A DNA stretch of 64,000 nt, taken from positions 1 to 64,000 of the forward strand of contig NZ_JAAGPD010000049.1 of the NCBI RefSeq assembly GCF_017104565.1. Direction: 5' to 3'. Numbering within the stretch: the stretch's first letter is position 1; each line of letters starts with the position of its first letter. The notes below the pieces were generated by a model. It was not told the DNA's origin. It saw only the letters and a program-made list of their open reading frames with translations, and did no database searches. Positions 1 to 64,000 of the stretch are shown piece after piece. The translations under genes and the position numbers were made by a program. Origin of the DNA: Paraburkholderia sp. Tr-20389 (GTDB lineage Bacteria; Pseudomonadota; Gammaproteobacteria; Burkholderiales; Burkholderiaceae).

Positions 1-335
1 GCCGCCGCTTCCTGCTGCGCGGTCGCCTGCGCGGCGCTCGCGCGCGCCTGCTCGGCTTCGCGGCGCTGTGCTGCGGCGTCGCTGGGCACGTGAGAGGGCG
101 GCTGAGCGGGCGCCTGGGCCGACACCTGAGGCGATTCAGGCGTCACATTGGAGGCGCTTTCGGGGGAATCGGTGGAAGCCGCTTCTTTGGCTTCCCTTGC
201 GGGAGTGGGCGTCGGAGCCGGACCGGGTATCGGCCCAGGAGCCGGAGCCGGCGGCGATCCCGCTGCGCCGGACTGGCCCGTGGAAGAAGATGGATTGCCG
301 GGAGCACCGGCGTTATCGGAATTGTTCTCGCTCAT
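1..335 (-). CDS. Unidentified Ala/Pro-rich protein, N-terminal part only
   Basis: An open minus-strand frame starts at ATG 333-335 and runs off the left edge of the window, giving 111 residues. The visible part begins MSENNSDNAG and is low complexity: a Pro/Gly/Ala-rich stretch over residues 10-45, then an Ala/Ser/Pro region, then an Ala/Gln/Arg/Glu-rich segment from about residue 88 that looks helical. No hydrophobic segment, signal peptide or known motif is visible. Such an N-terminus often precedes a membrane anchor or coiled coil, but the body lies outside the window. I do not recognise the family. It is transcribed in the same direction as the antiporter gene to its right. Confidence 0.55.
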   Translation of the reverse strand, partial: MSENNSDNAGAPGNPSSSTGQSGAAGSPPAPAPGPIPGPAPTPTPAREAKEAASTDSPESASNVTPESPQVSAQAPAQPPSHVPSDAAAQRREAEQARASAAQATAQQEAA

Positions 336-492
336 GACTGTTTGACAGACGCGTCTTCGCGCGTGAACGAATAGACATGTCTCATTATCCGCCTCGCGCC
401 CCGCTGCGGCAAACGAGCACACATTTCGTCACATCAGGACACAACATGCAACCTCGCGCAAACGCTTCTCAGCCGGGCGGTCACGCACCGCA

Positions 493-2250
493 TCATGGAT
501 CCGGCTGTTCCTCGAAAGTCTCGCGCAGCGCGATCTGCATCGTCGCGTGAATCCGCACGCACCAGCGCCACAACAGCGTCAGCAGCAGCGCGGCGCACAG
601 CAGCACGGCGACGAGCAGGCCCGTCGGCGGCAGGATCGTGCTGGAGAGCGCCGCCACGAGCAGAAACACGCCGAGCATTGAGACCACGGGCACGAGATCC
701 GAAATGGCGTAGCGGATCGCACTCGTGAAGCGCCCTGCCTTCGCCGGCTGCACGCTGATTTCGGCGAGCAGCAGCGCCAGCGACTTGGTCTTCCGGTAGA
801 CGGCGACGAGAAACGGCATCGACACGAGCAGCGCCGCGCTCCACAGCACGACGCGCTGCATCGGCTCGGACGGCAGCCACTTCTCGACGAAGCCGGTCCC
901 ATACGGCGCCCCGTACGACGCGCCCAGAAAGATCGCCGCGACGATCGCCAGATTCACGGCGATCTGCAGAATGATGCGGCGCGTGAGACCGAATATGGTC
1001 GGCTCGCCGGACGCCGGCCGCAGGCTGCCGAGCCACTGCCCGTACATGCCGAACACGTTGGCGACCGTACGGGGCATCGCGCGGCCGAGGCGCTGGGTGA
1101 GCGGGTCCGCGGCGCGGATCAGGTACGGCGTGAAGAGCGTCGTCAGCGCGGAAACGGCAACGGCGATCGGGTAGAGGAACGCGCTCGTCACCTTCAGCGT
1201 GAGGCCGAGCGACGCGATGATGAACGAGAACTCGCCGATCTGCGAAACCGTCATGCCGACGCGCATCGCCGTGCGGCCGTCCTTGCCTGCGAGGAAGGTG
1301 CCGAGCCCGCACGAGACGATCTTGCCGAGGATCACCGCGACCGTGATGACGGCGATCGGCCACGCGTAGTCGACCAGCACGGCCGGGTTGAGCATCAGGC
1401 CGATGGTCACGAAGAAGATCGCGGAGAACGCGTCGCGCAGCGGCGCGATCAGATGTTCGATCCGGTGCAGATGGCGCGATTCGGCCATGATCGCGCCGAT
1501 CAGGAACGCACCCAGCGCGATGCTGTAGTCGAGCTTGACGACCAGCAGGCAGAACGCGAAGCAGAAGCCGAGCACCGACACGAGCAGCATCTCGTCGCTT
1601 TGCGACTTGGCGACGTAGTTGAGCGCGCGCGGCACGACGAGGATGCCGACCACCAGCGACACCGTCATGAACAGCAGCAGCTTGCCGAGCGTGACGAACG
1701 CGATGCCCGCCGACAGCTCGCCCGTCTGCGCGATGCCCGACAGCAGCACCAGCATCGCGATCGCGAGGATGTCCTCGACGATCAGAATGCCGAACACCAG
1801 CTGCGCAAAACTTTCGCGCTTCAGGCCCAGTTCGGAGAGCGCCTTGACGATGATCGTCGTCGACGAAATGGCGAGGATCGCGCCGAGGAACAGCGAATCC
1901 ATCGGGCTCCAGCCAAACGCGCTGCCGATCTCGTAGCCGATCCACAGCATCAGCACGATCTCCGACAGCGCTGCCACGACGGCCGTCGCGCCGACCTTGA
2001 ACAGCTTGCGCAGGCTGAATTCGAGCCCGAGCGAAAACATCAGGAACACGACGCCCAGCTCGCCGAGCGTCTGGATGGTCTGCTCGTCGTGGATCAGCTG
2101 GAACGGCGGCGTATACGGCCCGATGATCACGCCCGCTGCGATATAACCGAGCACCACCGGCTGTCTCAGGCGATGGAACAGCACGGTGACGACGCCGGCA
2201 AGCGCCATCACGACTGCCAGATCCTGAATGAAGCCGATGCCGTGGTGCAT
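493..2250 (-). CDS. CPA2-family monovalent cation/proton antiporter (Kef-type) with non-RCK C-terminus
   Basis: This 585-residue inner-membrane protein has the Na/H exchanger fold of Kef-type antiporters over about residues 8-380. Landmarks are LGLEFSL (74-80), a membrane Glu-Asp pair at 159-160 in the expected ion-binding helix, and GAFLIGAIMAES (247-258). It would exchange K+ or Na+ for protons. E. coli KefB/KefC/YbaL carry a soluble nucleotide-binding RCK domain at the C-terminus. Here residues about 425-565 are instead mostly hydrophobic, with roughly four further membrane spans, and no Rossmann glycine motif is seen. ATG 2250 is preceded by AAGGAAAG on the minus strand, which fixes the start. 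Substrate ion and any ligand gating are unknown. Confidence 0.88.
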   Translation of the reverse strand: MHHGIGFIQDLAVVMALAGVVTVLFHRLRQPVVLGYIAAGVIIGPYTPPFQLIHDEQTIQTLGELGVVFLMFSLGLEFSLRKLFKVGATAVVAALSEIVLMLWIGYEIGSAFGWSPMDSLFLGAILAISSTTIIVKALSELGLKRESFAQLVFGILIVEDILAIAMLVLLSGIAQTGELSAGIAFVTLGKLLLFMTVSLVVGILVVPRALNYVAKSQSDEMLLVSVLGFCFAFCLLVVKLDYSIALGAFLIGAIMAESRHLHRIEHLIAPLRDAFSAIFFVTIGLMLNPAVLVDYAWPIAVITVAVILGKIVSCGLGTFLAGKDGRTAMRVGMTVSQIGEFSFIIASLGLTLKVTSAFLYPIAVAVSALTTLFTPYLIRAADPLTQRLGRAMPRTVANVFGMYGQWLGSLRPASGEPTIFGLTRRIILQIAVNLAIVAAIFLGASYGAPYGTGFVEKWLPSEPMQRVVLWSAALLVSMPFLVAVYRKTKSLALLLAEISVQPAKAGRFTSAIRYAISDLVPVVSMLGVFLLVAALSSTILPPTGLLVAVLLCAALLLTLLWRWCVRIHATMQIALRETFEEQPDP

Positions 2251-2478
2251 GGTGTCTTTCCTTACAAAGAGTAATCTTGAAAACGCGATGGTAACGCACG
2301 AACGGTTAAAAACGATTTAGCGTGACGCGACGAAAGCACGCAAAACCCGCCGGCGAGCGTTCGCCGCGAAACTCAGGGGCTCCCGCGCGGTCTTCACCCC
2401 ATTCGCACCGCGCGTGACGCCGAAGCCGCCCGAAGCGTCACAATACGGTTCCCGACTACCGACCTGCCGATTCACGCC

Positions 2479-3867
2479 ATGACCACCGCCACGTCACCCG
2501 AACCCACACCGTTTCCGTCGCTCGCCCAACTTGCCGCCGATCTCGCCGCGGGCCGCACGACGAGCCGCGCGCTTGTCGAAGCCGCGCTCGAACGCATCGC
2601 CGATCCGGCGGGCCAGGGCGCGGCCGTCTTCATGCAGGTGGACGCCGGCAACGCGCGCGCCACGGCCGACGCGCACGACCGGCTGCGCGCCGCCGGCACC
2701 GTGCTGTCGCCGCTCGCGGGCATTCCCGTGTCCGTGAAAGACCTGTTCGACGTCGAAGGACAGGTGACGCGCGCAGGCTCGAAAGTGCTGGCGAACGCCG
2801 CGCCCGCGACGGCGGACGCACCCGCCGTCGCGCGCCTGAAGCGCGCGGGCGCGGTGATCGTCGGCCGCACGAACATGAGCGAGTTTGCGTTCTCCGGCCT
2901 CGGCCTCAATCCGCACTACGGCAATCCGCTATCGCCCTACCGGCGCGGCGTCACGGGCGACGAACGGGTGTCGGGCGGCTCGTCGTCGGGTGCGGCTGCT
3001 TCAGTGGCGGACGGCATGGCGGCTGTCGCGCTCGGCAGCGACACGGGCGGCTCGCTGCGCATTCCCGCCGCGCTGTGCGGCCTCACCGGCTTCAAGCCCA
3101 CAGCCGACCGCGTGCCGAAACAGGGCGGCGTGCCGCTGTCGCCGACCCTCGATGCATTCGGTCCGATCGGCGCGACGGTCGCGTGCTGCGCGCTGGTCGA
3201 CCGGATTCTCGCCGGGCTGGAACCCGTCATCCCGGCTGCGCGGCCGCTCGAAGGGGTGCGGCTCGGCGTGCTGAACCATTACGTGACGGATGGCGTCGAG
3301 CCGGAAGTCGCCGAGGCTTACGATGCCGCGCTCAAGCATCTGGAAGCGGCGGGCGCGATCGTCAGCGATGTGCGTTTTGCCCCGCTCGACCGTCTCGCCG
3401 AGATCAACCGCTTCGGCTTTTCGCCCATCGAAGCCTACGCGTGGCACAGGCCGCTGCTCGACGCGCACCGGGACGCCTACGATCCGCGCGTGCTGACACG
3501 CATCCTCAAAGGCCAGCCGGCGACGGCCGCCGACTATCTCGACCTGCTCGCCGAGCGCGCCGCCGTGCTGGCCGAGGCGCGCACCATGTGGCAACGCTTC
3601 GATGCCCTCGTCGCGCCGACGGTGCCGATCGTGCCGCCGCGCGTGGCCGAACTGGTGAATGACGACGACGCGTTCTTCCGCGCGAACGGCCTCGTGCTGC
3701 GCAATCCGAGCGCGTTCAACTTCCTCGATGCGTGCGCGATCTCGCTGCCGTGTCATCCGCGCGGCGGCGCGCCCGTCGGGCTGATGCTGGCCGCCGCGCC
3801 GCATGCCGACGACGCACTGCTGGGAATAGGACGGGCCGTCGAAGCGGTATTGAACACGATCCGCTGA
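2479..3867 (+). CDS. Amidase signature family amidase
   Basis: The 462-residue protein carries the amidase-signature catalytic set: Lys87 in VSVKDLFDV, the GGSSSG loop at 166-171 that supplies the cis-Ser, and GSDTGGS at 186-192 whose last Ser is the likely nucleophile, followed by RIPAALCGLTGFKPT. The family hydrolyses carboxylic amides to acid and ammonia. The full-length domain ends near the C-terminus with no extra module. It stands alone between the divergent antiporter gene and dsbB, so context does not give the substrate. GatA is unlikely because gatB and gatC are absent here and the C-terminal half is of the general amidase type. Confidence 0.9.
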   Translation: MTTATSPEPTPFPSLAQLAADLAAGRTTSRALVEAALERIADPAGQGAAVFMQVDAGNARATADAHDRLRAAGTVLSPLAGIPVSVKDLFDVEGQVTRAGSKVLANAAPATADAPAVARLKRAGAVIVGRTNMSEFAFSGLGLNPHYGNPLSPYRRGVTGDERVSGGSSSGAAASVADGMAAVALGSDTGGSLRIPAALCGLTGFKPTADRVPKQGGVPLSPTLDAFGPIGATVACCALVDRILAGLEPVIPAARPLEGVRLGVLNHYVTDGVEPEVAEAYDAALKHLEAAGAIVSDVRFAPLDRLAEINRFGFSPIEAYAWHRPLLDAHRDAYDPRVLTRILKGQPATAADYLDLLAERAAVLAEARTMWQRFDALVAPTVPIVPPRVAELVNDDDAFFRANGLVLRNPSAFNFLDACAISLPCHPRGGAPVGLMLAAAPHADDALLGIGRAVEAVLNTIR

Positions 3868-3972
3868 CGCGTGCGGCGGAACACGCGCGACCGTTCCGGG
3901 GCGCCGGCATGCGCCGCGGGCTTCGGCTAGAATCGCCGCACCCTTTACCGAACTTCCACCGCCAGCAGGATC

Positions 3973-4479
3973 ATGAATATCGATAACGTTAAATTGCGCC
4001 GTGAGCGCAGTCTGCTCGTTCTACTGGGTCTCGTCTGTCTCGCGCTCGTGGGTGGCGCGTTGTATCTGCAGTTCGTCGAGCACGAAGATCCGTGCCCGTT
4101 GTGCATCATCCAGCGCTATTTCTATCTACTGATCGCGATCTTCGCGTTCCTCGGTGCGCGGATACGCGGCTGGACAGGCGTGCGGCTACTCGAAGTGCTG
4201 GCGTTGCTGTCGGCGCTCGGCGGCCTGCTGACGGCCGCGCGCCACGTGTATGTTCAGTCGCATCCGAATTTCAGCTGCGGGTTCGATGCATTGCAGCCGA
4301 TCGTCGACGGGCTGCCGCCTGCGCACTGGCTGCCTAGTGTGTTCAAGGTCGCGGGGCTGTGCGAAACGCCCTATCCGCCGATTCTCGGCATTTCGCTGCC
4401 GGGCTGGTCGCTGATCGGCTTCGTGGTGGTTTTTGTCGCGCTGGCGATCAGCCTCTGGCGTAATCGGCGGGCTCGGTAA
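3973..4479 (+). CDS. dsbB: Disulfide bond formation protein DsbB
   Basis: This 168-residue inner-membrane protein is the usual DsbB length. It reoxidises periplasmic DsbA and passes electrons to quinone. Four hydrophobic helices are visible. The first periplasmic redox pair is Cys41-Cys44 in DPCPLC and the second pair is Cys102 (SCGF) and Cys130 (GLCETP), matching the two essential disulfides of the family. An Arg/Gln-containing segment (IIQRYFYL) follows the first pair as in known DsbB. The gene starts 105 bases after the amidase gene and has no partner dsbA nearby. Confidence 0.95.
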
Positions 4480-4880
4480 GTTCCGGCTTCCTCGCGCCGG
4501 GGCCGGCAATTTCGCGGCCCGGCGCGTAGCGCAGCACCAGCGCGCCCTCTTCCCACCTGATGACGCTTCCCCAGCGTCAACGCCAGGCCAGCCAGCTCGC
4601 AGCCCCCCCCAACGCCGCTTCCGGCGCCTGGGCACAGCGACCCAATCCCCACCCAGCAAGCCTTTGCGCGAATGACGCCGAGCATCGCGCCGATCCGCAC
4701 GCTTCATCCGCCCCTCCCGTCATGCCCCACCCCGCATAACCCCCATTCGCGCCGTAAAATATTTTTGGGACAAAGTGGTGTTATGTTCGGGCTTGGATGG
4801 CGATCTACGTGCGCGAGGCCGGCTACGGCTCGACCCCATGCGTAACGCGCGCCTGGTCCGCAATGTCTTCAGGATTCGCC
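4480..4880. other. Intergenic region upstream of xdhA
   Basis: No convincing gene is seen in this 400-base stretch. It is GC-rich with a C8 tract near 4607-4614, and becomes AT-rich around 4754-4785 (TAAAATATTTTT), which is the most likely place for the xdh promoter. The open frame of xdhA extends back to ATG 4797, but the residues before 4881 do not look like the start of an XdhA protein. Confidence 0.5.
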
Positions 4881-6422
4881 GTGACAACGCAAACCATCCG
4901 CTTCTATCACCAGGGAACCGTCCGCGAGGTCCGCGGCGTGCCCGCCTCGCGCACCGTGCTCCAGCACCTGCGCGACGACCTGCACTGCACGGGCACCAAG
5001 GAAGGCTGCGCCGAAGGCGATTGCGGCGCGTGCACCGTCGTCGTCGGTGAAGCCGATTCGCACGGACAGCTCACGCTCAAGGCCGTCAACGCGTGCATCC
5101 AGTTCCTGCCGACGCTCGACGGCAAAGCCCTCTTCACCGTCGAAGACCTGCGCCCGGCCGGCGGCGCGCTGCACCCGGTGCAACAGGCGATGGTCGATTG
5201 CCACGGCTCGCAATGCGGCTTCTGTACGCCCGGGTTCGTGATGTCGATGTGGGCGCTCTACGAGAATCAACGCAATGGCGCCGGCCTGCCGACGCGCGAC
5301 GAGATCAACACCGCGCTATCCGGCAATCTGTGCCGCTGCACGGGCTACCGGCCGATCGTCGAAGCGTCGCAGAAGATGTTCGACGAGCAGCAGTACCCGC
5401 GCGTCGCGCTCGACCGCGCGGCTGTCGTCAGGGCGCTCCAGTCGATCCAGCGCAACGGCACGTTCGAATACGTCGCGCCCGACGCGCGCGGCGCCGCGTT
5501 CGGCTCGCCGGCGTTCTACGCGCCCGTCACGCTCGACGCCTTCGCCACGCTGCGAGCGCAACATCCGCAAGCCCGGCTGCTCGCAGGCAGCACCGACGTC
5601 GGCTTGTGGGTCACGAAGCAGTTCCGCGATCTCGGCGACATCCTGTACATCGGCAACGTCGCCGAACTGAAGACCATCGAACGCGACGCGCAAACGCTGA
5701 CGATCGGCGCGGCGGCCTCACTGGAAGACGCGTACGCCGCGCTCGCCGTCGACTATCCCGAACTCGCCGAACTGTGGACGCGCTTCGCGTCGCTGCCGAT
5801 CCGCAACGCGGGCACGCTCGGCGGCAACGTCGCAAACGGCTCGCCCATCGGCGATTCGATGCCCGCGCTGATCGCGCTCGATGCACTCGTCGTGCTGCAG
5901 CGCGAGCGCAGGACGCGCACGCTGCCGCTCGATGCGTTCTACCTCGGTTATCAGAAGACGGCGCTCGAAGCAGGCGAATTCGTCGCGGCGATCCGCGTGC
6001 CGCGTCCCGCGCCCGATCTGCGCTTTCGCACCTACAAGGTCTCGAAGCGTTACGACCAGGACATCTCGGCCGTATGCGGCGCGTTTGCGCTGCGCATCGC
6101 GGACGGCGTGATCGCCGACGCGCGCATCGCGTTCGGCGGCATGGCCGCGACGCCGAAACGCGCGCAGCAGGCAGAAGCCGTGCTCAAGGGCGCGCCATGG
6201 GACGCCGCCACGGCGCAACGCGCGATGACGGCGCTCGCCGCCGACTACCAGCCGCTCACCGACATGCGCGCATCGAGTGCGTACCGGCTGAAGGTCGCGT
6301 GCAATCTGCTGTGGCGCTTCCATCTGGAAACGCGCGATACCGATCCGCTCGCGCTGTGCGACGTCAATGCATTCGCCTTCGACGCCGCCGCGCTGCAAGC
6401 CGCGCAGGAGCCGATGTCATGA
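4881..6422 (+). CDS. xdhA: Xanthine dehydrogenase small subunit XdhA (2Fe-2S and FAD)
   Basis: XdhA takes electrons from the molybdenum subunit and passes them through two [2Fe-2S] clusters to FAD and NAD+ during hypoxanthine/xanthine oxidation to urate. The N-terminal ferredoxin-like Cys set is CTGTKEGCAEGDCGAC. The second cluster is built from CHGSQCGFC and CRCTGYRPI. A FAD-binding domain follows (AGSTDVGLWVTKQ) and then a CO-dehydrogenase-flavoprotein C-terminal domain. I chose GTG 4881 because AGGA lies 6 bases upstream and the protein then begins MTTQTIRFYHQG; ATG 4863 and ATG 4797 are in frame alternatives. The stop overlaps the xdhB start (ATGA at 6419-6422). Confidence 0.95.
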   Translation: MTTQTIRFYHQGTVREVRGVPASRTVLQHLRDDLHCTGTKEGCAEGDCGACTVVVGEADSHGQLTLKAVNACIQFLPTLDGKALFTVEDLRPAGGALHPVQQAMVDCHGSQCGFCTPGFVMSMWALYENQRNGAGLPTRDEINTALSGNLCRCTGYRPIVEASQKMFDEQQYPRVALDRAAVVRALQSIQRNGTFEYVAPDARGAAFGSPAFYAPVTLDAFATLRAQHPQARLLAGSTDVGLWVTKQFRDLGDILYIGNVAELKTIERDAQTLTIGAAASLEDAYAALAVDYPELAELWTRFASLPIRNAGTLGGNVANGSPIGDSMPALIALDALVVLQRERRTRTLPLDAFYLGYQKTALEAGEFVAAIRVPRPAPDLRFRTYKVSKRYDQDISAVCGAFALRIADGVIADARIAFGGMAATPKRAQQAEAVLKGAPWDAATAQRAMTALAADYQPLTDMRASSAYRLKVACNLLWRFHLETRDTDPLALCDVNAFAFDAAALQAAQEPMS

Positions 6423-8875
6423 ACAGGCAGACCGATGCGTTCCTTCATCGCGCAGAACTGACGCAAGCCGCCGGAGACGAGACGCCCACCGCGATCGGTG
6501 TGCCGCTGCCGCACGAGTCGGCGGCGCTGCATGTGAGCGGCGAAGCGACCTACACCGACGATATTCCCGAACTCCAGCAGACGCTGCATGCGGCGCTCGG
6601 CTTGTCGCGGCATGCGCACGCGCGCATCGTGTCGCTCGATCTCGATAGCGTGCGCGCGGCGCCCGGCGTGGTCGCCGTGCTGACGGCCGACGACATCCCA
6701 GGCGAAAACAACTGTGGCCCGGTGCTGCACGACGACCCGATTCTCGCGGACGGCGAAGTGCTGTATCTCGGCCAGCCCGTGTTCATCGTCGTCGCGCACA
6801 GCCACGAACTCGCAAGACAGGCGGCGGCGCTTGCGAAGAGCGATGACGTCGTGCGTTACGAACCGCTCGAAGCCGTGCTGACAGCCGCCGAAGCGAAGGC
6901 GAAAAAGCAGTATGTGCTGCCGCCGCTGCATCTGAAACGCGGCGCGCCCGCCGAAAAAATCGCCCAGGCGCCGCACCGGATCGCGGGCACGTTCGAGGTC
7001 GGCGGACAGGAGCAGTTCTATCTGGAAGGCCAGGTCGCATATGCCGTACCGAAGGAAATGGACAGCATGCTCGTCTACAGCTCGACGCAGCATCCGAGCG
7101 AAATGCAGCATGTCGTCGCGCATATGTTCGGCTGGCCGACGCATAGCGTGCTGTGCGAATGCCGCCGGATGGGCGGCGGCTTCGGCGGCAAGGAATCGCA
7201 ATCGGCGCTCTTTGCGTGCGCGGCGTCGCTGGCCGCGCACCTGCTGCGCCGTCCCGTGAAGCTGCGCGCCGATCGCGACGACGACTTCATGATCACGGGC
7301 AAGCGCCACGACGCGATCTACGACTACGAAGCCGGCTTCGACGACGACGGCCGCATTCTCGGCGCGCGGGTCGAGATCGCGCTGCGCGCGGGCTTTTCGG
7401 CTGACCTGTCGGGCGCCGTCGCGACGCGCGCCGTGTGCCACTTCGACAACGCGTACTACCTGTCGGACGTCGATATCGTCGCGCTGCCGTGCAAGACGAA
7501 CACGCAGTCGAACACCGCGTTTCGCGGCTTCGGCGGCCCGCAAGGCGCGCTCGTGATGGAAGTGATGATGGACGGCATCGCGCGCGAACTGCAGCGCGAT
7601 CCACTCGACGTGCGCCGCGCGAATTTCTACGGTATCGGCGAGCGCAACGTCACGCCCTACGGTCAAACGGTCACGGACAACGTGATCGCGCCGCTCACCG
7701 ACGAACTGATCGGATCGAGCGGCTATCGCGCGCGGCGCGACGCGATCGCCGCGTTCAATGCGACGAGTCCCGTGCTCAAGCGCGGCATCGCGTATTCGCC
7801 CGTCAAGTTCGGCATCTCGTTCAACGTGCCGTTCCTGAACCAGGCCGGTGCGCTCGTGCATGTCTACAAGGACGGCTCGGTGCTCGTGAATCATGGCGGC
7901 ACCGAAATGGGCCAGGGCTTGAACACGAAGGTCGCGCAAGTGGTCGCGAGCGTGTTCGGGCTGCCGCTGGCTCGCGTGCGCGTGACGGCGACGGATACAT
8001 CGAAGGTCGCGAACACGTCGGCGACGGCGGCCTCGACGGGCAGCGACCTGAACGGCAAGGCCGCCGAAGCCGCCGCGCACACGATCCGCACGCGCCTGGC
8101 CTCGCTCGCCGCGAAAGAACTCGGCGGCACACCCGACGAGGTCAGGTTCGAGCATGGCGAAGCGCATGCGAACGGTGCGTCGATACCGTTCCCGCAACTC
8201 GTCAACGCGGCCTATCTCGCGCGCATCCAGCTGTGGTCCGACGGCTTCTATGCGACGCCGAAAGTGCATTGGGACGCGAAGACGCTGACGGGTCATCCGT
8301 TCTACTACTTCGCGTACGGCGCGGCCGTCTCCGAAGTCGTGATCGACACGCTGACGGGTGAATGGAAACTGGTGCGCGCCGACGTGCTGCACGACGCCGG
8401 CCAGTCGATCAACCCCGCCATCGATCTCGGCCAGGTGGAAGGCGCGTTCATTCAGGGCATGGGCTGGCTCACGACGGAAGAGCTCTGGTGGAATCGCGAC
8501 GGCCGACTGATGACGCACGCGCCGTCGACGTACAAGATTCCCGCCGTCAGCGACACGCCCGCCGCGTTCAACGTGAAGCTGTACCGCAATGAAAACGCCG
8601 AGCCGACCGTGTTCCGCTCGAAGGCCGTCGGCGAGCCGCCTTTGTTGCTGCCGTTCTCGGTGTTTCTCGCGATTCGCGATGCCGTCGCGGCCACCGCGCC
8701 CGAAGCCGCGCACGCGCCGCCGTTGCGCGCACCCGCGACGCCCGAAGCGATTCTCGACGCCATCGAAGCCATCGACGCGACTACCGCACTGACGGCTGGC
8801 GCGCGTGCTGCAACGAGTTCGGGGGCGACCGGTCCCACTTCGCCGGAACCGGCGGGCGCAGGCACGACGGCATAG
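6419..8875 (+). CDS. xdhB: Xanthine dehydrogenase molybdopterin-binding subunit XdhB
   Basis: This 818-residue large subunit binds the molybdopterin cofactor and oxidises hypoxanthine and xanthine. Visible family motifs are GGGFGGKE, FRGFGGPQ with the cofactor-proximal Arg, GTEMGQGL, and near the C-terminus VGEPPL, whose Glu corresponds to the catalytic base of xanthine oxidoreductases. The start is the ATG overlapping the xdhA stop, giving MNRQTDAFLHRAEL; the frame is open upstream but only as a shadow inside xdhA. The last 30 or so residues are Ala/Thr/Gly-rich and look like a poorly conserved tail. It is translationally coupled to xdhA and followed by xdhC. Confidence 0.95.
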   Translation: MNRQTDAFLHRAELTQAAGDETPTAIGVPLPHESAALHVSGEATYTDDIPELQQTLHAALGLSRHAHARIVSLDLDSVRAAPGVVAVLTADDIPGENNCGPVLHDDPILADGEVLYLGQPVFIVVAHSHELARQAAALAKSDDVVRYEPLEAVLTAAEAKAKKQYVLPPLHLKRGAPAEKIAQAPHRIAGTFEVGGQEQFYLEGQVAYAVPKEMDSMLVYSSTQHPSEMQHVVAHMFGWPTHSVLCECRRMGGGFGGKESQSALFACAASLAAHLLRRPVKLRADRDDDFMITGKRHDAIYDYEAGFDDDGRILGARVEIALRAGFSADLSGAVATRAVCHFDNAYYLSDVDIVALPCKTNTQSNTAFRGFGGPQGALVMEVMMDGIARELQRDPLDVRRANFYGIGERNVTPYGQTVTDNVIAPLTDELIGSSGYRARRDAIAAFNATSPVLKRGIAYSPVKFGISFNVPFLNQAGALVHVYKDGSVLVNHGGTEMGQGLNTKVAQVVASVFGLPLARVRVTATDTSKVANTSATAASTGSDLNGKAAEAAAHTIRTRLASLAAKELGGTPDEVRFEHGEAHANGASIPFPQLVNAAYLARIQLWSDGFYATPKVHWDAKTLTGHPFYYFAYGAAVSEVVIDTLTGEWKLVRADVLHDAGQSINPAIDLGQVEGAFIQGMGWLTTEELWWNRDGRLMTHAPSTYKIPAVSDTPAAFNVKLYRNENAEPTVFRSKAVGEPPLLLPFSVFLAIRDAVAATAPEAAHAPPLRAPATPEAILDAIEAIDATTALTAGARAATSSGATGPTSPEPAGAGTTA

Positions 8876-8969
8876 CAACTACACAGGTGCTGCGCGACAC
8901 GACCGCGCCGCGCCTACGATCAACCGGCTGCGCGGCCAACCCGCGCGGCCTTGCATGGAGAACGGCCGG

Positions 8970-9980
8970 ATGCATGCATGGCTCACCGATCTGCAACACC
9001 TGCTCGCTCACGGCGACGCCGTCGTGCTCGTGACGGTTGCCCGCGCCGAAGGTTCGGCGCCGCGCGACGCCGGTACGAAGATGATCGTCACGCGCGACTC
9101 GGCGCGTCACACGATCGGCGGCGGGCATCTCGAATGGAAAGCGATCGAAAGCGCGCGCCAGGTGCTGCGCGACGGCATGCGCGCGCCGAACATGCGGCGG
9201 CTCGAGCGGTTCGCGCTCGGACCGAGCCTCGGCCAGTGCTGCGGCGGCGCCGTGGTGCTCGCCTTCGAACGGCTGGATATCGCCGATCTGGGCTGGGTAA
9301 CGTCGCTCGCGAAGCGCATCGCGGCGGGTCAATCGGTGGTGCGTAGCGTATCATTCGGGCCCGCCCCCGATGCCGTGATGCTGTCCGATCCGGAGCCGGG
9401 CGTCGAAAGCGCCGACTGCCTGCTATGGGACGGCGCCGGTTTCGACGACAGCAGCGCACTGCTCACCGAAACTATCGCGCCGCGCGACTTCCCCGTCGTG
9501 CTGTTCGGCGCGGGGCACGTGGGCGCCGCGCTCGTGCGCGTGCTCGCGACCCTGCCCTGCCATGTGCGCTGGGTCGACGAACGCGATGCGCAGTTCCCCG
9601 AGCCCGGCATGCTGGGCGCGGCGAACGTGACGATCGACGCGAACGACGCACCCGACGAAGCCGTCGACAAGGCCGCGCCGCACACGTATTTCATCGTGAT
9701 GACGCACAACCACGCGCGCGACCTCGATCTCGCCGAACGCATCCTGCGGCGCGGCGACTTCGCGTTCTTCGGCATGATCGGCTCGCACACGAAGCGCAAG
9801 CAGTTCGAGCACCGGCTCGCCGCGCGCGGCTTCGATCCCGTCGCGATTGCGCGGATGAAATGTCCGCTCGGCGTGGACGGCATCGTCGACAAGTCGCCGG
9901 AGATCATTGCGATTTCGGCGGCGGCGCAACTGCTGCAGGCCGTCGAGGCCAACGCGGCGCATGCGGTGCAGACGGCGTGA
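8970..9980 (+). CDS. xdhC: Xanthine dehydrogenase accessory protein XdhC
   Basis: XdhC binds molybdenum cofactor, promotes its sulfuration and delivers it to XdhB; it is not part of the mature enzyme. The 336-residue protein has the XdhC/CoxI N-terminal domain (TVARAEGSAPRDAGTKM, GGGHLEW, GQCCGG) and a C-terminal Rossmann domain beginning VVLFGAGHVG, ending with the typical GMIGSHTKRKQF and DKSPEIIAISAAAQLL stretches. ATG 8970 has GGAG 9 bases upstream; ATG 8955 is an alternative adding five residues. The gene follows xdhB by 94 bases and completes the xdhABC set. Confidence 0.94.
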   Translation: MHAWLTDLQHLLAHGDAVVLVTVARAEGSAPRDAGTKMIVTRDSARHTIGGGHLEWKAIESARQVLRDGMRAPNMRRLERFALGPSLGQCCGGAVVLAFERLDIADLGWVTSLAKRIAAGQSVVRSVSFGPAPDAVMLSDPEPGVESADCLLWDGAGFDDSSALLTETIAPRDFPVVLFGAGHVGAALVRVLATLPCHVRWVDERDAQFPEPGMLGAANVTIDANDAPDEAVDKAAPHTYFIVMTHNHARDLDLAERILRRGDFAFFGMIGSHTKRKQFEHRLAARGFDPVAIARMKCPLGVDGIVDKSPEIIAISAAAQLLQAVEANAAHAVQTA

Positions 9981-10078
9981 GCATGAAACCCGCATCGACC
10001 CACGCATTGCAAACACATTGGGGACGTCCGACCAGCCATCGGACGTCGAATAAATCCATCGATAACCCGAATCACTGA

Positions 10079-11125
<1,047 letters not shown>

Positions 11126-11154
11126 TCCTCATAAGTTCGGAGACGGTTTCACTC

Positions 11155-12492
11155 ATGACTCAAACAGCTTTTCGCGCGCAACTGCTGACGTTCAACGGCG
11201 ATCCTGCGCAATCGTCCAACGCTGCAGTCTTCAACGAAGACGGCCTTTTGATCGTCGAAGACGGACACGTCGTCGCGGCGGGCGCGTATGCGTCCGTCGC
11301 TGCACAGCTCGCACCCGGAACGCAGGTGGTCGAGATGCGCGACAAGCTGATCGTCCCCGGTTTCATCGACACGCATATTCATTTCCCGCAGACGGACATG
11401 ATCGCGTCGCCTGCGCCGGGTCTGCTGCCGTGGCTCGACACCTACACGTTCCCGACCGAGCGCGGGTTCAGCGACACCGCCGTCGCACAGGACACGGCGC
11501 GCTTTTTCGTCGACGAGCTGCTCGCGAGCGGCACGACGACGGCGCTGGTCTACTGCACGGTGCACAAGCAATCGGCCGATGCGCTCTTCACGGAAGCGCA
11601 GCGGCGCAATGTGCGGATGATCGGCGGCAAGGTGCTGATGGATCGCAACTGCCCCGAGTTTCTGCGCGACACCGCGCAATCGGGCTATGACGACAGCGCC
11701 GAGCTGATCGCGCGCTGGCACAACAAGGGACGCCAGATGTACGCGCTCACGCCGCGCTTCGCGCCGACCTCGACGGAAGCGCAACTCGAAGCGACCGGCG
11801 CGCTCGCGAAGCTGCATCCCGACGTGTTCATCCAGAGCCACGTCGCGGAGAATCATGACGAAGTGAAGTGGGTGGCGAGCCTGTTTCCCGGTCACCGCAG
11901 CTACCTCGACATCTACGATCACTATGGTCTGTTGCGACCGCGCGCCGTGTACGGGCACTGCATTCACCTCGATGCCGAGGACCGTCGCCGGATGGCGGAG
12001 ACGCGCGCGGTCGCCGCGCACTGCCCGACGTCGAATCTGTTTCTCGGCAGCGGCCTGTTCGATTTCGACAAGGCGGCCGAGTCGGGCATGCCTGTGGCGC
12101 TCGCGACCGACGTCGGCGGCGGCACGTCGTTCTCGATGCTGCAGACGATGAACGAAGCGCACAAGGTTGCGCGTCTGGGCGGGCATCATCTGACGGCGAC
12201 GCGCATGTTCTGGCTGGCGACGGCGGGCGCAGCCGAAGCGCTCGATCTGGGCGACCTGATCGGCACGCTGAAGCCGAAGGCCGAAGCCGACTTCGTGGTG
12301 CTCGATCCGCACGCGACGCCGCTGCTCGCGCGACGCACCGCGCGCACCGGGACGCTGGAAGAACTGCTGTTCGCGTTCGCACTGCTGGGCGACGATCGTG
12401 CCGTGTATGAGACGTATGCAGCGGGGCAGCGTGTGCATCGGCGCGACGATGCGCGCCAGCATGTGACGGGGAAGGCGCGCATCGCGGCCTGA
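11155..12492 (+). CDS. guaD: Guanine deaminase
   Basis: The 445-residue amidohydrolase converts guanine to xanthine, the substrate of the XdhAB enzyme encoded upstream. The zinc-binding HxH is His74-His76 in PGFIDTHIHFPQTDM, a stretch typical of bacterial guanine deaminases. Further family signatures are IGGKVLMDRNCP, QSHVAENHDEVKWV, YGHCIHLD, and ATDVGGGTSFSML toward the C-terminus. ATG 11155 is chosen because it follows the adenine deaminase stop by 29 bases with GGAG nearby at 11139-11142. The frame is open further upstream, inside the preceding gene, but that part is a shadow. Confidence 0.95.
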   Translation: MTQTAFRAQLLTFNGDPAQSSNAAVFNEDGLLIVEDGHVVAAGAYASVAAQLAPGTQVVEMRDKLIVPGFIDTHIHFPQTDMIASPAPGLLPWLDTYTFPTERGFSDTAVAQDTARFFVDELLASGTTTALVYCTVHKQSADALFTEAQRRNVRMIGGKVLMDRNCPEFLRDTAQSGYDDSAELIARWHNKGRQMYALTPRFAPTSTEAQLEATGALAKLHPDVFIQSHVAENHDEVKWVASLFPGHRSYLDIYDHYGLLRPRAVYGHCIHLDAEDRRRMAETRAVAAHCPTSNLFLGSGLFDFDKAAESGMPVALATDVGGGTSFSMLQTMNEAHKVARLGGHHLTATRMFWLATAGAAEALDLGDLIGTLKPKAEADFVVLDPHATPLLARRTARTGTLEELLFAFALLGDDRAVYETYAAGQRVHRRDDARQHVTGKARIAA

Positions 12493-12534
12493 TCTGATGC
12501 GATGTTCGCGTAGGCGGGTACGCTGCACAAATAG

Positions 12535-12566
12535 CAAAACGGCGCTTCACATGAAGCGCCGTTTTG
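12535..12566. terminator. Bidirectional Rho-independent terminator
   Basis: A strong hairpin with arms AACGGCGCTTC and GAAGCGCCGTT around a short CAT-containing loop, flanked by AAAA on the left and TTTT on the right. It lies between guaD (+) and the convergent secretion-island operon (-), so it can end both transcripts. Confidence 0.88.
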
Positions 12567-12590
12567 CTTTCTGGCGTCACCGCTTGCCGC

Positions 12591-13136
12591 TCACGGGCAC
12601 GCTTCCATCGCGACCTGCACCACGCGCAGCGTGAGCTTGCCTGCTTCCTTCACGAACGACAGGCGCAGCGCACGCACGCGCTGACCCGCGGTGCACTGGC
12701 TTTGCGCGAGATCGTAGTGGAACATCGACACGCACTGCCCCGCCGGATACGTCGATACGGTCTTCAGCGCATCGGGATGACGGTCGCGTCCGGGGTAATA
12801 GAGAAACGTCGCGTCATGTGCCGTCTTGAACGAGCCGAAGTACTCGGGATGATCGGCGAAAAACGATGCCAGTTGGCCCGCTCGCGCCGGCCCTGTCTTC
12901 TGTGTCTCGTTGATGTTCGCGACGTCGGCGACATTGGAGGCGATCTTCATGTCGGGTGCCGCATAGCGCGTGAAGGCGTCGGTGGACGGATAGTGCTTCC
13001 AGAAGGTCTCGTCGAGCGACTTGATGTCGGTCTTCGTCACGCACTCGGCGGCATTCGGCGCGGCGAAGGCTACGGCACCGCACCCGAGCAGGGCCAGCAA
13101 AACGGTAACGCGTGCAAGCGTATTAGCGATCGGCAT
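12591..13136 (-). CDS. Exported protein of unknown family, candidate T6SS immunity protein
   Basis: The 181-residue product begins with a clear signal peptide (MPIANTLARVTVLLALLG, then an AFA-like cleavage site), so it should act in the periplasm. The mature part has four or more Cys residues (AAECV, AGQCV, SQCTAG, EACP) and no motif I recognise. The ATG at 13136 lies inside the end of the effector gene, overlapping it by 14 bases, which implies translational coupling. A periplasmic protein encoded immediately after a peptidoglycan-acting type VI effector is the usual position for its immunity protein, so that role is inferred from location and export. The longer upstream frame has no better start. 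Confidence 0.75.
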   Translation of the reverse strand: MPIANTLARVTVLLALLGCGAVAFAAPNAAECVTKTDIKSLDETFWKHYPSTDAFTRYAAPDMKIASNVADVANINETQKTGPARAGQLASFFADHPEYFGSFKTAHDATFLYYPGRDRHPDALKTVSTYPAGQCVSMFHYDLAQSQCTAGQRVRALRLSFVKEAGKLTLRVVQVAMEACP

Positions 13137-14931
13137 GATCTTTCTTCTTCTTGAATTCGATGTGGAAGGCGTCGTTGAGTTCGTCGGCGGTCGAGGTTTC
13201 GAGTACGGCGCCCTTGGCAAGTTCAGCCTGCGCGAACTTGAGATAGCTCGCGGGCACATAAAAGCCCTTTAGCTCCGACGCTTTCTGCGTGCCGAAGTTG
13301 ATCGCGTCGCTCTGGTTGCCGCCCAGCAGGATCGGGCCGCCCGCTTTCGTCTTCGCGTAGACGAAAGCAGCGTGGCCGCCCTTCGGATGCTTGTAGACGG
13401 CTACCGCGCCGAACACCGGATGATCGATCTTCACGAAGTTCTTGCTGTTGCGAAACGACTGCGAATCCATCGGGCTCGCGGTGATCGGGTAGCCCGCCTG
13501 CATCAGACACCAGTTCACGAACGACGCGCACCACGGATTGCCGTTGCCGACCAGCGACTTCAGATTGCCGCCCACTTCCTTGTGATAGTTGATCGTCTTC
13601 GTGATCACGTCTTCCTTCTGGCCATGCCAGAGCTTCGCCTGGTCCAGCGCCTTTTCCATCCACGGCGCCTGCGGCGAGACGGCGGGAATCAGCGCAAGCG
13701 GATGTCCCTGCCCCTGCTTGCTGCGGTCCGGCGTCACGGCGGATGAAGCGCCTTGCGGCGCAGCGGCGGCCGATGCAGGCGCGGGTGCGCTGGCGGCGGG
13801 CGTACTCTTTGGCGTCGATGCGGGTGTCGATGCCGTTGCAGTAGCCGCTGTCGATGCCGGCGCGGACTTCGGCGCGGACGCATCGTGTCCCAGCGACGAC
13901 AGACTGCCGTGCGAGCCGCTTTGCATCGCGTCACCGGCTTCGGATGAAGCGGGCTTCGCCTTCGCGGCACTCGCGTGCTCAGGCGCAGCCTGCTCCTGCG
14001 GCTTCGAGCCATGAATCGTCAGATAGTCGCCCGCGAAAATGCGCGCCGATTTCAGATGATTGTCCTGCTTCAGCTGATCGACGCTCGTCTTGAACTTCGC
14101 GGCGATCTTGCCGAGCGTGTCGCCCGACACGATCTTGTAGCGAAACGGCGTCTTCGCGTCGTTGCGCGTCGAGTCCTTTGCATAGTGAGTCTGCGTGGCC
14201 GCCGTGCTGACGAACAGATCGCGGAAGAACACATGCGCCGACGACACCGCCTGCGTCGTGATCGTGCCGATCTCCTTCAGACCGTCCTGCGTGTCGTGCA
14301 TCAGCAGCTGGATCTGCTGGCCCGCCTGCTCGAACGGCAACAACGGCAACTGGCCGAGAGGGTTGGTCTGCAGCGTCTGCTGCTTGCCGTTCGTCTTCAC
14401 GACCACGGGCTGATTCGGGATCGGCTGCGCGCCGTTGGACAGCGTGACGGACGCCGTCTTCACCCACTTCTCATGCCGCGTCTCGACCCGCGCGTAGTAG
14501 CCCTCGCGCTTTTCCATCGCCGACATCATCGAGTCGAGTTCGCCGTCGTTCATCGAGCTGAGCTGCCGATCGCGTGCAAAGCCGGTGTGATCGCAGATCC
14601 ACTTGATGTACGCGTCGGTGTCGTTCTCGCTGCGCGGCGCGTAGATTTCCATCGCCGACGCGATCGTCTCGTTGTTGTACTTGCGGCGCAGCAGCGCCTT
14701 CTTCTCGGCGCGCCCGGTGTCGTAGTCGGGGAAGATGAAGAACTTGCCGCTCTTCGAATCGCCCACGCCGATCGACGTCGTCACGTATTTCGACGGCGGC
14801 CGCATGTTGCCCGGATTGTTGAAGCGCCACGCGATCGTGCCGCCGCTGCGCAACAGGATGTCCCCGTTGTCGGCGACGTATTGCACCGTCAGCGTCGATT
14901 TGTCGTGAGTCGCGGATACGAATCTAGTCAT
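13123..14931 (-). CDS. Putative T6SS peptidoglycan-hydrolase effector: P5-like domain, LysM, and Cys/His amidase-like domain
   Basis: This 602-residue protein has no signal peptide. Residues about 25-150 (FNNPGNMRP, IGVGDSKSGKFFIFPDYDTG, IYAPRSENDTDAYI) resemble phage PRD1 P5-type muralytic proteins. Residues 264-307 form a LysM domain (YKIVSGDTLGKIAAKF). An Ala/Ser/Pro/Thr linker covers 312-405. Residues about 425-575 match a TIGR02594/NlpC-P60-like fold with likely catalytic Cys468 (NPWCASFVNWC) and His520 (GGHAAFVYA), plus LGGNQSD. Encoded 45 bases after a small exported protein and downstream of vgrG, it is best read as a VgrG-delivered cell-wall effector. I chose ATG 14931; a GTG four codons upstream is possible. 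Enzymatic activities are inferred from motifs only. Confidence 0.82.
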   Translation of the reverse strand: MTRFVSATHDKSTLTVQYVADNGDILLRSGGTIAWRFNNPGNMRPPSKYVTTSIGVGDSKSGKFFIFPDYDTGRAEKKALLRRKYNNETIASAMEIYAPRSENDTDAYIKWICDHTGFARDRQLSSMNDGELDSMMSAMEKREGYYARVETRHEKWVKTASVTLSNGAQPIPNQPVVVKTNGKQQTLQTNPLGQLPLLPFEQAGQQIQLLMHDTQDGLKEIGTITTQAVSSAHVFFRDLFVSTAATQTHYAKDSTRNDAKTPFRYKIVSGDTLGKIAAKFKTSVDQLKQDNHLKSARIFAGDYLTIHGSKPQEQAAPEHASAAKAKPASSEAGDAMQSGSHGSLSSLGHDASAPKSAPASTAATATASTPASTPKSTPAASAPAPASAAAAPQGASSAVTPDRSKQGQGHPLALIPAVSPQAPWMEKALDQAKLWHGQKEDVITKTINYHKEVGGNLKSLVGNGNPWCASFVNWCLMQAGYPITASPMDSQSFRNSKNFVKIDHPVFGAVAVYKHPKGGHAAFVYAKTKAGGPILLGGNQSDAINFGTQKASELKGFYVPASYLKFAQAELAKGAVLETSTADELNDAFHIEFKKKKDHADR

Positions 14932-14976
14932 GGCGCACCGCACGGGCAGGCATGGGCAAAAGGGAAACCGGCATCA

Positions 14977-15519
14977 TCAGTGCAGCGCTTTCGCCGTTTC
15001 GGCCAGCGCGCGCTCCACCGTGTAGTTCTGCTGCTCCGTATAGTCGCCCTTGGCCACGGGCGCGAAGTAGTACTTCCATTGCACCTCGCCGCCCGCGAAC
15101 AGTCGATACGTCTGCGTGCTGACAGGCCCCGGGCTGTTGTAACCGTGCACGGCATTCTTGTGCGCCGTCACGAGCCATGTGTTGCCCCCTTTCACGACGA
15201 CCATCGCGTCGGTGATGATGTCGTCGCCGCCGTTGAAGGTCGAGAAGTTCAGGCTGTAGTCGTTGAGCTTCGCCTTGTCCTTGACGATGGGAATCAGCGT
15301 CAGCGTGTTGTCGCGCCCTTCCAGATAGAACGCATAGTTGAGGTAGTACAGCCGCGAATTGTCGGTCAGTACGCCGGCGACCAGCATCAGCTTGCCGTCC
15401 TTGACGTCCCAGCGGGTCACGCCGCTTTCGTATTGCTCGGCACGCGCGGCGCCGTGCGCGAGCACGCCGCTCGCCAGCAGCAACGCGGCTGCCATCGTTC
15501 GAAAGTTGTTTCGCTTCAT
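14977..15519 (-). CDS. Exported protein of unknown function in the vgrG operon
   Basis: The 180-residue product starts with a signal peptide (MKRNNFRTMAAALLLASGVL, cleavage probably after ARA) and is otherwise a soluble, Tyr/Asn-rich beta-looking domain (RLYYLNYAFYLEG, DYSLNFSTFNGGDD, QWKYYFAPVAKGDY). I do not recognise the family. It lies 30 bases after vgrG and 45 bases before the effector gene, so it is probably co-transcribed with both. Possible roles are an immunity protein acting in the periplasm or an accessory to the effector; the signal peptide argues against a cytoplasmic loading adaptor. Confidence 0.75.
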   Translation of the reverse strand: MKRNNFRTMAAALLLASGVLAHGAARAEQYESGVTRWDVKDGKLMLVAGVLTDNSRLYYLNYAFYLEGRDNTLTLIPIVKDKAKLNDYSLNFSTFNGGDDIITDAMVVVKGGNTWLVTAHKNAVHGYNSPGPVSTQTYRLFAGGEVQWKYYFAPVAKGDYTEQQNYTVERALAETAKALH

Positions 15520-15549
15520 GCGCTTTATCAGGCTCGTGTGAGGCCTACA

Positions 15550-18429
15550 TCAGGCTTCGCCCCGGCTCGTCTGAGCAAGGACACTGGATGAAAGGAGTGC
15601 CGTCAGGTCCGCTTGCGTGAGGAACTGCGCGGCCGTCATATCGACGGGATAGGGGTTGTCGTCTTCGGCCAGTTCCGCCGCTTCGGGGGCATCGTCCACC
15701 TGCGCGGCTTGCACGGGATGGGCGTCCCAGTTGTCGGAACCGACCTTCAGCGTGAGCGAATCGGACGCCTCTAGCATCGTGCGCGGCAGACGGCCGTCGC
15801 TGGCGATCTGCCCCGACTGCACCACCGTGCCGCTGCCGTCGACGATGCTGAACGGCTTGCCGACCCAGCCGATATCCTGCGCGAGCTGGTCCGAACCGTA
15901 AGTCGCAAAACGCAGACTTTGCATGCCCGTCAGCGCGCCCTGCGGCAACGCAGGAAGCGCATAGTCGTTGCTCACGGGACCGGCGAACGCGTGCTGCGCG
16001 CCCTTGATGTCGATGTTGCCCGGCGCGTGGATTTCGATGTTGCCGCCCTTGATGCGGATATACGCGCCGCCCGAGGTCAGCAACACCTCCTGCTGCGCGG
16101 CGGCCTCGATCGTGTCGGTCGCCGAGATCACTTTCACGCTCTTTTGCGCGGTCAGTTCGATGTTGTCGGAATGCGCGCGAATCTCGATCTTTCCCTTTGC
16201 CGCGAACAGCTTCATGCCTGCGTTCTGCACGAACAGGCTGATGCGTTCCGTGACGCCCGCGAGCAGCGACTTGCCCGTCGCAATGTGCACGCTCTGCCCC
16301 GCGACGAGGTTCACATGCCGGTCCGCGCTGACCTGCGTGGAAGCCTGCGTCGACAACGCGATGCCCGACGGACTGCCGAACAGCATCACCGGCTTGTCGA
16401 ACGCATTCGCGCTGCCCGTGCCGCCGCCCGCCGTCAGGCCGCCGCCCGCCGCACCCGTGACGCTGGATTGCGTCGCATCGCTGAAGGCCTTCAGCGCATC
16501 GTGCCCATCGTTCAGGCTTTCGGCCTGGTGCGTCTGACTCGCCTGCGACATCGCATCGATCACGCTTTGCGCATTCACCAGTTGCGTGTGCGAGTCGGAG
16601 ACATCGAGCGGTTGACTCGTCGCGGCTTTCGCATAGGTCGACACGTACAAGCCGCGGCCCGCGCGCACCGCGCCCCATGCGTCCGACTTGAGATCGAAAC
16701 CCGAGCCCAGATACGCGCCGCGTGTGTTGCCGTTCTGTTCGATCAGATAGCCGAGATGCAGCAGCGAATTGGCGCTGCTGCTGTAGAGTTGCGCGCGGCT
16801 CTGCCCGGTGGCGTCGTCCATCACGAAGTGGTTGTAGCCGCTGCCCTGATACTCTTTCGAGCGATAGCCCGACAGCAATCCATTCGAGTGCCACTGCGGA
16901 CGCTTCGCGCCGTTGTACACGCGGCCCGTGACGATCGGCCGGTCGCAATCGCCGTCTACCCAGTCGACGATCACCTCTTCGCCGACGCGCGGCACGTGCA
17001 CGCTGCCATAGCCGCTGCCCGTATCGGAGAACGCGACGCGCATCCAGCAGGAAGACTGCGGGCCGTCTTCGGCGCGGCGATCCCAGTGCATGCGTACCTT
17101 GATGCGGTTCAGCTCGTCGGTGTAGACCTCTTCGTTTTCCGGTCCGACGACGATCGCCGTCTGCAGCGACATCGCAGGCTTGTGGTGTTCGAGCGGGCTG
17201 CGAAAAGGCACCGCGCGCCGCTGCGCTTCGATTTCGACCAGTACGAAGCCGACGCTGCCGTCCGCATGCTCGATGTCCGGAAGGCCCGCCGCGCGTAGTT
17301 GCGCCTTCGCCTCCGCGAGACGCGACGCGAGGCTATGCGGGAACGGCTGCGCCGACACGCTGACGGGCAGGTTGTTCTCGATGTACCACGCAACGTCGAT
17401 CACCGCGAACTTCCGTTCAGCGCGATCGCCGCCACCGTGCTCCGGATGTCCATCGAGCTCGAACCAGTGCCCGACTTCCGCGCGGCGCAGCGCGCCCACG
17501 CCATGAAAGCGCTTGGCGCGCGACTCCCACTCTTCCATGCGCAGCGTCGACAACTGATCGCCGCGCGTCTGCTCGCCGTAGGTGTAGGCGCCCGTGTATT
17601 CGTAGACCTCGGCCTGGGCCGGCAGCGTGCCCTGGCCCGGATGCGTCGGAACCGACGTGCCCTGCGGATTGAACGCCGACGAGGGCCGCTTGTAGTCGAA
17701 CGTGCGCGTCGTCAGCGTCGTGCTTTGCAGCGTCCGCGAACCGCTCCATTGCACGAGCGCGTCGGTTTCGCTGTTCGTGCCCGCGCGATAAAAATTCACG
17801 GCGGAAGGTTCGAGCGTGTCGAGCGAGCCGATATCGTCGGTCACGATCAATGTATGCGATTTACCGTCTTTCGCCTGCTCGAAATAAGTAAACAGACCTT
17901 CGCTTTCCATCAACCGGTGACAGAAATTCCAGTCGTCCTCATATTGGAGACAGAAAGAACGCATCGGCAAAGCTTTTGACAACGCGAACCGAAACGCGCC
18001 GCGTGCCTGCGGATGCTCGTTAAAGACGTCAGTGAGAATTTCGTCCGCGGGTTTGTCCTGCCAGATTCGCGCATCTTTTCTGAAGCGCAGAAAATGCAGC
18101 CATGAAGCAAAACCGATCTGATAGCTCGTCAAACCGCTATCGGAACCCAGCCGGCGGGCAGTATGCACATAGCCATGATGCGGCAGATAGCTCTTGTCGG
18201 CTTGCTGGAGCCACAGCGTGACAGGCTGGGCAATGAGCTTTTTCAGTTCGACGCCGGCAGACAGCGAAATTGCGTCAACCGTGAACTCGTATTGACGGCC
18301 AAGCCGTGCGTGACCAATCGCCCTTTGTGCCAATAACGTTTCATCGCATGAGGGCGTGTCGAGTTTTAGCAAGCGATCTTGCTGTGACAAGCCGCCGTTT
18401 AATGCACTGATTATGTCTTGTGCCCCCAT
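15550..18429 (-). CDS. vgrG: Type VI secretion tip protein VgrG (TssI)
   Basis: VgrG trimers cap the Hcp tube of the type VI system and carry effectors into target cells. The 959-residue protein has the gp27-like N-terminus (QDRLLKLDTPSCDETLL, GYVHTARRLGSDSG, FRKDARIWQ), the gp5-like OB region (RIKVRMHWDRR, SCWMRVAFSDTGSGYGSVHVPRVGEEV), and the beta-helical DUF2345 region around residues 700-830 (VTERISLFVQNAGMKLFAAK, GNIEIHAPGNIDIKG). About 130 further residues follow, with an acidic stretch near the end, forming a tail that may dock the effector. No baseplate or sheath genes are in the window, so this is an orphan vgrG that would depend on a T6SS encoded elsewhere. Confidence 0.95.
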   Translation of the reverse strand: MGAQDIISALNGGLSQQDRLLKLDTPSCDETLLAQRAIGHARLGRQYEFTVDAISLSAGVELKKLIAQPVTLWLQQADKSYLPHHGYVHTARRLGSDSGLTSYQIGFASWLHFLRFRKDARIWQDKPADEILTDVFNEHPQARGAFRFALSKALPMRSFCLQYEDDWNFCHRLMESEGLFTYFEQAKDGKSHTLIVTDDIGSLDTLEPSAVNFYRAGTNSETDALVQWSGSRTLQSTTLTTRTFDYKRPSSAFNPQGTSVPTHPGQGTLPAQAEVYEYTGAYTYGEQTRGDQLSTLRMEEWESRAKRFHGVGALRRAEVGHWFELDGHPEHGGGDRAERKFAVIDVAWYIENNLPVSVSAQPFPHSLASRLAEAKAQLRAAGLPDIEHADGSVGFVLVEIEAQRRAVPFRSPLEHHKPAMSLQTAIVVGPENEEVYTDELNRIKVRMHWDRRAEDGPQSSCWMRVAFSDTGSGYGSVHVPRVGEEVIVDWVDGDCDRPIVTGRVYNGAKRPQWHSNGLLSGYRSKEYQGSGYNHFVMDDATGQSRAQLYSSSANSLLHLGYLIEQNGNTRGAYLGSGFDLKSDAWGAVRAGRGLYVSTYAKAATSQPLDVSDSHTQLVNAQSVIDAMSQASQTHQAESLNDGHDALKAFSDATQSSVTGAAGGGLTAGGGTGSANAFDKPVMLFGSPSGIALSTQASTQVSADRHVNLVAGQSVHIATGKSLLAGVTERISLFVQNAGMKLFAAKGKIEIRAHSDNIELTAQKSVKVISATDTIEAAAQQEVLLTSGGAYIRIKGGNIEIHAPGNIDIKGAQHAFAGPVSNDYALPALPQGALTGMQSLRFATYGSDQLAQDIGWVGKPFSIVDGSGTVVQSGQIASDGRLPRTMLEASDSLTLKVGSDNWDAHPVQAAQVDDAPEAAELAEDDNPYPVDMTAAQFLTQADLTALLSSSVLAQTSRGEA

Positions 18430-18701
18430 ACCGCCCCGTTATGCTCTGAATACGCAATCGCGCTTGCGCGCAATGGTACAGAGAAATAACCAGAGTCCGC
18501 AATCGCCTCATTAAGACGAAATGTTAATTCTTCTTTTAAATTTTTTAATGCATGGCAATGCAATCGGCATAGCGGAAAATAATTCACCATTGCAATGCGG
18601 TTGGGTTATTTCTACATCCGCGGCATTGCGCGGCTTTTAAAGCGGAGCATGGCAAGCGGCGCGTCATGGACGCCGCTCGCCGCACATGACGCGCTCTCGC
18701 G
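18430..18701. other. AT-rich intergenic region upstream of vgrG
   Basis: No gene is visible. The stretch from about 18470 to 18640 is markedly richer in A and T than its surroundings, with runs such as TTCTTTTAAATTTTTTAATG near 18529. It must hold the vgrG promoter, reading leftwards. Such AT-rich islands are typical targets of H-NS-like silencing proteins, which is an inference here. Confidence 0.5.
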
Positions 18702-19949
18702 TCAATGCTGCATACCGATTACTTCATGCAGCGAGTTCAACCGCCGAACGGGATCGGCGACATAAGGATTCGTCTCGTCCCACGCATAGCCCGCCAGCAC
18801 GGCGCTGATCATGCGCCGGATCAGCGGCGTCTGATGCGGGTAGAAGATGATGTCCTGCAATTCACCCGTGTACCACCGCTCGACGAACGCGCGGAACGTG
18901 TCGATGCCCTTGCGCAGCGGAATGTCGTACGCCGACTGCCAGTCGACGGTTTCGCCGTTCAACTGGCGCGCCAGTGTCTGCACGGCCAGATGCGCGGACC
19001 GCAGCGCGATCGTCACACCCGACGAGAACACGGGGTCGAGAAACTCGCCCGCGTTGCCGAGCAATGCGTACCCAGGCCCATGCAGCCGCTCGACATTCGC
19101 CGAATAGCCGCCGATATGCCGCACGGGCATCAGGAACGGCGCATGGCCGATCAGTCGATTCAGCGTCGGCTCGCTCTGGATCAGCGCACGCAGCTTCGCT
19201 TCTCGCTCGGCTTCAGGCACATCGAGGAACGCAGCTTCCGCCACGCAACCTACCGACGAGCGCCCGTTCGCGAGCGGAATCATCCAGTACCACACGTCGC
19301 GATGCTCGGGATGCACGGCCACCGTAATCTTGCTGCGATCGTGTGCTTCGACGGGAATACCGTCGCGCACGTGCGTGAAAATCGCGGCGCGGGTCGGCAT
19401 GCGCGTCGGCGCTTCGAGATTCAGCAGACGCGGCAGCACGCGTCCAAAGCCGCTTGCGTCGAGCACGAAGCGCGCATGTACCTGGTAGGCGTTGCCCGCT
19501 TCGTCGACGACGTCGAGCACGGGCTCGTCACCCGTTTTCATCGCGAGCACCGTGTGGCCGAAGCGCACGTCGGCGCCCTGCTCCGCCGCGCAGCGGATCA
19601 GCAGGTCATCGAAGACGGCACGCTCGACCTGATACGTCGTGCCCCAACCCGTCGAATGCTTGTCGCGGAAGTCGTACGCACACGCCTGGTCGCGATACAC
19701 GAAATGCGCGCCGTTCTTGTACTGGAAGCCCGCTTCGACGACGGCCTGCAGCATGCCCGCTTCTTCGAGGTAAGCCATGCTCTGCGGCAACAGGCTCTCG
19801 CCGATCGAAAAGCGCGGAAAGTGCTGGCGCTCCAGCACGAGCACCGACCGCCCCGCCTTGCGCAGCAGCGCCGCAGCGACGGCGCCCGACGGTCCTGCTC
19901 CGATGATGGCCACATCCACCGCTGCGTTCATCGACGAATCCATATTCAT
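18702..19949 (-). CDS. Flavin-dependent halogenase-like oxidoreductase of the aryl polyene cluster
   Basis: The 415-residue protein opens with a FAD-binding Rossmann motif (AIIGAGPSGA, residues 14-23) and has FPRFSIGESLLP (44-55), a stretch shared by FAD-dependent halogenases and related monooxygenases. VWYWMIP (219-225) contains the WxWxIP motif used to recognise flavin-dependent halogenases. It could halogenate an aryl head group or polyene; brominated xanthomonadins are the known precedent. A hydroxylase-like role is possible because the WxWxIP motif alone is not proof. ATG 19949 has AAGGA seven bases upstream. It is divergent from the methyltransferase gene and is the last gene of the pigment cluster. 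Confidence 0.8.
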   Translation of the reverse strand: MNMDSSMNAAVDVAIIGAGPSGAVAAALLRKAGRSVLVLERQHFPRFSIGESLLPQSMAYLEEAGMLQAVVEAGFQYKNGAHFVYRDQACAYDFRDKHSTGWGTTYQVERAVFDDLLIRCAAEQGADVRFGHTVLAMKTGDEPVLDVVDEAGNAYQVHARFVLDASGFGRVLPRLLNLEAPTRMPTRAAIFTHVRDGIPVEAHDRSKITVAVHPEHRDVWYWMIPLANGRSSVGCVAEAAFLDVPEAEREAKLRALIQSEPTLNRLIGHAPFLMPVRHIGGYSANVERLHGPGYALLGNAGEFLDPVFSSGVTIALRSAHLAVQTLARQLNGETVDWQSAYDIPLRKGIDTFRAFVERWYTGELQDIIFYPHQTPLIRRMISAVLAGYAWDETNPYVADPVRRLNSLHEVIGMQH

Positions 19950-20069
19950 TGAATTTCCTTCAAATAGCGTATTGCGCGCGCAACGCTTTGCATCCTTACC
20001 AGCGATTACAATGTCGCACAACCATTCCAATCAAAGACCACCCAGCACCATCACCGTCCGGGGAATAAC

Positions 20070-20822
20070 GTGCAGTCCACCGAAACAGCCAGCGTATCGA
20101 GCGGCGTGCCCTTCGTACCGGAGACGTCGTTCGGCGTCTGGTTCCTCCGTACTCACACGTGGGAACACCACGTGCTGCGCGTCGCGATCAACGACCTCAA
20201 ACGCCTGATCGACACGCCGATTCCCACGTCGCCCGTGATCGTCGATGTCGGTTGCGGCCAGGGCATTTCATTCCGGCTGCTCGCGCAAACGTTCAAACCA
20301 GAACGCATCGTCGGCATCGACTTTCACGAGCCGTCGCTCGAACTGGCGATGAACGCCGCGCGCGCCTGCCGCGATCATGCCGACACGCGCGCGACCAGCA
20401 TCGACGTGCTGCATGGCGACTGCGCCAGCCTGCCGCTGCCCGATGCCAGCGCCGACATCGTGTTCTGCCACCAGACGTTTCATCATCTCGTCGAGCAGGA
20501 ACGCGCGCTCGCTGAGTTCCGTCGTGTGCTGAAGCCGGGCGGCGTGCTGCTGTTCGCCGAATCGACGGATGCGTACATCAAGTCGTGGGTGATCCGCCTG
20601 CTCTTTCGTCATCCGATGCAGGTGCAGAAGAGCGCGGACGGCTATCTCGACATGATCCGTCACGGCGGCTTCGCCTTCGGTGCGCACAACGTGTCGCTGC
20701 CGTACCTGTGGTGGAGCCGCGCAAAAGACTTCGGCCTGCTGGAGCGCCTCGGCATCTACACGCCGAAGGTCGGCAAGCGCCGCGAAACCCTCGTTAACGT
20801 CGCGGCCGTCAAGACGGACTGA
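20070..20822 (+). CDS. Class I SAM-dependent methyltransferase of the aryl polyene cluster
   Basis: This 250-residue protein contains a standard SAM-binding motif I (VIVDVGCGQG, about residues 52-61) followed by an acidic residue in VGIDFHEPS, motif II (DIVFCHQTFHHL) and motif III (LKPGGVLLFAES), as in small-molecule methyltransferases of the UbiE/Methyltransf_11 type. It could O- or C-methylate the aromatic head group of the pigment. It is the only + strand gene inside the cluster, divergent from the halogenase-like gene and convergent with the small secreted proteins. The start is GTG 20070 with GGGGAA upstream. Confidence 0.85.
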   Translation: MQSTETASVSSGVPFVPETSFGVWFLRTHTWEHHVLRVAINDLKRLIDTPIPTSPVIVDVGCGQGISFRLLAQTFKPERIVGIDFHEPSLELAMNAARACRDHADTRATSIDVLHGDCASLPLPDASADIVFCHQTFHHLVEQERALAEFRRVLKPGGVLLFAESTDAYIKSWVIRLLFRHPMQVQKSADGYLDMIRHGGFAFGAHNVSLPYLWWSRAKDFGLLERLGIYTPKVGKRRETLVNVAAVKTD

Positions 20823-20867
20823 CACGACAGGCGGCAACCGCGCACGCGCGATGCCGCCTCTTCAGCC

Positions 20868-21299
20868 TTACTTCTTCAGCGTCACCACTTCGCCCTTCAA
20901 CGCGACACCAGCAATCACCGCACCCGCCCCACAGGTGAACTCCGTCGCGCTCTCGCGCACTTCGTTCTTGTAGTTGCTCTTGATGTTGATGACGGCATTG
21001 CCGCCTTCCTTGCGCGCGCGCTCCTGAAGCTCGATCACGGCCGACAGGAACACGTGCTGGCACGCCGTCTCGTCGCTCTTGCCGAATGCGTTGGTCTTCT
21101 TGTTCGTCGCGAACTCGCCGAAGTTCTTCACGACGCCGGGATGTTTCTGACCCGCGAAATACAGCGGAATATCGTCGCCGACTTTACCCGGCTCGCTCGT
21201 CAGCGCTTCGGCGACGGGATAGTTGGCGACGGTGTCGCGCGCGAACGCGTGCGAGGCGAGACATGCGACGACAGCTGCACAGATCAGGTGACGCTTCAT
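20868..21299 (-). CDS. Small exported protein of the aryl polyene cluster, paralogue of its neighbour
   Basis: A 143-residue protein with a signal peptide (MKRHLICAAVVACLASHAFA) and no lipobox. The C-terminal half contains GGNAVINIKSNYKN and ATEFTCGAGAVIAGVALKGE, closely echoed in the next protein upstream (ANAVIGIKTRF, SSTEFTCGASLNG). Two Cys residues, in ETACQHV and FTCGAG, are conserved between the pair. Proteins of this kind are often mislabelled excinuclease ATPase subunit; nothing in the sequence supports that. A role in the envelope, perhaps in pigment transport, is inferred from location and export only. Confidence 0.8.
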   Translation of the reverse strand: MKRHLICAAVVACLASHAFARDTVANYPVAEALTSEPGKVGDDIPLYFAGQKHPGVVKNFGEFATNKKTNAFGKSDETACQHVFLSAVIELQERARKEGGNAVINIKSNYKNEVRESATEFTCGAGAVIAGVALKGEVVTLKK

Positions 21300-21326
21300 G
21301 GTTATTACCCTCGTGGTTGGATATTC

Positions 21327-21755
21327 TTATTGCGTTTCCAGCTTGACGACGTCGCCGCGCACGGCGAGTGTCGATCCGTTCAGGCTTGCGCCGCACGTGA
21401 ACTCGGTCGACGAAGCCGATTCGTTGTGTTGAAAGCGTGTCTTGATGCCGATGACGGCATTCGCGTGCTGCGCGCGTGCGTAGTCGCGCAGGTCTTGCAG
21501 CGCCTTCGCGAGCGCGTTGTTGCAGTTGGCCTCGGGGCTGACATCGGGCTTGCGCGGCACGCGCGCGGCGAACTCCTTGCTGCCGAACGACTGCTGCACC
21601 GACGCATGCGCCTGATCGCCGAAATAAAGCGCCACGTCCTGGCCGCTCTGCGTCTGGACCGAGGCCGGCATCGGCAGCGACTTGATCTTCGTGGTACAGC
21701 CCGCCTGCGTCAGCACGACGGCCGCCACCAACCCCATTGCGATTCTGTTCTTCAT
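21327..21755 (-). CDS. Small lipoprotein of the aryl polyene cluster, paralogue of its neighbour
   Basis: The 142-residue product has a lipoprotein signal (MKNRIAMGLVAAVVLTQAGC) with the lipidated Cys at position 20. It shares length, predicted fold and two spaced Cys residues (EANCNNA and EFTCGA) with the protein encoded just downstream, and both have DVALYFGDQ/DIPLYFAGQ-type motifs. The pair therefore looks like an ancient tandem duplication in which one copy is lipid-anchored and the other soluble. It follows the ketosynthase gene by 43 bases in the same direction. Function is unknown. Confidence 0.8.
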   Translation of the reverse strand: MKNRIAMGLVAAVVLTQAGCTTKIKSLPMPASVQTQSGQDVALYFGDQAHASVQQSFGSKEFAARVPRKPDVSPEANCNNALAKALQDLRDYARAQHANAVIGIKTRFQHNESASSTEFTCGASLNGSTLAVRGDVVKLETQ

Positions 21756-21798
21756 TCTTCGTATTCCCTTTGTCGTTGTTTATTGTGCGTACTACGTT

Positions 21799-23025
21799 TC
21801 AAACCCTGGCGAACATCAGGCTCGCGCAACTACCCCCGAAACCGAACGACACCGACAACGCGCGATCGATCGTCGCTTCGCGCGTGGCTTGCACCAGCGG
21901 CAACTGTTGCGCGAGCGGCTCGATCTGTTCGATGCCCGCCGTCCCCGCGATGAAACCGTCGCGCATCATCAGCAGCGTGTAGATCGCTTCATGTGCGCCG
22001 CACGCGCCGAGCGGATGCCCCGTCAGCCCCTTCGTCGACGAAAACGGCGGCACGTCTGCGCCGAACACCGTTTGCAACGCGCGCAGTTCCTCGATGTCGC
22101 CGAGCGGCGTCGACGGCGCGTGCGCATTCACGTAATCGGGCATCGCGCCCGCTTCGTCGAGTGCGGCCTGCATCGCGCGCGCGATGCCCGGCGCGTGCGG
22201 CGACACCATGCTCGCGCCATCCGTGCCGTGGCCGAACCCCGTCAGCTCTGCGTAGATGCGCGCGCCGCGCGCGAGCGCATGATCGAGCGCTTCGAGCACG
22301 AGCACACCGCCGCCCGACGCGATCACGAAGCCGTCGCGCGCCGTATCGTAGGGTCGCGACGCGCGCGCGGGCGTGTCGTTGAAGCGGCGCGACAGCGCAT
22401 GCATCGCGTCGAACATCAGCGTCATGTTGTCGTGCAGGCACTCGCTGCCGCCTGCGAGAACGATCCGTTGACGTCCCGTTTGAATCAGTTGCATTGCCTG
22501 GCCGATCGCGAGCGCCGACGTCGTGCACGCCGACGACGGCGAATACGTGACGCCTTCGATGCCGAACACCTGCGCGACATTCGCGGAGGCCGTGCTGCTC
22601 ATCGCCTGCGGCACGGTGTACGGCGGCGTTTTCTCGACACCACGCGTGTTCGCAACGGCCATCGCCGCGTCATACGCGGACATCGTGCCGACACCCGAGC
22701 CCAGCACCGCACCGACTTCGGGCGAACGCAGCGCGGCGAGATCGAGACCTGCGTCGTCGATGGCCTTGCGCGCCGCATGGCAGGCGAAGCGCGCGGTATC
22801 GCCCATGAAGCGTTCCAGCTTGCGGTCAAACGGCGGCTCGCCGTTCACCGACGCCACGCCCGCGACCTGCGTGCCGAAGCCGCGCTCGCGCCACGCGTCG
22901 ATTCGCGTGATGCCGCTGCGCCCATCGCGCAACGCGGCGCTCACGTCGTCGAGCGTATTGCCGATGCACGACACGATGCCCATGCCCGTGACGACGACGC
23001 GTTGCAAGCCTTGCACACGCGTCAT
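21799..23025 (-). CDS. Beta-ketoacyl-ACP synthase (third ketosynthase of the APE cluster)
   Basis: The 408-residue ketosynthase condenses malonyl-ACP with the growing chain. The catalytic set is Cys167 (SSACTTS), His302 (VNAHAPSTPLGD), Lys332 and His337 (TKGLTGHPLG). The usual NAHGTST motif reads NAHAPST here: the Gly after the catalytic His is Ala, and the next Thr is Pro. Residues around VSFGFGGSCASL near the C-terminus are intact, so it should still be active. It overlaps the preceding ketosynthase gene by four bases. Sequence style is FabB-like. Its role may be early condensation or starter selection, since two other ketosynthases are present. Confidence 0.9.
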   Translation of the reverse strand: MTRVQGLQRVVVTGMGIVSCIGNTLDDVSAALRDGRSGITRIDAWRERGFGTQVAGVASVNGEPPFDRKLERFMGDTARFACHAARKAIDDAGLDLAALRSPEVGAVLGSGVGTMSAYDAAMAVANTRGVEKTPPYTVPQAMSSTASANVAQVFGIEGVTYSPSSACTTSALAIGQAMQLIQTGRQRIVLAGGSECLHDNMTLMFDAMHALSRRFNDTPARASRPYDTARDGFVIASGGGVLVLEALDHALARGARIYAELTGFGHGTDGASMVSPHAPGIARAMQAALDEAGAMPDYVNAHAPSTPLGDIEELRALQTVFGADVPPFSSTKGLTGHPLGACGAHEAIYTLLMMRDGFIAGTAGIEQIEPLAQQLPLVQATREATIDRALSVSFGFGGSCASLMFARV

Positions 23026-24248
23026 CGAACGCGCCTGAAAATCAGCGACGTGTTGATGCCGCCAAACGCGAAGTTGTTGCTCATCACGTATTCGGCATCG
23101 ATCGCACGTGCTTCGCCTCGAATGTAATCGAGCGGCGCGCAGGCGGGATCGATCTCCGTCAAATTAAGCGTCGGTGCGTACCAGTTGCGCTTCATCATTT
23201 CGATCGTCCACCACGCTTCGAGTGCGCCGCATGCGCCGAGCGTATGGCCGACGTAGCTTTTCAGCGACGAGATCGGCATGCGCTCGCCGAAGGTCTGGGC
23301 CGTTGCCTGGCTCTCCGCAACGTCGCCGCGATCCGTCGACGTGCCATGCGCATTCACATACGCAATCGCGCTTGCGTCGAGCTTCGCGTCGTCGAGCGCG
23401 AGCTGCATCGCGCGCGCCATCGTGTTCGCCGTCGGCTGCGTCATGTGCGCGCCGTCCGAATTGCAGCCGAAGCCGACGATCTCCGCGTGGATCGTCGCGC
23501 CGCGCGCCTTCGCGTGCTCGTATTCTTCGAGTACGAGCGTCGCCGCGCCCTCGCCGACCACGAGACCGTCGCGCTTCGCGTCGAACGGACGCGGCGTCAG
23601 GTGCGGCTCGTCGTTGCGCGTGCTGGTCGCATAGAGCGTGTCGAACACGGCGACGGCCGGCCCCGACAATTCTTCCGCACCGCCCGCGAGCATCAGCGTC
23701 TGCTTGCCCATGGCGATGTTCTCGTACGCGTAGCCGATCGCCTGGCTGCCCGACGCACACGCCGACGAGGTCGGCAAGATACGTCCCTTCAGATCCCAGA
23801 ACAGGCTCACGTTGACGGCCGTCGTGTGCGGCATCATCTGCACGTAGCTGTTCGACGTGACATCGGCCATCGAGCCCGATTCGAGCATCGTGCCGAATGC
23901 GCGGATCGGCTCGACGGAACCCGACGACGAGCCGTATGCGACGCCCATGCGGCCGTCGCTGATCGATTCGTCGCCCGCGAGACCCGCGTCGGCGAGCGCC
24001 AGTTCGCTTGCGCGTACCGCGTACATCGATACCGTGCCCATCGAGCGCGTCTTCTTGCGCGGCCAGGCGGCGGGCTGTGCGAATGCAGGCAGCGGCGCAG
24101 CGAGGCGCGTATGCAGCGACTCGAAGTAATCCCACTCCGGCATGCGCCGCACCGCGTTGCGGCCCGCCTTCAATGCCGCTTCGATCTCGTCCCAGCGGCT
24201 GCCGAGCGCCGTGACGCCCCCCATGCCCGTAATGACGACGCGCTTCAT
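23022..24248 (-). CDS. Beta-ketoacyl-ACP synthase, FabF-like (ApeR-like)
   Basis: A 408-residue type II ketosynthase with catalytic Cys164 (PTSSACASGSQ), His301 (NAHGTSTDRGD), Lys330 and His335 (LKSYVGHTLGAC). It matches the FabF-like ketosynthase found beside the ketoreductase in aryl polyene clusters. Overlaps of one base with the ketoreductase gene upstream and four bases with the next ketosynthase gene downstream show tight coupling. Together with the ketoreductase and the dehydratases it would perform the repeated condensation, reduction and dehydration that lays down conjugated double bonds; no enoyl reductase is encoded, as expected for a polyene. Confidence 0.92.
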   Translation of the reverse strand: MKRVVITGMGGVTALGSRWDEIEAALKAGRNAVRRMPEWDYFESLHTRLAAPLPAFAQPAAWPRKKTRSMGTVSMYAVRASELALADAGLAGDESISDGRMGVAYGSSSGSVEPIRAFGTMLESGSMADVTSNSYVQMMPHTTAVNVSLFWDLKGRILPTSSACASGSQAIGYAYENIAMGKQTLMLAGGAEELSGPAVAVFDTLYATSTRNDEPHLTPRPFDAKRDGLVVGEGAATLVLEEYEHAKARGATIHAEIVGFGCNSDGAHMTQPTANTMARAMQLALDDAKLDASAIAYVNAHGTSTDRGDVAESQATAQTFGERMPISSLKSYVGHTLGACGALEAWWTIEMMKRNWYAPTLNLTEIDPACAPLDYIRGEARAIDAEYVMSNNFAFGGINTSLIFRRVR

Positions 24249-24973
24249 CAGATCATCCCGCCATTGACGCCGATCACCTGGCGCGTCACGTAAGAGGCTG
24301 CATCCGACATCAGAAAGCTGACGACTGACGCGACTTCAGCCGGCTGACCGACACGGTTCATCGGCACGGTCTTCAATGCATGTTCGAGCGGCATGTCTTC
24401 GAGCATGCCCGTTTCGATCAGCCCCGGCGCCACGCAGTTGACCGTGATGCTGCGCGATGCAAGTTCGACGGCCAGCGCCTTCGTCGCGCCGATCAGCCCC
24501 GCTTTCGCCGCGCTGTAGTTGACCTGCCCGCGATTGCCGATCACGCCGGACACCGATGCGATCGTCACGATGCGGCCGCCTTTTTTCGCGCGAACCATCG
24601 GCATGGTGAGCGGATGGATCACGTTGTAGAACGCATCGAGGCCCGTTTCGATCACCACGTCCCAGTCTTCGTCGGTGAGCGCGGGGAAGGCCGCGTCGCG
24701 CGTCACGCCCGCGCTGCTCACGATGCCGTAGTAAGGGCCATGCGCGGCGACATCCGCTTCGAGCGCGTCGCGGCACGCGGTGCGGTCGCGCACGTCGAAC
24801 TGCAGCACGCGCGCCGAGCCGCCCTGCGCCGCAATGCCCGCCGTGACGGCTTCGGCTTCCGTGCGACCCGTGCGGCAATGCACGGACACGGCGAAACCGT
24901 CGGCAGCGAGCTGATAGGCAATCGCGCGGCCGATGCCGCGGCTCGCGCCCGTTACGAGAACTCGGCGGCTCAT
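24248..24973 (-). CDS. 3-ketoacyl-ACP reductase, FabG-like (ApeQ-like)
   Basis: This 241-residue short-chain dehydrogenase reduces the beta-keto group after each condensation, using NADPH. The cofactor loop is TGASRGIG (8-15) and the catalytic triad is Ser140, Tyr153 and Lys157 (VNYSAAKAG). ASVSGVIGNRGQ and NCVAPGLIETGM are typical FabG stretches. The chosen ATG 24973 overlaps the stop of the dehydratase gene by four bases; the open frame continues upstream but only as a shadow of that gene. Its position between the ApeP-like dehydratase and FabF-like ketosynthase genes matches aryl polyene clusters. Confidence 0.94.
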   Translation of the reverse strand: MSRRVLVTGASRGIGRAIAYQLAADGFAVSVHCRTGRTEAEAVTAGIAAQGGSARVLQFDVRDRTACRDALEADVAAHGPYYGIVSSAGVTRDAAFPALTDEDWDVVIETGLDAFYNVIHPLTMPMVRAKKGGRIVTIASVSGVIGNRGQVNYSAAKAGLIGATKALAVELASRSITVNCVAPGLIETGMLEDMPLEHALKTVPMNRVGQPAEVASVVSFLMSDAASYVTRQVIGVNGGMI

Positions 24974-25452
24974 GAACTGATACTCCCTTCGATGAACGTC
25001 TGAAAATCGCCCGGTTGAAACACCTTGATGACGGCGTCCGCATAACGCGCGCCTTGGTGATCGATCGTGCATTCGTAGGCGCTGTGGCCTTCGTCGCCGC
25101 GCAGCACTTCCTGCACGTTGACGCTCAGATGCGCGTCGCGCGCGAATGCGCTCGCGTGCGCCTTGTAGCTGCGCGTGCCGAGCAGCACGCCGGGACGCGC
25201 GCGGCCGCCCGCGCGCATGGCCAGCAACGCGATATGCGCGGCGACACCCTGCGCCATCAGCTCGATGCCGATCCACGCGGGCATCGCGCCGCTTTCGTCC
25301 GCATACCATGCGTCGCCGCGCACGGCCGTGTAGGCCGTCAGCGTTTCGTCGCCGCATGCGCTCACGCCGTCGAGCAACAGCATCGTGCCGCGATGCGGCA
25401 GGATCGTCTCGATGGGCGGAAATACTTCCTTGGTCTCAGGTGTGGCCTTCAT
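24970..25452 (-). CDS. Hotdog-fold 3-hydroxyacyl-ACP dehydratase (ApeP-like)
   Basis: The 160-residue protein has a FabA/FabZ-related hotdog signature: ILPHRGTMLLLDGV (18-31) with the catalytic His of the family, and PAWIGIELMAQGVAAHIAL in the central helix, where Glu is the second catalytic residue. It removes water from 3-hydroxyacyl-ACP to create a double bond. In characterised aryl polyene systems such a dehydratase pairs with a second hotdog subunit; here the partner would be the hotdog domain fused to the ligase. It begins 33 bases after the ketosynthase gene and overlaps the ketoreductase gene. Confidence 0.9.
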   Translation of the reverse strand: MKATPETKEVFPPIETILPHRGTMLLLDGVSACGDETLTAYTAVRGDAWYADESGAMPAWIGIELMAQGVAAHIALLAMRAGGRARPGVLLGTRSYKAHASAFARDAHLSVNVQEVLRGDEGHSAYECTIDHQGARYADAVIKVFQPGDFQTFIEGSISS

Positions 25453-25485
25453 GTCGTTATGTTTGTCGCGTCGCGTTCGAACCGT

Positions 25486-26667
25486 TCAGCGCGCCAGTAT
25501 CAGGCTGACGTTGCTGCCGCCGAACGCGAACGAATTGCTCATCACGTATTGCGTGCCGCCGCGTGGAATGCGCCGCTCGTTCTGCACGAGATCGAGCATG
25601 GGCAACGCCGGGTCCGCCTCGCCGTCCCACTGATGACGCGGCATCGGCACGTCGTCGCGCGCGAGCGTGAGCCACGCGAAGCCCAGTTCCGTCGCGCCCG
25701 CCGCGCCGAGCTGATGCCCCGTGAGCGGCTTCGTGCCGCTGACGGGCACGCCGTCCGCGAACACGCGCGACATCAGATGCGCTTCCATGTCGTCGTTCTT
25801 GCGCGTGGCCGTTGCGTGCAGATTCACATACGCAATCGCCGGCGGTTCGACGCCCGCATCCCTGAGCGCCTCGCGCAGCGCCAGTTCGCCGCCGACACCT
25901 TGCGGGTCCGGTGCCGACACATGATGCGCGTCGCTCGATTCGCCCGCGCCCGCCAGCCGCACCGCCCCTTCTTCGCGCGTCATCAGGAACACGGCGGCGC
26001 CTTCGCCGACGTTGATGCCGTTGCGGTTGCGGCTCATCGGATTGGTGCGCGTGACGCTCGTCGATTCGAGTGACGCGAAGCCCTGCACCGTCAGCTCGCA
26101 CAGCGTATCCACACCGCCGACGACCATCGCGTCGCACAGTCCAAGCTGTAGTAAACGGCGCGCCGACACGAAGGCTTTAGCGCTCGACGTGCAAGCCGTC
26201 GACACCGTGAACGCCGGCCCCTGCACATTCAGCGCAGCGGCCGCGAACGGCGCAGCCGTGCCGATCTCCATCTGCCGGTAGTTGAAGTCTTCGGGTAGCT
26301 GGCCCGCCTGCGCCTGATGCACGAACGCGACTTCGGCCGCGTCGATGCCCGATGTGCTCGTGCCGAGCACGATGCCGATGCGGTGCGAACCATAACGCTC
26401 GCGCGCCGCCTCGAGCTCCGGACGGATCTGTTCGAGCGCGGCGAGCAGCATGCGATTGTTGCGGCAATCGAAGCGCTTGAGCGCGGCGGGCGGCGCGATG
26501 TCGAGCGGCGTCGCGACGCGGCCCACATACGCATCGCCGATACCCGTATGCATCAGTCCCATGCCGGGCGAATGCGCGGCGCCGAGCGCGGGCACGATCG
26601 AAGCGACGTCGCCGCCGAGCGCGTTGACCATGCCGAGCGCATGCAGATAAACGGGTGGCAAGGTCAT
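25486..26667 (-). CDS. Beta-ketoacyl-ACP synthase (ApeO-like)
   Basis: A 393-residue ketosynthase with catalytic Cys159 (VSTACTSSAKA), His284 (NLHATATRKND) and His318 (KPLTGHQLGAAG). NLHATAT in place of NAHGTST and the RKND that follows are characteristic of the ketosynthase that partners the chain-length-factor subunit in aryl polyene synthesis. In this cluster the partner would be the Cys-less protein at 37225-37929. It overlaps the MMPL exporter gene by four bases and is separated by 33 bases from the dehydratase gene. Assignment rests on motif style and gene order. Confidence 0.9.
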   Translation of the reverse strand: MTLPPVYLHALGMVNALGGDVASIVPALGAAHSPGMGLMHTGIGDAYVGRVATPLDIAPPAALKRFDCRNNRMLLAALEQIRPELEAARERYGSHRIGIVLGTSTSGIDAAEVAFVHQAQAGQLPEDFNYRQMEIGTAAPFAAAALNVQGPAFTVSTACTSSAKAFVSARRLLQLGLCDAMVVGGVDTLCELTVQGFASLESTSVTRTNPMSRNRNGINVGEGAAVFLMTREEGAVRLAGAGESSDAHHVSAPDPQGVGGELALREALRDAGVEPPAIAYVNLHATATRKNDDMEAHLMSRVFADGVPVSGTKPLTGHQLGAAGATELGFAWLTLARDDVPMPRHQWDGEADPALPMLDLVQNERRIPRGGTQYVMSNSFAFGGSNVSLILAR

Positions 26668-29084
26668 ACGACTCTCCTTCTTTCCGGCGGCATGCCGATC
26701 GGCGCGAGCAGCACCGACACGAGAATACCGAGCGCCAGCGTGGCGCCGAAACTCTTCAGGGCGGGCATTGCGCTTAAGGCCAGCATGCCGAACGACAGCA
26801 ATGTGGTCGCCGCGGACAGCAGCACGCCCGTCCAGACCGCGCCGAGATCGGCGTGATCGCGCAGGCAGCCTTCGCGCAGGAATACCGCATAGTTTGCGCC
26901 GACGCCGAGCACGAGCATGAGCGCGAGGCAGTTGAACAGATTCAGCGGCACGCGTGCATAGCCGAACGCGGCGAGCGTCACGCCGATCGCGAGCAGCACG
27001 GGCAGCGTCGTCACGATGCCGCCGCGCGGCGTGTAGCGCACCATCAGCAGAATCAGCACGAGCAGCAGCGCGCCCGCGAGCCAGATGCCGCTATCGATGC
27101 GATACGCGCCGAACAGCTTCGACACGCTCGCGGCCTTGTCGACGAATACGACGCCTTCGAGCGAACGCGCGGTGTCGATCAGCGCCGTCACGTTTTGCGG
27201 CGTCACACGCTGCGGAATCACGATGGCCGCGTAGCCATGCCCGCCGCGTGCATCGACCTCGCCGAGCCACAGATGACGATACGGCTGCGACCACGGCGTG
27301 GCGAGCCAGCGTTCGACCGTCAGCGGCGCGGCGTTCGACTTCGCGTAGGAAGCAAGCCACGCATCGGCGACTTCATCGCGAAAGCCCGCTTGCAGCAGCA
27401 TCGAGCGAAGCGCGGCGGGATCGTTGAACACATGTTGCGCGAGGGTCGCGCGCGCATCGGCCTGACGTCGCGCCGACGGCACGAACTGCGTCACCGATTG
27501 CCAGCCGTTCACCGATTGCGCGCCGCTCAACACATCGAGCTTCGCGCCGAGCGCTTCCGCACGCTGCAACACGACTTCCTGCGACGCACCGCGCACGACG
27601 AAGAACTGCGCGGTGTTGTCGACACCGATCGCATTGCGCACCTGATCTTCCTGCGCAACCAACGCAGGGTCGCGCTGGATCAGCAGATGGATATCGTCGT
27701 CGCTGGCGAGGCGCAGCCAGCCCGGAATCGCGATCAGCACCAGCACACCCGCGACGATCCATGCACGTCTCCCGCCGATCGTCGCGTGCCAGCGCGCGAG
27801 CAACGTCGCGGCGCGCAGGAAGAGACGCCGTTGCGCGCGCTTCGGCCCCTTCACGAGCAGCACGGGCAGCAGCCACAGCACGGACGCGAACGCGGTGCAA
27901 ATGCCGACGATCGCGAAGCACGCGATCTGCTTGAGCGCCGGGAACGGCACCCACGCGAGGATCGCGTAGCCGAGCAGGCTCGTCGCAAGCGCCACGCTCA
28001 GCGCGGCACGCACCGAGCGCGCGCCCTGCCGTGCGTTCCAGCCGCCGCGTTGCCCAGGCCCTGCGCCGAGATAAACAACGAAGTATTGAATCGAATAATC
28101 GACGGCCTCGCCGATCAGACTCGCGCCGAACACCAGCGTCAGCAGATGCAGCTTGCCGAACACGAGCATCGTCGCGGCCAGCGCGCACACGATGCCGAGC
28201 GCCGTCGACACGAAGCCGAACAGCAGCAGGCGCGGCGAGCGGAACACCCACAGCATCAGCAACGCAATGCCGCAGGCGGACGCGACGCCGATCAGGTGCA
28301 CTTCGCGCTCCGATGCGCTGCGCGCCGATTCCGCATAGAACACGGCGCCCGTGCGCGCGACGCTCGCATCGGGCCACGCCGTCTTCAGCTGATCCTGCGC
28401 CGCTGCAACGACCGACAGCACCGCGCGCTGTGTTTGCGTTTCATACGCGGAGCCCGGCAGCGTCGTGACGACGAGCACGCTCGTCGTGTCGCCGCGATGC
28501 GCGACCAGCATGTTGTCTTCGAGATCGAGATTCGACGTGGCGAGCGGCAGCGCCGACAGCCAATGTTCCAGCCAGCCGAACGGATCGTCGGCGAGTTGCG
28601 TCGCGAGCGGGCCGCGCACCGGATTGTAGAGGCGCTGCATCAGTGCATCGCGCAGCGATGCGGTGTTGGTCGCGAGCGCGTCTCGGTCATCGCGCGTCAG
28701 CAGATTGAAGCGATACGGCATGTACAGCGCGCCGATCTGCGACATGTCGAACGGCGGCAACTCCGCCGTCACCGATGCGAACGCCCCGCTCTTCTGCAAG
28801 GCGGCGCCGAACTGCTTCGCCGCCGCCTTCGCATGATCGGCGTTCCTGCTCGTCACAAGAAACACCGTGCGATCGCCGAGCGCGTTGGCAAGCGTATCGA
28901 CGGCTTTCTCCGCGACGGGATCGGCTTCCGTCGCGGGCAACAGCGCGAGCAGGTTCGTCTCCAGCGGAGACGGCCCGATGAAGCGCCAGGCGCAGTACAG
29001 CGAAGCGACGAGCGCGAGCACGAGCCATGCGGCCCGCATGCTCCACAACTGCGTCTTCGTCCACTGTCGCGCCATCAGCATCAT
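26664..29084 (-). CDS. MMPL/RND-family exporter of the aryl polyene cluster (ApeM-like)
   Basis: The 806-residue inner-membrane protein has the two-fold RND layout: one N-terminal span, a large periplasmic loop, five or so spans around residues 250-410 (GVASACGIALLMLWVF, LTLVFGASLIGEAVDYSIQY), a second periplasmic loop and a last set of spans near 660-800 (LALMLVLGVGANYAVFLREG). GEAVDY and GVGANY occupy the positions of the proton-relay helices. In aryl polyene clusters such a transporter is thought to move the pigment-lipid toward the outer membrane with the LolA-like protein. ATG 29084 overlaps the LolA-like stop as ATGA, with GGAG upstream. Confidence 0.9.
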   Translation of the reverse strand: MMLMARQWTKTQLWSMRAAWLVLALVASLYCAWRFIGPSPLETNLLALLPATEADPVAEKAVDTLANALGDRTVFLVTSRNADHAKAAAKQFGAALQKSGAFASVTAELPPFDMSQIGALYMPYRFNLLTRDDRDALATNTASLRDALMQRLYNPVRGPLATQLADDPFGWLEHWLSALPLATSNLDLEDNMLVAHRGDTTSVLVVTTLPGSAYETQTQRAVLSVVAAAQDQLKTAWPDASVARTGAVFYAESARSASEREVHLIGVASACGIALLMLWVFRSPRLLLFGFVSTALGIVCALAATMLVFGKLHLLTLVFGASLIGEAVDYSIQYFVVYLGAGPGQRGGWNARQGARSVRAALSVALATSLLGYAILAWVPFPALKQIACFAIVGICTAFASVLWLLPVLLVKGPKRAQRRLFLRAATLLARWHATIGGRRAWIVAGVLVLIAIPGWLRLASDDDIHLLIQRDPALVAQEDQVRNAIGVDNTAQFFVVRGASQEVVLQRAEALGAKLDVLSGAQSVNGWQSVTQFVPSARRQADARATLAQHVFNDPAALRSMLLQAGFRDEVADAWLASYAKSNAAPLTVERWLATPWSQPYRHLWLGEVDARGGHGYAAIVIPQRVTPQNVTALIDTARSLEGVVFVDKAASVSKLFGAYRIDSGIWLAGALLLVLILLMVRYTPRGGIVTTLPVLLAIGVTLAAFGYARVPLNLFNCLALMLVLGVGANYAVFLREGCLRDHADLGAVWTGVLLSAATTLLSFGMLALSAMPALKSFGATLALGILVSVLLAPIGMPPERRRVV

Positions 29085-29749
29085 TGTGCTCCTAGCAGCG
29101 AGCGCTCGCCGGGCGCCAGATCGGTGATCGCCTCGCTCTTCGCGAAGTCGATCTGCGTGACGTCGCCGTTCGCGAGCGTGATGCGCAGCGTCTGCAGGAA
29201 TTCGCCGCCCGTCATCTGCAGGCCTTTGATCGATTGCGCGAGCTGCGGCTGGTTCGGCTTCAGGTCGAGCCTCCATTGCGACGGCGTGCCCTGCGCGTCG
29301 ACGTCGAACTGCGAATACAGCGCGGACAGATCGCCGCCGAGCATCGCGCGCATCATCTTCGAAACCTGCGCGACGCCGCGCACGCCCTGCGCGCTCTTCG
29401 TATTGATGCGCTTGCCGTTCGCGTCGACTTCGCTCACGCCGGCATCGCCGATCACGTAGGTGGCCTTGTACGGCGTATCCACGCGCCAGATCACGCCGCG
29501 CTCGCGGAAGAACACGAGCGTGCCCGTGCTGACGAGCGGCTGCTTCATCGCGGAGAGCGTCTGCGTCTGCGTGAACTGCGCGCGCACGCCTTTGGCTTGT
29601 GCGAGTCGCGCCGCAACCTGCGACACGAGCGCCGCATTGCCGTTCTGCGCCTGCGCTTGCGTGGCTGCCTGCACGGCGCCGAACGGACTCCCGCTTGCAG
29701 CGACGAGCAGCGCCGCAGTCAACGCAGCGCGAAGATTCAACGTGCCCAT
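29081..29749 (-). CDS. LolA-like outer-membrane lipoprotein carrier protein (ApeL-like)
   Basis: The 222-residue exported protein has a signal peptide (MGTLNLRAALTAALLVAASG, cleavage near VQA) and a LolA-type domain: VSQVAARLAQAKGVRAQFTQ, STGTLVFFRERGVIWRVDTP and GGEFLQTLRITLANGDVTQI. Canonical LolA ferries lipoproteins through the periplasm. A dedicated copy in an aryl polyene operon presumably carries the lipid-linked pigment between the MMPL exporter and the outer membrane. The chosen ATG overlaps the thioesterase gene by 13 bases and the stop overlaps the exporter start. Confidence 0.9.
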   Translation of the reverse strand: MGTLNLRAALTAALLVAASGSPFGAVQAATQAQAQNGNAALVSQVAARLAQAKGVRAQFTQTQTLSAMKQPLVSTGTLVFFRERGVIWRVDTPYKATYVIGDAGVSEVDANGKRINTKSAQGVRGVAQVSKMMRAMLGGDLSALYSQFDVDAQGTPSQWRLDLKPNQPQLAQSIKGLQMTGGEFLQTLRITLANGDVTQIDFAKSEAITDLAPGERSLLGAQ

Positions 29750-30174
29750 GCGCGCTCCAGCTTCTCGAACACGACGGGCGGTGACACGAACTGCGTTTCC
29801 TGGGTGGCGGCTTCGATCGCGACCTGGATCGTGTAGCCCTTCGTCAGCCGCGTGCCCGTCGCGCAATCGACGATTTCATAGCCTATTTTCAGGCGGTTTT
29901 CGAATTCGAGCAGCTCGGTGCGCACGTCGATCTGCTGGCCATACGTCGCGGGCCGCACGTACTTGAGATGCGCCTCGACGATCGGCCATAGATAACCCGA
30001 GGCCTGCATCTCGCGATAGTCGTAATCGAAGGCACGCAACAGCGCCGCGCGGCCGATCTCGAAGTACTTCAGATAGTGGCCGTGCCAGCAGACGTTCATC
30101 GCGTCGACATCATGAAACGGCACTTCGACGATCGCACTTGCCTTCAGTGTCTTGTGCGGATGGCGTTCATTCAT
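29737..30174 (-). CDS. 4-hydroxybenzoyl-CoA-type thioesterase (ApeK-like)
   Basis: A 145-residue hotdog thioesterase with the family motif FHDVDAMNVCWHGHYLKYFE, in which the Asp (DVDAMN) is the catalytic residue of the 4-hydroxybenzoyl-CoA thioesterase group. It would release acyl chains from CoA or ACP, either as product release or as an editing function. It overlaps the ammonia-lyase gene by eight bases upstream and the LolA-like gene by 13 bases downstream. This gene is a standard member of aryl polyene clusters. Confidence 0.9.
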   Translation of the reverse strand: MNERHPHKTLKASAIVEVPFHDVDAMNVCWHGHYLKYFEIGRAALLRAFDYDYREMQASGYLWPIVEAHLKYVRPATYGQQIDVRTELLEFENRLKIGYEIVDCATGTRLTKGYTIQVAIEAATQETQFVSPPVVFEKLERAWAR

Positions 30175-31762
30175 GCTGCGCGCCTCCTTCGATCAATGCG
30201 CAATCGGCGATGCGCGCCGTCAACGCACGCAGATCGCTTTCGAGCGCGCGGTCTTCGTCGACGAACGGCGACAGCGCCGCGACGCTGTCCGCGAACGCGC
30301 GCAGCGGCGCGGGCACGAGCGTCGCTTCGTTGAGACGCACACGCAGTTTCAGCGCCTGCACGGCGGCTAGCGTGTGCGCGGCAGCGACCTGCTCCGTCAG
30401 TTCGAGCACGCGCAGGCAGTCGCGCGCGGCGATCGTGCCCATGCTGACCTTGTCCTGATTGTGCGCTTCCGTCGAACGCGAGAACACGCTCGCGGGCATC
30501 GTGTGCTTCAGCGCTTCCGCCGTCCATGCCGACGACGAAATCTGCACTGCCTTGAAGCCGTGATTGATCGGCGCACGCGCCGAGGTCGCGCCCGTCAGAT
30601 TGCGCGGCAAACCGTTGTTGAACTTGTCGTCGACGATCAGCGCGAGTTGCCGGTCCATCAGATCGGCGAGATTGGCGACGGCCGTCTTCAACGCGTCCAT
30701 CGCGAACGCGATATGGCCGCCGTAGAAGTTGCCGCCATGCAGCACGCGCTCGCCATCGGGATCGATCAGCGGATTGTCGTTCGCGCTATTGAGTTCGTTC
30801 TCGACGTCGCGTCGCACCCACGACAGCGCATCGACTGCCACGCCGATCACATGCGGCGCGCAGCGGATCGAATAACGATCCTGCAACCGGTGGCCCGGCG
30901 TATCGTCGCGGCCCGCGAGGTCCGCGCGGATCCATGCAGCGGCATCGGCCTGGCCCGCGTGCGGCTTCGCTTCGAAAATCATCGCGTCGAAGTGCGCTGC
31001 GCGGCCGTCGAGCGCGACCGTCGACAGCGCCGTCAAACGCGCCGCCAGACGCGCGAGATGTTCGGCGCGCGCGAACGCGAGACAGGCAAGCCCTGTCATC
31101 ACGGCCGTACCGTTCATCAACGCGAGACCTTCCTTCGGCGCGAGCGTCAACGGCGCGTGGCCGAGTTGTGCCCACACGCCGGCGGCATCGCGCAGCGTGC
31201 CGTCGAACATCACGTCGCGTTCGCCGACGAGCGCGGCGGCCACATACGACAGCGGCGTCAGATCGCCGCTCGCGCCTACCGAACCTTCGGACGGAATGCG
31301 CGGCAGCACGCGATGATTGACGAGATCGGCGAGCCGTTCGAGCAGCACCGGGCGCACGCCGGAAAAGCCATACGCGAGCGAGTTCAGGCGCGCGGCGATC
31401 ACCGCGAGCGTTTGTGCGTCGTCGAGATACGCGCCCATCCCGCAGCCGTGATAGCGCGTGAGCTGCAGCGGCAGCGCTTCGACGAGTTCCATCGGCACGT
31501 CGACCACGCACGCGTCGCCATAACCCGTGTTCACGCCGTACACCGTTTCGCCTGCGGCGAGATGACGGCGCAGAAAATCCGCGCCGCGCTGGATGCGCGA
31601 ACGCCATGCGGGATCGCCGCTCAGCGCGACCTGCGCGCGTCCCTTTGCAATCGCGACGACCTCTTCGATCGACAGCTTGCGCCCGCCGATCGTCACCTTG
31701 CGTGACGCGGCAGCGCGTGCAGCATGCGTGTGTGCATCGTCGATCAGATCATGTTCCGACAT
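30167..31762 (-). CDS. Aromatic amino acid ammonia-lyase (histidine/tyrosine ammonia-lyase family)
   Basis: This 531-residue enzyme forms the MIO electrophile from Ala164-Ser165-Gly166 in GSVGASGDLTPLSY and has the catalytic Tyr75 in TVYGVNTGYG. In a pigment cluster it most likely makes a hydroxycinnamate (for example p-coumarate from tyrosine) as the aromatic starter, as in flexirubin clusters. The selectivity dyad region reads RYHGCGMG, giving Tyr-His where histidine lyases have Ser-His and Rhodobacter tyrosine lyase has His-Leu, so the substrate cannot be settled by eye. No hut genes are nearby, which argues against histidine catabolism. ATG 31762 has GGAG seven bases upstream. Confidence 0.88.
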   Translation of the reverse strand: MSEHDLIDDAHTHAARAAASRKVTIGGRKLSIEEVVAIAKGRAQVALSGDPAWRSRIQRGADFLRRHLAAGETVYGVNTGYGDACVVDVPMELVEALPLQLTRYHGCGMGAYLDDAQTLAVIAARLNSLAYGFSGVRPVLLERLADLVNHRVLPRIPSEGSVGASGDLTPLSYVAAALVGERDVMFDGTLRDAAGVWAQLGHAPLTLAPKEGLALMNGTAVMTGLACLAFARAEHLARLAARLTALSTVALDGRAAHFDAMIFEAKPHAGQADAAAWIRADLAGRDDTPGHRLQDRYSIRCAPHVIGVAVDALSWVRRDVENELNSANDNPLIDPDGERVLHGGNFYGGHIAFAMDALKTAVANLADLMDRQLALIVDDKFNNGLPRNLTGATSARAPINHGFKAVQISSSAWTAEALKHTMPASVFSRSTEAHNQDKVSMGTIAARDCLRVLELTEQVAAAHTLAAVQALKLRVRLNEATLVPAPLRAFADSVAALSPFVDEDRALESDLRALTARIADCALIEGGAQHE

Positions 31763-33527
31763 TCGCGTCTCCGTTCGGGATTGCACCCGTTATCGCTTTT
31801 CGGGGACGCGCCCAGAAATCGAAAAAATTGAACCATTGATACGGTGCCTTGCGGCAATAGTGTTCGAGCCGTGACGCATAGCGCTGCGCCCATGCCGCAA
31901 TATGCTGCGCGCGTTCGCGGCGCGGCAGGTCGATGCGCTCGGCGAACGGCTCGAAGTACAGCCTGTAGCGCTCGCGCTTGCGCTCATCGCGCTCTTTCAG
32001 GCAGAAGAACAGATACACCGGGCAGCCAAGCGCATGCGCGAGCACATACGGTCCCTGCGCAAACGGCGCGGTCGCGCCGAGGAATTGCGCTTCCGTCGTG
32101 CGGCCCGATTCGCGCGCGGGCACACGGTCGCCGACGATCACCAGCAGTTCGCCTGCATCGATGCGCTCCTGCATCATCATCGACGTCTCGGGTCCGAAGT
32201 CGCTCACCTGCACGAGCCGCTTCGCAAAGTCGCTGCTCGCCGTCGACAGCACGCTGTTGAAGCGCTTCGCGTGCTCGGTATAGACGATGGCCGTGACCTT
32301 CGCGTGGCCGCCGTGCGCAGCAAGTGCGCGCGTCATTTCGAGGTTGCCCAGGTGCGCGCCGATCACGAGCGCGCCCCGGCCGCTGGTGACGAGCGCTTCG
32401 AACGCGGCGGAATCGTCGAAGACCACGTCGTCAGAATCGATGCGGCCGGACCATGCGGCCAGTTTGTCGAGTCCGGATTGCGCGAACGCGAGCATCTGCC
32501 GGTATGCGGAGCGCCAACCGGGACGTGGCGTGCGCTCGCCTGGCGCGGCCTGTTCGAGATGCGTGAAGTAGGCGCGCGACGCGGCGCGTGCATCGCGGCC
32601 CGTCAACAGAAAATACGCGACCACGGGATGCAGCCACAGCGCGGTGAAGCGCATGCCGAACAGCTTGCAACTGAGCGCGAGCAGCGTCATGCCGAGGCGG
32701 CTGCCGCGTTCGGCGACACGCCACCACTTTGCGCCATCGGCGTTCGAACCCGACGCTGCCGACTTACGCGGCATGACCTTGTGCGCGAGCAGCATCGGCA
32801 GACGCAGCAGCATCCCGCAGACGAGCCGCGTATGGCTCGCGCTGATGCGCACGTTGTCCCACAGCACGTCGAAGTGCGACACGCCATCCGTCGCATAGAC
32901 GACGCGCGTCGGAATCGCGCGGAACGCAAGACGCCGCCAGTACAGGCGCACGAGAATCTCGATGTCGAAGTCCATGCGCGTCGGCAGTTGAACGCTGTCG
33001 ATCAGCGCGCAGGCGGCATCGAGCGGATAGAGGCGGAAGCCGCACATCGAATCGCGGATCGTGAACGACAGCGTTTCGATCCACACCCACACGTGCGTCA
33101 GATAGCGGCCATAGAGGCGCGACTTCGGCACGCTCTCGTCATAGACGGGACGGCCGAGGATCACGGCGGCCGGCTCGGCGCGCGCGGCATCGAGGAAGAG
33201 CGGCACGTCGCTCGCGTCATGCTGGCCGTCGGCATCGATCTGCAACGCATGCGTGTAGCCGGCGCGCTTCGCTGCACGCAAGCCCGCCATCACGGCCGCG
33301 CCCTTACCGCCGTTGACGGGCAGACGCAGCAGCGTCATCTGCTCGCGATACTGGCAGGCGAGCTTCGCGAGCACGGCTTGCGTCGCCTCGTCGCTGCCGT
33401 CGTCGACGACGAAGATGGGCAGTTTGTGGACGAGAAGACGCTCGACGGTGCCGCCGATCGCATCCTTGTGGTTGTAGATCGGAATGACGACGCACGGCGC
33501 AAAAGCCACCTCGGCTACTTCGCTCAT
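31749..33527 (-). CDS. Glycosyltransferase family 2 fused to LpxL-like acyltransferase (ApeJ-like)
   Basis: The 592-residue protein has two modules. Residues about 10-240 are a GT-A fold glycosyltransferase (VVIPIYNHKDAI, VVDDGSDEAT, LPVNGGKGAAV, and the metal-binding QIDADGQHD). Residues about 290-575 are a lysophospholipid/lipid A acyltransferase-like domain with an HLGNLE catalytic motif in VIGAHLGNLEMTRAL. It would attach a sugar or glycerol-like group and an acyl chain, linking the polyene to its lipid anchor. This two-domain arrangement is known from aryl polyene clusters. It overlaps the ligase gene by four bases and the ammonia-lyase gene by 14. Confidence 0.9.
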   Translation of the reverse strand: MSEVAEVAFAPCVVIPIYNHKDAIGGTVERLLVHKLPIFVVDDGSDEATQAVLAKLACQYREQMTLLRLPVNGGKGAAVMAGLRAAKRAGYTHALQIDADGQHDASDVPLFLDAARAEPAAVILGRPVYDESVPKSRLYGRYLTHVWVWIETLSFTIRDSMCGFRLYPLDAACALIDSVQLPTRMDFDIEILVRLYWRRLAFRAIPTRVVYATDGVSHFDVLWDNVRISASHTRLVCGMLLRLPMLLAHKVMPRKSAASGSNADGAKWWRVAERGSRLGMTLLALSCKLFGMRFTALWLHPVVAYFLLTGRDARAASRAYFTHLEQAAPGERTPRPGWRSAYRQMLAFAQSGLDKLAAWSGRIDSDDVVFDDSAAFEALVTSGRGALVIGAHLGNLEMTRALAAHGGHAKVTAIVYTEHAKRFNSVLSTASSDFAKRLVQVSDFGPETSMMMQERIDAGELLVIVGDRVPARESGRTTEAQFLGATAPFAQGPYVLAHALGCPVYLFFCLKERDERKRERYRLYFEPFAERIDLPRRERAQHIAAWAQRYASRLEHYCRKAPYQWFNFFDFWARPRKAITGAIPNGDANVGT

Positions 33528-35212
33528 GCGCGCTCCCGGTACACGATCACGCCCGACGAACTGTCGCGACCATCGACGCGATACGCGAACTGCACGCGCC
33601 GCCGCGCGGCATCGTGCGACAGCTTCAGGTCGAGCACGGCGCCCGGCATCACGGGTGCCGTGAACTTCAGGCGATCGACGGATTCGATTTCACGTACACC
33701 CGTCACGTGTTCGGCGGCGAGACGGATCGCCCAGTCGAGCTGCACGACGCCGGGCAGGATCGGCAAGCCTGGAAAGTGGCCTTCGAAATGCACGAGCGAA
33801 GGCGGCACGCGCAGTTCGTAATGCAGGTCGTCGCCATTGCGCGTTTCGGACAGCACTTCGAAGCCTTCGCTGCGCGGCTCGAATGCGGCAGCGACGGCCG
33901 CGACGGGCAGCTTGCCGCGCGGATCGAACGGCAACGCAATGCGAAAGCGCCAATGACGCGGCAGCACGACCACGTCGAAATACGCGGCGAGGTGGCGGCG
34001 CAGCGTCTTCGCCAGCGCGACGCGCCCTTCGCTGCGCAGCGCTTCGCTGCCGGCTTCGTTGAGCGCGACGACGGCGCCCACGCGCTCGCGTGAGGCGCCA
34101 GCCAGCTTCACCACGGCCGCCTGCGCGACATACGGATGCAGCGCGAGACGCGCTTCGACCTCGGGCAGCGACACACGCTTGCCGTCGAGCTTGATCACGC
34201 GATCCAGACGTCCCAGCAGACGGAAGCGGCCTTCGTCGTCGAACGCGATGGCGTCGTCGGTGCGATGCCAGTCGTCGTGACCCAGATGCGCCGAGCGCAC
34301 GTTCAACGCGCCGTCCTCGCCGCGCCGTACGTCGACGCCGTTGACGGGACGCCACGCCGACGTGTCGTTCTGACGGCGCCACGCGATGCCGCCCGTTTCG
34401 GTACTGCCGTAAATCTCGATCGGCGCGGCGCCGAACGCGGCCGCGTATTCAGCGGCGGCTTCGGCGGAGAGCGGGCCGCCCGATGAAAAGAAGGCGCGCG
34501 GCACGGGCGCGAGCGCCGCGAAGCCGGGCAATGCGGGCCAGCGCGACAGTTGCGCGGGCGACGACACGACCACCGTCGCGCCGCACTGGCCGATGCGCGC
34601 CTGCACATGCTGCGGTTCGATGCAGACGGCCCGGTCGAACGCGCGCCCTGCCGCGAGCGGCCACATCACGCGAAACAGCAGCCCGTAAATGTGGTGATGC
34701 GGGACGCTCGCGAGCATCGTCGCATCGCCGACGAGTTCGCCCCACTCGCGTTCGAGCGTATGCACTTCGGCGTCGAACTGCGCGAGCGTCTTGTGGATCG
34801 GCTTCGGCGTGCCGCTGCTGCCCGACGTGTAGAGCGTGAGCGGCGCGTTCGGATCGATATGAAGCGGCAGCGCCGACGGCGGTTGCGTTGCCGCATGCGC
34901 GCGAATGTCGGCGTCGGTGAGCACGGCGTCGTACGCATCGGCGAGATCGGCGAGATAGCCGGGCGTCGAGTTCGCCGGAATCACGGGCGTCTTGCCGCAC
35001 GCGAAGAGCGCGAACAACGCGCACGCGAAGTCGAACGGATCGTCGATGCACAACGCGTAGCGACGCGCGCCGGTTTCGCGCAACTGGCATGCGATCGCGA
35101 AGACGCGCGCGCGGAACGCGGCGAACTCGATCGTGCTATCGGATTCGTCGTCGCGGCAGACGGGCACGTGTGCGGCGCGCGCGCACGACAGCAGTTCGTG
35201 CAGCGCGATCAT
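33524..35212 (-). CDS. AMP-dependent ligase fused to hotdog dehydratase (ApeH-ApeI-like fusion)
   Basis: The 562-residue protein starts with an ANL-superfamily adenylation domain: phosphate loop TLYTSGSSGTPKP, EIYGSTETGGIAWR, and LLGRLDRVIKLDGKRVSLPE near the hinge. It would activate the aromatic acid and load it onto an ACP or CoA. From about residue 445 a hotdog domain follows (VPPSLVHFEGHFPGLPILPG, with the FabZ-like catalytic His in EGHFPG), expected to dehydrate 3-hydroxyacyl-ACP together with the ApeP-like protein. In the E. coli aryl polyene cluster, as I recall, these are two separate genes. ATG 35212 overlaps the membrane-protein stop as ATGA. Confidence 0.9.
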   Translation of the reverse strand: MIALHELLSCARAAHVPVCRDDESDSTIEFAAFRARVFAIACQLRETGARRYALCIDDPFDFACALFALFACGKTPVIPANSTPGYLADLADAYDAVLTDADIRAHAATQPPSALPLHIDPNAPLTLYTSGSSGTPKPIHKTLAQFDAEVHTLEREWGELVGDATMLASVPHHHIYGLLFRVMWPLAAGRAFDRAVCIEPQHVQARIGQCGATVVVSSPAQLSRWPALPGFAALAPVPRAFFSSGGPLSAEAAAEYAAAFGAAPIEIYGSTETGGIAWRRQNDTSAWRPVNGVDVRRGEDGALNVRSAHLGHDDWHRTDDAIAFDDEGRFRLLGRLDRVIKLDGKRVSLPEVEARLALHPYVAQAAVVKLAGASRERVGAVVALNEAGSEALRSEGRVALAKTLRRHLAAYFDVVVLPRHWRFRIALPFDPRGKLPVAAVAAAFEPRSEGFEVLSETRNGDDLHYELRVPPSLVHFEGHFPGLPILPGVVQLDWAIRLAAEHVTGVREIESVDRLKFTAPVMPGAVLDLKLSHDAARRRVQFAYRVDGRDSSSGVIVYRERA

Positions 35213-35913
35213 GCCGCCTCCGAGCGCCGGGCGCGCGGCAGGATCACGAGATAGCGCCATGCGATTTCACCCACCAGCAGCACGCCGACGAGCCCATACG
35301 CAATCGCGCCGTTATACAGCGACCACGCCTCGCGCGGCCAGTACAGCGCGGTATAGAGAGAGAACACGCCATTGGCGAGGAAGAACGCACACCAGATCTG
35401 CGTCACGCGGCGCGTGTGGCGGATCGCGGGCTCGCTCAGATTGGGCGTGCCGATGCGCGCGAATTTTTCGATCATCGTCGGGCCGCGCACGAGCGTCGCG
35501 CCGAACGCGATCAGCAAACCGAGATTCACCAGCGACGGATAGATGCGCAGCAACAGTTCGCTGTTCGTCCACACGATGGCGGCCGACGCGACGCTCAGCA
35601 TGAACGCGACGCCCCAGTCGATGCGCGTGAGCCTGCGCAGCGACGCGCCGAACGCGCCCGTTCCCGCGCAGCGCTGCAGCCACAGCAGCGCGAACAGCAG
35701 ACAGCCGACGAAGCGCGGCTGGTCCCAGAACCACGCGCACAGAATGACGGCGGGATACGCGAGCTTCGCGAGCACGCCGAGCGCGAAACCGGCCCCGCCG
35801 CGCGAGCGCTCGCCGCCGTTCACAGACTGTGACCCGGCCGGCGGCGTTTCCGCTGCGTGCGGCGTCTGCGTGTCGTCCGAAGCGCCGTGCGCGTGCGAAC
35901 GTGGCGCGTGCAT
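35209..35913 (-). CDS. COG4648-type membrane protein of the aryl polyene cluster
   Basis: A 234-residue integral membrane protein with about six hydrophobic segments after a 45-residue hydrophilic, His/Ser-rich N-terminus. Stretches such as LAKLAYPAVILCAWFW, ARIGTPNLSEPAIRHTRRVT and IWCAFFLANGVFSLYTAL are the recognisable family pattern. The biochemical role of this family is not known to me; it is a constant companion of the ACP and ligase genes in aryl polyene clusters. The start shares one base with the ACP stop and the stop overlaps the ligase start by four bases. Confidence 0.85.
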   Translation of the reverse strand: MHAPRSHAHGASDDTQTPHAAETPPAGSQSVNGGERSRGGAGFALGVLAKLAYPAVILCAWFWDQPRFVGCLLFALLWLQRCAGTGAFGASLRRLTRIDWGVAFMLSVASAAIVWTNSELLLRIYPSLVNLGLLIAFGATLVRGPTMIEKFARIGTPNLSEPAIRHTRRVTQIWCAFFLANGVFSLYTALYWPREAWSLYNGAIAYGLVGVLLVGEIAWRYLVILPRARRSEAA

Positions 35914-36170
35914 CAGCCCTGCGCCGCGAGCAGCGATTCGACAGCGACGATCACGTCGCCGACCGTGCGCACCGACTTGAACTCCTCCGGCTTGATCCGG
36001 CGGCCCGTCATCTCCTGCAGCTTGATCGCGAGATCGACGGCGTCGATGCTGTCCAGATCGAGCTCTTCGAACAGGTGCGCTTCGGGCGTCACGCGTTCGG
36101 GCTCGATCGCGAAGTTTTCTTTGAAGATGGCGCGGATGCGCTCAAGGATCTCGGTGTCGGTCACGGTCAT
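35913..36170 (-). CDS. Acyl carrier protein 2 of the aryl polyene cluster
   Basis: An 85-residue acidic protein with the ACP fold. Ser41 in ELDLDSIDAVDL is the phosphopantetheine attachment site. It carries the growing polyene or the starter acyl group as a thioester. The ATG overlaps the stop of the first ACP gene by four bases, so the two carriers are translationally coupled. Two distinct ACPs side by side are a hallmark of aryl polyene clusters. Confidence 0.93.
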   Translation of the reverse strand: MTVTDTEILERIRAIFKENFAIEPERVTPEAHLFEELDLDSIDAVDLAIKLQEMTGRRIKPEEFKSVRTVGDVIVAVESLLAAQG

Positions 36171-36466
36171 TCCCCTTTCTTTGTGGTGTCGCCCGATTCA
36201 TGCGCAAGCTCGCGCTGGCTCGCCACCAGCGCCGCAAGCGTATTGATCGAGCGGAAGTGCTCTCGCGTGCGTTCATCGTTCGCCGCGATCGTCAATTGAT
36301 AGTGTTTGCGCAGCACGATGCCGATTTCGAGCGCGTCGATCGAATCGAGACCGACGCCGTCGGTATCGAAGAGCGGCGCGTCGTCGTCGATGTCGGCGGG
36401 CGTCAGGTCTTCCAGATCGAGCGCTTCGATCAGAAGCTGTTTGATTTCAAGCTTTAAAGAATCCAT
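36167..36466 (-). CDS. Acyl carrier protein 1 of the aryl polyene cluster
   Basis: A 99-residue acyl carrier protein with Ser42 in DGVGLDSIDALEIG as the phosphopantetheine site. It differs clearly from the second ACP encoded immediately downstream, including an insert before the DSID motif and a longer C-terminus, so the two probably have different tasks such as starter loading and elongation. The gene overlaps the acyltransferase gene upstream by 20 bases. Confidence 0.92.
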   Translation of the reverse strand: MDSLKLEIKQLLIEALDLEDLTPADIDDDAPLFDTDGVGLDSIDALEIGIVLRKHYQLTIAANDERTREHFRSINTLAALVASQRELAHESGDTTKKGE

Positions 36467-37241
36467 AGTCGAACAGGTGCTGGGTGATGTGTGCTTCGAT
36501 GGCGCTCGTCACCGTGCGGGCAGCCAGCGCGGGCGGTTCGTCGTGCGTCGCGAATGCGTCCGTGCCGAGCGGGTCGAGCACGTTGACGCGCATGCGGAAC
36601 GCACGCTCGGGCACGTTGTACCAGCGCATGCCCTTCGTGAAGGCGGGCGGATCGCAGTCCATCAGGACGGGCAGAATCGGCGCGCCGGACTTGAGCGCCA
36701 TGTGCGCGAAACCGCGCGAAAACGCATGCATCCGGTTGCGCGCCGGGCTGCGCGTGCCTTCCGGAAAAATGATCATCGTGTAGCCGCGCGCGAGTTGCCG
36801 CGCGCCCGCCTCGACGAGTTCGAGGGGATCGGCGTTGCTCACGTACTCGGCCGCGCGCACGACGCCCCAGAAAAACGGATTGCCCCAGTGCGCGCTCTTG
36901 ACGACGCAGCACGCGCGCGGGGTCAGCGACAGCAGCACCATCACGTCGAGCCAGGTCGGGTGATTCGCGACGACGATGGCCGGGTCGCTGGCCTTGCGAC
37001 GCAGCGCCGCGACACCGTGCGCATCGAGTTCCATCACGCCGACCCAGCGCAGCACCGCGACGAGCGCGCGGAAGAACGCGTGAATGATCGCGGTGATCGC
37101 CAGCTGTTTCGACGCGCGATGCGGCCACAGCCAGGCAATCGGAAACAGGATCAGCGAAAAGCCGAGCCCGCAGATGCCGAATGCGGTGAACGCGAGCGCC
37201 GTCGCGATGAGACGCCAGTGGTAGTCAAGCCACGCCTTCAT
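36447..37241 (-). CDS. Lysophospholipid (1-acylglycerol-3-phosphate-type) acyltransferase (ApeD-like)
   Basis: The 264-residue membrane protein has two N-terminal hydrophobic spans and the PlsC-type acyltransferase signature: NHPTWLD (HX4D) followed by IIFPEGTRSPARN. It would transfer an acyl chain to the lipid part of the pigment anchor. The ATG at 37241 lies 17 bases inside the chain-length-factor gene and has GGAG five bases upstream; the frame upstream of it is a shadow of that gene. It is the second gene of the leftward pigment operon. Confidence 0.9.
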   Translation of the reverse strand: MKAWLDYHWRLIATALAFTAFGICGLGFSLILFPIAWLWPHRASKQLAITAIIHAFFRALVAVLRWVGVMELDAHGVAALRRKASDPAIVVANHPTWLDVMVLLSLTPRACCVVKSAHWGNPFFWGVVRAAEYVSNADPLELVEAGARQLARGYTMIIFPEGTRSPARNRMHAFSRGFAHMALKSGAPILPVLMDCDPPAFTKGMRWYNVPERAFRMRVNVLDPLGTDAFATHDEPPALAARTVTSAIEAHITQHLFDYGFFKA

Positions 37242-37929
37242 CCCAGCTCCATTCCCAGACGGCGTACTCGCTGCGCCACTGCGCGGCCGTACGCGTGTCG
37301 AGGCAGTGATGCACAGCCTGACTCTGCGTTGCAAAGAGAGTGCCCGCGGGATCCGCCGGCGCGTTTTCCGCTGTCGCGGCCGCGCGCGAGCAGGTCAGCC
37401 GCCCCGCCGGCGCGTCGTCGAGCAGGATCGCGAGCGCGCCGCCCTGCACTTCTTCTTCGATCGTTCCGTAGGCGGGATCGGCCGGTTCATCGGCATAGAC
37501 GAGCAAAACGGGGGTCGAAGTGTCGGTCGCGTATTGCGCGTGCGCTTCGAGCAGCGCATAACCGAGCGTTTCGGCGCCCGCCGACAGCGCGCTCGCAGCC
37601 GAACGGTCGCCGCGCGAAATGCCGAACACGCCCGTCATCGCGTTGAGCACGGAAAGACTGAAGGAAGTCGGCGACACCGGCTCACCGGCGCTGATGTTGC
37701 GCAGGATGTCCGTGGTGCGGCGCAGCTCGCCGTGGCGCGACGCGAACACGATCCGGACGCTGGGTTTGTCGGCGGCGCAGTCGTGCGCGACTTTCAGCGC
37801 AATGCGCGACAGCGTGCTGAGACGACGCCGCACCATCGGCTCGATAAAGCCAACGTCGGGGGCGGCGGCTGCGACGGCGGGCCACGAAGACCAGCGAGCA
37901 ACCGGAATTGTCCAGTGCAGATCGGGCAT
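37225..37929 (-). CDS. Ketosynthase chain-length-factor-like protein (ApeC-like), first gene of the operon
   Basis: A 234-residue protein of the shortened ketosynthase type annotated as ketosynthase chain length factor. It retains the N-terminal half of the thiolase fold (RIALKVAHDCAA, IVFASRHGELRRTTDIL, PTSFSLSVLNAM) but ends early, and the position of the catalytic Cys reads SAASALSAGAET with no Cys. It therefore cannot condense by itself and should pair with the ApeO-like ketosynthase. It is the promoter-proximal gene, preceded by over 500 bases without a gene. Confidence 0.88.
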   Translation of the reverse strand: MPDLHWTIPVARWSSWPAVAAAAPDVGFIEPMVRRRLSTLSRIALKVAHDCAADKPSVRIVFASRHGELRRTTDILRNISAGEPVSPTSFSLSVLNAMTGVFGISRGDRSAASALSAGAETLGYALLEAHAQYATDTSTPVLLVYADEPADPAYGTIEEEVQGGALAILLDDAPAGRLTCSRAAATAENAPADPAGTLFATQSQAVHHCLDTRTAAQWRSEYAVWEWSWDEGVA

Positions 37930-38464
37930 ATCGGTGTTCGCGCGTGAAGGCTGCTGGCGCCAGAGGCGCGCCTGCCGTCGACAGCACGTGAAGCGCGCTA
38001 CCCGGGCGGGGCGCGACGCCAGTTTGATGAGTCCACTTTTCTTTTAAGGAGTCACCAAAATAACGGCACGCAGCGGTGATTATTTAGGGGCGGGACGCCA
38101 AAACGGGCTTTCGTCTGGTCATTACCACGGCCGCCCGAAATGATACAGAGCATTCTGGCCGAAATCAGCCAGAAAAGACGTATCCATCTGTATCCGTCTC
38201 TTGCGCGCGACGAAACCCCTCCGCCGCCTCGCGGAGCCATCTACGACGGGCCTTCCCGCGGCCGGACCGTGCACGTGGACATGCGGGAAATCACCCGAAG
38301 TGTTACCGCGCATTCCCATTGGACCCGGCCACGAATACGTTAAAAAACGATAATTGCGACTGGTTTTGCAACGACCTGCTGCAAACCGGCAAAAAAGCAC
38401 AAGTAAGCAGCAAGCAGCGCTCAATCTTCGCTTTTATGCAGGCTGCCGTGCTATACTCCGCCGC
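37930..38464. other. Long divergent intergenic region with the probable pigment-operon promoter
   Basis: No supported gene. It separates the leftward pigment operon from the rightward Mn-riboswitch leader. AT-rich patches lie near 38028-38092 and 38336-38460 and are the likely promoter sites for the two transcripts. Short open frames here lack a ribosome-binding site and family resemblance. Confidence 0.5.
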
Positions 38465-38616
38465 TCATTGGGGAGTAGCCGCCCCGCCTCATACCCGCGC
38501 AACGGCCAGGCTCATGGCCGGCGAGCGCAGCGTGTGTGATTCGCGGGGGCGCCTGTCAACAGACTTGACCGTTGTGGTCATGGCAGACGCAGCCTCTGGC
38601 CTGGCGAGACCGATGA
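38465..38616 (+). ncRNA. yybP-ykoY manganese riboswitch
   Basis: The leader of the Mn exporter gene contains the hallmark elements of the yybP-ykoY aptamer: TTGGGGAGTAGCC at the 5' side, GTCAACAGACT in the second internal loop (38555 on), a GGCAGACGC element, and a 3' GGCGAGACC. The closing helix P1 can form between TCATTGG (38465-38471) and CCGATGA (38610-38616), with one G-T pair. The downstream 78 bases contain complementary GGGCCC/GGCCC segments near the ribosome-binding site, which suggests control of translation initiation. Known members bind Mn2+ and switch on Mn export genes. Confidence 0.88.
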
Positions 38617-38694
38617 TCCACTACCGCCGCTCTAGGGCCCGGCGCGTCGTGGGTCGTCGCTCGCACACATCTCGGCCCGGGGAATCTATCAAAC

Positions 38695-39267
38695 GTGGAA
38701 CAAGCTTTTCTGATCTCGACCGGCGCGGTCGCGCTCGCTGAAATCGGCGACAAGACGCAACTGCTGTCGCTCGTCCTCGCGGCCCGCTATCGCAAGCCGC
38801 TGCCCATCATTCTCGGCGTGCTCGTCGCCACTCTCGTCAATCACGCTGGCGCCGGCGCACTCGGCGCGTGGCTCGGCTCGCTCGTCACGCCCACCGTGAT
38901 GCGCTGGGCGCTGGCCGCGTCCTTTATCGGCATGGGTCTGTGGATTCTCGTGCCCGACAAGCTCGACGACGCCGAAGCGAACACCAACCGCACGCACTTC
39001 GGCGTGTTCGGCGCGACCGTGGTCACCTTCTTTCTCGCCGAAATGGGCGACAAGACGCAGATCGCAACCGTGGCCCTCGCCGCGCGCTTCCACGATTTCT
39101 TCGGCGTGGTCGCGGGCACGACGCTCGGCATGATGCTCGCGAACGTCCCCGCGATCCTGCTCGGCGACCGCTTCGCGCACAAGCTGCCGACGAAGCTCGT
39201 GCACGGGATTGCCGCCGTCATGTTCGTCGTGCTGGGCGCGATGGCGCTGATGGGCATCGGCGTCTGA
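38695..39267 (+). CDS. UPF0016/TMEM165-family Mn2+ exporter (MneA-like)
   Basis: A 190-residue inner-membrane protein with the family's two inverted copies of the E-x-G-D-K-T motif, at 16-21 (EIGDKT) and 116-121 (EMGDKT), each starting a three-helix repeat. Bacterial members export Mn2+; relatives handle Ca2+/Mn2+ in eukaryotes. The gene starts at GTG 38695, with GGGGA about 10 bases upstream, and is directly preceded by a Mn-sensing riboswitch, which strongly supports the Mn role. Confidence 0.93.
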   Translation: MEQAFLISTGAVALAEIGDKTQLLSLVLAARYRKPLPIILGVLVATLVNHAGAGALGAWLGSLVTPTVMRWALAASFIGMGLWILVPDKLDDAEANTNRTHFGVFGATVVTFFLAEMGDKTQIATVALAARFHDFFGVVAGTTLGMMLANVPAILLGDRFAHKLPTKLVHGIAAVMFVVLGAMALMGIGV

Positions 39268-39311
39268 TTGTTCGACTGCGCAGCGATTTGACAATCGCTG
39301 CCGCAAATTGC

Positions 39312-39348
39312 AACGGCCGCATCGCTCACACGATGCGGCCGTTTTTTT
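39312..39348 (+). terminator. Rho-independent terminator after the Mn exporter gene
   Basis: Arms AACGGCCGCATCG and CGATGCGGCCGTT around a CTCACA loop, followed by a T run. It ends the + strand transcript; the A residues on the left may help the convergent lipoprotein transcript as well. Confidence 0.9.
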
Positions 39349-39375
39349 GCCTGAACGCGGAGAACGAAGACGCCG

Positions 39376-40068
39376 CTACTGAACCGTCTTCGCGCCCGAC
39401 GCCGGCACGGGCGGCGCGGCGCTGTCGGCGGCGACTTCGTTGGACATGCCGCCCTTTCCGTCGACGGGCAGCTTCACGGTGCGCACCACGCCGTTGGCCA
39501 TCGGGAAATCGGACATCGCGCTGCGCGCCAGAAACGGCATGGCGGCGATCAGTGACGACTCCTCGTCCGTGTTGCGCGCCGTCACGTTGTACATTTCCTT
39601 GCCCGTCGCGCGATCCGTGATGCGGATGCCGAGCAGATGCGTGTACACGGGGTAGCTCTGGTTCACATAGCCCGTCGGATACGGACCCCAAGGGCCCCAC
39701 GGCCCCCACGGATCGAACGGACGGCCCCAGTAGTACGGGCCCGGCCACGGGCTGTAGTAGACGGGCTGCGCGACGGTCACGGTGTCCGAGCGCATGCCGT
39801 AAGCGAGTGCCACCAGATAGTGCGCGTCGCGCTCGTCGGTCTGCCGGAACGCGTGCAGCGCGAGTTCGTTTGCGACGATCTGCTCGTACGTGGCCTGTTC
39901 GAGATTGTTCTTTTGATCCAGTGTGCGCGTGAACGCGTAAGTGCGCGTCGCGTCGCTGCCGCTCCAGTCGGAAAAGGCTGTGACCTGCGTCGTCACGTAG
40001 GTCGTGCAGCCGGCCAGCAGCGTGGCGAGCACGAGTGCCGCGTGGCGGGTCAATCGGTCGAGCTTCAT
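39376..40068 (-). CDS. DUF4136 family lipoprotein
   Basis: The 230-residue product starts with a lipoprotein signal peptide ending LLAGC, with the lipidated Cys at about position 21. The mature part has the DUF4136 pattern (FSDWSGSDATRTYAF, HYLVALAYGM) and a central Trp/Pro/Gly/Tyr-rich segment (YYSPWPGPYYWGRPFDPWG) likely to be flexible and surface-exposed. Function is unknown; it should sit in the outer or inner membrane facing the periplasm. ATG 40068 has AGGA upstream; the frame extends further but without a better start. Divergent from pepN. Confidence 0.85.
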   Translation of the reverse strand: MKLDRLTRHAALVLATLLAGCTTYVTTQVTAFSDWSGSDATRTYAFTRTLDQKNNLEQATYEQIVANELALHAFRQTDERDAHYLVALAYGMRSDTVTVAQPVYYSPWPGPYYWGRPFDPWGPWGPWGPYPTGYVNQSYPVYTHLLGIRITDRATGKEMYNVTARNTDEESSLIAAMPFLARSAMSDFPMANGVVRTVKLPVDGKGGMSNEVAADSAAPPVPASGAKTVQ

Positions 40069-40263
40069 GGTCGTCCTCGTTGGCATCGTCGCCCGCATCT
40101 GCCGCGCGGGCGGCCCGATAATACGCTGACTGCGCACGACGGTAAAAAGTTCTGTCCGCACGATCGGCCGAGGCTTTGTACAATGGTCCGATCACCCGGC
40201 GCGCTGCCCGTTGTTGCGCTGTATACAACGCGCCGGCTTCGAGCTTATTCCCGAACGCACATC

Positions 40264-42966
40264 ATGGCCGATACCGAAACGCCTCAAGTGATCCGCCGCG
40301 CCGACTACGCGCCGCCCGCCTTTCTCATCGATACCGTCGCGCTCGAGTTCGATCTCGTGCCGGAGCGCACGGTCGTCAGGAATACGATGCGCATCCGCCG
40401 CAATCCCGACGCGGTGCGCGCCACGCATCTCGACCTGATGGGCGAAGATCTGACGTTCGTCGAAGCGTCGCTCGACGGCAAGCCGTATGCAGACGTGCAT
40501 GCGCACGAGCACGGCCTGACCGTCGACAACGTACCCGATTCGTTCGAACTGACGCTGACGGGCATCTGCAACCCTGCCGCGAACACCACGCTGTCGGGTC
40601 TCTATGTATCGAGCGGCAACTTTTTCACGCAGTGCGAGGCCGAGGGCTTCCGCCGCATCACGTGGTTCCTCGACCGCCCGGACGTGATGGCCACCTATAC
40701 GGTCACACTGCGCGCCGACAAGGCCGCGTACCCAGTGCTGCTGTCCAACGGCAACCTGCTCGAGCAGGGCGAGCTGCCCGACGGCCGCCATTTCGCGCGC
40801 TGGGAAGATCCGTTCAGGAAGCCGAGCTATCTGTTCGCGCTCGTCGCGGGCAAGCTCGTTGCGCTGGAAGAGCGCGTGAAGTCGGGCTCGGGCAAGGAAA
40901 AGCTGCTGCAGGTCTGGGTCGAGCCTCATGATCTCGACAAGACCCGTCACGCGATGGATTCGCTGATCCATTCCATTCGCTGGGACGAAGCGCGCTTTGG
41001 TCTCGAACTCGATCTGGACCGCTTCATGATCGTCGCCGTGAGCGACTTCAACATGGGCGCGATGGAGAACAAGGGGCTCAATATCTTCAACACGAAGTAC
41101 GTGCTGGCGAACCCCGAAACGGCAACTGACACCGACTTCTCCAACATCGAAGCCGTAGTCGGCCACGAATACTTCCACAACTGGACGGGCAATCGCGTCA
41201 CGTGCCGCGACTGGTTCCAGCTGAGCCTGAAGGAAGGGCTGACGGTGTTCCGCGACCAGGAATTCTCCGCGGACATGGCAAGCGGCGGCAGTTCCGGCGA
41301 GGACCAGGCAGCGCGCGCAACCAAGCGCATCGAAGACGTGCGTGTACTGCGCCAGATGCAGTTCGCCGAAGACGCGGGTCCGATGGCGCATCCCGTACGC
41401 CCGGAAAGCTACGTCGAGATCAACAACTTCTACACGATGACCGTCTACGAGAAAGGCTCGGAAGTCGTGCGGATGTATCAGACGCTGTTCGGCCGCGAAG
41501 GCTTCCGGCGCGGCATGGATCTGTACTTCAAGCGCCACGACGGCCAGGCGGTGACCTGCGACGACTTCCGTCACGCGATGGCCGACGCGAACGGCCGCGA
41601 TCTCGCGCAATACGAACGCTGGTACAGCCAGGCGGGCACGCCGCGCATCAGCGTCGATACGCATTACGACGCCGCGCAGAAGCGCTACACGGTGAAGCTC
41701 AGGCAAGGCTACGGCGACGGCTCGCCCGCTGCACGCGACACGCAGAAGGGCCCGCTGCTGATTCCGTTTGCGATCGGCCTGATCGGCGATGACGGCAACG
41801 ACATGCCGCTGCGTCTCGAAGGCGAAGCATCGGCGTCGCCGCACACCACGCGCGTGCTCGAGTTCACGCAGACCGAACAGAGCTTCACGTTCGTCGACGT
41901 CGCCGAGAAGCCGCTGCCGTCGTTGCTGCGCAATTTTTCGGCCCCCGTCGTGGTCGAGTACGACTACACGGCCGACGAACTCGCGTTCCTGCTCGCGCAC
42001 GACAGCGATCCGTTCAACCGCTGGGAAGCCGGACAGCGCCTCGCAACGCGCGAGCTGCTGACGCTCGCCGAACACGCGGCAACGGGCAAGGCGCTGGAAG
42101 TGGATGACACGGTGGTCGCCGCCTTCGGCCGTGTGCTGAACGACGAGACGCTGTCGCCGGCGTTCCGCGAACTCGCGCTGATGCTGCCGTCGGAGGCGTA
42201 TCTCGCCGAGCAGATGGAAGAGTCGAATCCCGCCGCCGTGCACAGCGCGCGCCAGTTCGTTCGCAAGCGCCTCGCATCGGCGCTCAAGGGCGACTGGCTC
42301 GCGATCTACGAACGTCATCAGACGCCGGGCGCTTATGAGCCGACGCCCACGGCGGCCGGCCGTCGTGCGCTGAAGAACCTGGCGCTGGCGTATCTCGCCG
42401 AACTCGACGATCCCGCCGACGCCGTGCGTCTCGCCAAGGCGCAGTACGACGCGGCGAACAACATGACGGATCGCGCGTCGGCTTTGTCCGCGCTGCTGAC
42501 CGCGGCGGCGTCGAACGGCGGCGCGGCCGCAGCCGGGGCGCTCGACGACTTCTACCGCCGCTTCGAAAACGAGCCGCTCGTGATCGACAAGTGGTTCGCG
42601 CTGCAGGCGATGCAACGCGGCGCGAAGCAGCGCCCCGTCATCGAGATCGTGCGCAAGCTGATGACGCATCCCGCGTTCAACCTGAAGAACCCGAACCGCG
42701 CGCGTTCGCTGATCTTCAGCTTCTGCTCGGCGAACCCCGCGCAGTTCCACGCGGAAGACGGCTCGGGCTATGCGTTCTGGGCCGACCAGGTGATCGCGCT
42801 CGACGCGCTCAATCCGCAGGTTGCCGCGCGTCTCGCGCGGGCGCTGGAACTGTGGCGGCGCTTCACGCCCAGGCTGCGCGACCAGATGCGCGCGGCGCTC
42901 GAAAAAGTCGCGGCGCAGGCGAAGTCGCGCGATGTGCGCGAAATCGTCGAGAAAGCATTGGCCTGA
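40264..42966 (+). CDS. pepN: Aminopeptidase N, M1 family
   Basis: This 900-residue cytosolic zinc metallopeptidase removes N-terminal residues from peptides. The exopeptidase motif GAMEN is at 265-269 and the zinc motif HEYFH at 301-305 with the third ligand Glu324 (LSLKEG), exactly the HEXXH-X18-E spacing. The C-terminal half has the DUF3458 and helical domains of the E. coli PepN group (PALTRNFSAPV-like SLLRNFSAPVVVEYDY). Length fits the bacterial PepN group. ATG 40264 is the first residue of a standard PepN N-terminus (MADTETPQVIRRADY). Confidence 0.97.
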   Translation: MADTETPQVIRRADYAPPAFLIDTVALEFDLVPERTVVRNTMRIRRNPDAVRATHLDLMGEDLTFVEASLDGKPYADVHAHEHGLTVDNVPDSFELTLTGICNPAANTTLSGLYVSSGNFFTQCEAEGFRRITWFLDRPDVMATYTVTLRADKAAYPVLLSNGNLLEQGELPDGRHFARWEDPFRKPSYLFALVAGKLVALEERVKSGSGKEKLLQVWVEPHDLDKTRHAMDSLIHSIRWDEARFGLELDLDRFMIVAVSDFNMGAMENKGLNIFNTKYVLANPETATDTDFSNIEAVVGHEYFHNWTGNRVTCRDWFQLSLKEGLTVFRDQEFSADMASGGSSGEDQAARATKRIEDVRVLRQMQFAEDAGPMAHPVRPESYVEINNFYTMTVYEKGSEVVRMYQTLFGREGFRRGMDLYFKRHDGQAVTCDDFRHAMADANGRDLAQYERWYSQAGTPRISVDTHYDAAQKRYTVKLRQGYGDGSPAARDTQKGPLLIPFAIGLIGDDGNDMPLRLEGEASASPHTTRVLEFTQTEQSFTFVDVAEKPLPSLLRNFSAPVVVEYDYTADELAFLLAHDSDPFNRWEAGQRLATRELLTLAEHAATGKALEVDDTVVAAFGRVLNDETLSPAFRELALMLPSEAYLAEQMEESNPAAVHSARQFVRKRLASALKGDWLAIYERHQTPGAYEPTPTAAGRRALKNLALAYLAELDDPADAVRLAKAQYDAANNMTDRASALSALLTAAASNGGAAAAGALDDFYRRFENEPLVIDKWFALQAMQRGAKQRPVIEIVRKLMTHPAFNLKNPNRARSLIFSFCSANPAQFHAEDGSGYAFWADQVIALDALNPQVAARLARALELWRRFTPRLRDQMRAALEKVAAQAKSRDVREIVEKALA

Positions 42967-42992
42967 TTCTGCGCTTTATCAGTGAAGTCGAA

Positions 42993-43018
42993 AGCCGGCA
43001 CGTGTGCCGGCTTTTTTA
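42993..43018 (+). terminator. Rho-independent terminator after pepN
   Basis: Arms AAGCCGGCAC and GTGCCGGCTT followed by six T residues, 27 bases after the pepN stop. It isolates pepN from the toxin-antitoxin pair downstream. Confidence 0.9.
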
Positions 43019-43085
43019 TTTGCGGCTTGCCATTTCACCTACGCCTTTCGTCCGACTCGTTTCACCAGATCATCGGGATCACACT

Positions 43086-43116
43086 GAACGTGTTCACATA
43101 ATGGTTTACGTTTAAC
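43086..43116 (+). promoter_or_regulatory. Probable higBA promoter/operator
   Basis: A perfect palindrome GAACGTGTTC (43086-43095) and an adjacent AT-rich stretch with TTTAACAT lie immediately before the toxin start. HigA-type antitoxins repress their own promoter by binding such palindromes, so this is a plausible operator; binding is inferred. Confidence 0.45.
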
Positions 43117-43419
43117 ATGACACGTTATACACTTCCCATGATATCAACGTTCGGCGACAAGGAAACGGCCGCTGTCTTCAAAGGCATTTTCGTGCAGTCG
43201 CTGCCGCGCGAAGTGCAACTGATCGCACGCCGCAAACTGCTGTTGATCGATGCCGCAAGGTCGATCAAGGACATATTCGCACCGCCCGGCAACCGGCTCG
43301 AACTGCTGCAAGGCAGGCGCAGCGGGCAATGGAGCATCCGTATCAACGCGCAGTGGCGCATCTGTTTCCTCTACCTCGACGGCGACGCGCTCAATGTCGA
43401 AATCGTCGACTATCACTGA
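43117..43419 (+). CDS. higB: HigB/RelE-family toxin
   Basis: A 100-residue protein of the HigB (killer/graT) group: IQLIARRKLLLIDAA-like helix, DIFAPPGNRLELLQGRRSGQ, WSIRINAQWRICF and a C-terminal DYH. Members cleave mRNA on the ribosome. Arg residues in GRRSGQWSIRINAQWRI occupy the expected catalytic strands. It is followed 17 bases later by the matching antitoxin gene, in the toxin-first order typical of higBA. A second ATG at 43138 would remove seven residues and gives a more usual start (MISTFGDK). Confidence 0.9.
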   Translation: MTRYTLPMISTFGDKETAAVFKGIFVQSLPREVQLIARRKLLLIDAARSIKDIFAPPGNRLELLQGRRSGQWSIRINAQWRICFLYLDGDALNVEIVDYH

Positions 43420-43436
43420 TTCGTGAGAAAGCCATC

Positions 43437-43877
43437 ATGGTCATCAAACGCTCTGAACTGAACAACGCCGACTTCTCCGACGTTTCCACCGGCGAACACA
43501 TGCCGGAAACCACGCCTGGCGACGTCCTGCGCAGTGAGTTCCTCGAACCGCTCGGCATGTCGGCCCATGCGCTATCGCTGGAACTGCGCGTGCCGGCGCC
43601 GCGCATCAACGACATCGTGCGCGGCAAACGGGCCATTTCGTCGGAAACGGCCTTGCGCCTGTCGCGCTATTTCGGCAATAGCGCACACTTCTGGCTCAAC
43701 CTTCAGATCGCGTACGACTTGCGCATTGCGATTGCGGAATCGGGCGAGCGGATCGAGCGCGAGATCGAACCGCTACCGCCCTCGCGGCAACCGAAGCATG
43801 CCAGGCTGGCGCGCGAACAGCTAAAGGCCGCCGAAGACGCAGCGGCCGCCACGCGCCGGGTTGCCGGGTCGCGCTGA
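43437..43877 (+). CDS. higA: HigA-family antitoxin
   Basis: The 146-residue protein has the XRE-type helix-turn-helix of HigA antitoxins: TPGDVLRSEFLEPLGMSAHA, LSLELRVPAPRINDIVRGKR, and SRYFGNSAHFWLNLQIAYDL. It should neutralise HigB and repress the operon. Residues 1-22 form an N-terminal extension before the core, and the tail is charged and Ala-rich. The start ATG 43437 lies 17 bases after the toxin stop. No terminator is visible before fbp, which begins 140 bases later. Confidence 0.92.
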   Translation: MVIKRSELNNADFSDVSTGEHMPETTPGDVLRSEFLEPLGMSAHALSLELRVPAPRINDIVRGKRAISSETALRLSRYFGNSAHFWLNLQIAYDLRIAIAESGERIEREIEPLPPSRQPKHARLAREQLKAAEDAAAATRRVAGSR

Positions 43878-44017
43878 CGCGCCTTTGTCGTGCCGTCGTG
43901 AAGCGCGGCGATCGCGACGCCAGGCGAGCCTGCAACACGTGGATTATTTAAAGTCACGGAACCCGAACATCGAAAGGTTAAAATCGGGGAATTCCCAAGC
44001 CTCTCCGGAGTACTGCA

Positions 44018-45034
<1,017 letters not shown>

Positions 45035-45115
45035 GAAAGCACTTGCCAAGTCGGAAAAGAGGCTCCATAATCTCACTTCTTCGTTGCTGACGAATTAAAC
45101 GAAAGCAACAACGGA

Positions 45116-45191
45116 GCCGGAATAGCTCAGACGGTAGAGCAGCGCATTCGTAATGCGAAGGTCGGGGGTTCGATTCCTCTTTCCGGCACCA
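45116..45191 (+). tRNA. tRNA-Thr (anticodon CGT)
   Basis: A 76-nt cloverleaf. The acceptor arms are GCCGGAA and TTCCGGC. The anticodon stem CGCAT/ATGCG closes the loop TTCGTAA, giving anticodon CGT, which reads ACG. The T arm is GGGGGTTCGATTCCTC and CCA is encoded at 45189-45191. Confidence 0.97.
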
Positions 45192-45203
45192 GCAGAATCA
45201 AAC

Positions 45204-45237
45204 AAAAAGCCCAGTCCTCGCGACTGGGCTTTTTGTT
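45204..45237. terminator. Rho-independent terminator after tRNA-Thr
   Basis: Arms AAGCCCAGTC and GACTGGGCTT around CTCGC, with AAAAA on the left and TTTTT on the right. It ends the tRNA transcript and can also act on the convergent acyl-CoA dehydrogenase operon. Confidence 0.88.
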
Positions 45238-45296
45238 TTGCGCGTCGAATTCGACGTGCGCTTCATCGCTATAGCAAAGCGAAGTGCCTTTCCCAT

Positions 45297-46436
45297 TCAC
45301 CCCAGCACCGTCCGCGCGATCACCGTCCGCTGGATCTCGGACGAACCTTCGTAGATACGCAGAATCCGCGCATCGCGAACGAAGCGCTCCAGCGGCATCT
45401 CGCGAGTGAAGCCGTATCCACCGTGCATCTGCAATGCCGCATCGGTGACGAACGCGACCATCTCCGATGCATAAAGCTTCGCCATCGACGCATCCTGCGT
45501 GAACGGCACGCCTGCCGCGCGCTTTACGGCCGCCTGCAACGTCAGCAGCCACGCAGCCTCGAGCCGCGTCTTCATATCAGCGATCGTCCACTGCAAACCT
45601 TGGCGGCTGGACAGCGGCTCGCCGCCCACGCGCCGTTCTTTCAACCAGCCGATGGCCGCCGACATCGCCGCTTCCGCAATGCCGAGACTCGTTGCGGCCA
45701 CATCGAGCCGGCTGTTGTCGAGCACCTTCATGGCCGTCCTGAATCCGCTGCCTTCCGGGCCAAGACGGTTCGCAGCGGGAACGAAGCAATCGAGCGCCAC
45801 TTCATGCGCGGGCGCGCCGCGAATGCCCATCAGCTTCTCGGCGGGCGCGACATCGACGCCCGGCGCGTGCCTGTCGACCACGAACGCGCTGATGCCCCGC
45901 GTGCCCGCATCGGCATCGGTCTTCGCATACACGACGATGAATCCCGCCGCGTCGGCGTTCGAAATGAAGTGCTTGACGCCCGTGATCCGGTAGCCGTCGC
46001 CTTCGCGCATCGCACGTGTCGCCATGTCGGCGGGATTGGAACCCGCGCGCGGCTCCGTCAACGCGAACGCGCCGAGCTTGTTGCCGCTGGCCGCGTCGGG
46101 CAGATAGCGATCGCGCAACGCATCGTCGCCGCCGATCAGTATCGAATCGGTCGCGAGATAATGCGCGCCGATCATCGACGACGTCGACGCGCACGCTTTC
46201 GCGATCTCCACCAGTGACAGCACGATCGCCACCGGCGACGCCTCGACGCCGCCCCACCGCTCCGGCAGGTTCATGCCCATCACACCTAGCTCGGCGAGCT
46301 GCGCGACATGGCGCGCCGTCGACAGCTCGTCGCGGTCGACCTGCGCGGCGCGCGGCGCGAGTTCGCTTTGCGCAAAGCGCGAGATCGCATCGGCGATTTC
46401 GAGGTCGCTGTCTTCGATACCCAGCCGCTTATGCAT
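45297..46436 (-). CDS. Acyl-CoA dehydrogenase
   Basis: The 379-residue FAD enzyme introduces an alpha-beta double bond into an acyl-CoA. Family motifs are FALTEPRAGSNPADM, GVKHFISNADAAGFI, a QLEAA-like helix (DMKTRLEAAWLL), ALQMHGGYGFTREMPLERFVRDARI, and RIYEGSSEIQRTVIAR, where the Glu in YEGSSE is the usual catalytic base. It overlaps the CoA-transferase gene by eight bases, so the two are coupled. Substrate chain is unknown; pairing with a CaiB-type CoA transferase suggests catabolism of an unusual carboxylic acid. ATG 46436 starts a standard MHKRLGIEDSDLEI N-terminus. Confidence 0.93.
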   Translation of the reverse strand: MHKRLGIEDSDLEIADAISRFAQSELAPRAAQVDRDELSTARHVAQLAELGVMGMNLPERWGGVEASPVAIVLSLVEIAKACASTSSMIGAHYLATDSILIGGDDALRDRYLPDAASGNKLGAFALTEPRAGSNPADMATRAMREGDGYRITGVKHFISNADAAGFIVVYAKTDADAGTRGISAFVVDRHAPGVDVAPAEKLMGIRGAPAHEVALDCFVPAANRLGPEGSGFRTAMKVLDNSRLDVAATSLGIAEAAMSAAIGWLKERRVGGEPLSSRQGLQWTIADMKTRLEAAWLLTLQAAVKRAAGVPFTQDASMAKLYASEMVAFVTDAALQMHGGYGFTREMPLERFVRDARILRIYEGSSEIQRTVIARTVLG

Positions 46437-47679
46437 GATCCCGCTCCTCTTTGCGATTGACAGCGCTCGTCGTCGCCACACGGGCGCCGAACGCGCCACG
46501 TTCCCGCAACGACTCGATGTCTTCAGCGTCGTAACCGAGCGCTTGCAAGAGCGCGTCGGCATGTTCGCCGAGCATCGGCGCAGGCGACACGCGATTGACG
46601 CCGTATGCAGAGAACTTCACCGGCTGCGATGGCAGACGCGTCGCAGGTCTGCCGTCGCGATGCACGTCCGTCAGCAGTGCGCGATGCGTCGCGTGCTCGC
46701 TTTCGAGCGCTTCCGACAGATTGCGGATCGGCGCGACGGGAATGCCCGCGGCACCAAGCGCCGCGTTGACCTCCTCGACCGTTCGAGTACACGACCATGC
46801 CTCGATCGTCGCGCGCAGATCAGCTTCGTGCGTGCAGCGCGATGCGTCGCTGGCAAAACGCGGATCGCCCTTCAGATGCGGCGCGCCGATCGCATCCGCG
46901 AAAGCGGCAAAGAGCTTGTTGTTCAGCACCGCGACCACATAGAAGCCATCGGCTGCGCGATATGCGCCGAACGGCGCCGACGACGGATGCCGGTTGCCAA
47001 CGCGGCGCGGCGCGAGGCCGGTCGCAGCGTAGCGCGCGACGAGCGTCGCGCTCAGGCCGAGCGTCGCATCGAACATCGACACGTCGACATGCGTGCCCTT
47101 GCCTGTCTTCTCGCGCGCGAGCAACGCGGCGAGCACGCCCCATGACGCGAACAAGCCGCTGACGACGTCCGACACCGACTCGCCGATCATCGTCGGCGCT
47201 CCGTCCGGCGAACCTGTCGCGTCCATCAGCCCGCACATCGCCTGCAGGATGATGTCGTAGGCGGGTCGATGCGATTCGGGCCCCGTCTGCCCGAAGCCCG
47301 ACACGCTTGCGTACACCAGCGACGGATTGATCGCACTCAAGTCCGCGTAGCCGATCCCCAGCTTGCCGGCGACACCCGGCCTGAAATTCTCGACGACGAC
47401 ATCGGCGTCCGCGCACAATGCGCGCGCGAGTTCGCGCCCGGCTTCCGTCTTGAGATCGAGCACGATGCTGCGCTTGTTGCGGTTCATCGCGGCGAACAGG
47501 CCGCTTTCGCCATCCGCGCCGAATGGACCGACGACACGATAATCGTCGCCCGCGGGCGGCTCGATCTTGATCACATCCGCACCCAGATCGCCGAGCAGCG
47601 CGGCGCAATACGGGCCCGCCAGCACACGCGAAAAGTCGATCACGCGCAGGCCTTCCAGCGGCAGAGTCGAACGTTGCAT
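46429..47679 (-). CDS. CaiB/BaiF family CoA transferase
   Basis: A 416-residue family III CoA transferase that moves CoA between carboxylic acids. The start LPLEGLRVIDFSRVLAGPYC and the segment LGADVIKIEPPAGDDYR are classic, and the catalytic Asp lies in CGLMDATGSPDG. It is the first gene of a two-gene operon with the acyl-CoA dehydrogenase and is divergent from a LysR regulator, which is the likely controller. The acid activated is not evident. Confidence 0.93.
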   Translation of the reverse strand: MQRSTLPLEGLRVIDFSRVLAGPYCAALLGDLGADVIKIEPPAGDDYRVVGPFGADGESGLFAAMNRNKRSIVLDLKTEAGRELARALCADADVVVENFRPGVAGKLGIGYADLSAINPSLVYASVSGFGQTGPESHRPAYDIILQAMCGLMDATGSPDGAPTMIGESVSDVVSGLFASWGVLAALLAREKTGKGTHVDVSMFDATLGLSATLVARYAATGLAPRRVGNRHPSSAPFGAYRAADGFYVVAVLNNKLFAAFADAIGAPHLKGDPRFASDASRCTHEADLRATIEAWSCTRTVEEVNAALGAAGIPVAPIRNLSEALESEHATHRALLTDVHRDGRPATRLPSQPVKFSAYGVNRVSPAPMLGEHADALLQALGYDAEDIESLRERGAFGARVATTSAVNRKEERDHA

Positions 47680-47772
47680 CGAACGCTCCTTTCATCAGAG
47701 ATGAATTGATTCTGGGCGGTGGAGCCTATCAAGTAAAATATTGAATTGAATTAGCACCTATAGGTTTTTTTG

Positions 47773-48720
47773 ATGCGTATCTCGTTGCGGCTTCTGCGTT
47801 ATTTCACGGCGGCGGCCGAAACGGGCAGCACGACGGCGGCTGCAAAACAGCTGAACGTGTCGCAGCCCTCCATTTCCGTCGCCATTCGCGAGCTGGAAGC
47901 ACTGTTCGACGACACGCTGTTCACGCGCGAGTCGGGCGCGAAGATGACGCTGACACGTTTCGGTGTGCGCAAGCTCGCGGAGGCGCATCAATTGCTGAAC
48001 GCGGCCGCATCGTTCGAAGCCGACGACACCGGCAACGCCGCCGCAGGTGAAGTACAGATCGGCGTGTTCAGCACGATTGCGCCCGTCTATCTGCCCGTGC
48101 TGCTGCGCATCGCGCGCGAGCGCTTTCCCGATCTGTCGATCCGCTTCATCGAAGGCGATCTGATGCAGCTCGAAGACGCATTGCGCAGCAGCCGGATCGA
48201 ACTCGCGCTGATGTACGACGTCGGCCTGCCCGCCGATATCGAGCGCGAATGCCTCGCGGAACTCCGCCCGTATGCGCTGGTGCCGGCGTCATCGAAGCTC
48301 GCTAAAAAGACAGGCAAGCTGTCGCTGCACGATCTCGCGAAAGAGCCGCTGATCCTGATCGATCTGCCGCACAGCCGCGAGTTTCTGATGGCGCCGTTCT
48401 GGCAATGCGGACTCGCGCCTGAAGTGCGTTATCGGGCGACCTCGCTCGAACTGGTGCGCGGCATGGTGGCGAACGGCCTCGGCGTGTCGCTGCTGATCAC
48501 GCAAGGCGAAGCGAACGCGGCGTCGGCGAGTGCGATCGAGCGCCCCATTCGCGAAGAGACCATCCGTCAGCCGCTGGTGATTGCCCGGCCGGTGCGCGCG
48601 TCGCGTACCAAAGCGGCGGAACTCGTCGCGCAATGCATGCGCGACGCAGTCGACGAAGCGATGGCGAAACGCGCCGGGAAAGCCGTTCGCACGCGCCACC
48701 GCACCACTCGCCCCGATTAG
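47773..48720 (+). CDS. LysR-family transcriptional regulator
   Basis: A 315-residue regulator with the N-terminal winged helix-turn-helix (LLRYFTAAAETGSTTAAAKQ, NVSQPSISVAIRELE) and a periplasmic-binding-protein-like effector domain (GEVQIGVFSTIAPVYLPVLL, SLELVRGMVANGLGVSLL). It is transcribed divergently from the CoA-transferase/acyl-CoA dehydrogenase pair across a 93-base AT-rich gap (about 47726-47771), the usual layout for a LysR protein and its target. ATG 47773 is used; the codon before it is TTG and also in frame. Confidence 0.93.
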   Translation: MRISLRLLRYFTAAAETGSTTAAAKQLNVSQPSISVAIRELEALFDDTLFTRESGAKMTLTRFGVRKLAEAHQLLNAAASFEADDTGNAAAGEVQIGVFSTIAPVYLPVLLRIARERFPDLSIRFIEGDLMQLEDALRSSRIELALMYDVGLPADIERECLAELRPYALVPASSKLAKKTGKLSLHDLAKEPLILIDLPHSREFLMAPFWQCGLAPEVRYRATSLELVRGMVANGLGVSLLITQGEANAASASAIERPIREETIRQPLVIARPVRASRTKAAELVAQCMRDAVDEAMAKRAGKAVRTRHRTTRPD

Positions 48721-48726
48721 TACGCG

Positions 48727-49197
48727 TCAGCGACGCCACGCATCGAGCGTCGCGGGCTGCAACAACCCGCTCGACGCCTGCCGCGCACCGCGCGCATCGA
48801 TCAGCAGCGTGCGCGGCATCTCGCCATGCCAGTTGGCGTCGAGCGCGCGGCGCAGCTTTTCGGGCATCGCCTCGGCATTCGCGTAGAGCGCCGTGTGCGA
48901 CGGCAGCGGCAGCGACGCGAGCACCTGCGACAGCGCCGCCGCGTTCTCGTCGATCGGATCCATTGCGACCATCGTCAGGCGCACATCACGATGCTTCTTT
49001 TGCCACTCGACGATACGCGCCGTGTTCTCGCGGCAATAGCCGCAATCGAGCGACCAGATTTCGACGATCTGCGGCTTGCCTTGCGACGCGCCAAGTACTG
49101 CGTCGACTTCCGATGCGCGCAGCGGCTGGAGATCGGCAGCGTGGGCCGAAACCGCAAGCACGCACGCCGCCAGCGTCATTAACGTTCGCTTGATCAT
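48727..49197 (-). CDS. Exported thioredoxin-fold protein
   Basis: The 156-residue product has a signal peptide (MIKRTLMTLAACVLAVSAHA) and a TlpA-like thioredoxin domain with the redox pair Cys52-Cys55 in SLDCGYCREN. A cis-Pro-containing stretch is EMPRTLLIDARG. It would act on disulfides in the periplasm. The start overlaps the stop of the BNR-repeat protein gene by four bases (ATGA), so it is the last gene of that operon; a role keeping copper-ligand Cys residues reduced in neighbouring proteins is plausible but inferred. Confidence 0.88.
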   Translation of the reverse strand: MIKRTLMTLAACVLAVSAHAADLQPLRASEVDAVLGASQGKPQIVEIWSLDCGYCRENTARIVEWQKKHRDVRLTMVAMDPIDENAAALSQVLASLPLPSHTALYANAEAMPEKLRRALDANWHGEMPRTLLIDARGARQASSGLLQPATLDAWRR

Positions 49198-50501
49198 TGT
49201 CCACTCTCTCCATCGACGGGCACGAGCATGTAGCCGTCGTTCTGTGTGCGCCACGACAGATAGATGCGGCCCGCGTCGTCCAGCAACTGCGGGTTGTCGC
49301 TGCCGCCCGCCGTCTGCGCCAGCGTGCGCGGCGGGCTCCAGTGCGCGCCTTCGTCGTCGGAGCGGCGCAGCATCAGGCGCATCGTGTCCCCGTCGAAGTC
49401 CTTCCATGCGAGCCACAGCGTCTTGCCGCGCGCGACCAGCGCCGCATGCGACGCCTGTTCGTCCGGCTTGCCCGTGTCGCCGAACGCCCACGGTTCGCCC
49501 ATCGGTTTGCCTTCGGCGGAAAGGCGCGAATAGTAGACGTCCGCGCGTCCGTCGACCACGCTGAACCAGGCCATGTGCCGCACGCCGTCGGGCGTGATCG
49601 CGAGGGCCGGACCGTGTTCGGGACACGCTTCCATATGCCAGCCGGAAAAGGTCGCGCGGATCGGGACGACCGGCTGCGCCGCGTCGGCGGGCAGCACGGC
49701 GAGCGCGTGATCGCGGATCTGGCCTTCGAATACGTTGCGCCACATCGCCTCTACGCGGCCTTCGTTGTCTAGCGCCAGCGCGATCCGGCAGCATTCGCAC
49801 GTATGGTCGGCGACCTTGCGCTCGGGCTGGAACGTCTGCCCGCCATCCGTCGATACCGCGTAGTAGACGGCCGCGCCGTCGTACCGCTTGCCCGCTTTTT
49901 TCGCGAGCGTGAGATCTCGCTTGTCGATCCACGTGACGAAGCTGCGCCCCTGCCCATCGACGATCAGCGAATCGAAGCGATGCGTGATCGGCTGACGGTC
50001 GCCGTGCACGGTGGCGGGCACGCTCCACGTCGCGCCGCCGTCCGTCGAGCGCGAAAAGCGGACCATACCCGTGTACGGCGCGTCGAGCGGCATCGACCAG
50101 GTGACGTAAATCGTCTTCGCGTCGGGACTCGCTGCGATCTTCGGACGATTCTCCGCGCTGGTATAGATCGGCTCCGGCATCGCGTTGACCGTGACGGGCG
50201 GCGTCAGCGCGAGGCGCTTGCCGTCCGCCTTGTCCGCATGCGCGACGACGACGTGCTGCCCCTCGACCCACGTTACCCACAGACGATGCTTCGAATCGAA
50301 CGCTGCGCCCGTTGCGAGCGGCGTCTTCACGGCTTGCGACGCTTTGGCCGCGCCGCCGCTCATGCTCATGCCACCGCCCTGTGTGTCCATCTGCATGCCA
50401 TGCATGGCATGCGAGTCACCCGCTGCCTCGTGCGCCATCAGTGGCTGAATCAGCGAGAAGCCGGCGGCCCATGCCGCCGCCCATTTTCTTAAAGCGACCA
50501 T
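49194..50501 (-). CDS. Exported BNR/Asp-box repeat protein with Met/His-rich N-terminus
   Basis: A 435-residue exported protein (signal peptide residues 1-23) annotated in relatives as sialidase-like. Asp-box repeats are visible at 152-159 (STDGGATW) and 217-224 (STDGGQTF) with more degenerate copies, indicating a beta-propeller. No sialidase Arg triad can be assigned. The mature N-terminus (about 24-48) is rich in His and Met (HAMHGMQMD, GMSMS), and a CECC cluster occurs at 235-238; both are typical metal, especially copper, ligands. ATG 50501 lies 13 bases inside the end of the TonB receptor gene. A copper-binding role is inferred from these residues and from context. Confidence 0.82.
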   Translation of the reverse strand: MVALRKWAAAWAAGFSLIQPLMAHEAAGDSHAMHGMQMDTQGGGMSMSGGAAKASQAVKTPLATGAAFDSKHRLWVTWVEGQHVVVAHADKADGKRLALTPPVTVNAMPEPIYTSAENRPKIAASPDAKTIYVTWSMPLDAPYTGMVRFSRSTDGGATWSVPATVHGDRQPITHRFDSLIVDGQGRSFVTWIDKRDLTLAKKAGKRYDGAAVYYAVSTDGGQTFQPERKVADHTCECCRIALALDNEGRVEAMWRNVFEGQIRDHALAVLPADAAQPVVPIRATFSGWHMEACPEHGPALAITPDGVRHMAWFSVVDGRADVYYSRLSAEGKPMGEPWAFGDTGKPDEQASHAALVARGKTLWLAWKDFDGDTMRLMLRRSDDEGAHWSPPRTLAQTAGGSDNPQLLDDAGRIYLSWRTQNDGYMLVPVDGESGQ

Positions 50502-52870
50502 TTGAGTTCTCCGTAGAACGTGCGGCCCGGATACGGGTGAAAGACGTAGTAGCGGCGGTCCGTCAGGTTGTCGATGCCGACTGACGCCAGCCAGTGTTTG
50601 CCCATCTGATAGCGCGCCTTCAGGTCGATCACGAAGAACGAACTGGTGCCGCCGTAGACGTCGGGATTGATGTCGCTGTTGTCGAGCGTGTTGTACTGGC
50701 GCCCCGAATAGCGCATCCCCACGCTGCCTTGCCACTGTTGCGTGAAGTGATAGTTCGCGAGCAGATTGGCCCGCACGACGGGAATGCGCGGAAAGCGCTT
50801 GCCGACGTACGACGGGTTCGCCGAATCGGCCAGGATGCGCGAGTTCGTCGCCGACACGTTCGCGTCGAGGTCGAGTCCGTGCAGCAGCACGTTCTGCCCG
50901 GAGAATGCGAGTTCGACGCCGCGCACCCGCACGCGGTCGACGTTCGAGATGTTCGTGACCGTCGTCGCGCCGCTGACGGTGGTCTGGCTGTAGATCGAGT
51001 CGCGCTGGTCGCTCTGGAACACGCTCGCCCGCACGACGCCGACGCCGACATCGCGCTCAGCCGTGAAGTCCCAGTCGATTGCCTTCTCCGGACGCAGGCC
51101 CGGGTTGTTGTTGACGATCGCGTTGTTCAAGACCGTTCCCTGGAACAGTTCGGCGACGGTCGGAAAGCGCGTGCCCGTCGCGAACGACAGCCTGAACAAC
51201 CAGTCCTGCGTCGCCTGCCACTGAACCGATGCCTTCGGCGACAGCGCGTTCGCGCTGCGGTCCGCATAGCCGAAGGTCGACGCGCTGTTGCCGAGCGCGC
51301 CATCGTAGGCGTCCCAACGCTCGTAGCGCAGGCCCAGCGTCGCCAGCCAGCCCGGTGCGAAATGCCATGCGTCCTGTCCGTAGAGCGCCTGAGTACGCGT
51401 GTCGCCGCGATAGGTGCTGGCGAGCGTCGACGGCGAGCCGTTCAGCCAGTCGGATGTGTTGTAGGTCTCGTTGCGCAGGAAGTAGTTGTCGAAGTGATAG
51501 CCCACGGTGAGCGTGTGGCCCGCGTATGAAGGCGACTCCCCTTTCAGGTCGAAGGTGCGCCAGCCGGTGCCGTCGCCGTAGAAGATCGTGCCGGGGCCGC
51601 CGGCGTACGCGGCTGGCGGCGCCGTCGTCGACGAGCGCAGCACGTCGCGCGATACGTCATAGGCAGACACGATGCCCGACAGCTTCCAGCCCGAATCGAG
51701 CCGCGCGTTCAGCCCAAACGCGTAGAGCCAGTTCTCCTGATCGCCGTTGGCGGGCGAAAACGCGGTCGGTGCGATCGTGTAGTTCTTCCCGCCGATCGTC
51801 ACGTTGCCCGCATACACGGGATTGCCCGCGGCGTCCGTGAGAAACGTCTGGGCGCGGTCCTTGTAGTGGTTTTCCCAGTGGCCGAGCGTGAACGTGGCGT
51901 CGACGTGGTCGGTCAGCGCATATCCCATGCGCACGCTTTCGTTGATCTGCTCGGTGCGCTCCATCATCTGCGGGCCGACGATCACGCGCGGCTGGCCGTT
52001 CGGGCCGATGTCGGACGCCGCACCCGTCACGGCGACGGGCGTGCCTAGCTTTGCGTTGTACGTGCTGCTCGGGCTCGCGTACTGCAGCGGCTGGCTGTTG
52101 TTCTCGAGCCGGTCGAGCGTCAGGGAATACCAGAACCGGCCGACGCGATCGGCGATATGCGCCGTCTCGTGATTGCCGCCGAAGTTTTTCGAGAAGCCAT
52201 ACGCATCGTCGTAGTGCTGCGTGAAGAGCTGCGTGTCCAGCGACGCTTCGAGCTTCTCCGGCTTGCGTGTCGTGATCTGCACGGTCGAACCGATCGAGTT
52301 GCCCGGATACAGCGCCGAGAACGGGCCATACAGCACTTCGACCTGCGCGATATCGTCGGGCGCGATCAACGACCAGCGCGGCGGATACGCATAGCTCGAA
52401 CCCAGCAGGTTCGACAGCAGCAGACCGTCGGCATAGACGAGACCGCGTGCGCTCTGCAGTTCGTTGAAGTCGCGGCCCGCGAACACAGAGTTGCGGTCGC
52501 CCGTGAAGCGCTTGCGCACCATCACGTTCGGCGCGTACTTGAGCGCGTCTTCCGTGTTGACGATGTTGCGCGCGTCGATCTGCTCGCGCGTGACGGTTTC
52601 GACGACACCGGGCGTGTCGGGCGCGAACGCGGGCGCGGTGCGCGCGGCCGTCACGCTCACAGCCTGCAACGTGTTGGCGGATGCCGTCAACGAATTCGCG
52701 GAACTGTTCGTTACAGAAGAATGGGAGACCGAAGTATCGGACGCGGGATGGTCGATAGCGGCACGATCGGTCGTACTTTCATCGGCCCATGCTGGATGGA
52801 CGGCGAACACTGTCGCACACGCGAGCGAAAGCGGCGTGCGAGCGGACAGCGCAGCGGAAACGATGCGCAT
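50489..52870 (-). CDS. TonB-dependent outer-membrane receptor, probably for copper
   Basis: A 793-residue outer-membrane receptor with signal peptide (MRIVSAALSARTPLSLACAT, cleavage near AWA), a TonB-box-like LQAVSVTAA, a plug domain (GVVETVTREQIDARNIVNTE, APDDIAQVEVLYGPFSALYP) and a 22-strand barrel. DUF2946 genes commonly sit next to copper receptors of the OprC/NosA type, so Cu uptake is the best guess; siderophore uptake cannot be excluded from sequence alone. I chose ATG 52870 for the signal peptide and AGGA upstream; ATG 52903 and 52936 are in frame. Confidence 0.9.
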   Translation of the reverse strand: MRIVSAALSARTPLSLACATVFAVHPAWADESTTDRAAIDHPASDTSVSHSSVTNSSANSLTASANTLQAVSVTAARTAPAFAPDTPGVVETVTREQIDARNIVNTEDALKYAPNVMVRKRFTGDRNSVFAGRDFNELQSARGLVYADGLLLSNLLGSSYAYPPRWSLIAPDDIAQVEVLYGPFSALYPGNSIGSTVQITTRKPEKLEASLDTQLFTQHYDDAYGFSKNFGGNHETAHIADRVGRFWYSLTLDRLENNSQPLQYASPSSTYNAKLGTPVAVTGAASDIGPNGQPRVIVGPQMMERTEQINESVRMGYALTDHVDATFTLGHWENHYKDRAQTFLTDAAGNPVYAGNVTIGGKNYTIAPTAFSPANGDQENWLYAFGLNARLDSGWKLSGIVSAYDVSRDVLRSSTTAPPAAYAGGPGTIFYGDGTGWRTFDLKGESPSYAGHTLTVGYHFDNYFLRNETYNTSDWLNGSPSTLASTYRGDTRTQALYGQDAWHFAPGWLATLGLRYERWDAYDGALGNSASTFGYADRSANALSPKASVQWQATQDWLFRLSFATGTRFPTVAELFQGTVLNNAIVNNNPGLRPEKAIDWDFTAERDVGVGVVRASVFQSDQRDSIYSQTTVSGATTVTNISNVDRVRVRGVELAFSGQNVLLHGLDLDANVSATNSRILADSANPSYVGKRFPRIPVVRANLLANYHFTQQWQGSVGMRYSGRQYNTLDNSDINPDVYGGTSSFFVIDLKARYQMGKHWLASVGIDNLTDRRYYVFHPYPGRTFYGELKWSL

Positions 52871-53034
52871 GAAGAATCCTGGAAACGTGATCGAAGGCGC
52901 CATGCCGATGCCGATGTCCGACGCGATCCGCCGCATCGAGGATGCGGACTGCAGACCGGGACACGGGCACGCACGGCGGCTCGCCGCCCGCTACGCACTA
53001 GCGGCGTCGGGCGAACGAGTTGACTGAAAGCGCT

Positions 53035-53415
53035 TCAGATCGACGAGACAGGAGGGGCGCGAGGCTGTGCGACGCGGACGCTGCGGCGCACAAAGACGGC
53101 TTCCGGCGATGCGGCTTGCGCGTAGGCAAGCGTACGGACGGGAGGCGCGATGAACGGGACACTGGCGCCAAGCGCGAAGTTGGCGGCGAAGCCCGGACAG
53201 TAGACACAGTGGGGAGCGACGACGTGCGACTTGGACGTGCTGTCGTGCGAATCACCTAGATCGACGACAACGTTCTGCGCACCGGCCGCATGACAGAGTT
53301 CGACGGAGAGCGTGCCTTGATTGCCCGGCGCACGCGCATAGCCGATGACAGGCGACAGTACATTGAGTACCAGCGCCAGCCATACGAGACTGATCCAGCG
53401 TGTCGAACGTGTCAT
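53035..53415 (-). CDS. DUF2946 family exported protein
   Basis: A 126-residue protein with an N-terminal hydrophobic signal or anchor (SLVWLALVLNVLSPVIGYA), then the DUF2946 signature: ELCHAAG and, further on, APHCVYCPG, a Cys-x-x-Cys pair with adjacent His. These residues could bind copper. The gene is the first of the leftward run that includes the TonB receptor, BNR protein and thioredoxin-like protein; the 164-base gap before the receptor may contain a second promoter. DUF2946 has been linked to copper uptake operons in related bacteria. Confidence 0.85.
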   Translation of the reverse strand: MTRSTRWISLVWLALVLNVLSPVIGYARAPGNQGTLSVELCHAAGAQNVVVDLGDSHDSTSKSHVVAPHCVYCPGFAANFALGASVPFIAPPVRTLAYAQAASPEAVFVRRSVRVAQPRAPPVSSI

Positions 53416-53638
53416 CGCGACTTGAAAAAGTGAGCGCGCAGTATAGCAAGCGCCCGCGAGACAGTGGTTAGAGGTACTGCAATAGGGACAATCGTTAAAT
53501 TGTAAACATGGCGCTTGAATCCCTGGGACCGTGTGCCGTTAAAGCAACAAAGAGAGCGCCAAAACATCGCCTGTGTGCGGCAGCGCTGGTGCGGTCAATG
53601 CACCAAAGAAGATAATGAATTCGTAAAGGAGAACCATC

Positions 53639-53788
53639 ATGGATACCAAACCGCCGAAGATTCCGACCCCCGACAAGGTGTTCAGCCCGGATCCGGAACC
53701 GGCAGGCGTTGAGTTTCTGGGCGCGGAACTGCCTGAGCACGTTCGCGCGTTCTTTGACGAACAACGCAAGTCGTGCGACCCGAAGTAA
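53639..53788 (+). CDS. Small 49-residue protein of unknown function
   Basis: A short reading frame begins at ATG 53639, seven bases after a strong AAAGGAGAA ribosome-binding site, and ends at TAA 53788. The product is hydrophilic and Pro-rich at the start (MDTKPPKIPTPDKV), acidic in the middle, and ends EQRKSCDPK with a single Cys. There is no signal peptide or membrane segment. The strong Shine-Dalgarno and codon choice similar to neighbouring genes suggest it is real. Function unknown. Confidence 0.7.
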   Translation: MDTKPPKIPTPDKVFSPDPEPAGVEFLGAELPEHVRAFFDEQRKSCDPK

Positions 53789-54115
53789 CGGTCGACGTGC
53801 GTATTGCAGCATCGGGGTTCGCGCAGCATCTGCGTGCGCGTGGTGTTGACGCGCGTCTGTGCGCTTCGTTTAATGAGGCGTCGGGTGTTTGCGCGCGTGC
53901 GTTTTTGTTCGGCTTGCCGCTGATTTCGTTCTGCTGAGCGCCGGCGACGACGCGACATCGTCTCGCGCGCGTAGGCGTGCGTTCGTTCAGCTGAAGGTCC
54001 GTTTGCTCTTCGCCGTTCAGGCACACGTTGCGCATGCGTCACGCATACTCACGCGCTTCGTCTATTCTTCTGTCTTTTCCTTTTCTCGATGCAGCCGCAT
54101 GCTGCAGCACGCTCA
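53789..54115. other. Intergenic region before the chorismate mutase gene
   Basis: About 330 bases in which I see no gene, repeat or RNA element. The last part (54056-54100) is pyrimidine-rich (TCTTCTGTCTTTTCC) and may be the leader of the chorismate mutase transcript. Confidence 0.4.
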
Positions 54116-54712
54116 ATGACCCGTCCGAATCTCATCGGCGCGCTCGGCGCGATCCTGCTTTGTTCGACGCTCGCTTTCGCGCCCGCATCCGCCCGCGCCG
54201 ACGGCGACGACACATCCCTCACGAATCTGATCGCGCTCGTGTCCCAGCGGCTCGCGCTGGCCGAGCCCGTTGCGCGATACAAGTGGGCGCATCATCAGCC
54301 GATCACCGATACACCGCGTGAACAGGCGCTGCTGGCCGACGTCGAGAAGCGCGCCGCGCGCGCGGGCGTCGATCCAGCGTTTGCACATGCATTCTTCCAG
54401 GATCAGATCGATGCGAGCAAGGACGTGCAGAACGCGCTGTTCGACACGTGGCGCACGACCCGGCCGCCCGAAGGCGCTGCGCCCGATCTCGCGACGAGCC
54501 TCCGGCCGCAACTCGACAAGCTGACGCAATCGCTGATCGCTGCGCTTGCGCGCGTGCAGACGCTGCGCGCGCAGGATGATTGCCCGACCCGGGTGGCGCG
54601 CGGCATCGACAACTGGAAATCCCTCACCCGCTACGACAACACCCGTAACGCCGCGCTGACGCGGGCGCTCGGGCATGTGTGCGAATCGGGCGGAGTCGGG
54701 GCGACGGGTTAG
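54116..54712 (+). CDS. Exported chorismate mutase (AroQ-gamma type)
   Basis: The 198-residue product has a signal peptide (MTRPNLIGALGAILLCSTLA, cleavage near ARA), so it is the secreted AroQ class. Helix 1 holds LIALVSQRLALAEPVARYKW, helix 2 DAFAHAFFQDQIDASKDVQN-like FAHAFFQDQIDASK, with Arg/Lys residues expected in the active site, and a C-terminal region with two Cys (DDCPTR, HVCES). It converts chorismate to prephenate in the periplasm, for a purpose still unclear in these bacteria. ATG 54089 is an alternative start nine codons upstream; neither has a strong ribosome-binding site. Confidence 0.87.
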   Translation: MTRPNLIGALGAILLCSTLAFAPASARADGDDTSLTNLIALVSQRLALAEPVARYKWAHHQPITDTPREQALLADVEKRAARAGVDPAFAHAFFQDQIDASKDVQNALFDTWRTTRPPEGAAPDLATSLRPQLDKLTQSLIAALARVQTLRAQDDCPTRVARGIDNWKSLTRYDNTRNAALTRALGHVCESGGVGATG

Positions 54713-55887
54713 GCGGCGTCGGCGGGCGCTGCTGCGGGAGTGACGGCGCTAGTGGTCTGCATAACCGGACGGCTCAGCGGCAGCACATGTAGACCGCGCG
54801 ACAGATGCGACTGGAGGATGCGCCACGTCGACAGTTCGAACGCGCCCGGCACGCTGGCGGCGAGCAGCGTCGCGGCCTCGGCGAGCGACGGCGCGTGCCC
54901 CAGATAGCGCCATCTGTCGACGATATGAAAGACTCGCGCGCCTTCTGCCGCGTCCCGTTCTTCGAAGACGATTGCGCCGTCGTAGGGCCAAGGTGCGTCG
55001 ACGGGATCGCCGCGGCTCACGCGCGGCACGCGATTGTTCGGTGGACGCAACGCGGCGATCAACTGCGCTTCGGCGAGCAGCGCACCAATTTCGCCCCCCG
55101 TCGCGCGCCACTCCACACGCCGCACCTGCTGCGCGAGCTTCGTCTCTTTCGATGAACGGCGTTCGCCCGTCAGATGCGACCGCAAACGCTGACGTACCCG
55201 CACGCTGCGTCCGACATAGAGCGGCGCGTCGCTCTCGCCATAGAACGCGTATACGCCGCAACCTGCGGGTGCCGTGTCGATCAGGTCTTCCGTGATGTCT
55301 CCCGCCAGCCGGAAACGTCGCATCGTCTTGTCGATCTGCGCGCGTAGTACGTCCACAGGAACGAGGCCATGCAGGCGCTGCCAGAACTGCCAGAGCAGAT
55401 CGGCGTCGGCAAGTGCGCGGTGCCGGTCCGAAGGCACGAGCGCATGCCGCTCGACCAGCGCGTCGAGACCGTGGCGCTTTTCGGCGGGAAACAACGCCCG
55501 CGACAGGCGCACAGTGCACAGCACGTCGGGATTGAACGCGAAGCCGGCCCGCTGGAACTCGCTGCGCAGGAAGCCGCGATCGAAGCTCGCGTTGTGCGCG
55601 ATGAAAAGCTTGCCGTCGAGCCGCGCGAACAGATCGGCGGCGATGGCTTCGAACGTCGGCGCGCCGCGCACCATGTCGTTGGTGATGCCCGTCAGTTGCT
55701 GGATGAACGGCGGGATCGGCTGACCGGGGTCAACCAAGGTGGTCCAGCTGGACGCACCATTCGGCCCCACTTCCACGACGCCGACTTCCGTGATTCTGTG
55801 ATCGCCTACGGAGCCGCCCGTGGTTTCAAGGTCGACGAAAACAATCGGCACATCGAGCGCCGGCTCAGACAGAAACGGTTCGGACAT
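54709..55887 (-). CDS. DEDDh 3'-5' exonuclease fused to GIY-YIG nuclease domain
   Basis: The 392-residue protein joins two nuclease modules. Residues about 12-185 are a DnaQ/PolC-epsilon-type exonuclease: Asp19 and Glu21 (FVDLETTG), IAHNASFDRGFLRSEF, and HRALADADL with the general-base His. Residues about 208-300 are a GIY-YIG domain (GCGVYAFYGESDAPLYVGRS, RLRSHLTG) as in the UvrC N-terminus and Cho. This resembles a DNA repair or proofreading enzyme; similar fusions occur in many bacteria annotated as DNA polymerase III epsilon-like. Its end overlaps that of the chorismate mutase gene by four bases on the opposite strand. Confidence 0.9.
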   Translation of the reverse strand: MSEPFLSEPALDVPIVFVDLETTGGSVGDHRITEVGVVEVGPNGASSWTTLVDPGQPIPPFIQQLTGITNDMVRGAPTFEAIAADLFARLDGKLFIAHNASFDRGFLRSEFQRAGFAFNPDVLCTVRLSRALFPAEKRHGLDALVERHALVPSDRHRALADADLLWQFWQRLHGLVPVDVLRAQIDKTMRRFRLAGDITEDLIDTAPAGCGVYAFYGESDAPLYVGRSVRVRQRLRSHLTGERRSSKETKLAQQVRRVEWRATGGEIGALLAEAQLIAALRPPNNRVPRVSRGDPVDAPWPYDGAIVFEERDAAEGARVFHIVDRWRYLGHAPSLAEAATLLAASVPGAFELSTWRILQSHLSRGLHVLPLSRPVMQTTSAVTPAAAPADAA

Positions 55888-56149
55888 GAGAAAAACAGAA
55901 GATGCTGGACGTGGCAGAAGTATGCCCTATCGGCGGCAAGGCTTGCGCGCCATCTCAATCAATGGATATTGGCGAGCGATCACTTCGCCTGGCGAGGAAT
56001 ATCTTTATTCCGCACATCCGCCATAAATAAACCATCAATCAGGGATTACACCGATTAATGAATCGACGAAAGTAATCGCCGAAAACGTTTACGCACCGGC
56101 GGTTATTACCAGACGCCCCGGCTCATGCATTAATACGGCGCGCGACGGG
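55888..56149. other. AT-rich intergenic region
   Basis: No supported gene in this 260-base stretch between the exonuclease gene start and the csp terminator. It becomes AT-rich from about 55990 (ATATCTTTATTCCG, AATAAACCATCAATC). It holds the exonuclease promoter at most. Confidence 0.4.
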
Positions 56150-56179
56150 CAATAAAAAACCCCCGCAAAGCGAGGGTTT
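56150..56179 (-). terminator. Rho-independent terminator after the cold-shock gene
   Basis: On the minus strand, arms AACCCTCG and CGGGGGTT-type complement around CTTTG, followed by a T run (the plus strand reads AATAAAAAACCCCCGC then GCGAGGGTTT). It ends the cspA-like transcript 29 bases after the stop. Confidence 0.85.
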
Positions 56180-56207
56180 ATCCTGGGAGCCAACGGCTCG
56201 ACAGCAA

Positions 56208-56411
56208 TTACAGCGGCTGGATGTTCGCAGCCTGGCGACCCTTCGGGCCAGCCTTCACGTCGAACGACACGCGCTGGTTCTCCTTCAGCGACTTGAAGCC
56301 ATCCGCGCGGATCTCCGAGAAGTGCGCGAAGAGATCTTCGCCGCCCGCGTCGGACGTGATGAAGCCGAAGCCTTTAGCATCGTTGAACCATTTGACGATA
56401 CCAGTTTCCAT
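56208..56411 (-). CDS. Cold-shock protein, CspA family
   Basis: A 67-residue single cold-shock domain that binds single-stranded RNA and DNA and melts RNA structure. RNP1 is KGFGFITS and RNP2 is DLFAHFSEI; the start [18 protein letters not shown] is standard. Length is exactly that of the family. An AT-rich upstream stretch (to about 56700) suggests the long 5' leader usual for csp mRNAs. The ATG has GGAAAGTGGAAC upstream on the minus strand. Confidence 0.97.
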
Positions 56412-56817
56412 GTTCCACTTTCCTCGATTTGAATAAGTCAGGCGATGCCGTTAATGCCGATTACGATCAACGAGTCCGAAAAGCCGAAATATATGCAGCG
56501 CACGCTATTAACGTTCGGTCATCGAAAATCCAGCACGGCATTTATACGGGGAAGCGACTCCATGCGTCAAGCGGTTTCAAATCGAATCCTGGATGCCCGT
56601 CAAATGACTGGTTAAAGCGAACGCAGAGTCGGTTATTAATCAGCAGATACGGAATTGATTCGGTCTGCATTGCCGACTCGAAGGTGCTATAACAAATAGA
56701 GATCAGAAAGTTTTTCCGACATGTAACAAATCGTGTTTTTCGTAAGTGTTTTCACGAGTTGTTAAGGTGCATTCTGAACCGCAAGATTTTGCCAGCAGTT
56801 TGCAATTGGAGAATGCC
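56412..56817. other. AT-rich region upstream of the cold-shock gene
   Basis: No gene seen in 400 bases. The right part up to about 56760 is AT-rich. It must contain the leftward csp promoter and long leader and the rightward promoter of the 80-residue protein gene. Several open frames here lack ribosome-binding sites. Confidence 0.45.
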
Positions 56818-57060
56818 ATGCTGTTCGACACCCTTCGCCGCCTCGCAGCCCACCTGTTCCACTCCACGAAGGGCGCGCCGCTCTCCGACACCACGGCGCA
56901 ACGCGCGTCGGCACTGGAGTTCGACCCAATGTGGCATGGCGATCATTGGCAGAACCTGCTGTCTTCCCCAATGGACGCGCGCCACTATGTGATCGAAGAT
57001 TGGAGCCTGACGCCGGGACTCGAATTCGCGCCCGTCGGTGCAGATGGAAAGCATCAATAA
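56818..57060 (+). CDS. Small 80-residue protein of unknown function
   Basis: Starts at ATG 56818 with GGAG (56808-56811) six bases upstream. The product begins MLFDTLRRLAAHLFHSTKGA, an amphipathic helix, and ends with LEFAPVGADGKHQ; the middle has two Trp-rich stretches (DPMWHGDHWQNLL and VIEDWSLTPG). No signal peptide or known motif. The frame is open back to 56746 but the earlier start lacks a ribosome-binding site. Convergent with a candidate small RNA. Confidence 0.65.
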   Translation: MLFDTLRRLAAHLFHSTKGAPLSDTTAQRASALEFDPMWHGDHWQNLLSSPMDARHYVIEDWSLTPGLEFAPVGADGKHQ

Positions 57061-57079
57061 ATGACGCTGTAAGCAGGGC

Positions 57080-57167
57080 AAAAAAAAGCGCGACTCTTGC
57101 GAAGTCGCGCCGACAAAGGTTTGGAGATCTTTTTCGTCAACGAAAAAGTCTGCTTCGAAAAGCAGAG
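57080..57167 (-). ncRNA. Candidate small RNA with its own promoter and terminator
   Basis: On the minus strand, a -10 box TATACT (57173-57178) is followed six bases later by two hairpins in a row: arms TCTGCTT/AAGCAGA (57149-57166) and CTTTTTCG/CGAAAAAG (57129-57148). Then comes an unpaired linker (57111-57128) containing ATCTCC and ACCTTT, and a strong terminator with 8-base arms AGTCGCGC/GCGCGACT complement (57088-57110) and eight T residues. No coding frame belongs to this transcript. The linker could pair with Shine-Dalgarno sequences. A -35 box is weak. Predicted length about 88 nt. Confidence 0.55.
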
Positions 57168-57583
57168 ATTTCAGTATAGCGCCGGTGACGAATTTGATTA
57201 GCGTCGACTCTTGCAATCTACTATTGCAAAGCTGGCAACAATCGCAATTTGGCGATTTTCGCGTTGTTTCCGCACGTCGTTTCATGTCGTAATTGAACAA
57301 CGCGCAAAGGTTGACACATAAGGCCGATACTCGCCAATCGGCCGGAATCCCTTTATCGATAAGGCCTTCCGGCATCTTCCTGATAATTTCCTATCCCGTA
57401 ATACTTTATTGCTAATTTCGGAACGGCCATCTGGCAGGCGGCGTCTCTACACTTTGCCTACCCGGAAACGAACGCACGTCGGTCACCGTGCGTAGTTCAC
57501 GCGATTTGCCTCTCGCAGCAACCGCGTGGAGTTTCCTTCAAGCCTGGGTTTCCAAAACCCATCCTGTTCTCGGAGTTACAAAG
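57168..57583. other. Long region upstream of the porin gene
   Basis: No gene seen in 416 bases. It is AT-rich at 57370-57420 (ATAATTTCCTATCCCGTAAT, CTTTATTGCTAATTTCGG), where the porin promoter is likely, giving a long leader. The remaining part holds the promoter of the candidate small RNA (about 57173-57205, reading left). Confidence 0.4.
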
Positions 57584-58747
57584 ATGAAAAAGACTCTCAT
57601 GGTCGCGGCCCTGTCGGGCGTATTTGCAACGGCGGCGCATGCGCAAAGCAGCGTCACGCTGTACGGCCTGATCGATGCCGGCATCACCTACACGAACAAC
57701 CAGGCAACTGCGCCCGGCCAAGGCCACAGCAACGTCCAGATGACGAGCGGCTCGGTGAACGGCAGCCGTTTCGGCCTGCGCGGCGCTGAAGATCTCGGCG
57801 GCGGCCTGAAGGCTATCTTCACGTTGGAAAACGGCTTCGGCATCAACGACGGCACGATGAAGCAGAGCAGCCGTCTGTTCGGCCGTCAGGCGTTCGTTGG
57901 TCTGGCAAGCGACCAGTTCGGCGCTGTGACCCTCGGCCGTCAATATGACAGCATGGTCGACTACGTCGGTCCGCTGGCACTGACGGGCACGCAATACGGC
58001 GGCACGCAGTTCGCCCACCCGTTCGACAACGACAACCTGAACAACTCGTTCCGCGTCAACAACTCGGTCAAGTACCAGAGCGCGAACTACGCCGGCTTCA
58101 AGTTCGGCGCGTTGTACGGCTTCTCGAACCAGGCTGACGGCTTCGCGAACAACCGTGCGTACAGCGCCGGCGCGTCGTACAGCTTCGCAGGCTTCAACAT
58201 CGCTGCTGCTTACCTGCAACTGAACAGCAACGGCGCGACGGGCGCAGCTGCTGCATTCAACGGTTCGGGCGCAGTCACGGGCGACAACACGTTCTTCGCT
58301 GGCCGCCAGCAGACGTGGGGCGCAGGCGCGAACTACACGTTCGGCCCGGCAACCGTCGGCCTCGTGTACTCGCAGACGAACCTGTCGCAATGGGCTGGTA
58401 TCAACCAGGGCGCATCGGGCAACCAGGGTCTGCAGAATCGCTTTGGCGGCGACAGCGGCCACTTCCAGAACTACGAAGCGAACGCACGCTACGCTCTGAC
58501 GCCGGCTATCAGCGTCGCTGGTTCGTACACGTACACGCGTGCAAGCATCGCTGGCGAGCACCCGCACTGGAACCAGTTCAACCTGCAAACGGCATACGCG
58601 CTGTCGAAGCGTACGGACGTGTACCTGCAGGGCGAATACCAGCAAGTCAGCGACAACTCGGTCGTCAACGCCAACATCAATGGCCTGAACGCTTCGGCGA
58701 ACGAGAAGCAAGTTGCTGTGACGGCTGGCCTGCGTCACCGCTTCTAA
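57584..58747 (+). CDS. Gram-negative outer-membrane porin (OmpC-like trimeric porin)
   Basis: The 387-residue porin has a signal peptide (MKKTLMVAALSGVFATAAHA) and a 16-strand barrel pattern: mature start QSSVTLYGLIDAGITY, eyelet loop region RQAFVGLASDQFGAVTLGRQ, and the closing C-terminal strand ending LRHRF with terminal Phe, the outer-membrane assembly signal. It lets small hydrophilic solutes through the outer membrane. ATG 57584 has CGGAG upstream; earlier in-frame starts would spoil the signal peptide. Codons are strongly biased toward those of highly expressed genes (for example AAC, TTC, GTC), as usual for a major porin. Confidence 0.96.
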   Translation: MKKTLMVAALSGVFATAAHAQSSVTLYGLIDAGITYTNNQATAPGQGHSNVQMTSGSVNGSRFGLRGAEDLGGGLKAIFTLENGFGINDGTMKQSSRLFGRQAFVGLASDQFGAVTLGRQYDSMVDYVGPLALTGTQYGGTQFAHPFDNDNLNNSFRVNNSVKYQSANYAGFKFGALYGFSNQADGFANNRAYSAGASYSFAGFNIAAAYLQLNSNGATGAAAAFNGSGAVTGDNTFFAGRQQTWGAGANYTFGPATVGLVYSQTNLSQWAGINQGASGNQGLQNRFGGDSGHFQNYEANARYALTPAISVAGSYTYTRASIAGEHPHWNQFNLQTAYALSKRTDVYLQGEYQQVSDNSVVNANINGLNASANEKQVAVTAGLRHRF

Positions 58748-58770
58748 GCATCAGCAGTATTTGCAGCATG

Positions 58771-58802
58771 AAAAAGGCGCCGCTTGCGGCGCCTTTTTTT
58801 CG
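58771..58802 (+). terminator. Rho-independent terminator after the porin gene
   Basis: Arms AAGGCGCCGC and GCGGCGCCTT followed by seven T residues, 24 bases after the stop. A run of A on the left could also serve transcripts from the right. Confidence 0.92.
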
Positions 58803-58856
58803 TTCGTGCCGGACGACTCAGACCAGCCGCATGTCTGACGACATCTGAAGGGCGAG

Positions 58857-59429
58857 CTAAGCCTCCTCCTCTTCGCGCGTCGGATAGCTCACGTCGAGCA
58901 CGTCGATCGGCTGCGCACCGGCCGGCGTGTGCAGCGTGACCTGATCGCCGACCTTTGCCTTCAGGAGCGCACGCGCGATGGGCGAAATCCAGCTGACGTG
59001 CCCTTCGTCCAGATTCACCTCGTCGATGCCGACGATCTTCACGGTATGCGTCTCGCCGTCTTCCGTCGCGTACTCGACGGTCGCGCCGAAGAACACCTGA
59101 TCGGTGTTCTCCTGCCGGCTGCTGTTCACCACCTCGGCCAGGTCGATACGCTTCGTCAAAAAGCGGATGCGCCGGTCGATCTCGCGCAGCCGCCGTTTGC
59201 CGTAGATGTAATCGCCATTCTCCGAGCGGTCGCCGTTCGACGCCGCCCACGACACCAGCTTCACGACTTCCGGCCGCGCCTCGTCGATCAGATGCAGCAG
59301 TTCGTCGCGCAGACGCCGATAGCCCGCCGGTGTGATGTAGTTCTTCGCGCCCGCAGGCATCTCGGGTTGGGCGGCGTCGAGGTCGTCGTCGTTCTCGTCA
59401 GTCGATTCTTTGACAAAGGCTTTGTTCAT
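58857..59429 (-). CDS. greB: Transcription elongation factor GreB
   Basis: GreB rescues backtracked RNA polymerase by stimulating transcript cleavage. The 190-residue protein has the N-terminal coiled coil (ITPAGYRRLRDELLHL, NGDRSENGDYIYGKRRLREI) with the acidic tip, and a C-terminal FKBP-like domain (VGIDEVNLDEGHVSWISPIA). Acidic residues at positions 10-17 and the EEEEA tail are noticeable. The YxYGKRRLREIDRRIRFL stretch is of GreB rather than GreA type. Single gene, divergent from tRNA-Arg. Confidence 0.95.
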   Translation of the reverse strand: MNKAFVKESTDENDDDLDAAQPEMPAGAKNYITPAGYRRLRDELLHLIDEARPEVVKLVSWAASNGDRSENGDYIYGKRRLREIDRRIRFLTKRIDLAEVVNSSRQENTDQVFFGATVEYATEDGETHTVKIVGIDEVNLDEGHVSWISPIARALLKAKVGDQVTLHTPAGAQPIDVLDVSYPTREEEEA

Positions 59430-59525
59430 GATGGTTCAGCGTTGAAGCGGACATCCGGATCTCTAGCCTACATGATACGGCTGTTGTCACAAATTTCGGG
59501 GTTGCCCCTTCCCTTTTTCCGAGAC

Positions 59526-59536
59526 CTTGCTATAAT
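59526..59536 (+). promoter_or_regulatory. tRNA-Arg promoter -10 box
   Basis: TATAAT at 59531-59536 in the 120-base gap between the greB start and tRNA-Arg, ending 13 bases before the tRNA. The -35 region upstream is pyrimidine-rich and weak. Confidence 0.5.
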
Positions 59537-59549
59537 CTCATTTCTGCGT

Positions 59550-59626
59550 GCGGCTGTAGCTCAGTTGGATAGAGTACTTGGCTACGAACCAAGGGGTCGT
59601 GGGTTCGAATCCTGCCAGCCGCGCCA
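59550..59626 (+). tRNA. tRNA-Arg (anticodon ACG), copy 1
   Basis: A 77-nt cloverleaf with acceptor arms GCGGCTG and CAGCCGC, D arm GCTCAGTTGGATAGAGT, anticodon stem CTTGG/CCAAG closing loop CTACGAA (anticodon ACG), T arm GTGGGTTCGAATCCTGC, and CCA encoded at 59624-59626. Confidence 0.97.
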
Positions 59627-59631
59627 CTTTT

Positions 59632-59668
59632 TTCGAGGGCCTTCCTCCAGGAAGGCCCTTTTGTTTCA
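59632..59668 (+). terminator. Terminator-like hairpin after tRNA-Arg copy 1
   Basis: Arms GGGCCTTCCT and AGGAAGGCCC, followed by TTTTG. It lies between the two tRNA copies. Confidence 0.7.
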
Positions 59669-59718
59669 GCGGGTCGTACGCAGCATCAGGCGTTACCCGA
59701 GCAGTTCAAGTTTAGCGT

Positions 59719-59795
59719 GCGGCTGTAGCTCAGTTGGATAGAGTACTTGGCTACGAACCAAGGGGTCGTGGGTTCGAATCCTGCCAGCCGCGCCA
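59719..59795 (+). tRNA. tRNA-Arg (anticodon ACG), copy 2
   Basis: Identical in all 77 positions to copy 1 as far as I can read, including the encoded CCA. The four bases GCGT before it are also shared, so the duplicated unit includes a little 5' flank. Confidence 0.97.
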
Positions 59796-59802
59796 CTCAT
59801 AA

Positions 59803-59835
59803 AGGGCCTTCCAACCGGAAGGCCCTTTGTCTTTT
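59803..59835 (+). terminator. Terminator-like hairpin after tRNA-Arg copy 2
   Basis: Arms AAGGGCCTTCC and GGAAGGCCCTT with loop AACC, followed by a T-rich tail. Similar to the hairpin after copy 1, suggesting the tRNA and terminator were duplicated together. Confidence 0.7.
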
Positions 59836-59871
59836 CCAGCCCTGCTTTTCCAATCCGATGATCGCGCCGAC

Positions 59872-60360
59872 TCAGCGCGGCGCCGACTTGATATCCCCGA
59901 TCTCGCCATCCGGCCTGGGCAGTTCGTTCTCGATGCCGACAGGCGACTGCTCGCCGATCGGCGTCGAACGCGTGCCGAACAGCGACTGCGGCTGACGCAC
60001 CACTTCGTCGACGGTCTCGCCGAACTGGCTGATCACGAACGCCCTCAAGAGCGCGGCGCGCAGCGATTCGCCGTGCGCCGACACCGTCCTGTGACCGCCC
60101 TCGAAGTCCGCGACACAGTGCGCCGCGCCATCGCGCGTGCGCTCGCGCACTTCGAGCCGCTGTGCGCGCTCGAGCACGACAGCAGCAGCCTCCCACGACG
60201 TAGAAGGCGTGAAGCGTCCATCCCACGGACGTCCGCGATCATTCCCGCGTATCGAGACGACACTGCCGCTGTCGGTAAAGTGGATTTCGCGCACGAAGTC
60301 GTGCAGGCTGCGGGCGACCCAGTAGTCGAGCGCCATGCCGGAAAGATCGGCTACGTTCAT
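59872..60360 (-). CDS. DUF2591/NinX-like protein
   Basis: A 162-residue protein whose start MNVADLSGMALDYWVAR matches the phage NinX (DUF2591) pattern, followed by STSWEAAAVVLERAQRL and a VSAHGESLRAALLRAFVIS helix also typical of the family. NinX-like proteins occur in phages and as stand-alone chromosomal genes in Burkholderia-group genomes; function is unknown. The C-terminal 30 residues are Pro/Glu-rich. It lies between the tRNA-Arg pair and spoT. ATG 60360 is preferred over an upstream in-frame start because it matches the family N-terminus. Confidence 0.82.
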   Translation of the reverse strand: MNVADLSGMALDYWVARSLHDFVREIHFTDSGSVVSIRGNDRGRPWDGRFTPSTSWEAAAVVLERAQRLEVRERTRDGAAHCVADFEGGHRTVSAHGESLRAALLRAFVISQFGETVDEVVRQPQSLFGTRSTPIGEQSPVGIENELPRPDGEIGDIKSAPR

Positions 60361-60445
60361 CGCGTTGTTCCTGTAGACAGGCAAAGGCTCGGGCGCCTTC
60401 GTGCAACCAGGTGCAAGCGATGCGCCCGCCTTTCAACTTCCGATT

Positions 60446-62830
60446 TCAGTAATCGGCGCGCTCGCGATCGATCCGCATGCCGCCGTCGTGATGACGATGC
60501 CCTTCTTCGCTCGGCCGTTCGCGCGCGATGCGCATCACGTCGAGATTGGTCCGTACACGGCGCATCACGTTGGCGAGATGCACGCGGTCGCTGACCTGGA
60601 TGACGAAGCGCAGCACCGTCGATTCCTGCGACTGATCTTCGTCCATCGCGATGTGGACGATGTTGGCGTCGGCCGACGTGATATCGGCGGCGGCGCGCGC
60701 GAACACGCCCTTGGTGTTCTTTACCAGCACCTTGATCGCGACGTCGAACAGGCGGCCCGGCTGCGGCGCCCACGCGACGTCGATCCAGCGGCCCGGATCG
60801 CGCCGGTGAATACGCTGCGCGACGCGGCAATCCGTGGTGTGGATGGCCATGCCGAGACCGATGCCGATGTAGCCCATGATGTCGTCGCCGGGAATCGGAC
60901 GGCAGCACGCGGACAACTGCACCGACATCCCTTCCGTACCCGTGATGACGACGGGCGGCGCATTCGGCGTCGGATGCTCGGAGCGCGGATGGTCGTCATC
61001 GCCTTCGTGGCCTTCGCGGCCGTTCATCAGCACTTCGATACGCTTGGCCATCACGGCGGCCACGCGCCGGCCGAGACCGATATCCGCGAAGATTTCCTGG
61101 CGGTTCTTGTTGCCCGTCCACAGCACGAGCTTGTCCCACACTTCCGGCGTGACGTCGGACAGCGCGAGCCCATAACCCTTGAGCGACTGATCGACGAGAC
61201 GCTCGCCGAGCTGCACCGACTCGTTCAGGCGCATCGTCTTCAGGTAATGACGGATCGCCGTACGCGCCTTGCCTGTGCGCACGAAGCCGAGCCATGCGGG
61301 GTTAGGCTTCGAATACGGTGCCGTGATCACTTCGACGATATCGCCGCTCTTCAACTCGGTACGCAGCGGCAGCAGTTCGTTGTTGATCTTCACCGCGACG
61401 CACTGGTTGCCCAGGTCGCTGTGGATCGAATACGCGAAGTCCAGAGCCGTGGCACCGCGCGGCAGCGCCATGATCTTCGACTTCGGCGTAAACACGTAGA
61501 CGGCATCCGGGAAGAGGTCGATCTTCACGTGTTCGAGGAATTCGCTCGAATCGCCGACTTCGCTCTGGATGTCGAGCAGCGACTTGAGCCACTGATGCGC
61601 GCGCTTCTGCACATCGTTCAGATCTGCGCCGCCGTTCTTGTACAGCCAGTGCGCCGCGACGCCCGCTTCCGCGATCTCGTGCATCTTGCGCGTGCGCACC
61701 TGGAACTCGATCGGCGCGCCGAACGGGCCGACCAGCGTGGTATGCAGCGACTGATAGCCGTTGACCTTCGGAATCGCGATGTAGTCCTTGAACTTGCCCG
61801 GCACAGGCTTGTAGAGCGCATGCAATGCGCCCAGACATGTATAGCATTCGAGCGGGCTTTCGACCACGACGCGGAAACCGTACACGTCGAGCACCTGCGA
61901 GAACGACAGCTGCTTGTCGCGCATCTTCTTGTAGATGCTGAAGATGGTTTTCTCGCGACCGGTGACTTCGGCATCGAGCTTCGCGTCGGCAATGGCGCGC
62001 TGCACCGATTCGAGAATCTTGCCGACCACTTCGCGGCGATTGCCGCGCGCAGCCTTCACCGCTTTTTCCAGCGTCGCGTAACGGTGCGGATTGAAGTTCG
62101 CGAAGCTCAGGTCCTGCAGCTCGCGATAGGTGTTGTTCAGGCCGAGCCGGTGCGCGATGGGCGCATAGATGTCCAGCGTTTCGCGCGCCACGCGGCGGCG
62201 CTTTTCGGGCGGCACGGCACCGAGCGTGCGCATGTTGTGAAGCCGGTCCGCGAGCTTCACGAGAATCACGCGCACGTCGCGCGCCATCGCGAGCAGCATC
62301 TTGCGGAAGTTTTCCGCCTGCGCTTCTTCGCGGCTGCGGAACTCCATCTTGTCCAGCTTCGACAACCCGTCGACCAGTTCCGCGACCTTCGCGCCGAAGC
62401 GCTCCGCGAGCTCGGTCTTGGTCACGCCCTGATCTTCCATCACGTCGTGCAGGAGCGCAGCCATGATCGACTGCGCGTCGAGCTTCCATGCCGCGCACGT
62501 TTCCGCGACGGCAACAGGATGCGTGATATAGGGTTCGCCGCTTTGACGATATTGCCCGAGGTGAGCTTCGTCGCTGAAGTGGAAAGCCGCTTTGACTTCC
62601 TTGATCTCTTCCGGGCTCAAATAGCCGGAGAGCGCAGTTGTCAGCTTGGCGATGGAGACGACGTCATGCCGGCGCGGCTGCTCCGGCGTGGCGGTCGGTC
62701 CGAACAGGTGGCGAAACGATTGTTCGAGGACCGCGTCGATGTACTTGCGTGCAGACGATGGCGAGTCGCTATCGTGTTCGTGGGCAGCGTGATCCACTTC
62801 CGTGGCGGATGGCGAGGGATTGGTGCTCAT
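60446..62830 (-). CDS. spoT: Bifunctional (p)ppGpp synthetase/hydrolase SpoT
   Basis: This 794-residue enzyme makes and degrades the alarmone (p)ppGpp. The hydrolase HD domain retains His104 and His128-Asp129 (ALLHDVMED), so hydrolysis should be intact. The synthetase domain follows (RELQDLSFANFNPHRYATLE, KIPKVNGYQSLHTTLV-like AIPKVNGYQSLHTT), then TGS (VYVFTPKSKIMALPRGATAL) and a C-terminal ACT domain (VFARAAADITSADANIVHI). The N-terminus has about 50 extra acidic/His-rich residues. ATG 62830 has GGAGG eight bases upstream. It follows rpoZ, the common rpoZ-spoT order. Confidence 0.96.
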   Translation of the reverse strand: MSTNPSPSATEVDHAAHEHDSDSPSSARKYIDAVLEQSFRHLFGPTATPEQPRRHDVVSIAKLTTALSGYLSPEEIKEVKAAFHFSDEAHLGQYRQSGEPYITHPVAVAETCAAWKLDAQSIMAALLHDVMEDQGVTKTELAERFGAKVAELVDGLSKLDKMEFRSREEAQAENFRKMLLAMARDVRVILVKLADRLHNMRTLGAVPPEKRRRVARETLDIYAPIAHRLGLNNTYRELQDLSFANFNPHRYATLEKAVKAARGNRREVVGKILESVQRAIADAKLDAEVTGREKTIFSIYKKMRDKQLSFSQVLDVYGFRVVVESPLECYTCLGALHALYKPVPGKFKDYIAIPKVNGYQSLHTTLVGPFGAPIEFQVRTRKMHEIAEAGVAAHWLYKNGGADLNDVQKRAHQWLKSLLDIQSEVGDSSEFLEHVKIDLFPDAVYVFTPKSKIMALPRGATALDFAYSIHSDLGNQCVAVKINNELLPLRTELKSGDIVEVITAPYSKPNPAWLGFVRTGKARTAIRHYLKTMRLNESVQLGERLVDQSLKGYGLALSDVTPEVWDKLVLWTGNKNRQEIFADIGLGRRVAAVMAKRIEVLMNGREGHEGDDDHPRSEHPTPNAPPVVITGTEGMSVQLSACCRPIPGDDIMGYIGIGLGMAIHTTDCRVAQRIHRRDPGRWIDVAWAPQPGRLFDVAIKVLVKNTKGVFARAAADITSADANIVHIAMDEDQSQESTVLRFVIQVSDRVHLANVMRRVRTNLDVMRIARERPSEEGHRHHDGGMRIDRERADY

Positions 62831-62905
62831 GGTCGCCTCCGTTGCGATAGTGCCTGTCTGCACGCGTGGGGTGAGTTACATGACGTTCAAACGTTGAAGC
62901 GTGCC

Positions 62906-63109
62906 TTAGACGGGCACCTTCTTCAGCATTTCGACGCCGACCTGGCCGGCCGCGATCTCACGCAACGCGACCACCGTGGGCTTGTCGCGGCTTTCGATTT
63001 TCGGCGTGTGACCTTGAGCGAGCTGACGTGCGCGATAAGTCGCGGCAAGCGCCAGTTCGAAACGATTCGGGATCTGTTTCAGACAGTCTTCGACGGTAAT
63101 GCGGGCCAT
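62906..63109 (-). CDS. rpoZ: RNA polymerase omega subunit
   Basis: A 67-residue protein with the standard omega N-terminus [20 protein letters not shown] and the conserved core RARQLAQG. Omega helps assemble RNA polymerase and, in proteobacteria, contributes to ppGpp binding, so its place just before spoT is meaningful. It lies between gmk and spoT in the same direction, with about 60-75 bases on each side. Confidence 0.97.
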
Positions 63110-63171
63110 GTTGAAAATTCCTTCTCTGTATGTTGGTTATTCTACCTTATGTCCTTGCGACCTCGCCCGTA

Positions 63172-63858
63172 TCACGCGTGCGGCAAGTGAATGCCGAGCT
63201 GCATGAAGAGGTCCGTATGGCGCGCGTATTGCGATGCGAAGCGCGAGCGCGTGGCCGACACGAGGCATTGCAGTTCGGCGAGCGCGCGATCGAAGTTCTC
63301 GTTGATCACGACATACTCCGCTTCCGCTGCGTGCGCCATCTCGCTGCCCGCTGCGAGAAGACGTCGCGTGATCACATTCGGCTCGTCCTGGCCGCGCTTT
63401 TTCAAACGCTCTTCGAGCGCTTCCAGCGACGGCGGCAAGATGAAAATCTCGACGGCATTGCGGAACTGCTTCTTCACCTGCTGCGCGCCTTGCCAGTCGA
63501 TTTCGAGCAGCACGTCATGGCCGCTTTTCATCTGCTCTTCGATCCACACGCGCGAGGTCGCGTAGTAGTTGCCGTGCACTTCCGCGCTTTCGAGAAACTC
63601 GCCTGCGTCGTGACGCTGCACAAAGTCTTCAACGGTCGTGAAGTGATAGTGCTCGCCGTCCTGCTCCTTCGGACGAGGCTGGCGCGTGGTGTACGAAATC
63701 GACAGACGGATCGCCGCGTCTCGCGCGAGCAGCGCGTTGACGAGCGTCGACTTGCCCGCGCCCGACGGCGCGACGACCATGAACAGGTTGCCGGGATAAA
63801 CGCCTGCGTACGGATTGCGTTTCGGTTCGGGCTTGGATTCGGCTTTGGGTTCGGACAT
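63172..63858 (-). CDS. gmk: Guanylate kinase
   Basis: The 228-residue enzyme phosphorylates GMP to GDP. The P-loop is APSGAGKST (30-38), followed by the GMP-binding region ([36 protein letters not shown]) and [12 protein letters not shown]. The first 20 residues are Lys/Pro/Glu-rich and longer than in E. coli Gmk. It is part of the yicC-gmk-rpoZ-spoT run transcribed leftwards. Confidence 0.96.
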
Positions 63859-63874
63859 GCTGGTGAGACTCCCG

Positions 63875-64000
63875 TTACTCCAGGTTTTGTACTTGTTCGC
63901 GCATCTGTTCGATGAGCAGCTTGAGCGTCATCGATGAATCAGCGAGTTCTTTCGCGGCCGCCTTCGAGCCGAGCGTGTTCGCTTCGCGGTTCAGCTCCTG
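63875..64000 (-). CDS. YicC family protein, C-terminal end only
   Basis: The minus strand is open from the right edge to TAA at 63875-63877, coding [14 protein letters not shown], then [16 protein letters not shown] at the end. This is the conserved C-terminus of YicC/YloC stress-related endoribonucleases ([10 protein letters not shown] is the hallmark), which lie upstream of gmk in many proteobacteria. The rest is outside the window. Confidence 0.93.

Follow-up and report, generated by a model that had tools for sequence, protein, structure and literature searches.

An aryl polyene cluster of Paraburkholderia sp. Tr-20389 with a probable tyrosine ammonia-lyase and a halogenase-like flavoprotein of a separate conserved branch

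The 20 genes at positions 18702 to 37929 of the window, the whole 64-kb stretch of DNA that was analysed, constitute an aryl polyene (APE) cluster, as identified with Pfam and NCBIfam profiles (Table 1). The cluster very probably serves the synthesis of an APE lipid, in which tyrosine would be converted to 4-coumarate and then to a lipid-anchored aryl polyene that is modified by a halogenase-like flavoenzyme. The identity and order of the genes, their conservation and their linkage were observed directly.

Eighteen of the genes follow one another on the minus strand, overlapping or with little space between them, from the start of the chain-length factor (CLF) gene at 37929 to the stop of a small secreted protein at 20868. 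The methyltransferase gene on the plus strand and the flavoprotein gene on the minus strand diverge across approximately 120 bases. The features that mark an ape-type cluster, namely the CLF, paired acyl carrier proteins (ACPs), ligase, ApeI and ApeP dehydratases, ketoreductase and ketosynthases, are all present, and the CLF is the sole PF13723 match of its own genome in a profile search. All genes named in an earlier sequence-only reading, which had called an APE cluster here, were located in this interval by Pfam or NCBIfam, save for the COG4648 protein, which matched no model of either library and was placed by its identity to E. coli. The top NCBIfam model for the ligase/dehydratase fusion is a 4-coumarate-CoA ligase, below cut-off. 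The extra ketosynthase and the two small secreted or lipoprotein-like genes had not been named before.

Table 1. Genes of the aryl polyene cluster and their positions in the window
Gene product	Position	Strand	Basis
Chain-length factor, CLF (ApeC-like, Ketoacyl-synt_2)	37225..37929	-	Pfam 225 bits
Lysophospholipid acyltransferase (ApeD-like)	36447..37241	-	Pfam Acyltransferase; 38% to E. coli
Acyl carrier protein 1 (ApeE-like), DSI serine kept	36167..36466	-	Pfam PP-binding/NCBIfam; sequence
Acyl carrier protein 2 (ApeF-like), DSI serine kept	35913..36170	-	Pfam PP-binding/NCBIfam; sequence
COG4648 membrane protein (ApeG-like)	35209..35913	-	42% identity to E. coli ApeG region
Aryl-acid ligase + ApeI-like dehydratase fusion	33524..35212	-	Pfam AMP-binding + ApeI-like
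Glycosyltransferase/acyltransferase fusion (ApeJ-like)	31749..33527	-	Pfam GT2 + Lip_A_acyltrans
Aromatic amino acid ammonia-lyase, probable tyrosine ammonia-lyase	30167..31762	-	Pfam 537 bits; MIO ASG
Thioesterase (ApeK-like)	29737..30174	-	Pfam 4HBT_2
LolA-like carrier (ApeL-like)	29081..29749	-	Pfam LolA_3; NCBIfam LolA2_flexi below cut-off
MMPL/RND exporter (ApeM-like)	26664..29084	-	Pfam MMPL
Ketosynthase (ApeO-like)	25486..26667	-	NCBIfam PRK09185 above cut-off
ApeP-like dehydratase	24970..25452	-	Pfam PF22817
Ketoreductase FabG2 (ApeQ-like)	24248..24976	-	NCBIfam TIGR01831 above cut-off
Ketosynthase (ApeR-like)	23022..24248	-	NCBIfam PRK09116 above cut-off
Extra ketosynthase	21799..23025	-	Pfam; without annotated counterpart in E. 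coli, Acinetobacter clusters
Small protein, lipobox-like start, paralogue of 20868..21299 protein	21327..21755	-	
Small protein, signal-like start	20868..21299	-	
Class I SAM methyltransferase	20070..20822	+	Pfam Methyltransf_11
Halogenase-like flavoprotein (Lys78, WYWMIP, GN for GD, FLDPVFSSG)	18702..19949	-	Trp_halogenase 87 bits

The cluster had also been described as complete. The genes named in that description are there, but the ApeN/DUF3261 gene is missing: it precedes the ketosynthase in the E. coli, Acinetobacter and Pseudoalteromonas clusters, whereas in the window the MMPL gene abuts the ketosynthase gene. A tblastn search with three ApeN proteins gave no match within the 64 kb, and PF11659 gave none in the whole genome, the latter being a weak search whose control registered nowhere. 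The gap between the MMPL and ketosynthase genes is below 300 bases in 68 of the 69 measurable loci (of 80), the one exception having an MMPL match split in two. ApeN/DUF3261 at this position is no constant of the wider class, and it is absent there in Burkholderiaceae relatives. The two small proteins were ruled out as ApeA or ApeN, as they match neither. The one with the signal-like start is 50% identical to a gene of the Pseudoalteromonas cluster and 39% to an Acinetobacter one, and its paralogue has 33-41% identity over 69-100 residues to “excinuclease” genes in the APE clusters of both genera.

The core order and core proteins are common to the window and the apeA-R cluster of E. coli CFT073, for which gene roles and a predicted 4-hydroxybenzoate starter are given in PMC8253772. 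The E. coli cluster differs in having neither the ammonia-lyase nor the flavoprotein, one ketosynthase fewer, and a methyltransferase, ApeB, with no match to that of the window. With A. baumannii CP035931.1, the window shares the order CLF-LPLAT-ACP-ACP-COG4648-ligase/DH-GT-AT-ammonia-lyase-TE-LolA-MMPL-(...)-KS-DH-KR-KS-small protein, with identities of 57% for the lyase and 55% for the flavoprotein. There, however, the flavoprotein lies between MMPL and DUF3261, GT and AT are encoded as two separate genes, the cluster includes a PPTase gene, and neither an extra ketosynthase nor a methyltransferase is annotated. The Pseudoalteromonas APE operon, likewise, has the lyase at the window's position and the flavoprotein inside the operon, as has Acinetobacter. 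The lyase, flavoprotein and methyltransferase had been put forward as three additions that set the cluster apart; this was not borne out, as the lyase and flavoprotein occur in the A. baumannii and Pseudoalteromonas operons and together in 58 of 78 genomes sampled from the window's genus.

From these genes we infer the substrates, reactions and product of the cluster. The ammonia-lyase would convert tyrosine to 4-coumarate, which the ligase domain would load onto an ACP. Extension to a conjugated (4-hydroxyphenyl)polyene would be carried out by the ketosynthase/CLF, the ketoreductase and the two dehydratases. The acyl- and glycosyltransferases would anchor the polyene to a lipid, and MMPL, LolA and the small envelope proteins would transport it to the outer membrane. 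The flavoprotein would most likely modify the polyene or its aryl head, perhaps in the ACP-bound form, and the methyltransferase may add a methyl cap to the carboxyl group or to the head. Speaking against a pigment, P. tagetis RG36, in which locus L077 carries the stretch from LolA through to the flavoprotein, apparently corresponds to the column for white colonies in its description (PMC10110911).

The lyase is probably a tyrosine ammonia-lyase (TAL), judging from its residues and model scores. The MIO triad ASG and the catalytic active-site Tyr are present, both being kept in an alignment of 12 other lyases of the same type. Among the NCBIfam models, BagA/FevW TAL (436) scores above hutH (414), both under the curated cut-off, and the flexirubin lyase model FlxA (NF053541) gives 322 bits against a cut-off of 700, which is below the hutH score. 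The housekeeping HutH was ruled out as an identity for this enzyme, since the genome holds a separate hutH above cut-off (698 for hutH, 285 for BagA/FevW). The selectivity pair is His-Leu in classical TALs and Phe-Leu in PALs. As the pair found here, Tyr/Phe-His, matches neither, phenylalanine may also be a substrate. A hydroxycinnamate starter of the tyrosine type, as first proposed, is nonetheless likely. As described in PMC3992019 for the flexirubin of Chitinophaga pinensis, a proved tyrosine ammonia-lyase and a 4-coumarate ligase start the polyene. The flexirubin product is a polyene-dialkylresorcinol ester, whereas none of the window's 20 cluster genes was named as the dialkylresorcinol genes DarA or DarB by the models run. 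In three genomes, the lyase is absent from an otherwise retained cluster.

The halogenase-like character of the flavoprotein is supported by its sequence, motifs and predicted fold. The WxWxIP motif reported earlier was recovered as WYWMIP at residues 220-225, counted from the Met at 19949, and the catalytic Lys and FxxPxxSxG of halogenases are present with it. The closest solved relative is 3nix, from Cytophaga hutchinsonii; after this, the nearest solved structures by both sequence and predicted fold are halogenases, several of which act on carrier-bound substrates. By alignment and tree, the flavoprotein forms a separate conserved branch and is not a relative, in the narrow sense, of the xanthomonadin halogenase. 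In an unrooted tree without a monooxygenase outgroup, it is split by a 100/100 branch from five solved and seven XanB2-linked halogenases, and so does not nest among the five solved ones tested. To our knowledge, no member of this branch has been functionally characterised, 3nix being a solved structure without known function.

The chance that the flavoprotein is a true halogenase comes close to even. It would then act through flavin-generated hypohalous acid to give a chlorinated or brominated (4-hydroxyphenyl)polyene, comparable to the chlorinated flexirubins and brominated xanthomonadins. This is opposed by the well-supported branch described above and by the replacement of Gly-Asp with Gly-Asn in all 85 relatives compared. 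In addition, p-hydroxybenzoate hydroxylases appear among the Foldseek matches from rank 21, intermixed with the halogenases CmlS and CtcP, and the flavoprotein occurs in A. baumannii-type APE clusters, for which we know of no halogenated pigment. It is well conceivable, though on balance doubtful, that the protein is instead a non-halogenating flavin oxidase or hydroxylase carrying out another flavin oxidation on the aryl or polyene part. WxWxIP, which in halogenases is taken as a block to hydroxylation, is kept throughout together with the Lys, and this speaks against such a role.

As the methyltransferase and flavoprotein genes are separate transcription units at the edge of the cluster, they could be mere neighbours that lie outside the pathway, and in 8 of 80 loci the flavoprotein is indeed left without most of the cluster. 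This is unlikely in view of the linkage. Among the 78 genus genomes, an ape-type CLF is found in 62, mostly with the flavoprotein and lyase, and the cluster is therefore widespread. The flavoprotein accompanies this CLF in 61 of the 62 genomes as against 4 of the 16 without it, and the lyase in 59 as against none. At least two of the four cluster ketosynthase/ketoreductase genes adjoin the flavoprotein, at more than 60% identity, in 71 of the 80 loci retained from the flavoprotein scan, and this conserved gene order excludes chance assembly. In 13 of 15 other genomes of the class that carry the window-type flavoprotein, it lies in or beside an ape-type cluster, as is also the case in Acinetobacter, Pseudoalteromonas and Cupriavidus. 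The case for the methyltransferase is weaker: it was found in 64 of the 71 linked loci (those of the flavoprotein scan with cluster genes adjoining), but none is annotated in the Acinetobacter or Pseudoalteromonas APE clusters. Among solved structures it comes closest to a variety of methyltransferases, with scores of no more than 52 bits, and no NCBIfam model exceeds its cut-off. It was ruled out as an ApeB orthologue, with no blastp match at E 0.05.

A likeness to xanthomonadin had been drawn from the outline of the cluster. The xanthomonadin and arcuflavin systems share with it the aryl polyene logic, a halogenase-like protein, an exporter, LolA and a ligase; a halogenase is described for xanthomonadin clusters in PMC3691225, and a halogenase with a methyltransferase for arcuflavin in PMC3949708. 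Core-gene identities of 25-63% to E. coli ape and 23-60% to XanB2-linked loci overlap and are useless as a discriminator. A xanthomonadin-type cluster fed by 3-hydroxybenzoate is nevertheless highly improbable and was rejected, as the distinctive parts fail: the model of the XanB2 chorismatase has no match in the genome, while it registers in 66 of 369 genomes of the class, the ammonia-lyase supplies the starter instead, the genes are ordered as in ape clusters, and the flavoprotein lies outside the XanB2-linked branch, a homologue being present in 7 of the 13 XanB2 loci compared.

The flavoprotein is under purifying selection in genomes that have lost the cluster. All eight remnant genomes examined contain a further CLF that matches only weakly, and the four weak-CLF loci inspected are each a diverged polyene cluster. 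Three of the remnants (G450-G452) have the ape-type ketoreductase as their sole match at E 1e-60 or better. The other five have a 51-53% ketoreductase instead, on the weak-CLF contig about 11 kb from the CLF in G446-G449 and on another contig in G453. The weak CLF occurs in all four of the genus genomes with the flavoprotein but no ape-type CLF, which is not significant, as 11 of the 16 genomes without the ape-type CLF have it anyway. Since 7 of these 11 lack the flavoprotein, the latter is not required by the weak-CLF cluster. Action of a ketoreductase-flavoprotein pair in trans is supported only in part. It may tentatively be postulated that the Gly-Asn-marked branch tailors aryl polyenes of Proteobacteria, and perhaps Bacteroidota, and that in some Burkholderiaceae it is kept after loss of the cluster, sometimes with the ketoreductase alone, to act in trans for a second polyene cluster that lacks XanB2.

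The cluster is a further instance of a pigment system that is very common in Gram-negative bacteria, and its genes are mostly ordinary. The useful point concerns the gene for which bromination or chlorination of the head group had been proposed: by its sequence, it belongs to a separate conserved branch. This branch is met from Acinetobacter to Bacteroidota and could gain its first function from this system.

The 20 genes at 18702-37929 form an aryl polyene (APE) cluster, as the sequence-only reading had proposed. This call is borne out by family models, to which most of the gene assignments are owed, and by comparison with APE clusters from elsewhere, whose genes resemble the COG4648 protein and two small proteins and allowed them to be recognized. 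Two of the proteins are fusions: a ligase with an ApeI-like dehydratase, and a glycosyltransferase with an acyltransferase. A VgrG gene flanks the cluster on one side and an M1 aminopeptidase gene on the other.

Features of the cluster and of the surrounding window
Feature	Position	Strand	Remark
VgrG gene (type VI secretion tip)	15550-18429		adjoins cluster
Flavoprotein, halogenase-like	18702-19949	-	diverges from methyltransferase, ~120 bases between
Methyltransferase	20070-20822	+	after 18-gene run
Small secreted protein	20868-21299	-	last of 18-gene run
Chain-length factor	37225-37929	-	first of 18-gene run
HigB-like toxin gene	43117-43419		possible toxin-antitoxin pair
tRNA-Arg genes (two)	59550 and 59719

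Weak VgrG matches also lie near the flavoproteins of some relatives, at loci without the cluster (L028, L032, L034) and with it (L031, L033, L041). Elsewhere in the window, G+C falls to 0.537 at 56001-58000, shortly before the tRNA-Arg genes, and this stretch is possibly a mobile insertion.

The core order is the same in E. coli CFT073, whose cluster, however, contains neither the lyase nor the flavoprotein. The clusters of A. baumannii and Pseudoalteromonas share the core and carry an ammonia-lyase between the acyltransferase and the thioesterase, exactly as in the window, whereas their flavoprotein lies between MMPL and DUF3261. In Cupriavidus metallidurans, the flavoprotein is part of the cluster but the lyase has no match there, and the Burkholderia multivorans cluster has the complete gene order of the window. 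A scan of genome contigs with the flavoprotein as query confirmed 371 relatives, the best 80 of which were kept; these come from Paraburkholderia, Caballeronia, Burkholderia, Ralstonia, Trinickia and two further Burkholderiaceae. At least two of the four cluster ketosynthase/ketoreductase genes adjoin the flavoprotein in 71 of these best 80 loci. The methyltransferase is present in 64 of the 71, always on the opposite strand to the flavoprotein (64/64). An ape-type chain-length factor (CLF) occurs in 62 of 78 sampled genomes of the genus; the flavoprotein is found in 61 of these 62 versus 4 of the 16 others, and the lyase in 59 versus none, with P values serving as a guide only, as the genomes are related. 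Genome papers of Paraburkholderia tagetis RG36 (locus L077 here) and P. suaedae also list arylpolyene clusters (PMC10110911, PMC12654207). Since its order recurs in other genera, its genes co-occur across the genus and such clusters are already listed, the window cluster is an ordinary, conserved APE cluster.

The lyase, read earlier as an addition, is a modular part of the cluster, as it is cleanly absent from three genus genomes that keep the rest (L159-L161) and was seen within the 20 kb read in 6 of 13 flavoprotein-bearing ape-type clusters from other genomes of the class. In one genome of the genus (G010; L162, L163 9598-11343), the cluster has lost the lyase, which sits instead on a separate contig between short remnants of the two genes that used to adjoin it (57 and 72 bases), as though it had been cut out together with its edges; this genome also has no flavoprotein. 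The MIO triad and active-site Tyr are kept in the window lyase and in all 12 other lyases of the type aligned. It scores 436 with the tyrosine ammonia-lyase model, 414 with hutH and 322 with the flexirubin lyase model, all below the curated cut-offs; the genome's own HutH shows the reverse (285 against 698 for hutH). The selectivity pair is Tyr-His in the window lyase, Phe-His in several relatives and Ser-His in the genome's histidine lyases. The proved tyrosine lyase of flexirubin is reported to have histidine-lyase-like residues at this motif too (PMC3992019), and therefore sequence alone does not decide the substrate. The likeliest starter step would be conversion of tyrosine to 4-coumarate.

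The flavoprotein stands without the cluster in 7 of the best 80 loci, either alone (L028, L032, L034, L038) or with only a ketoreductase of 83-86% identity (L059, L079, L080). At L061, the five genes at the flavoprotein end are all that remain; L069 is a short contig. An ape-type CLF was found in none of the eight remnant genomes, and each of them gave a weaker match to CLF. The four weak-CLF loci read (L103-L106) hold a diverged polyene cluster; the flavoprotein has no match within the 20 kb read there. Its contents there and at L164 are ACP, COG4648, ligase, acyltransferase, LolA, MMPL and ketosynthase. This second cluster comes from other genomes of Paraburkholderia and Ralstonia; the genome of the window gave a single CLF match. 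Both an ape-like cluster and a pig-like cluster without xanB2 are reported for Ralstonia solanacearum (PMC9542644). dN/dS is 0.03-0.12 in eight pairs each including a remnant flavoprotein and 0.06-0.10 in three in-cluster pairs; the remnants compared (six of eight) are under purifying selection. The sole strong ketoreductase match in G450-G452 is the ape-type one, and the other five remnant genomes have instead a 51-53% ketoreductase, near the weak CLF in four. The selection, the weak CLF in all eight and the ketoreductase pattern suggest but do not prove that the second cluster is served by the flavoprotein and, in some genomes, by the ketoreductase as well.

The sequence-only interpretation is supported in part. 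The likeness to xanthomonadin clusters that it proposed holds for the APE outline, but not for the starter supply or the halogenase lineage. A model search of the window's genome gave no match to XanB2, the chorismatase of the xanthomonadin starter route, whereas the same model, run on 369 genomes of the class, finds a match in 66. A halogenase is present in the published xanthomonadin and arcuflavin clusters (PMC3691225, PMC3949708), and 7 of 13 XanB2 loci read contain a homologue with 31-35% identity to the window flavoprotein. Two flavoproteins of the window's own branch (43%; L152, L153) lie on short contigs with no ape gene match there. Two Neisseria gonorrhoeae records from a plasmid collection (H61, H62) match the flavoprotein at ~50% in two pieces, where the gene is perhaps broken. 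The two branches may replace each other, since at L155 (G117) an ape-type cluster with ammonia-lyase has as its neighbour a divergently placed halogenase homologue that belongs to the other branch. The flavoprotein branch is the sole part of the cluster judged worth a bench test.
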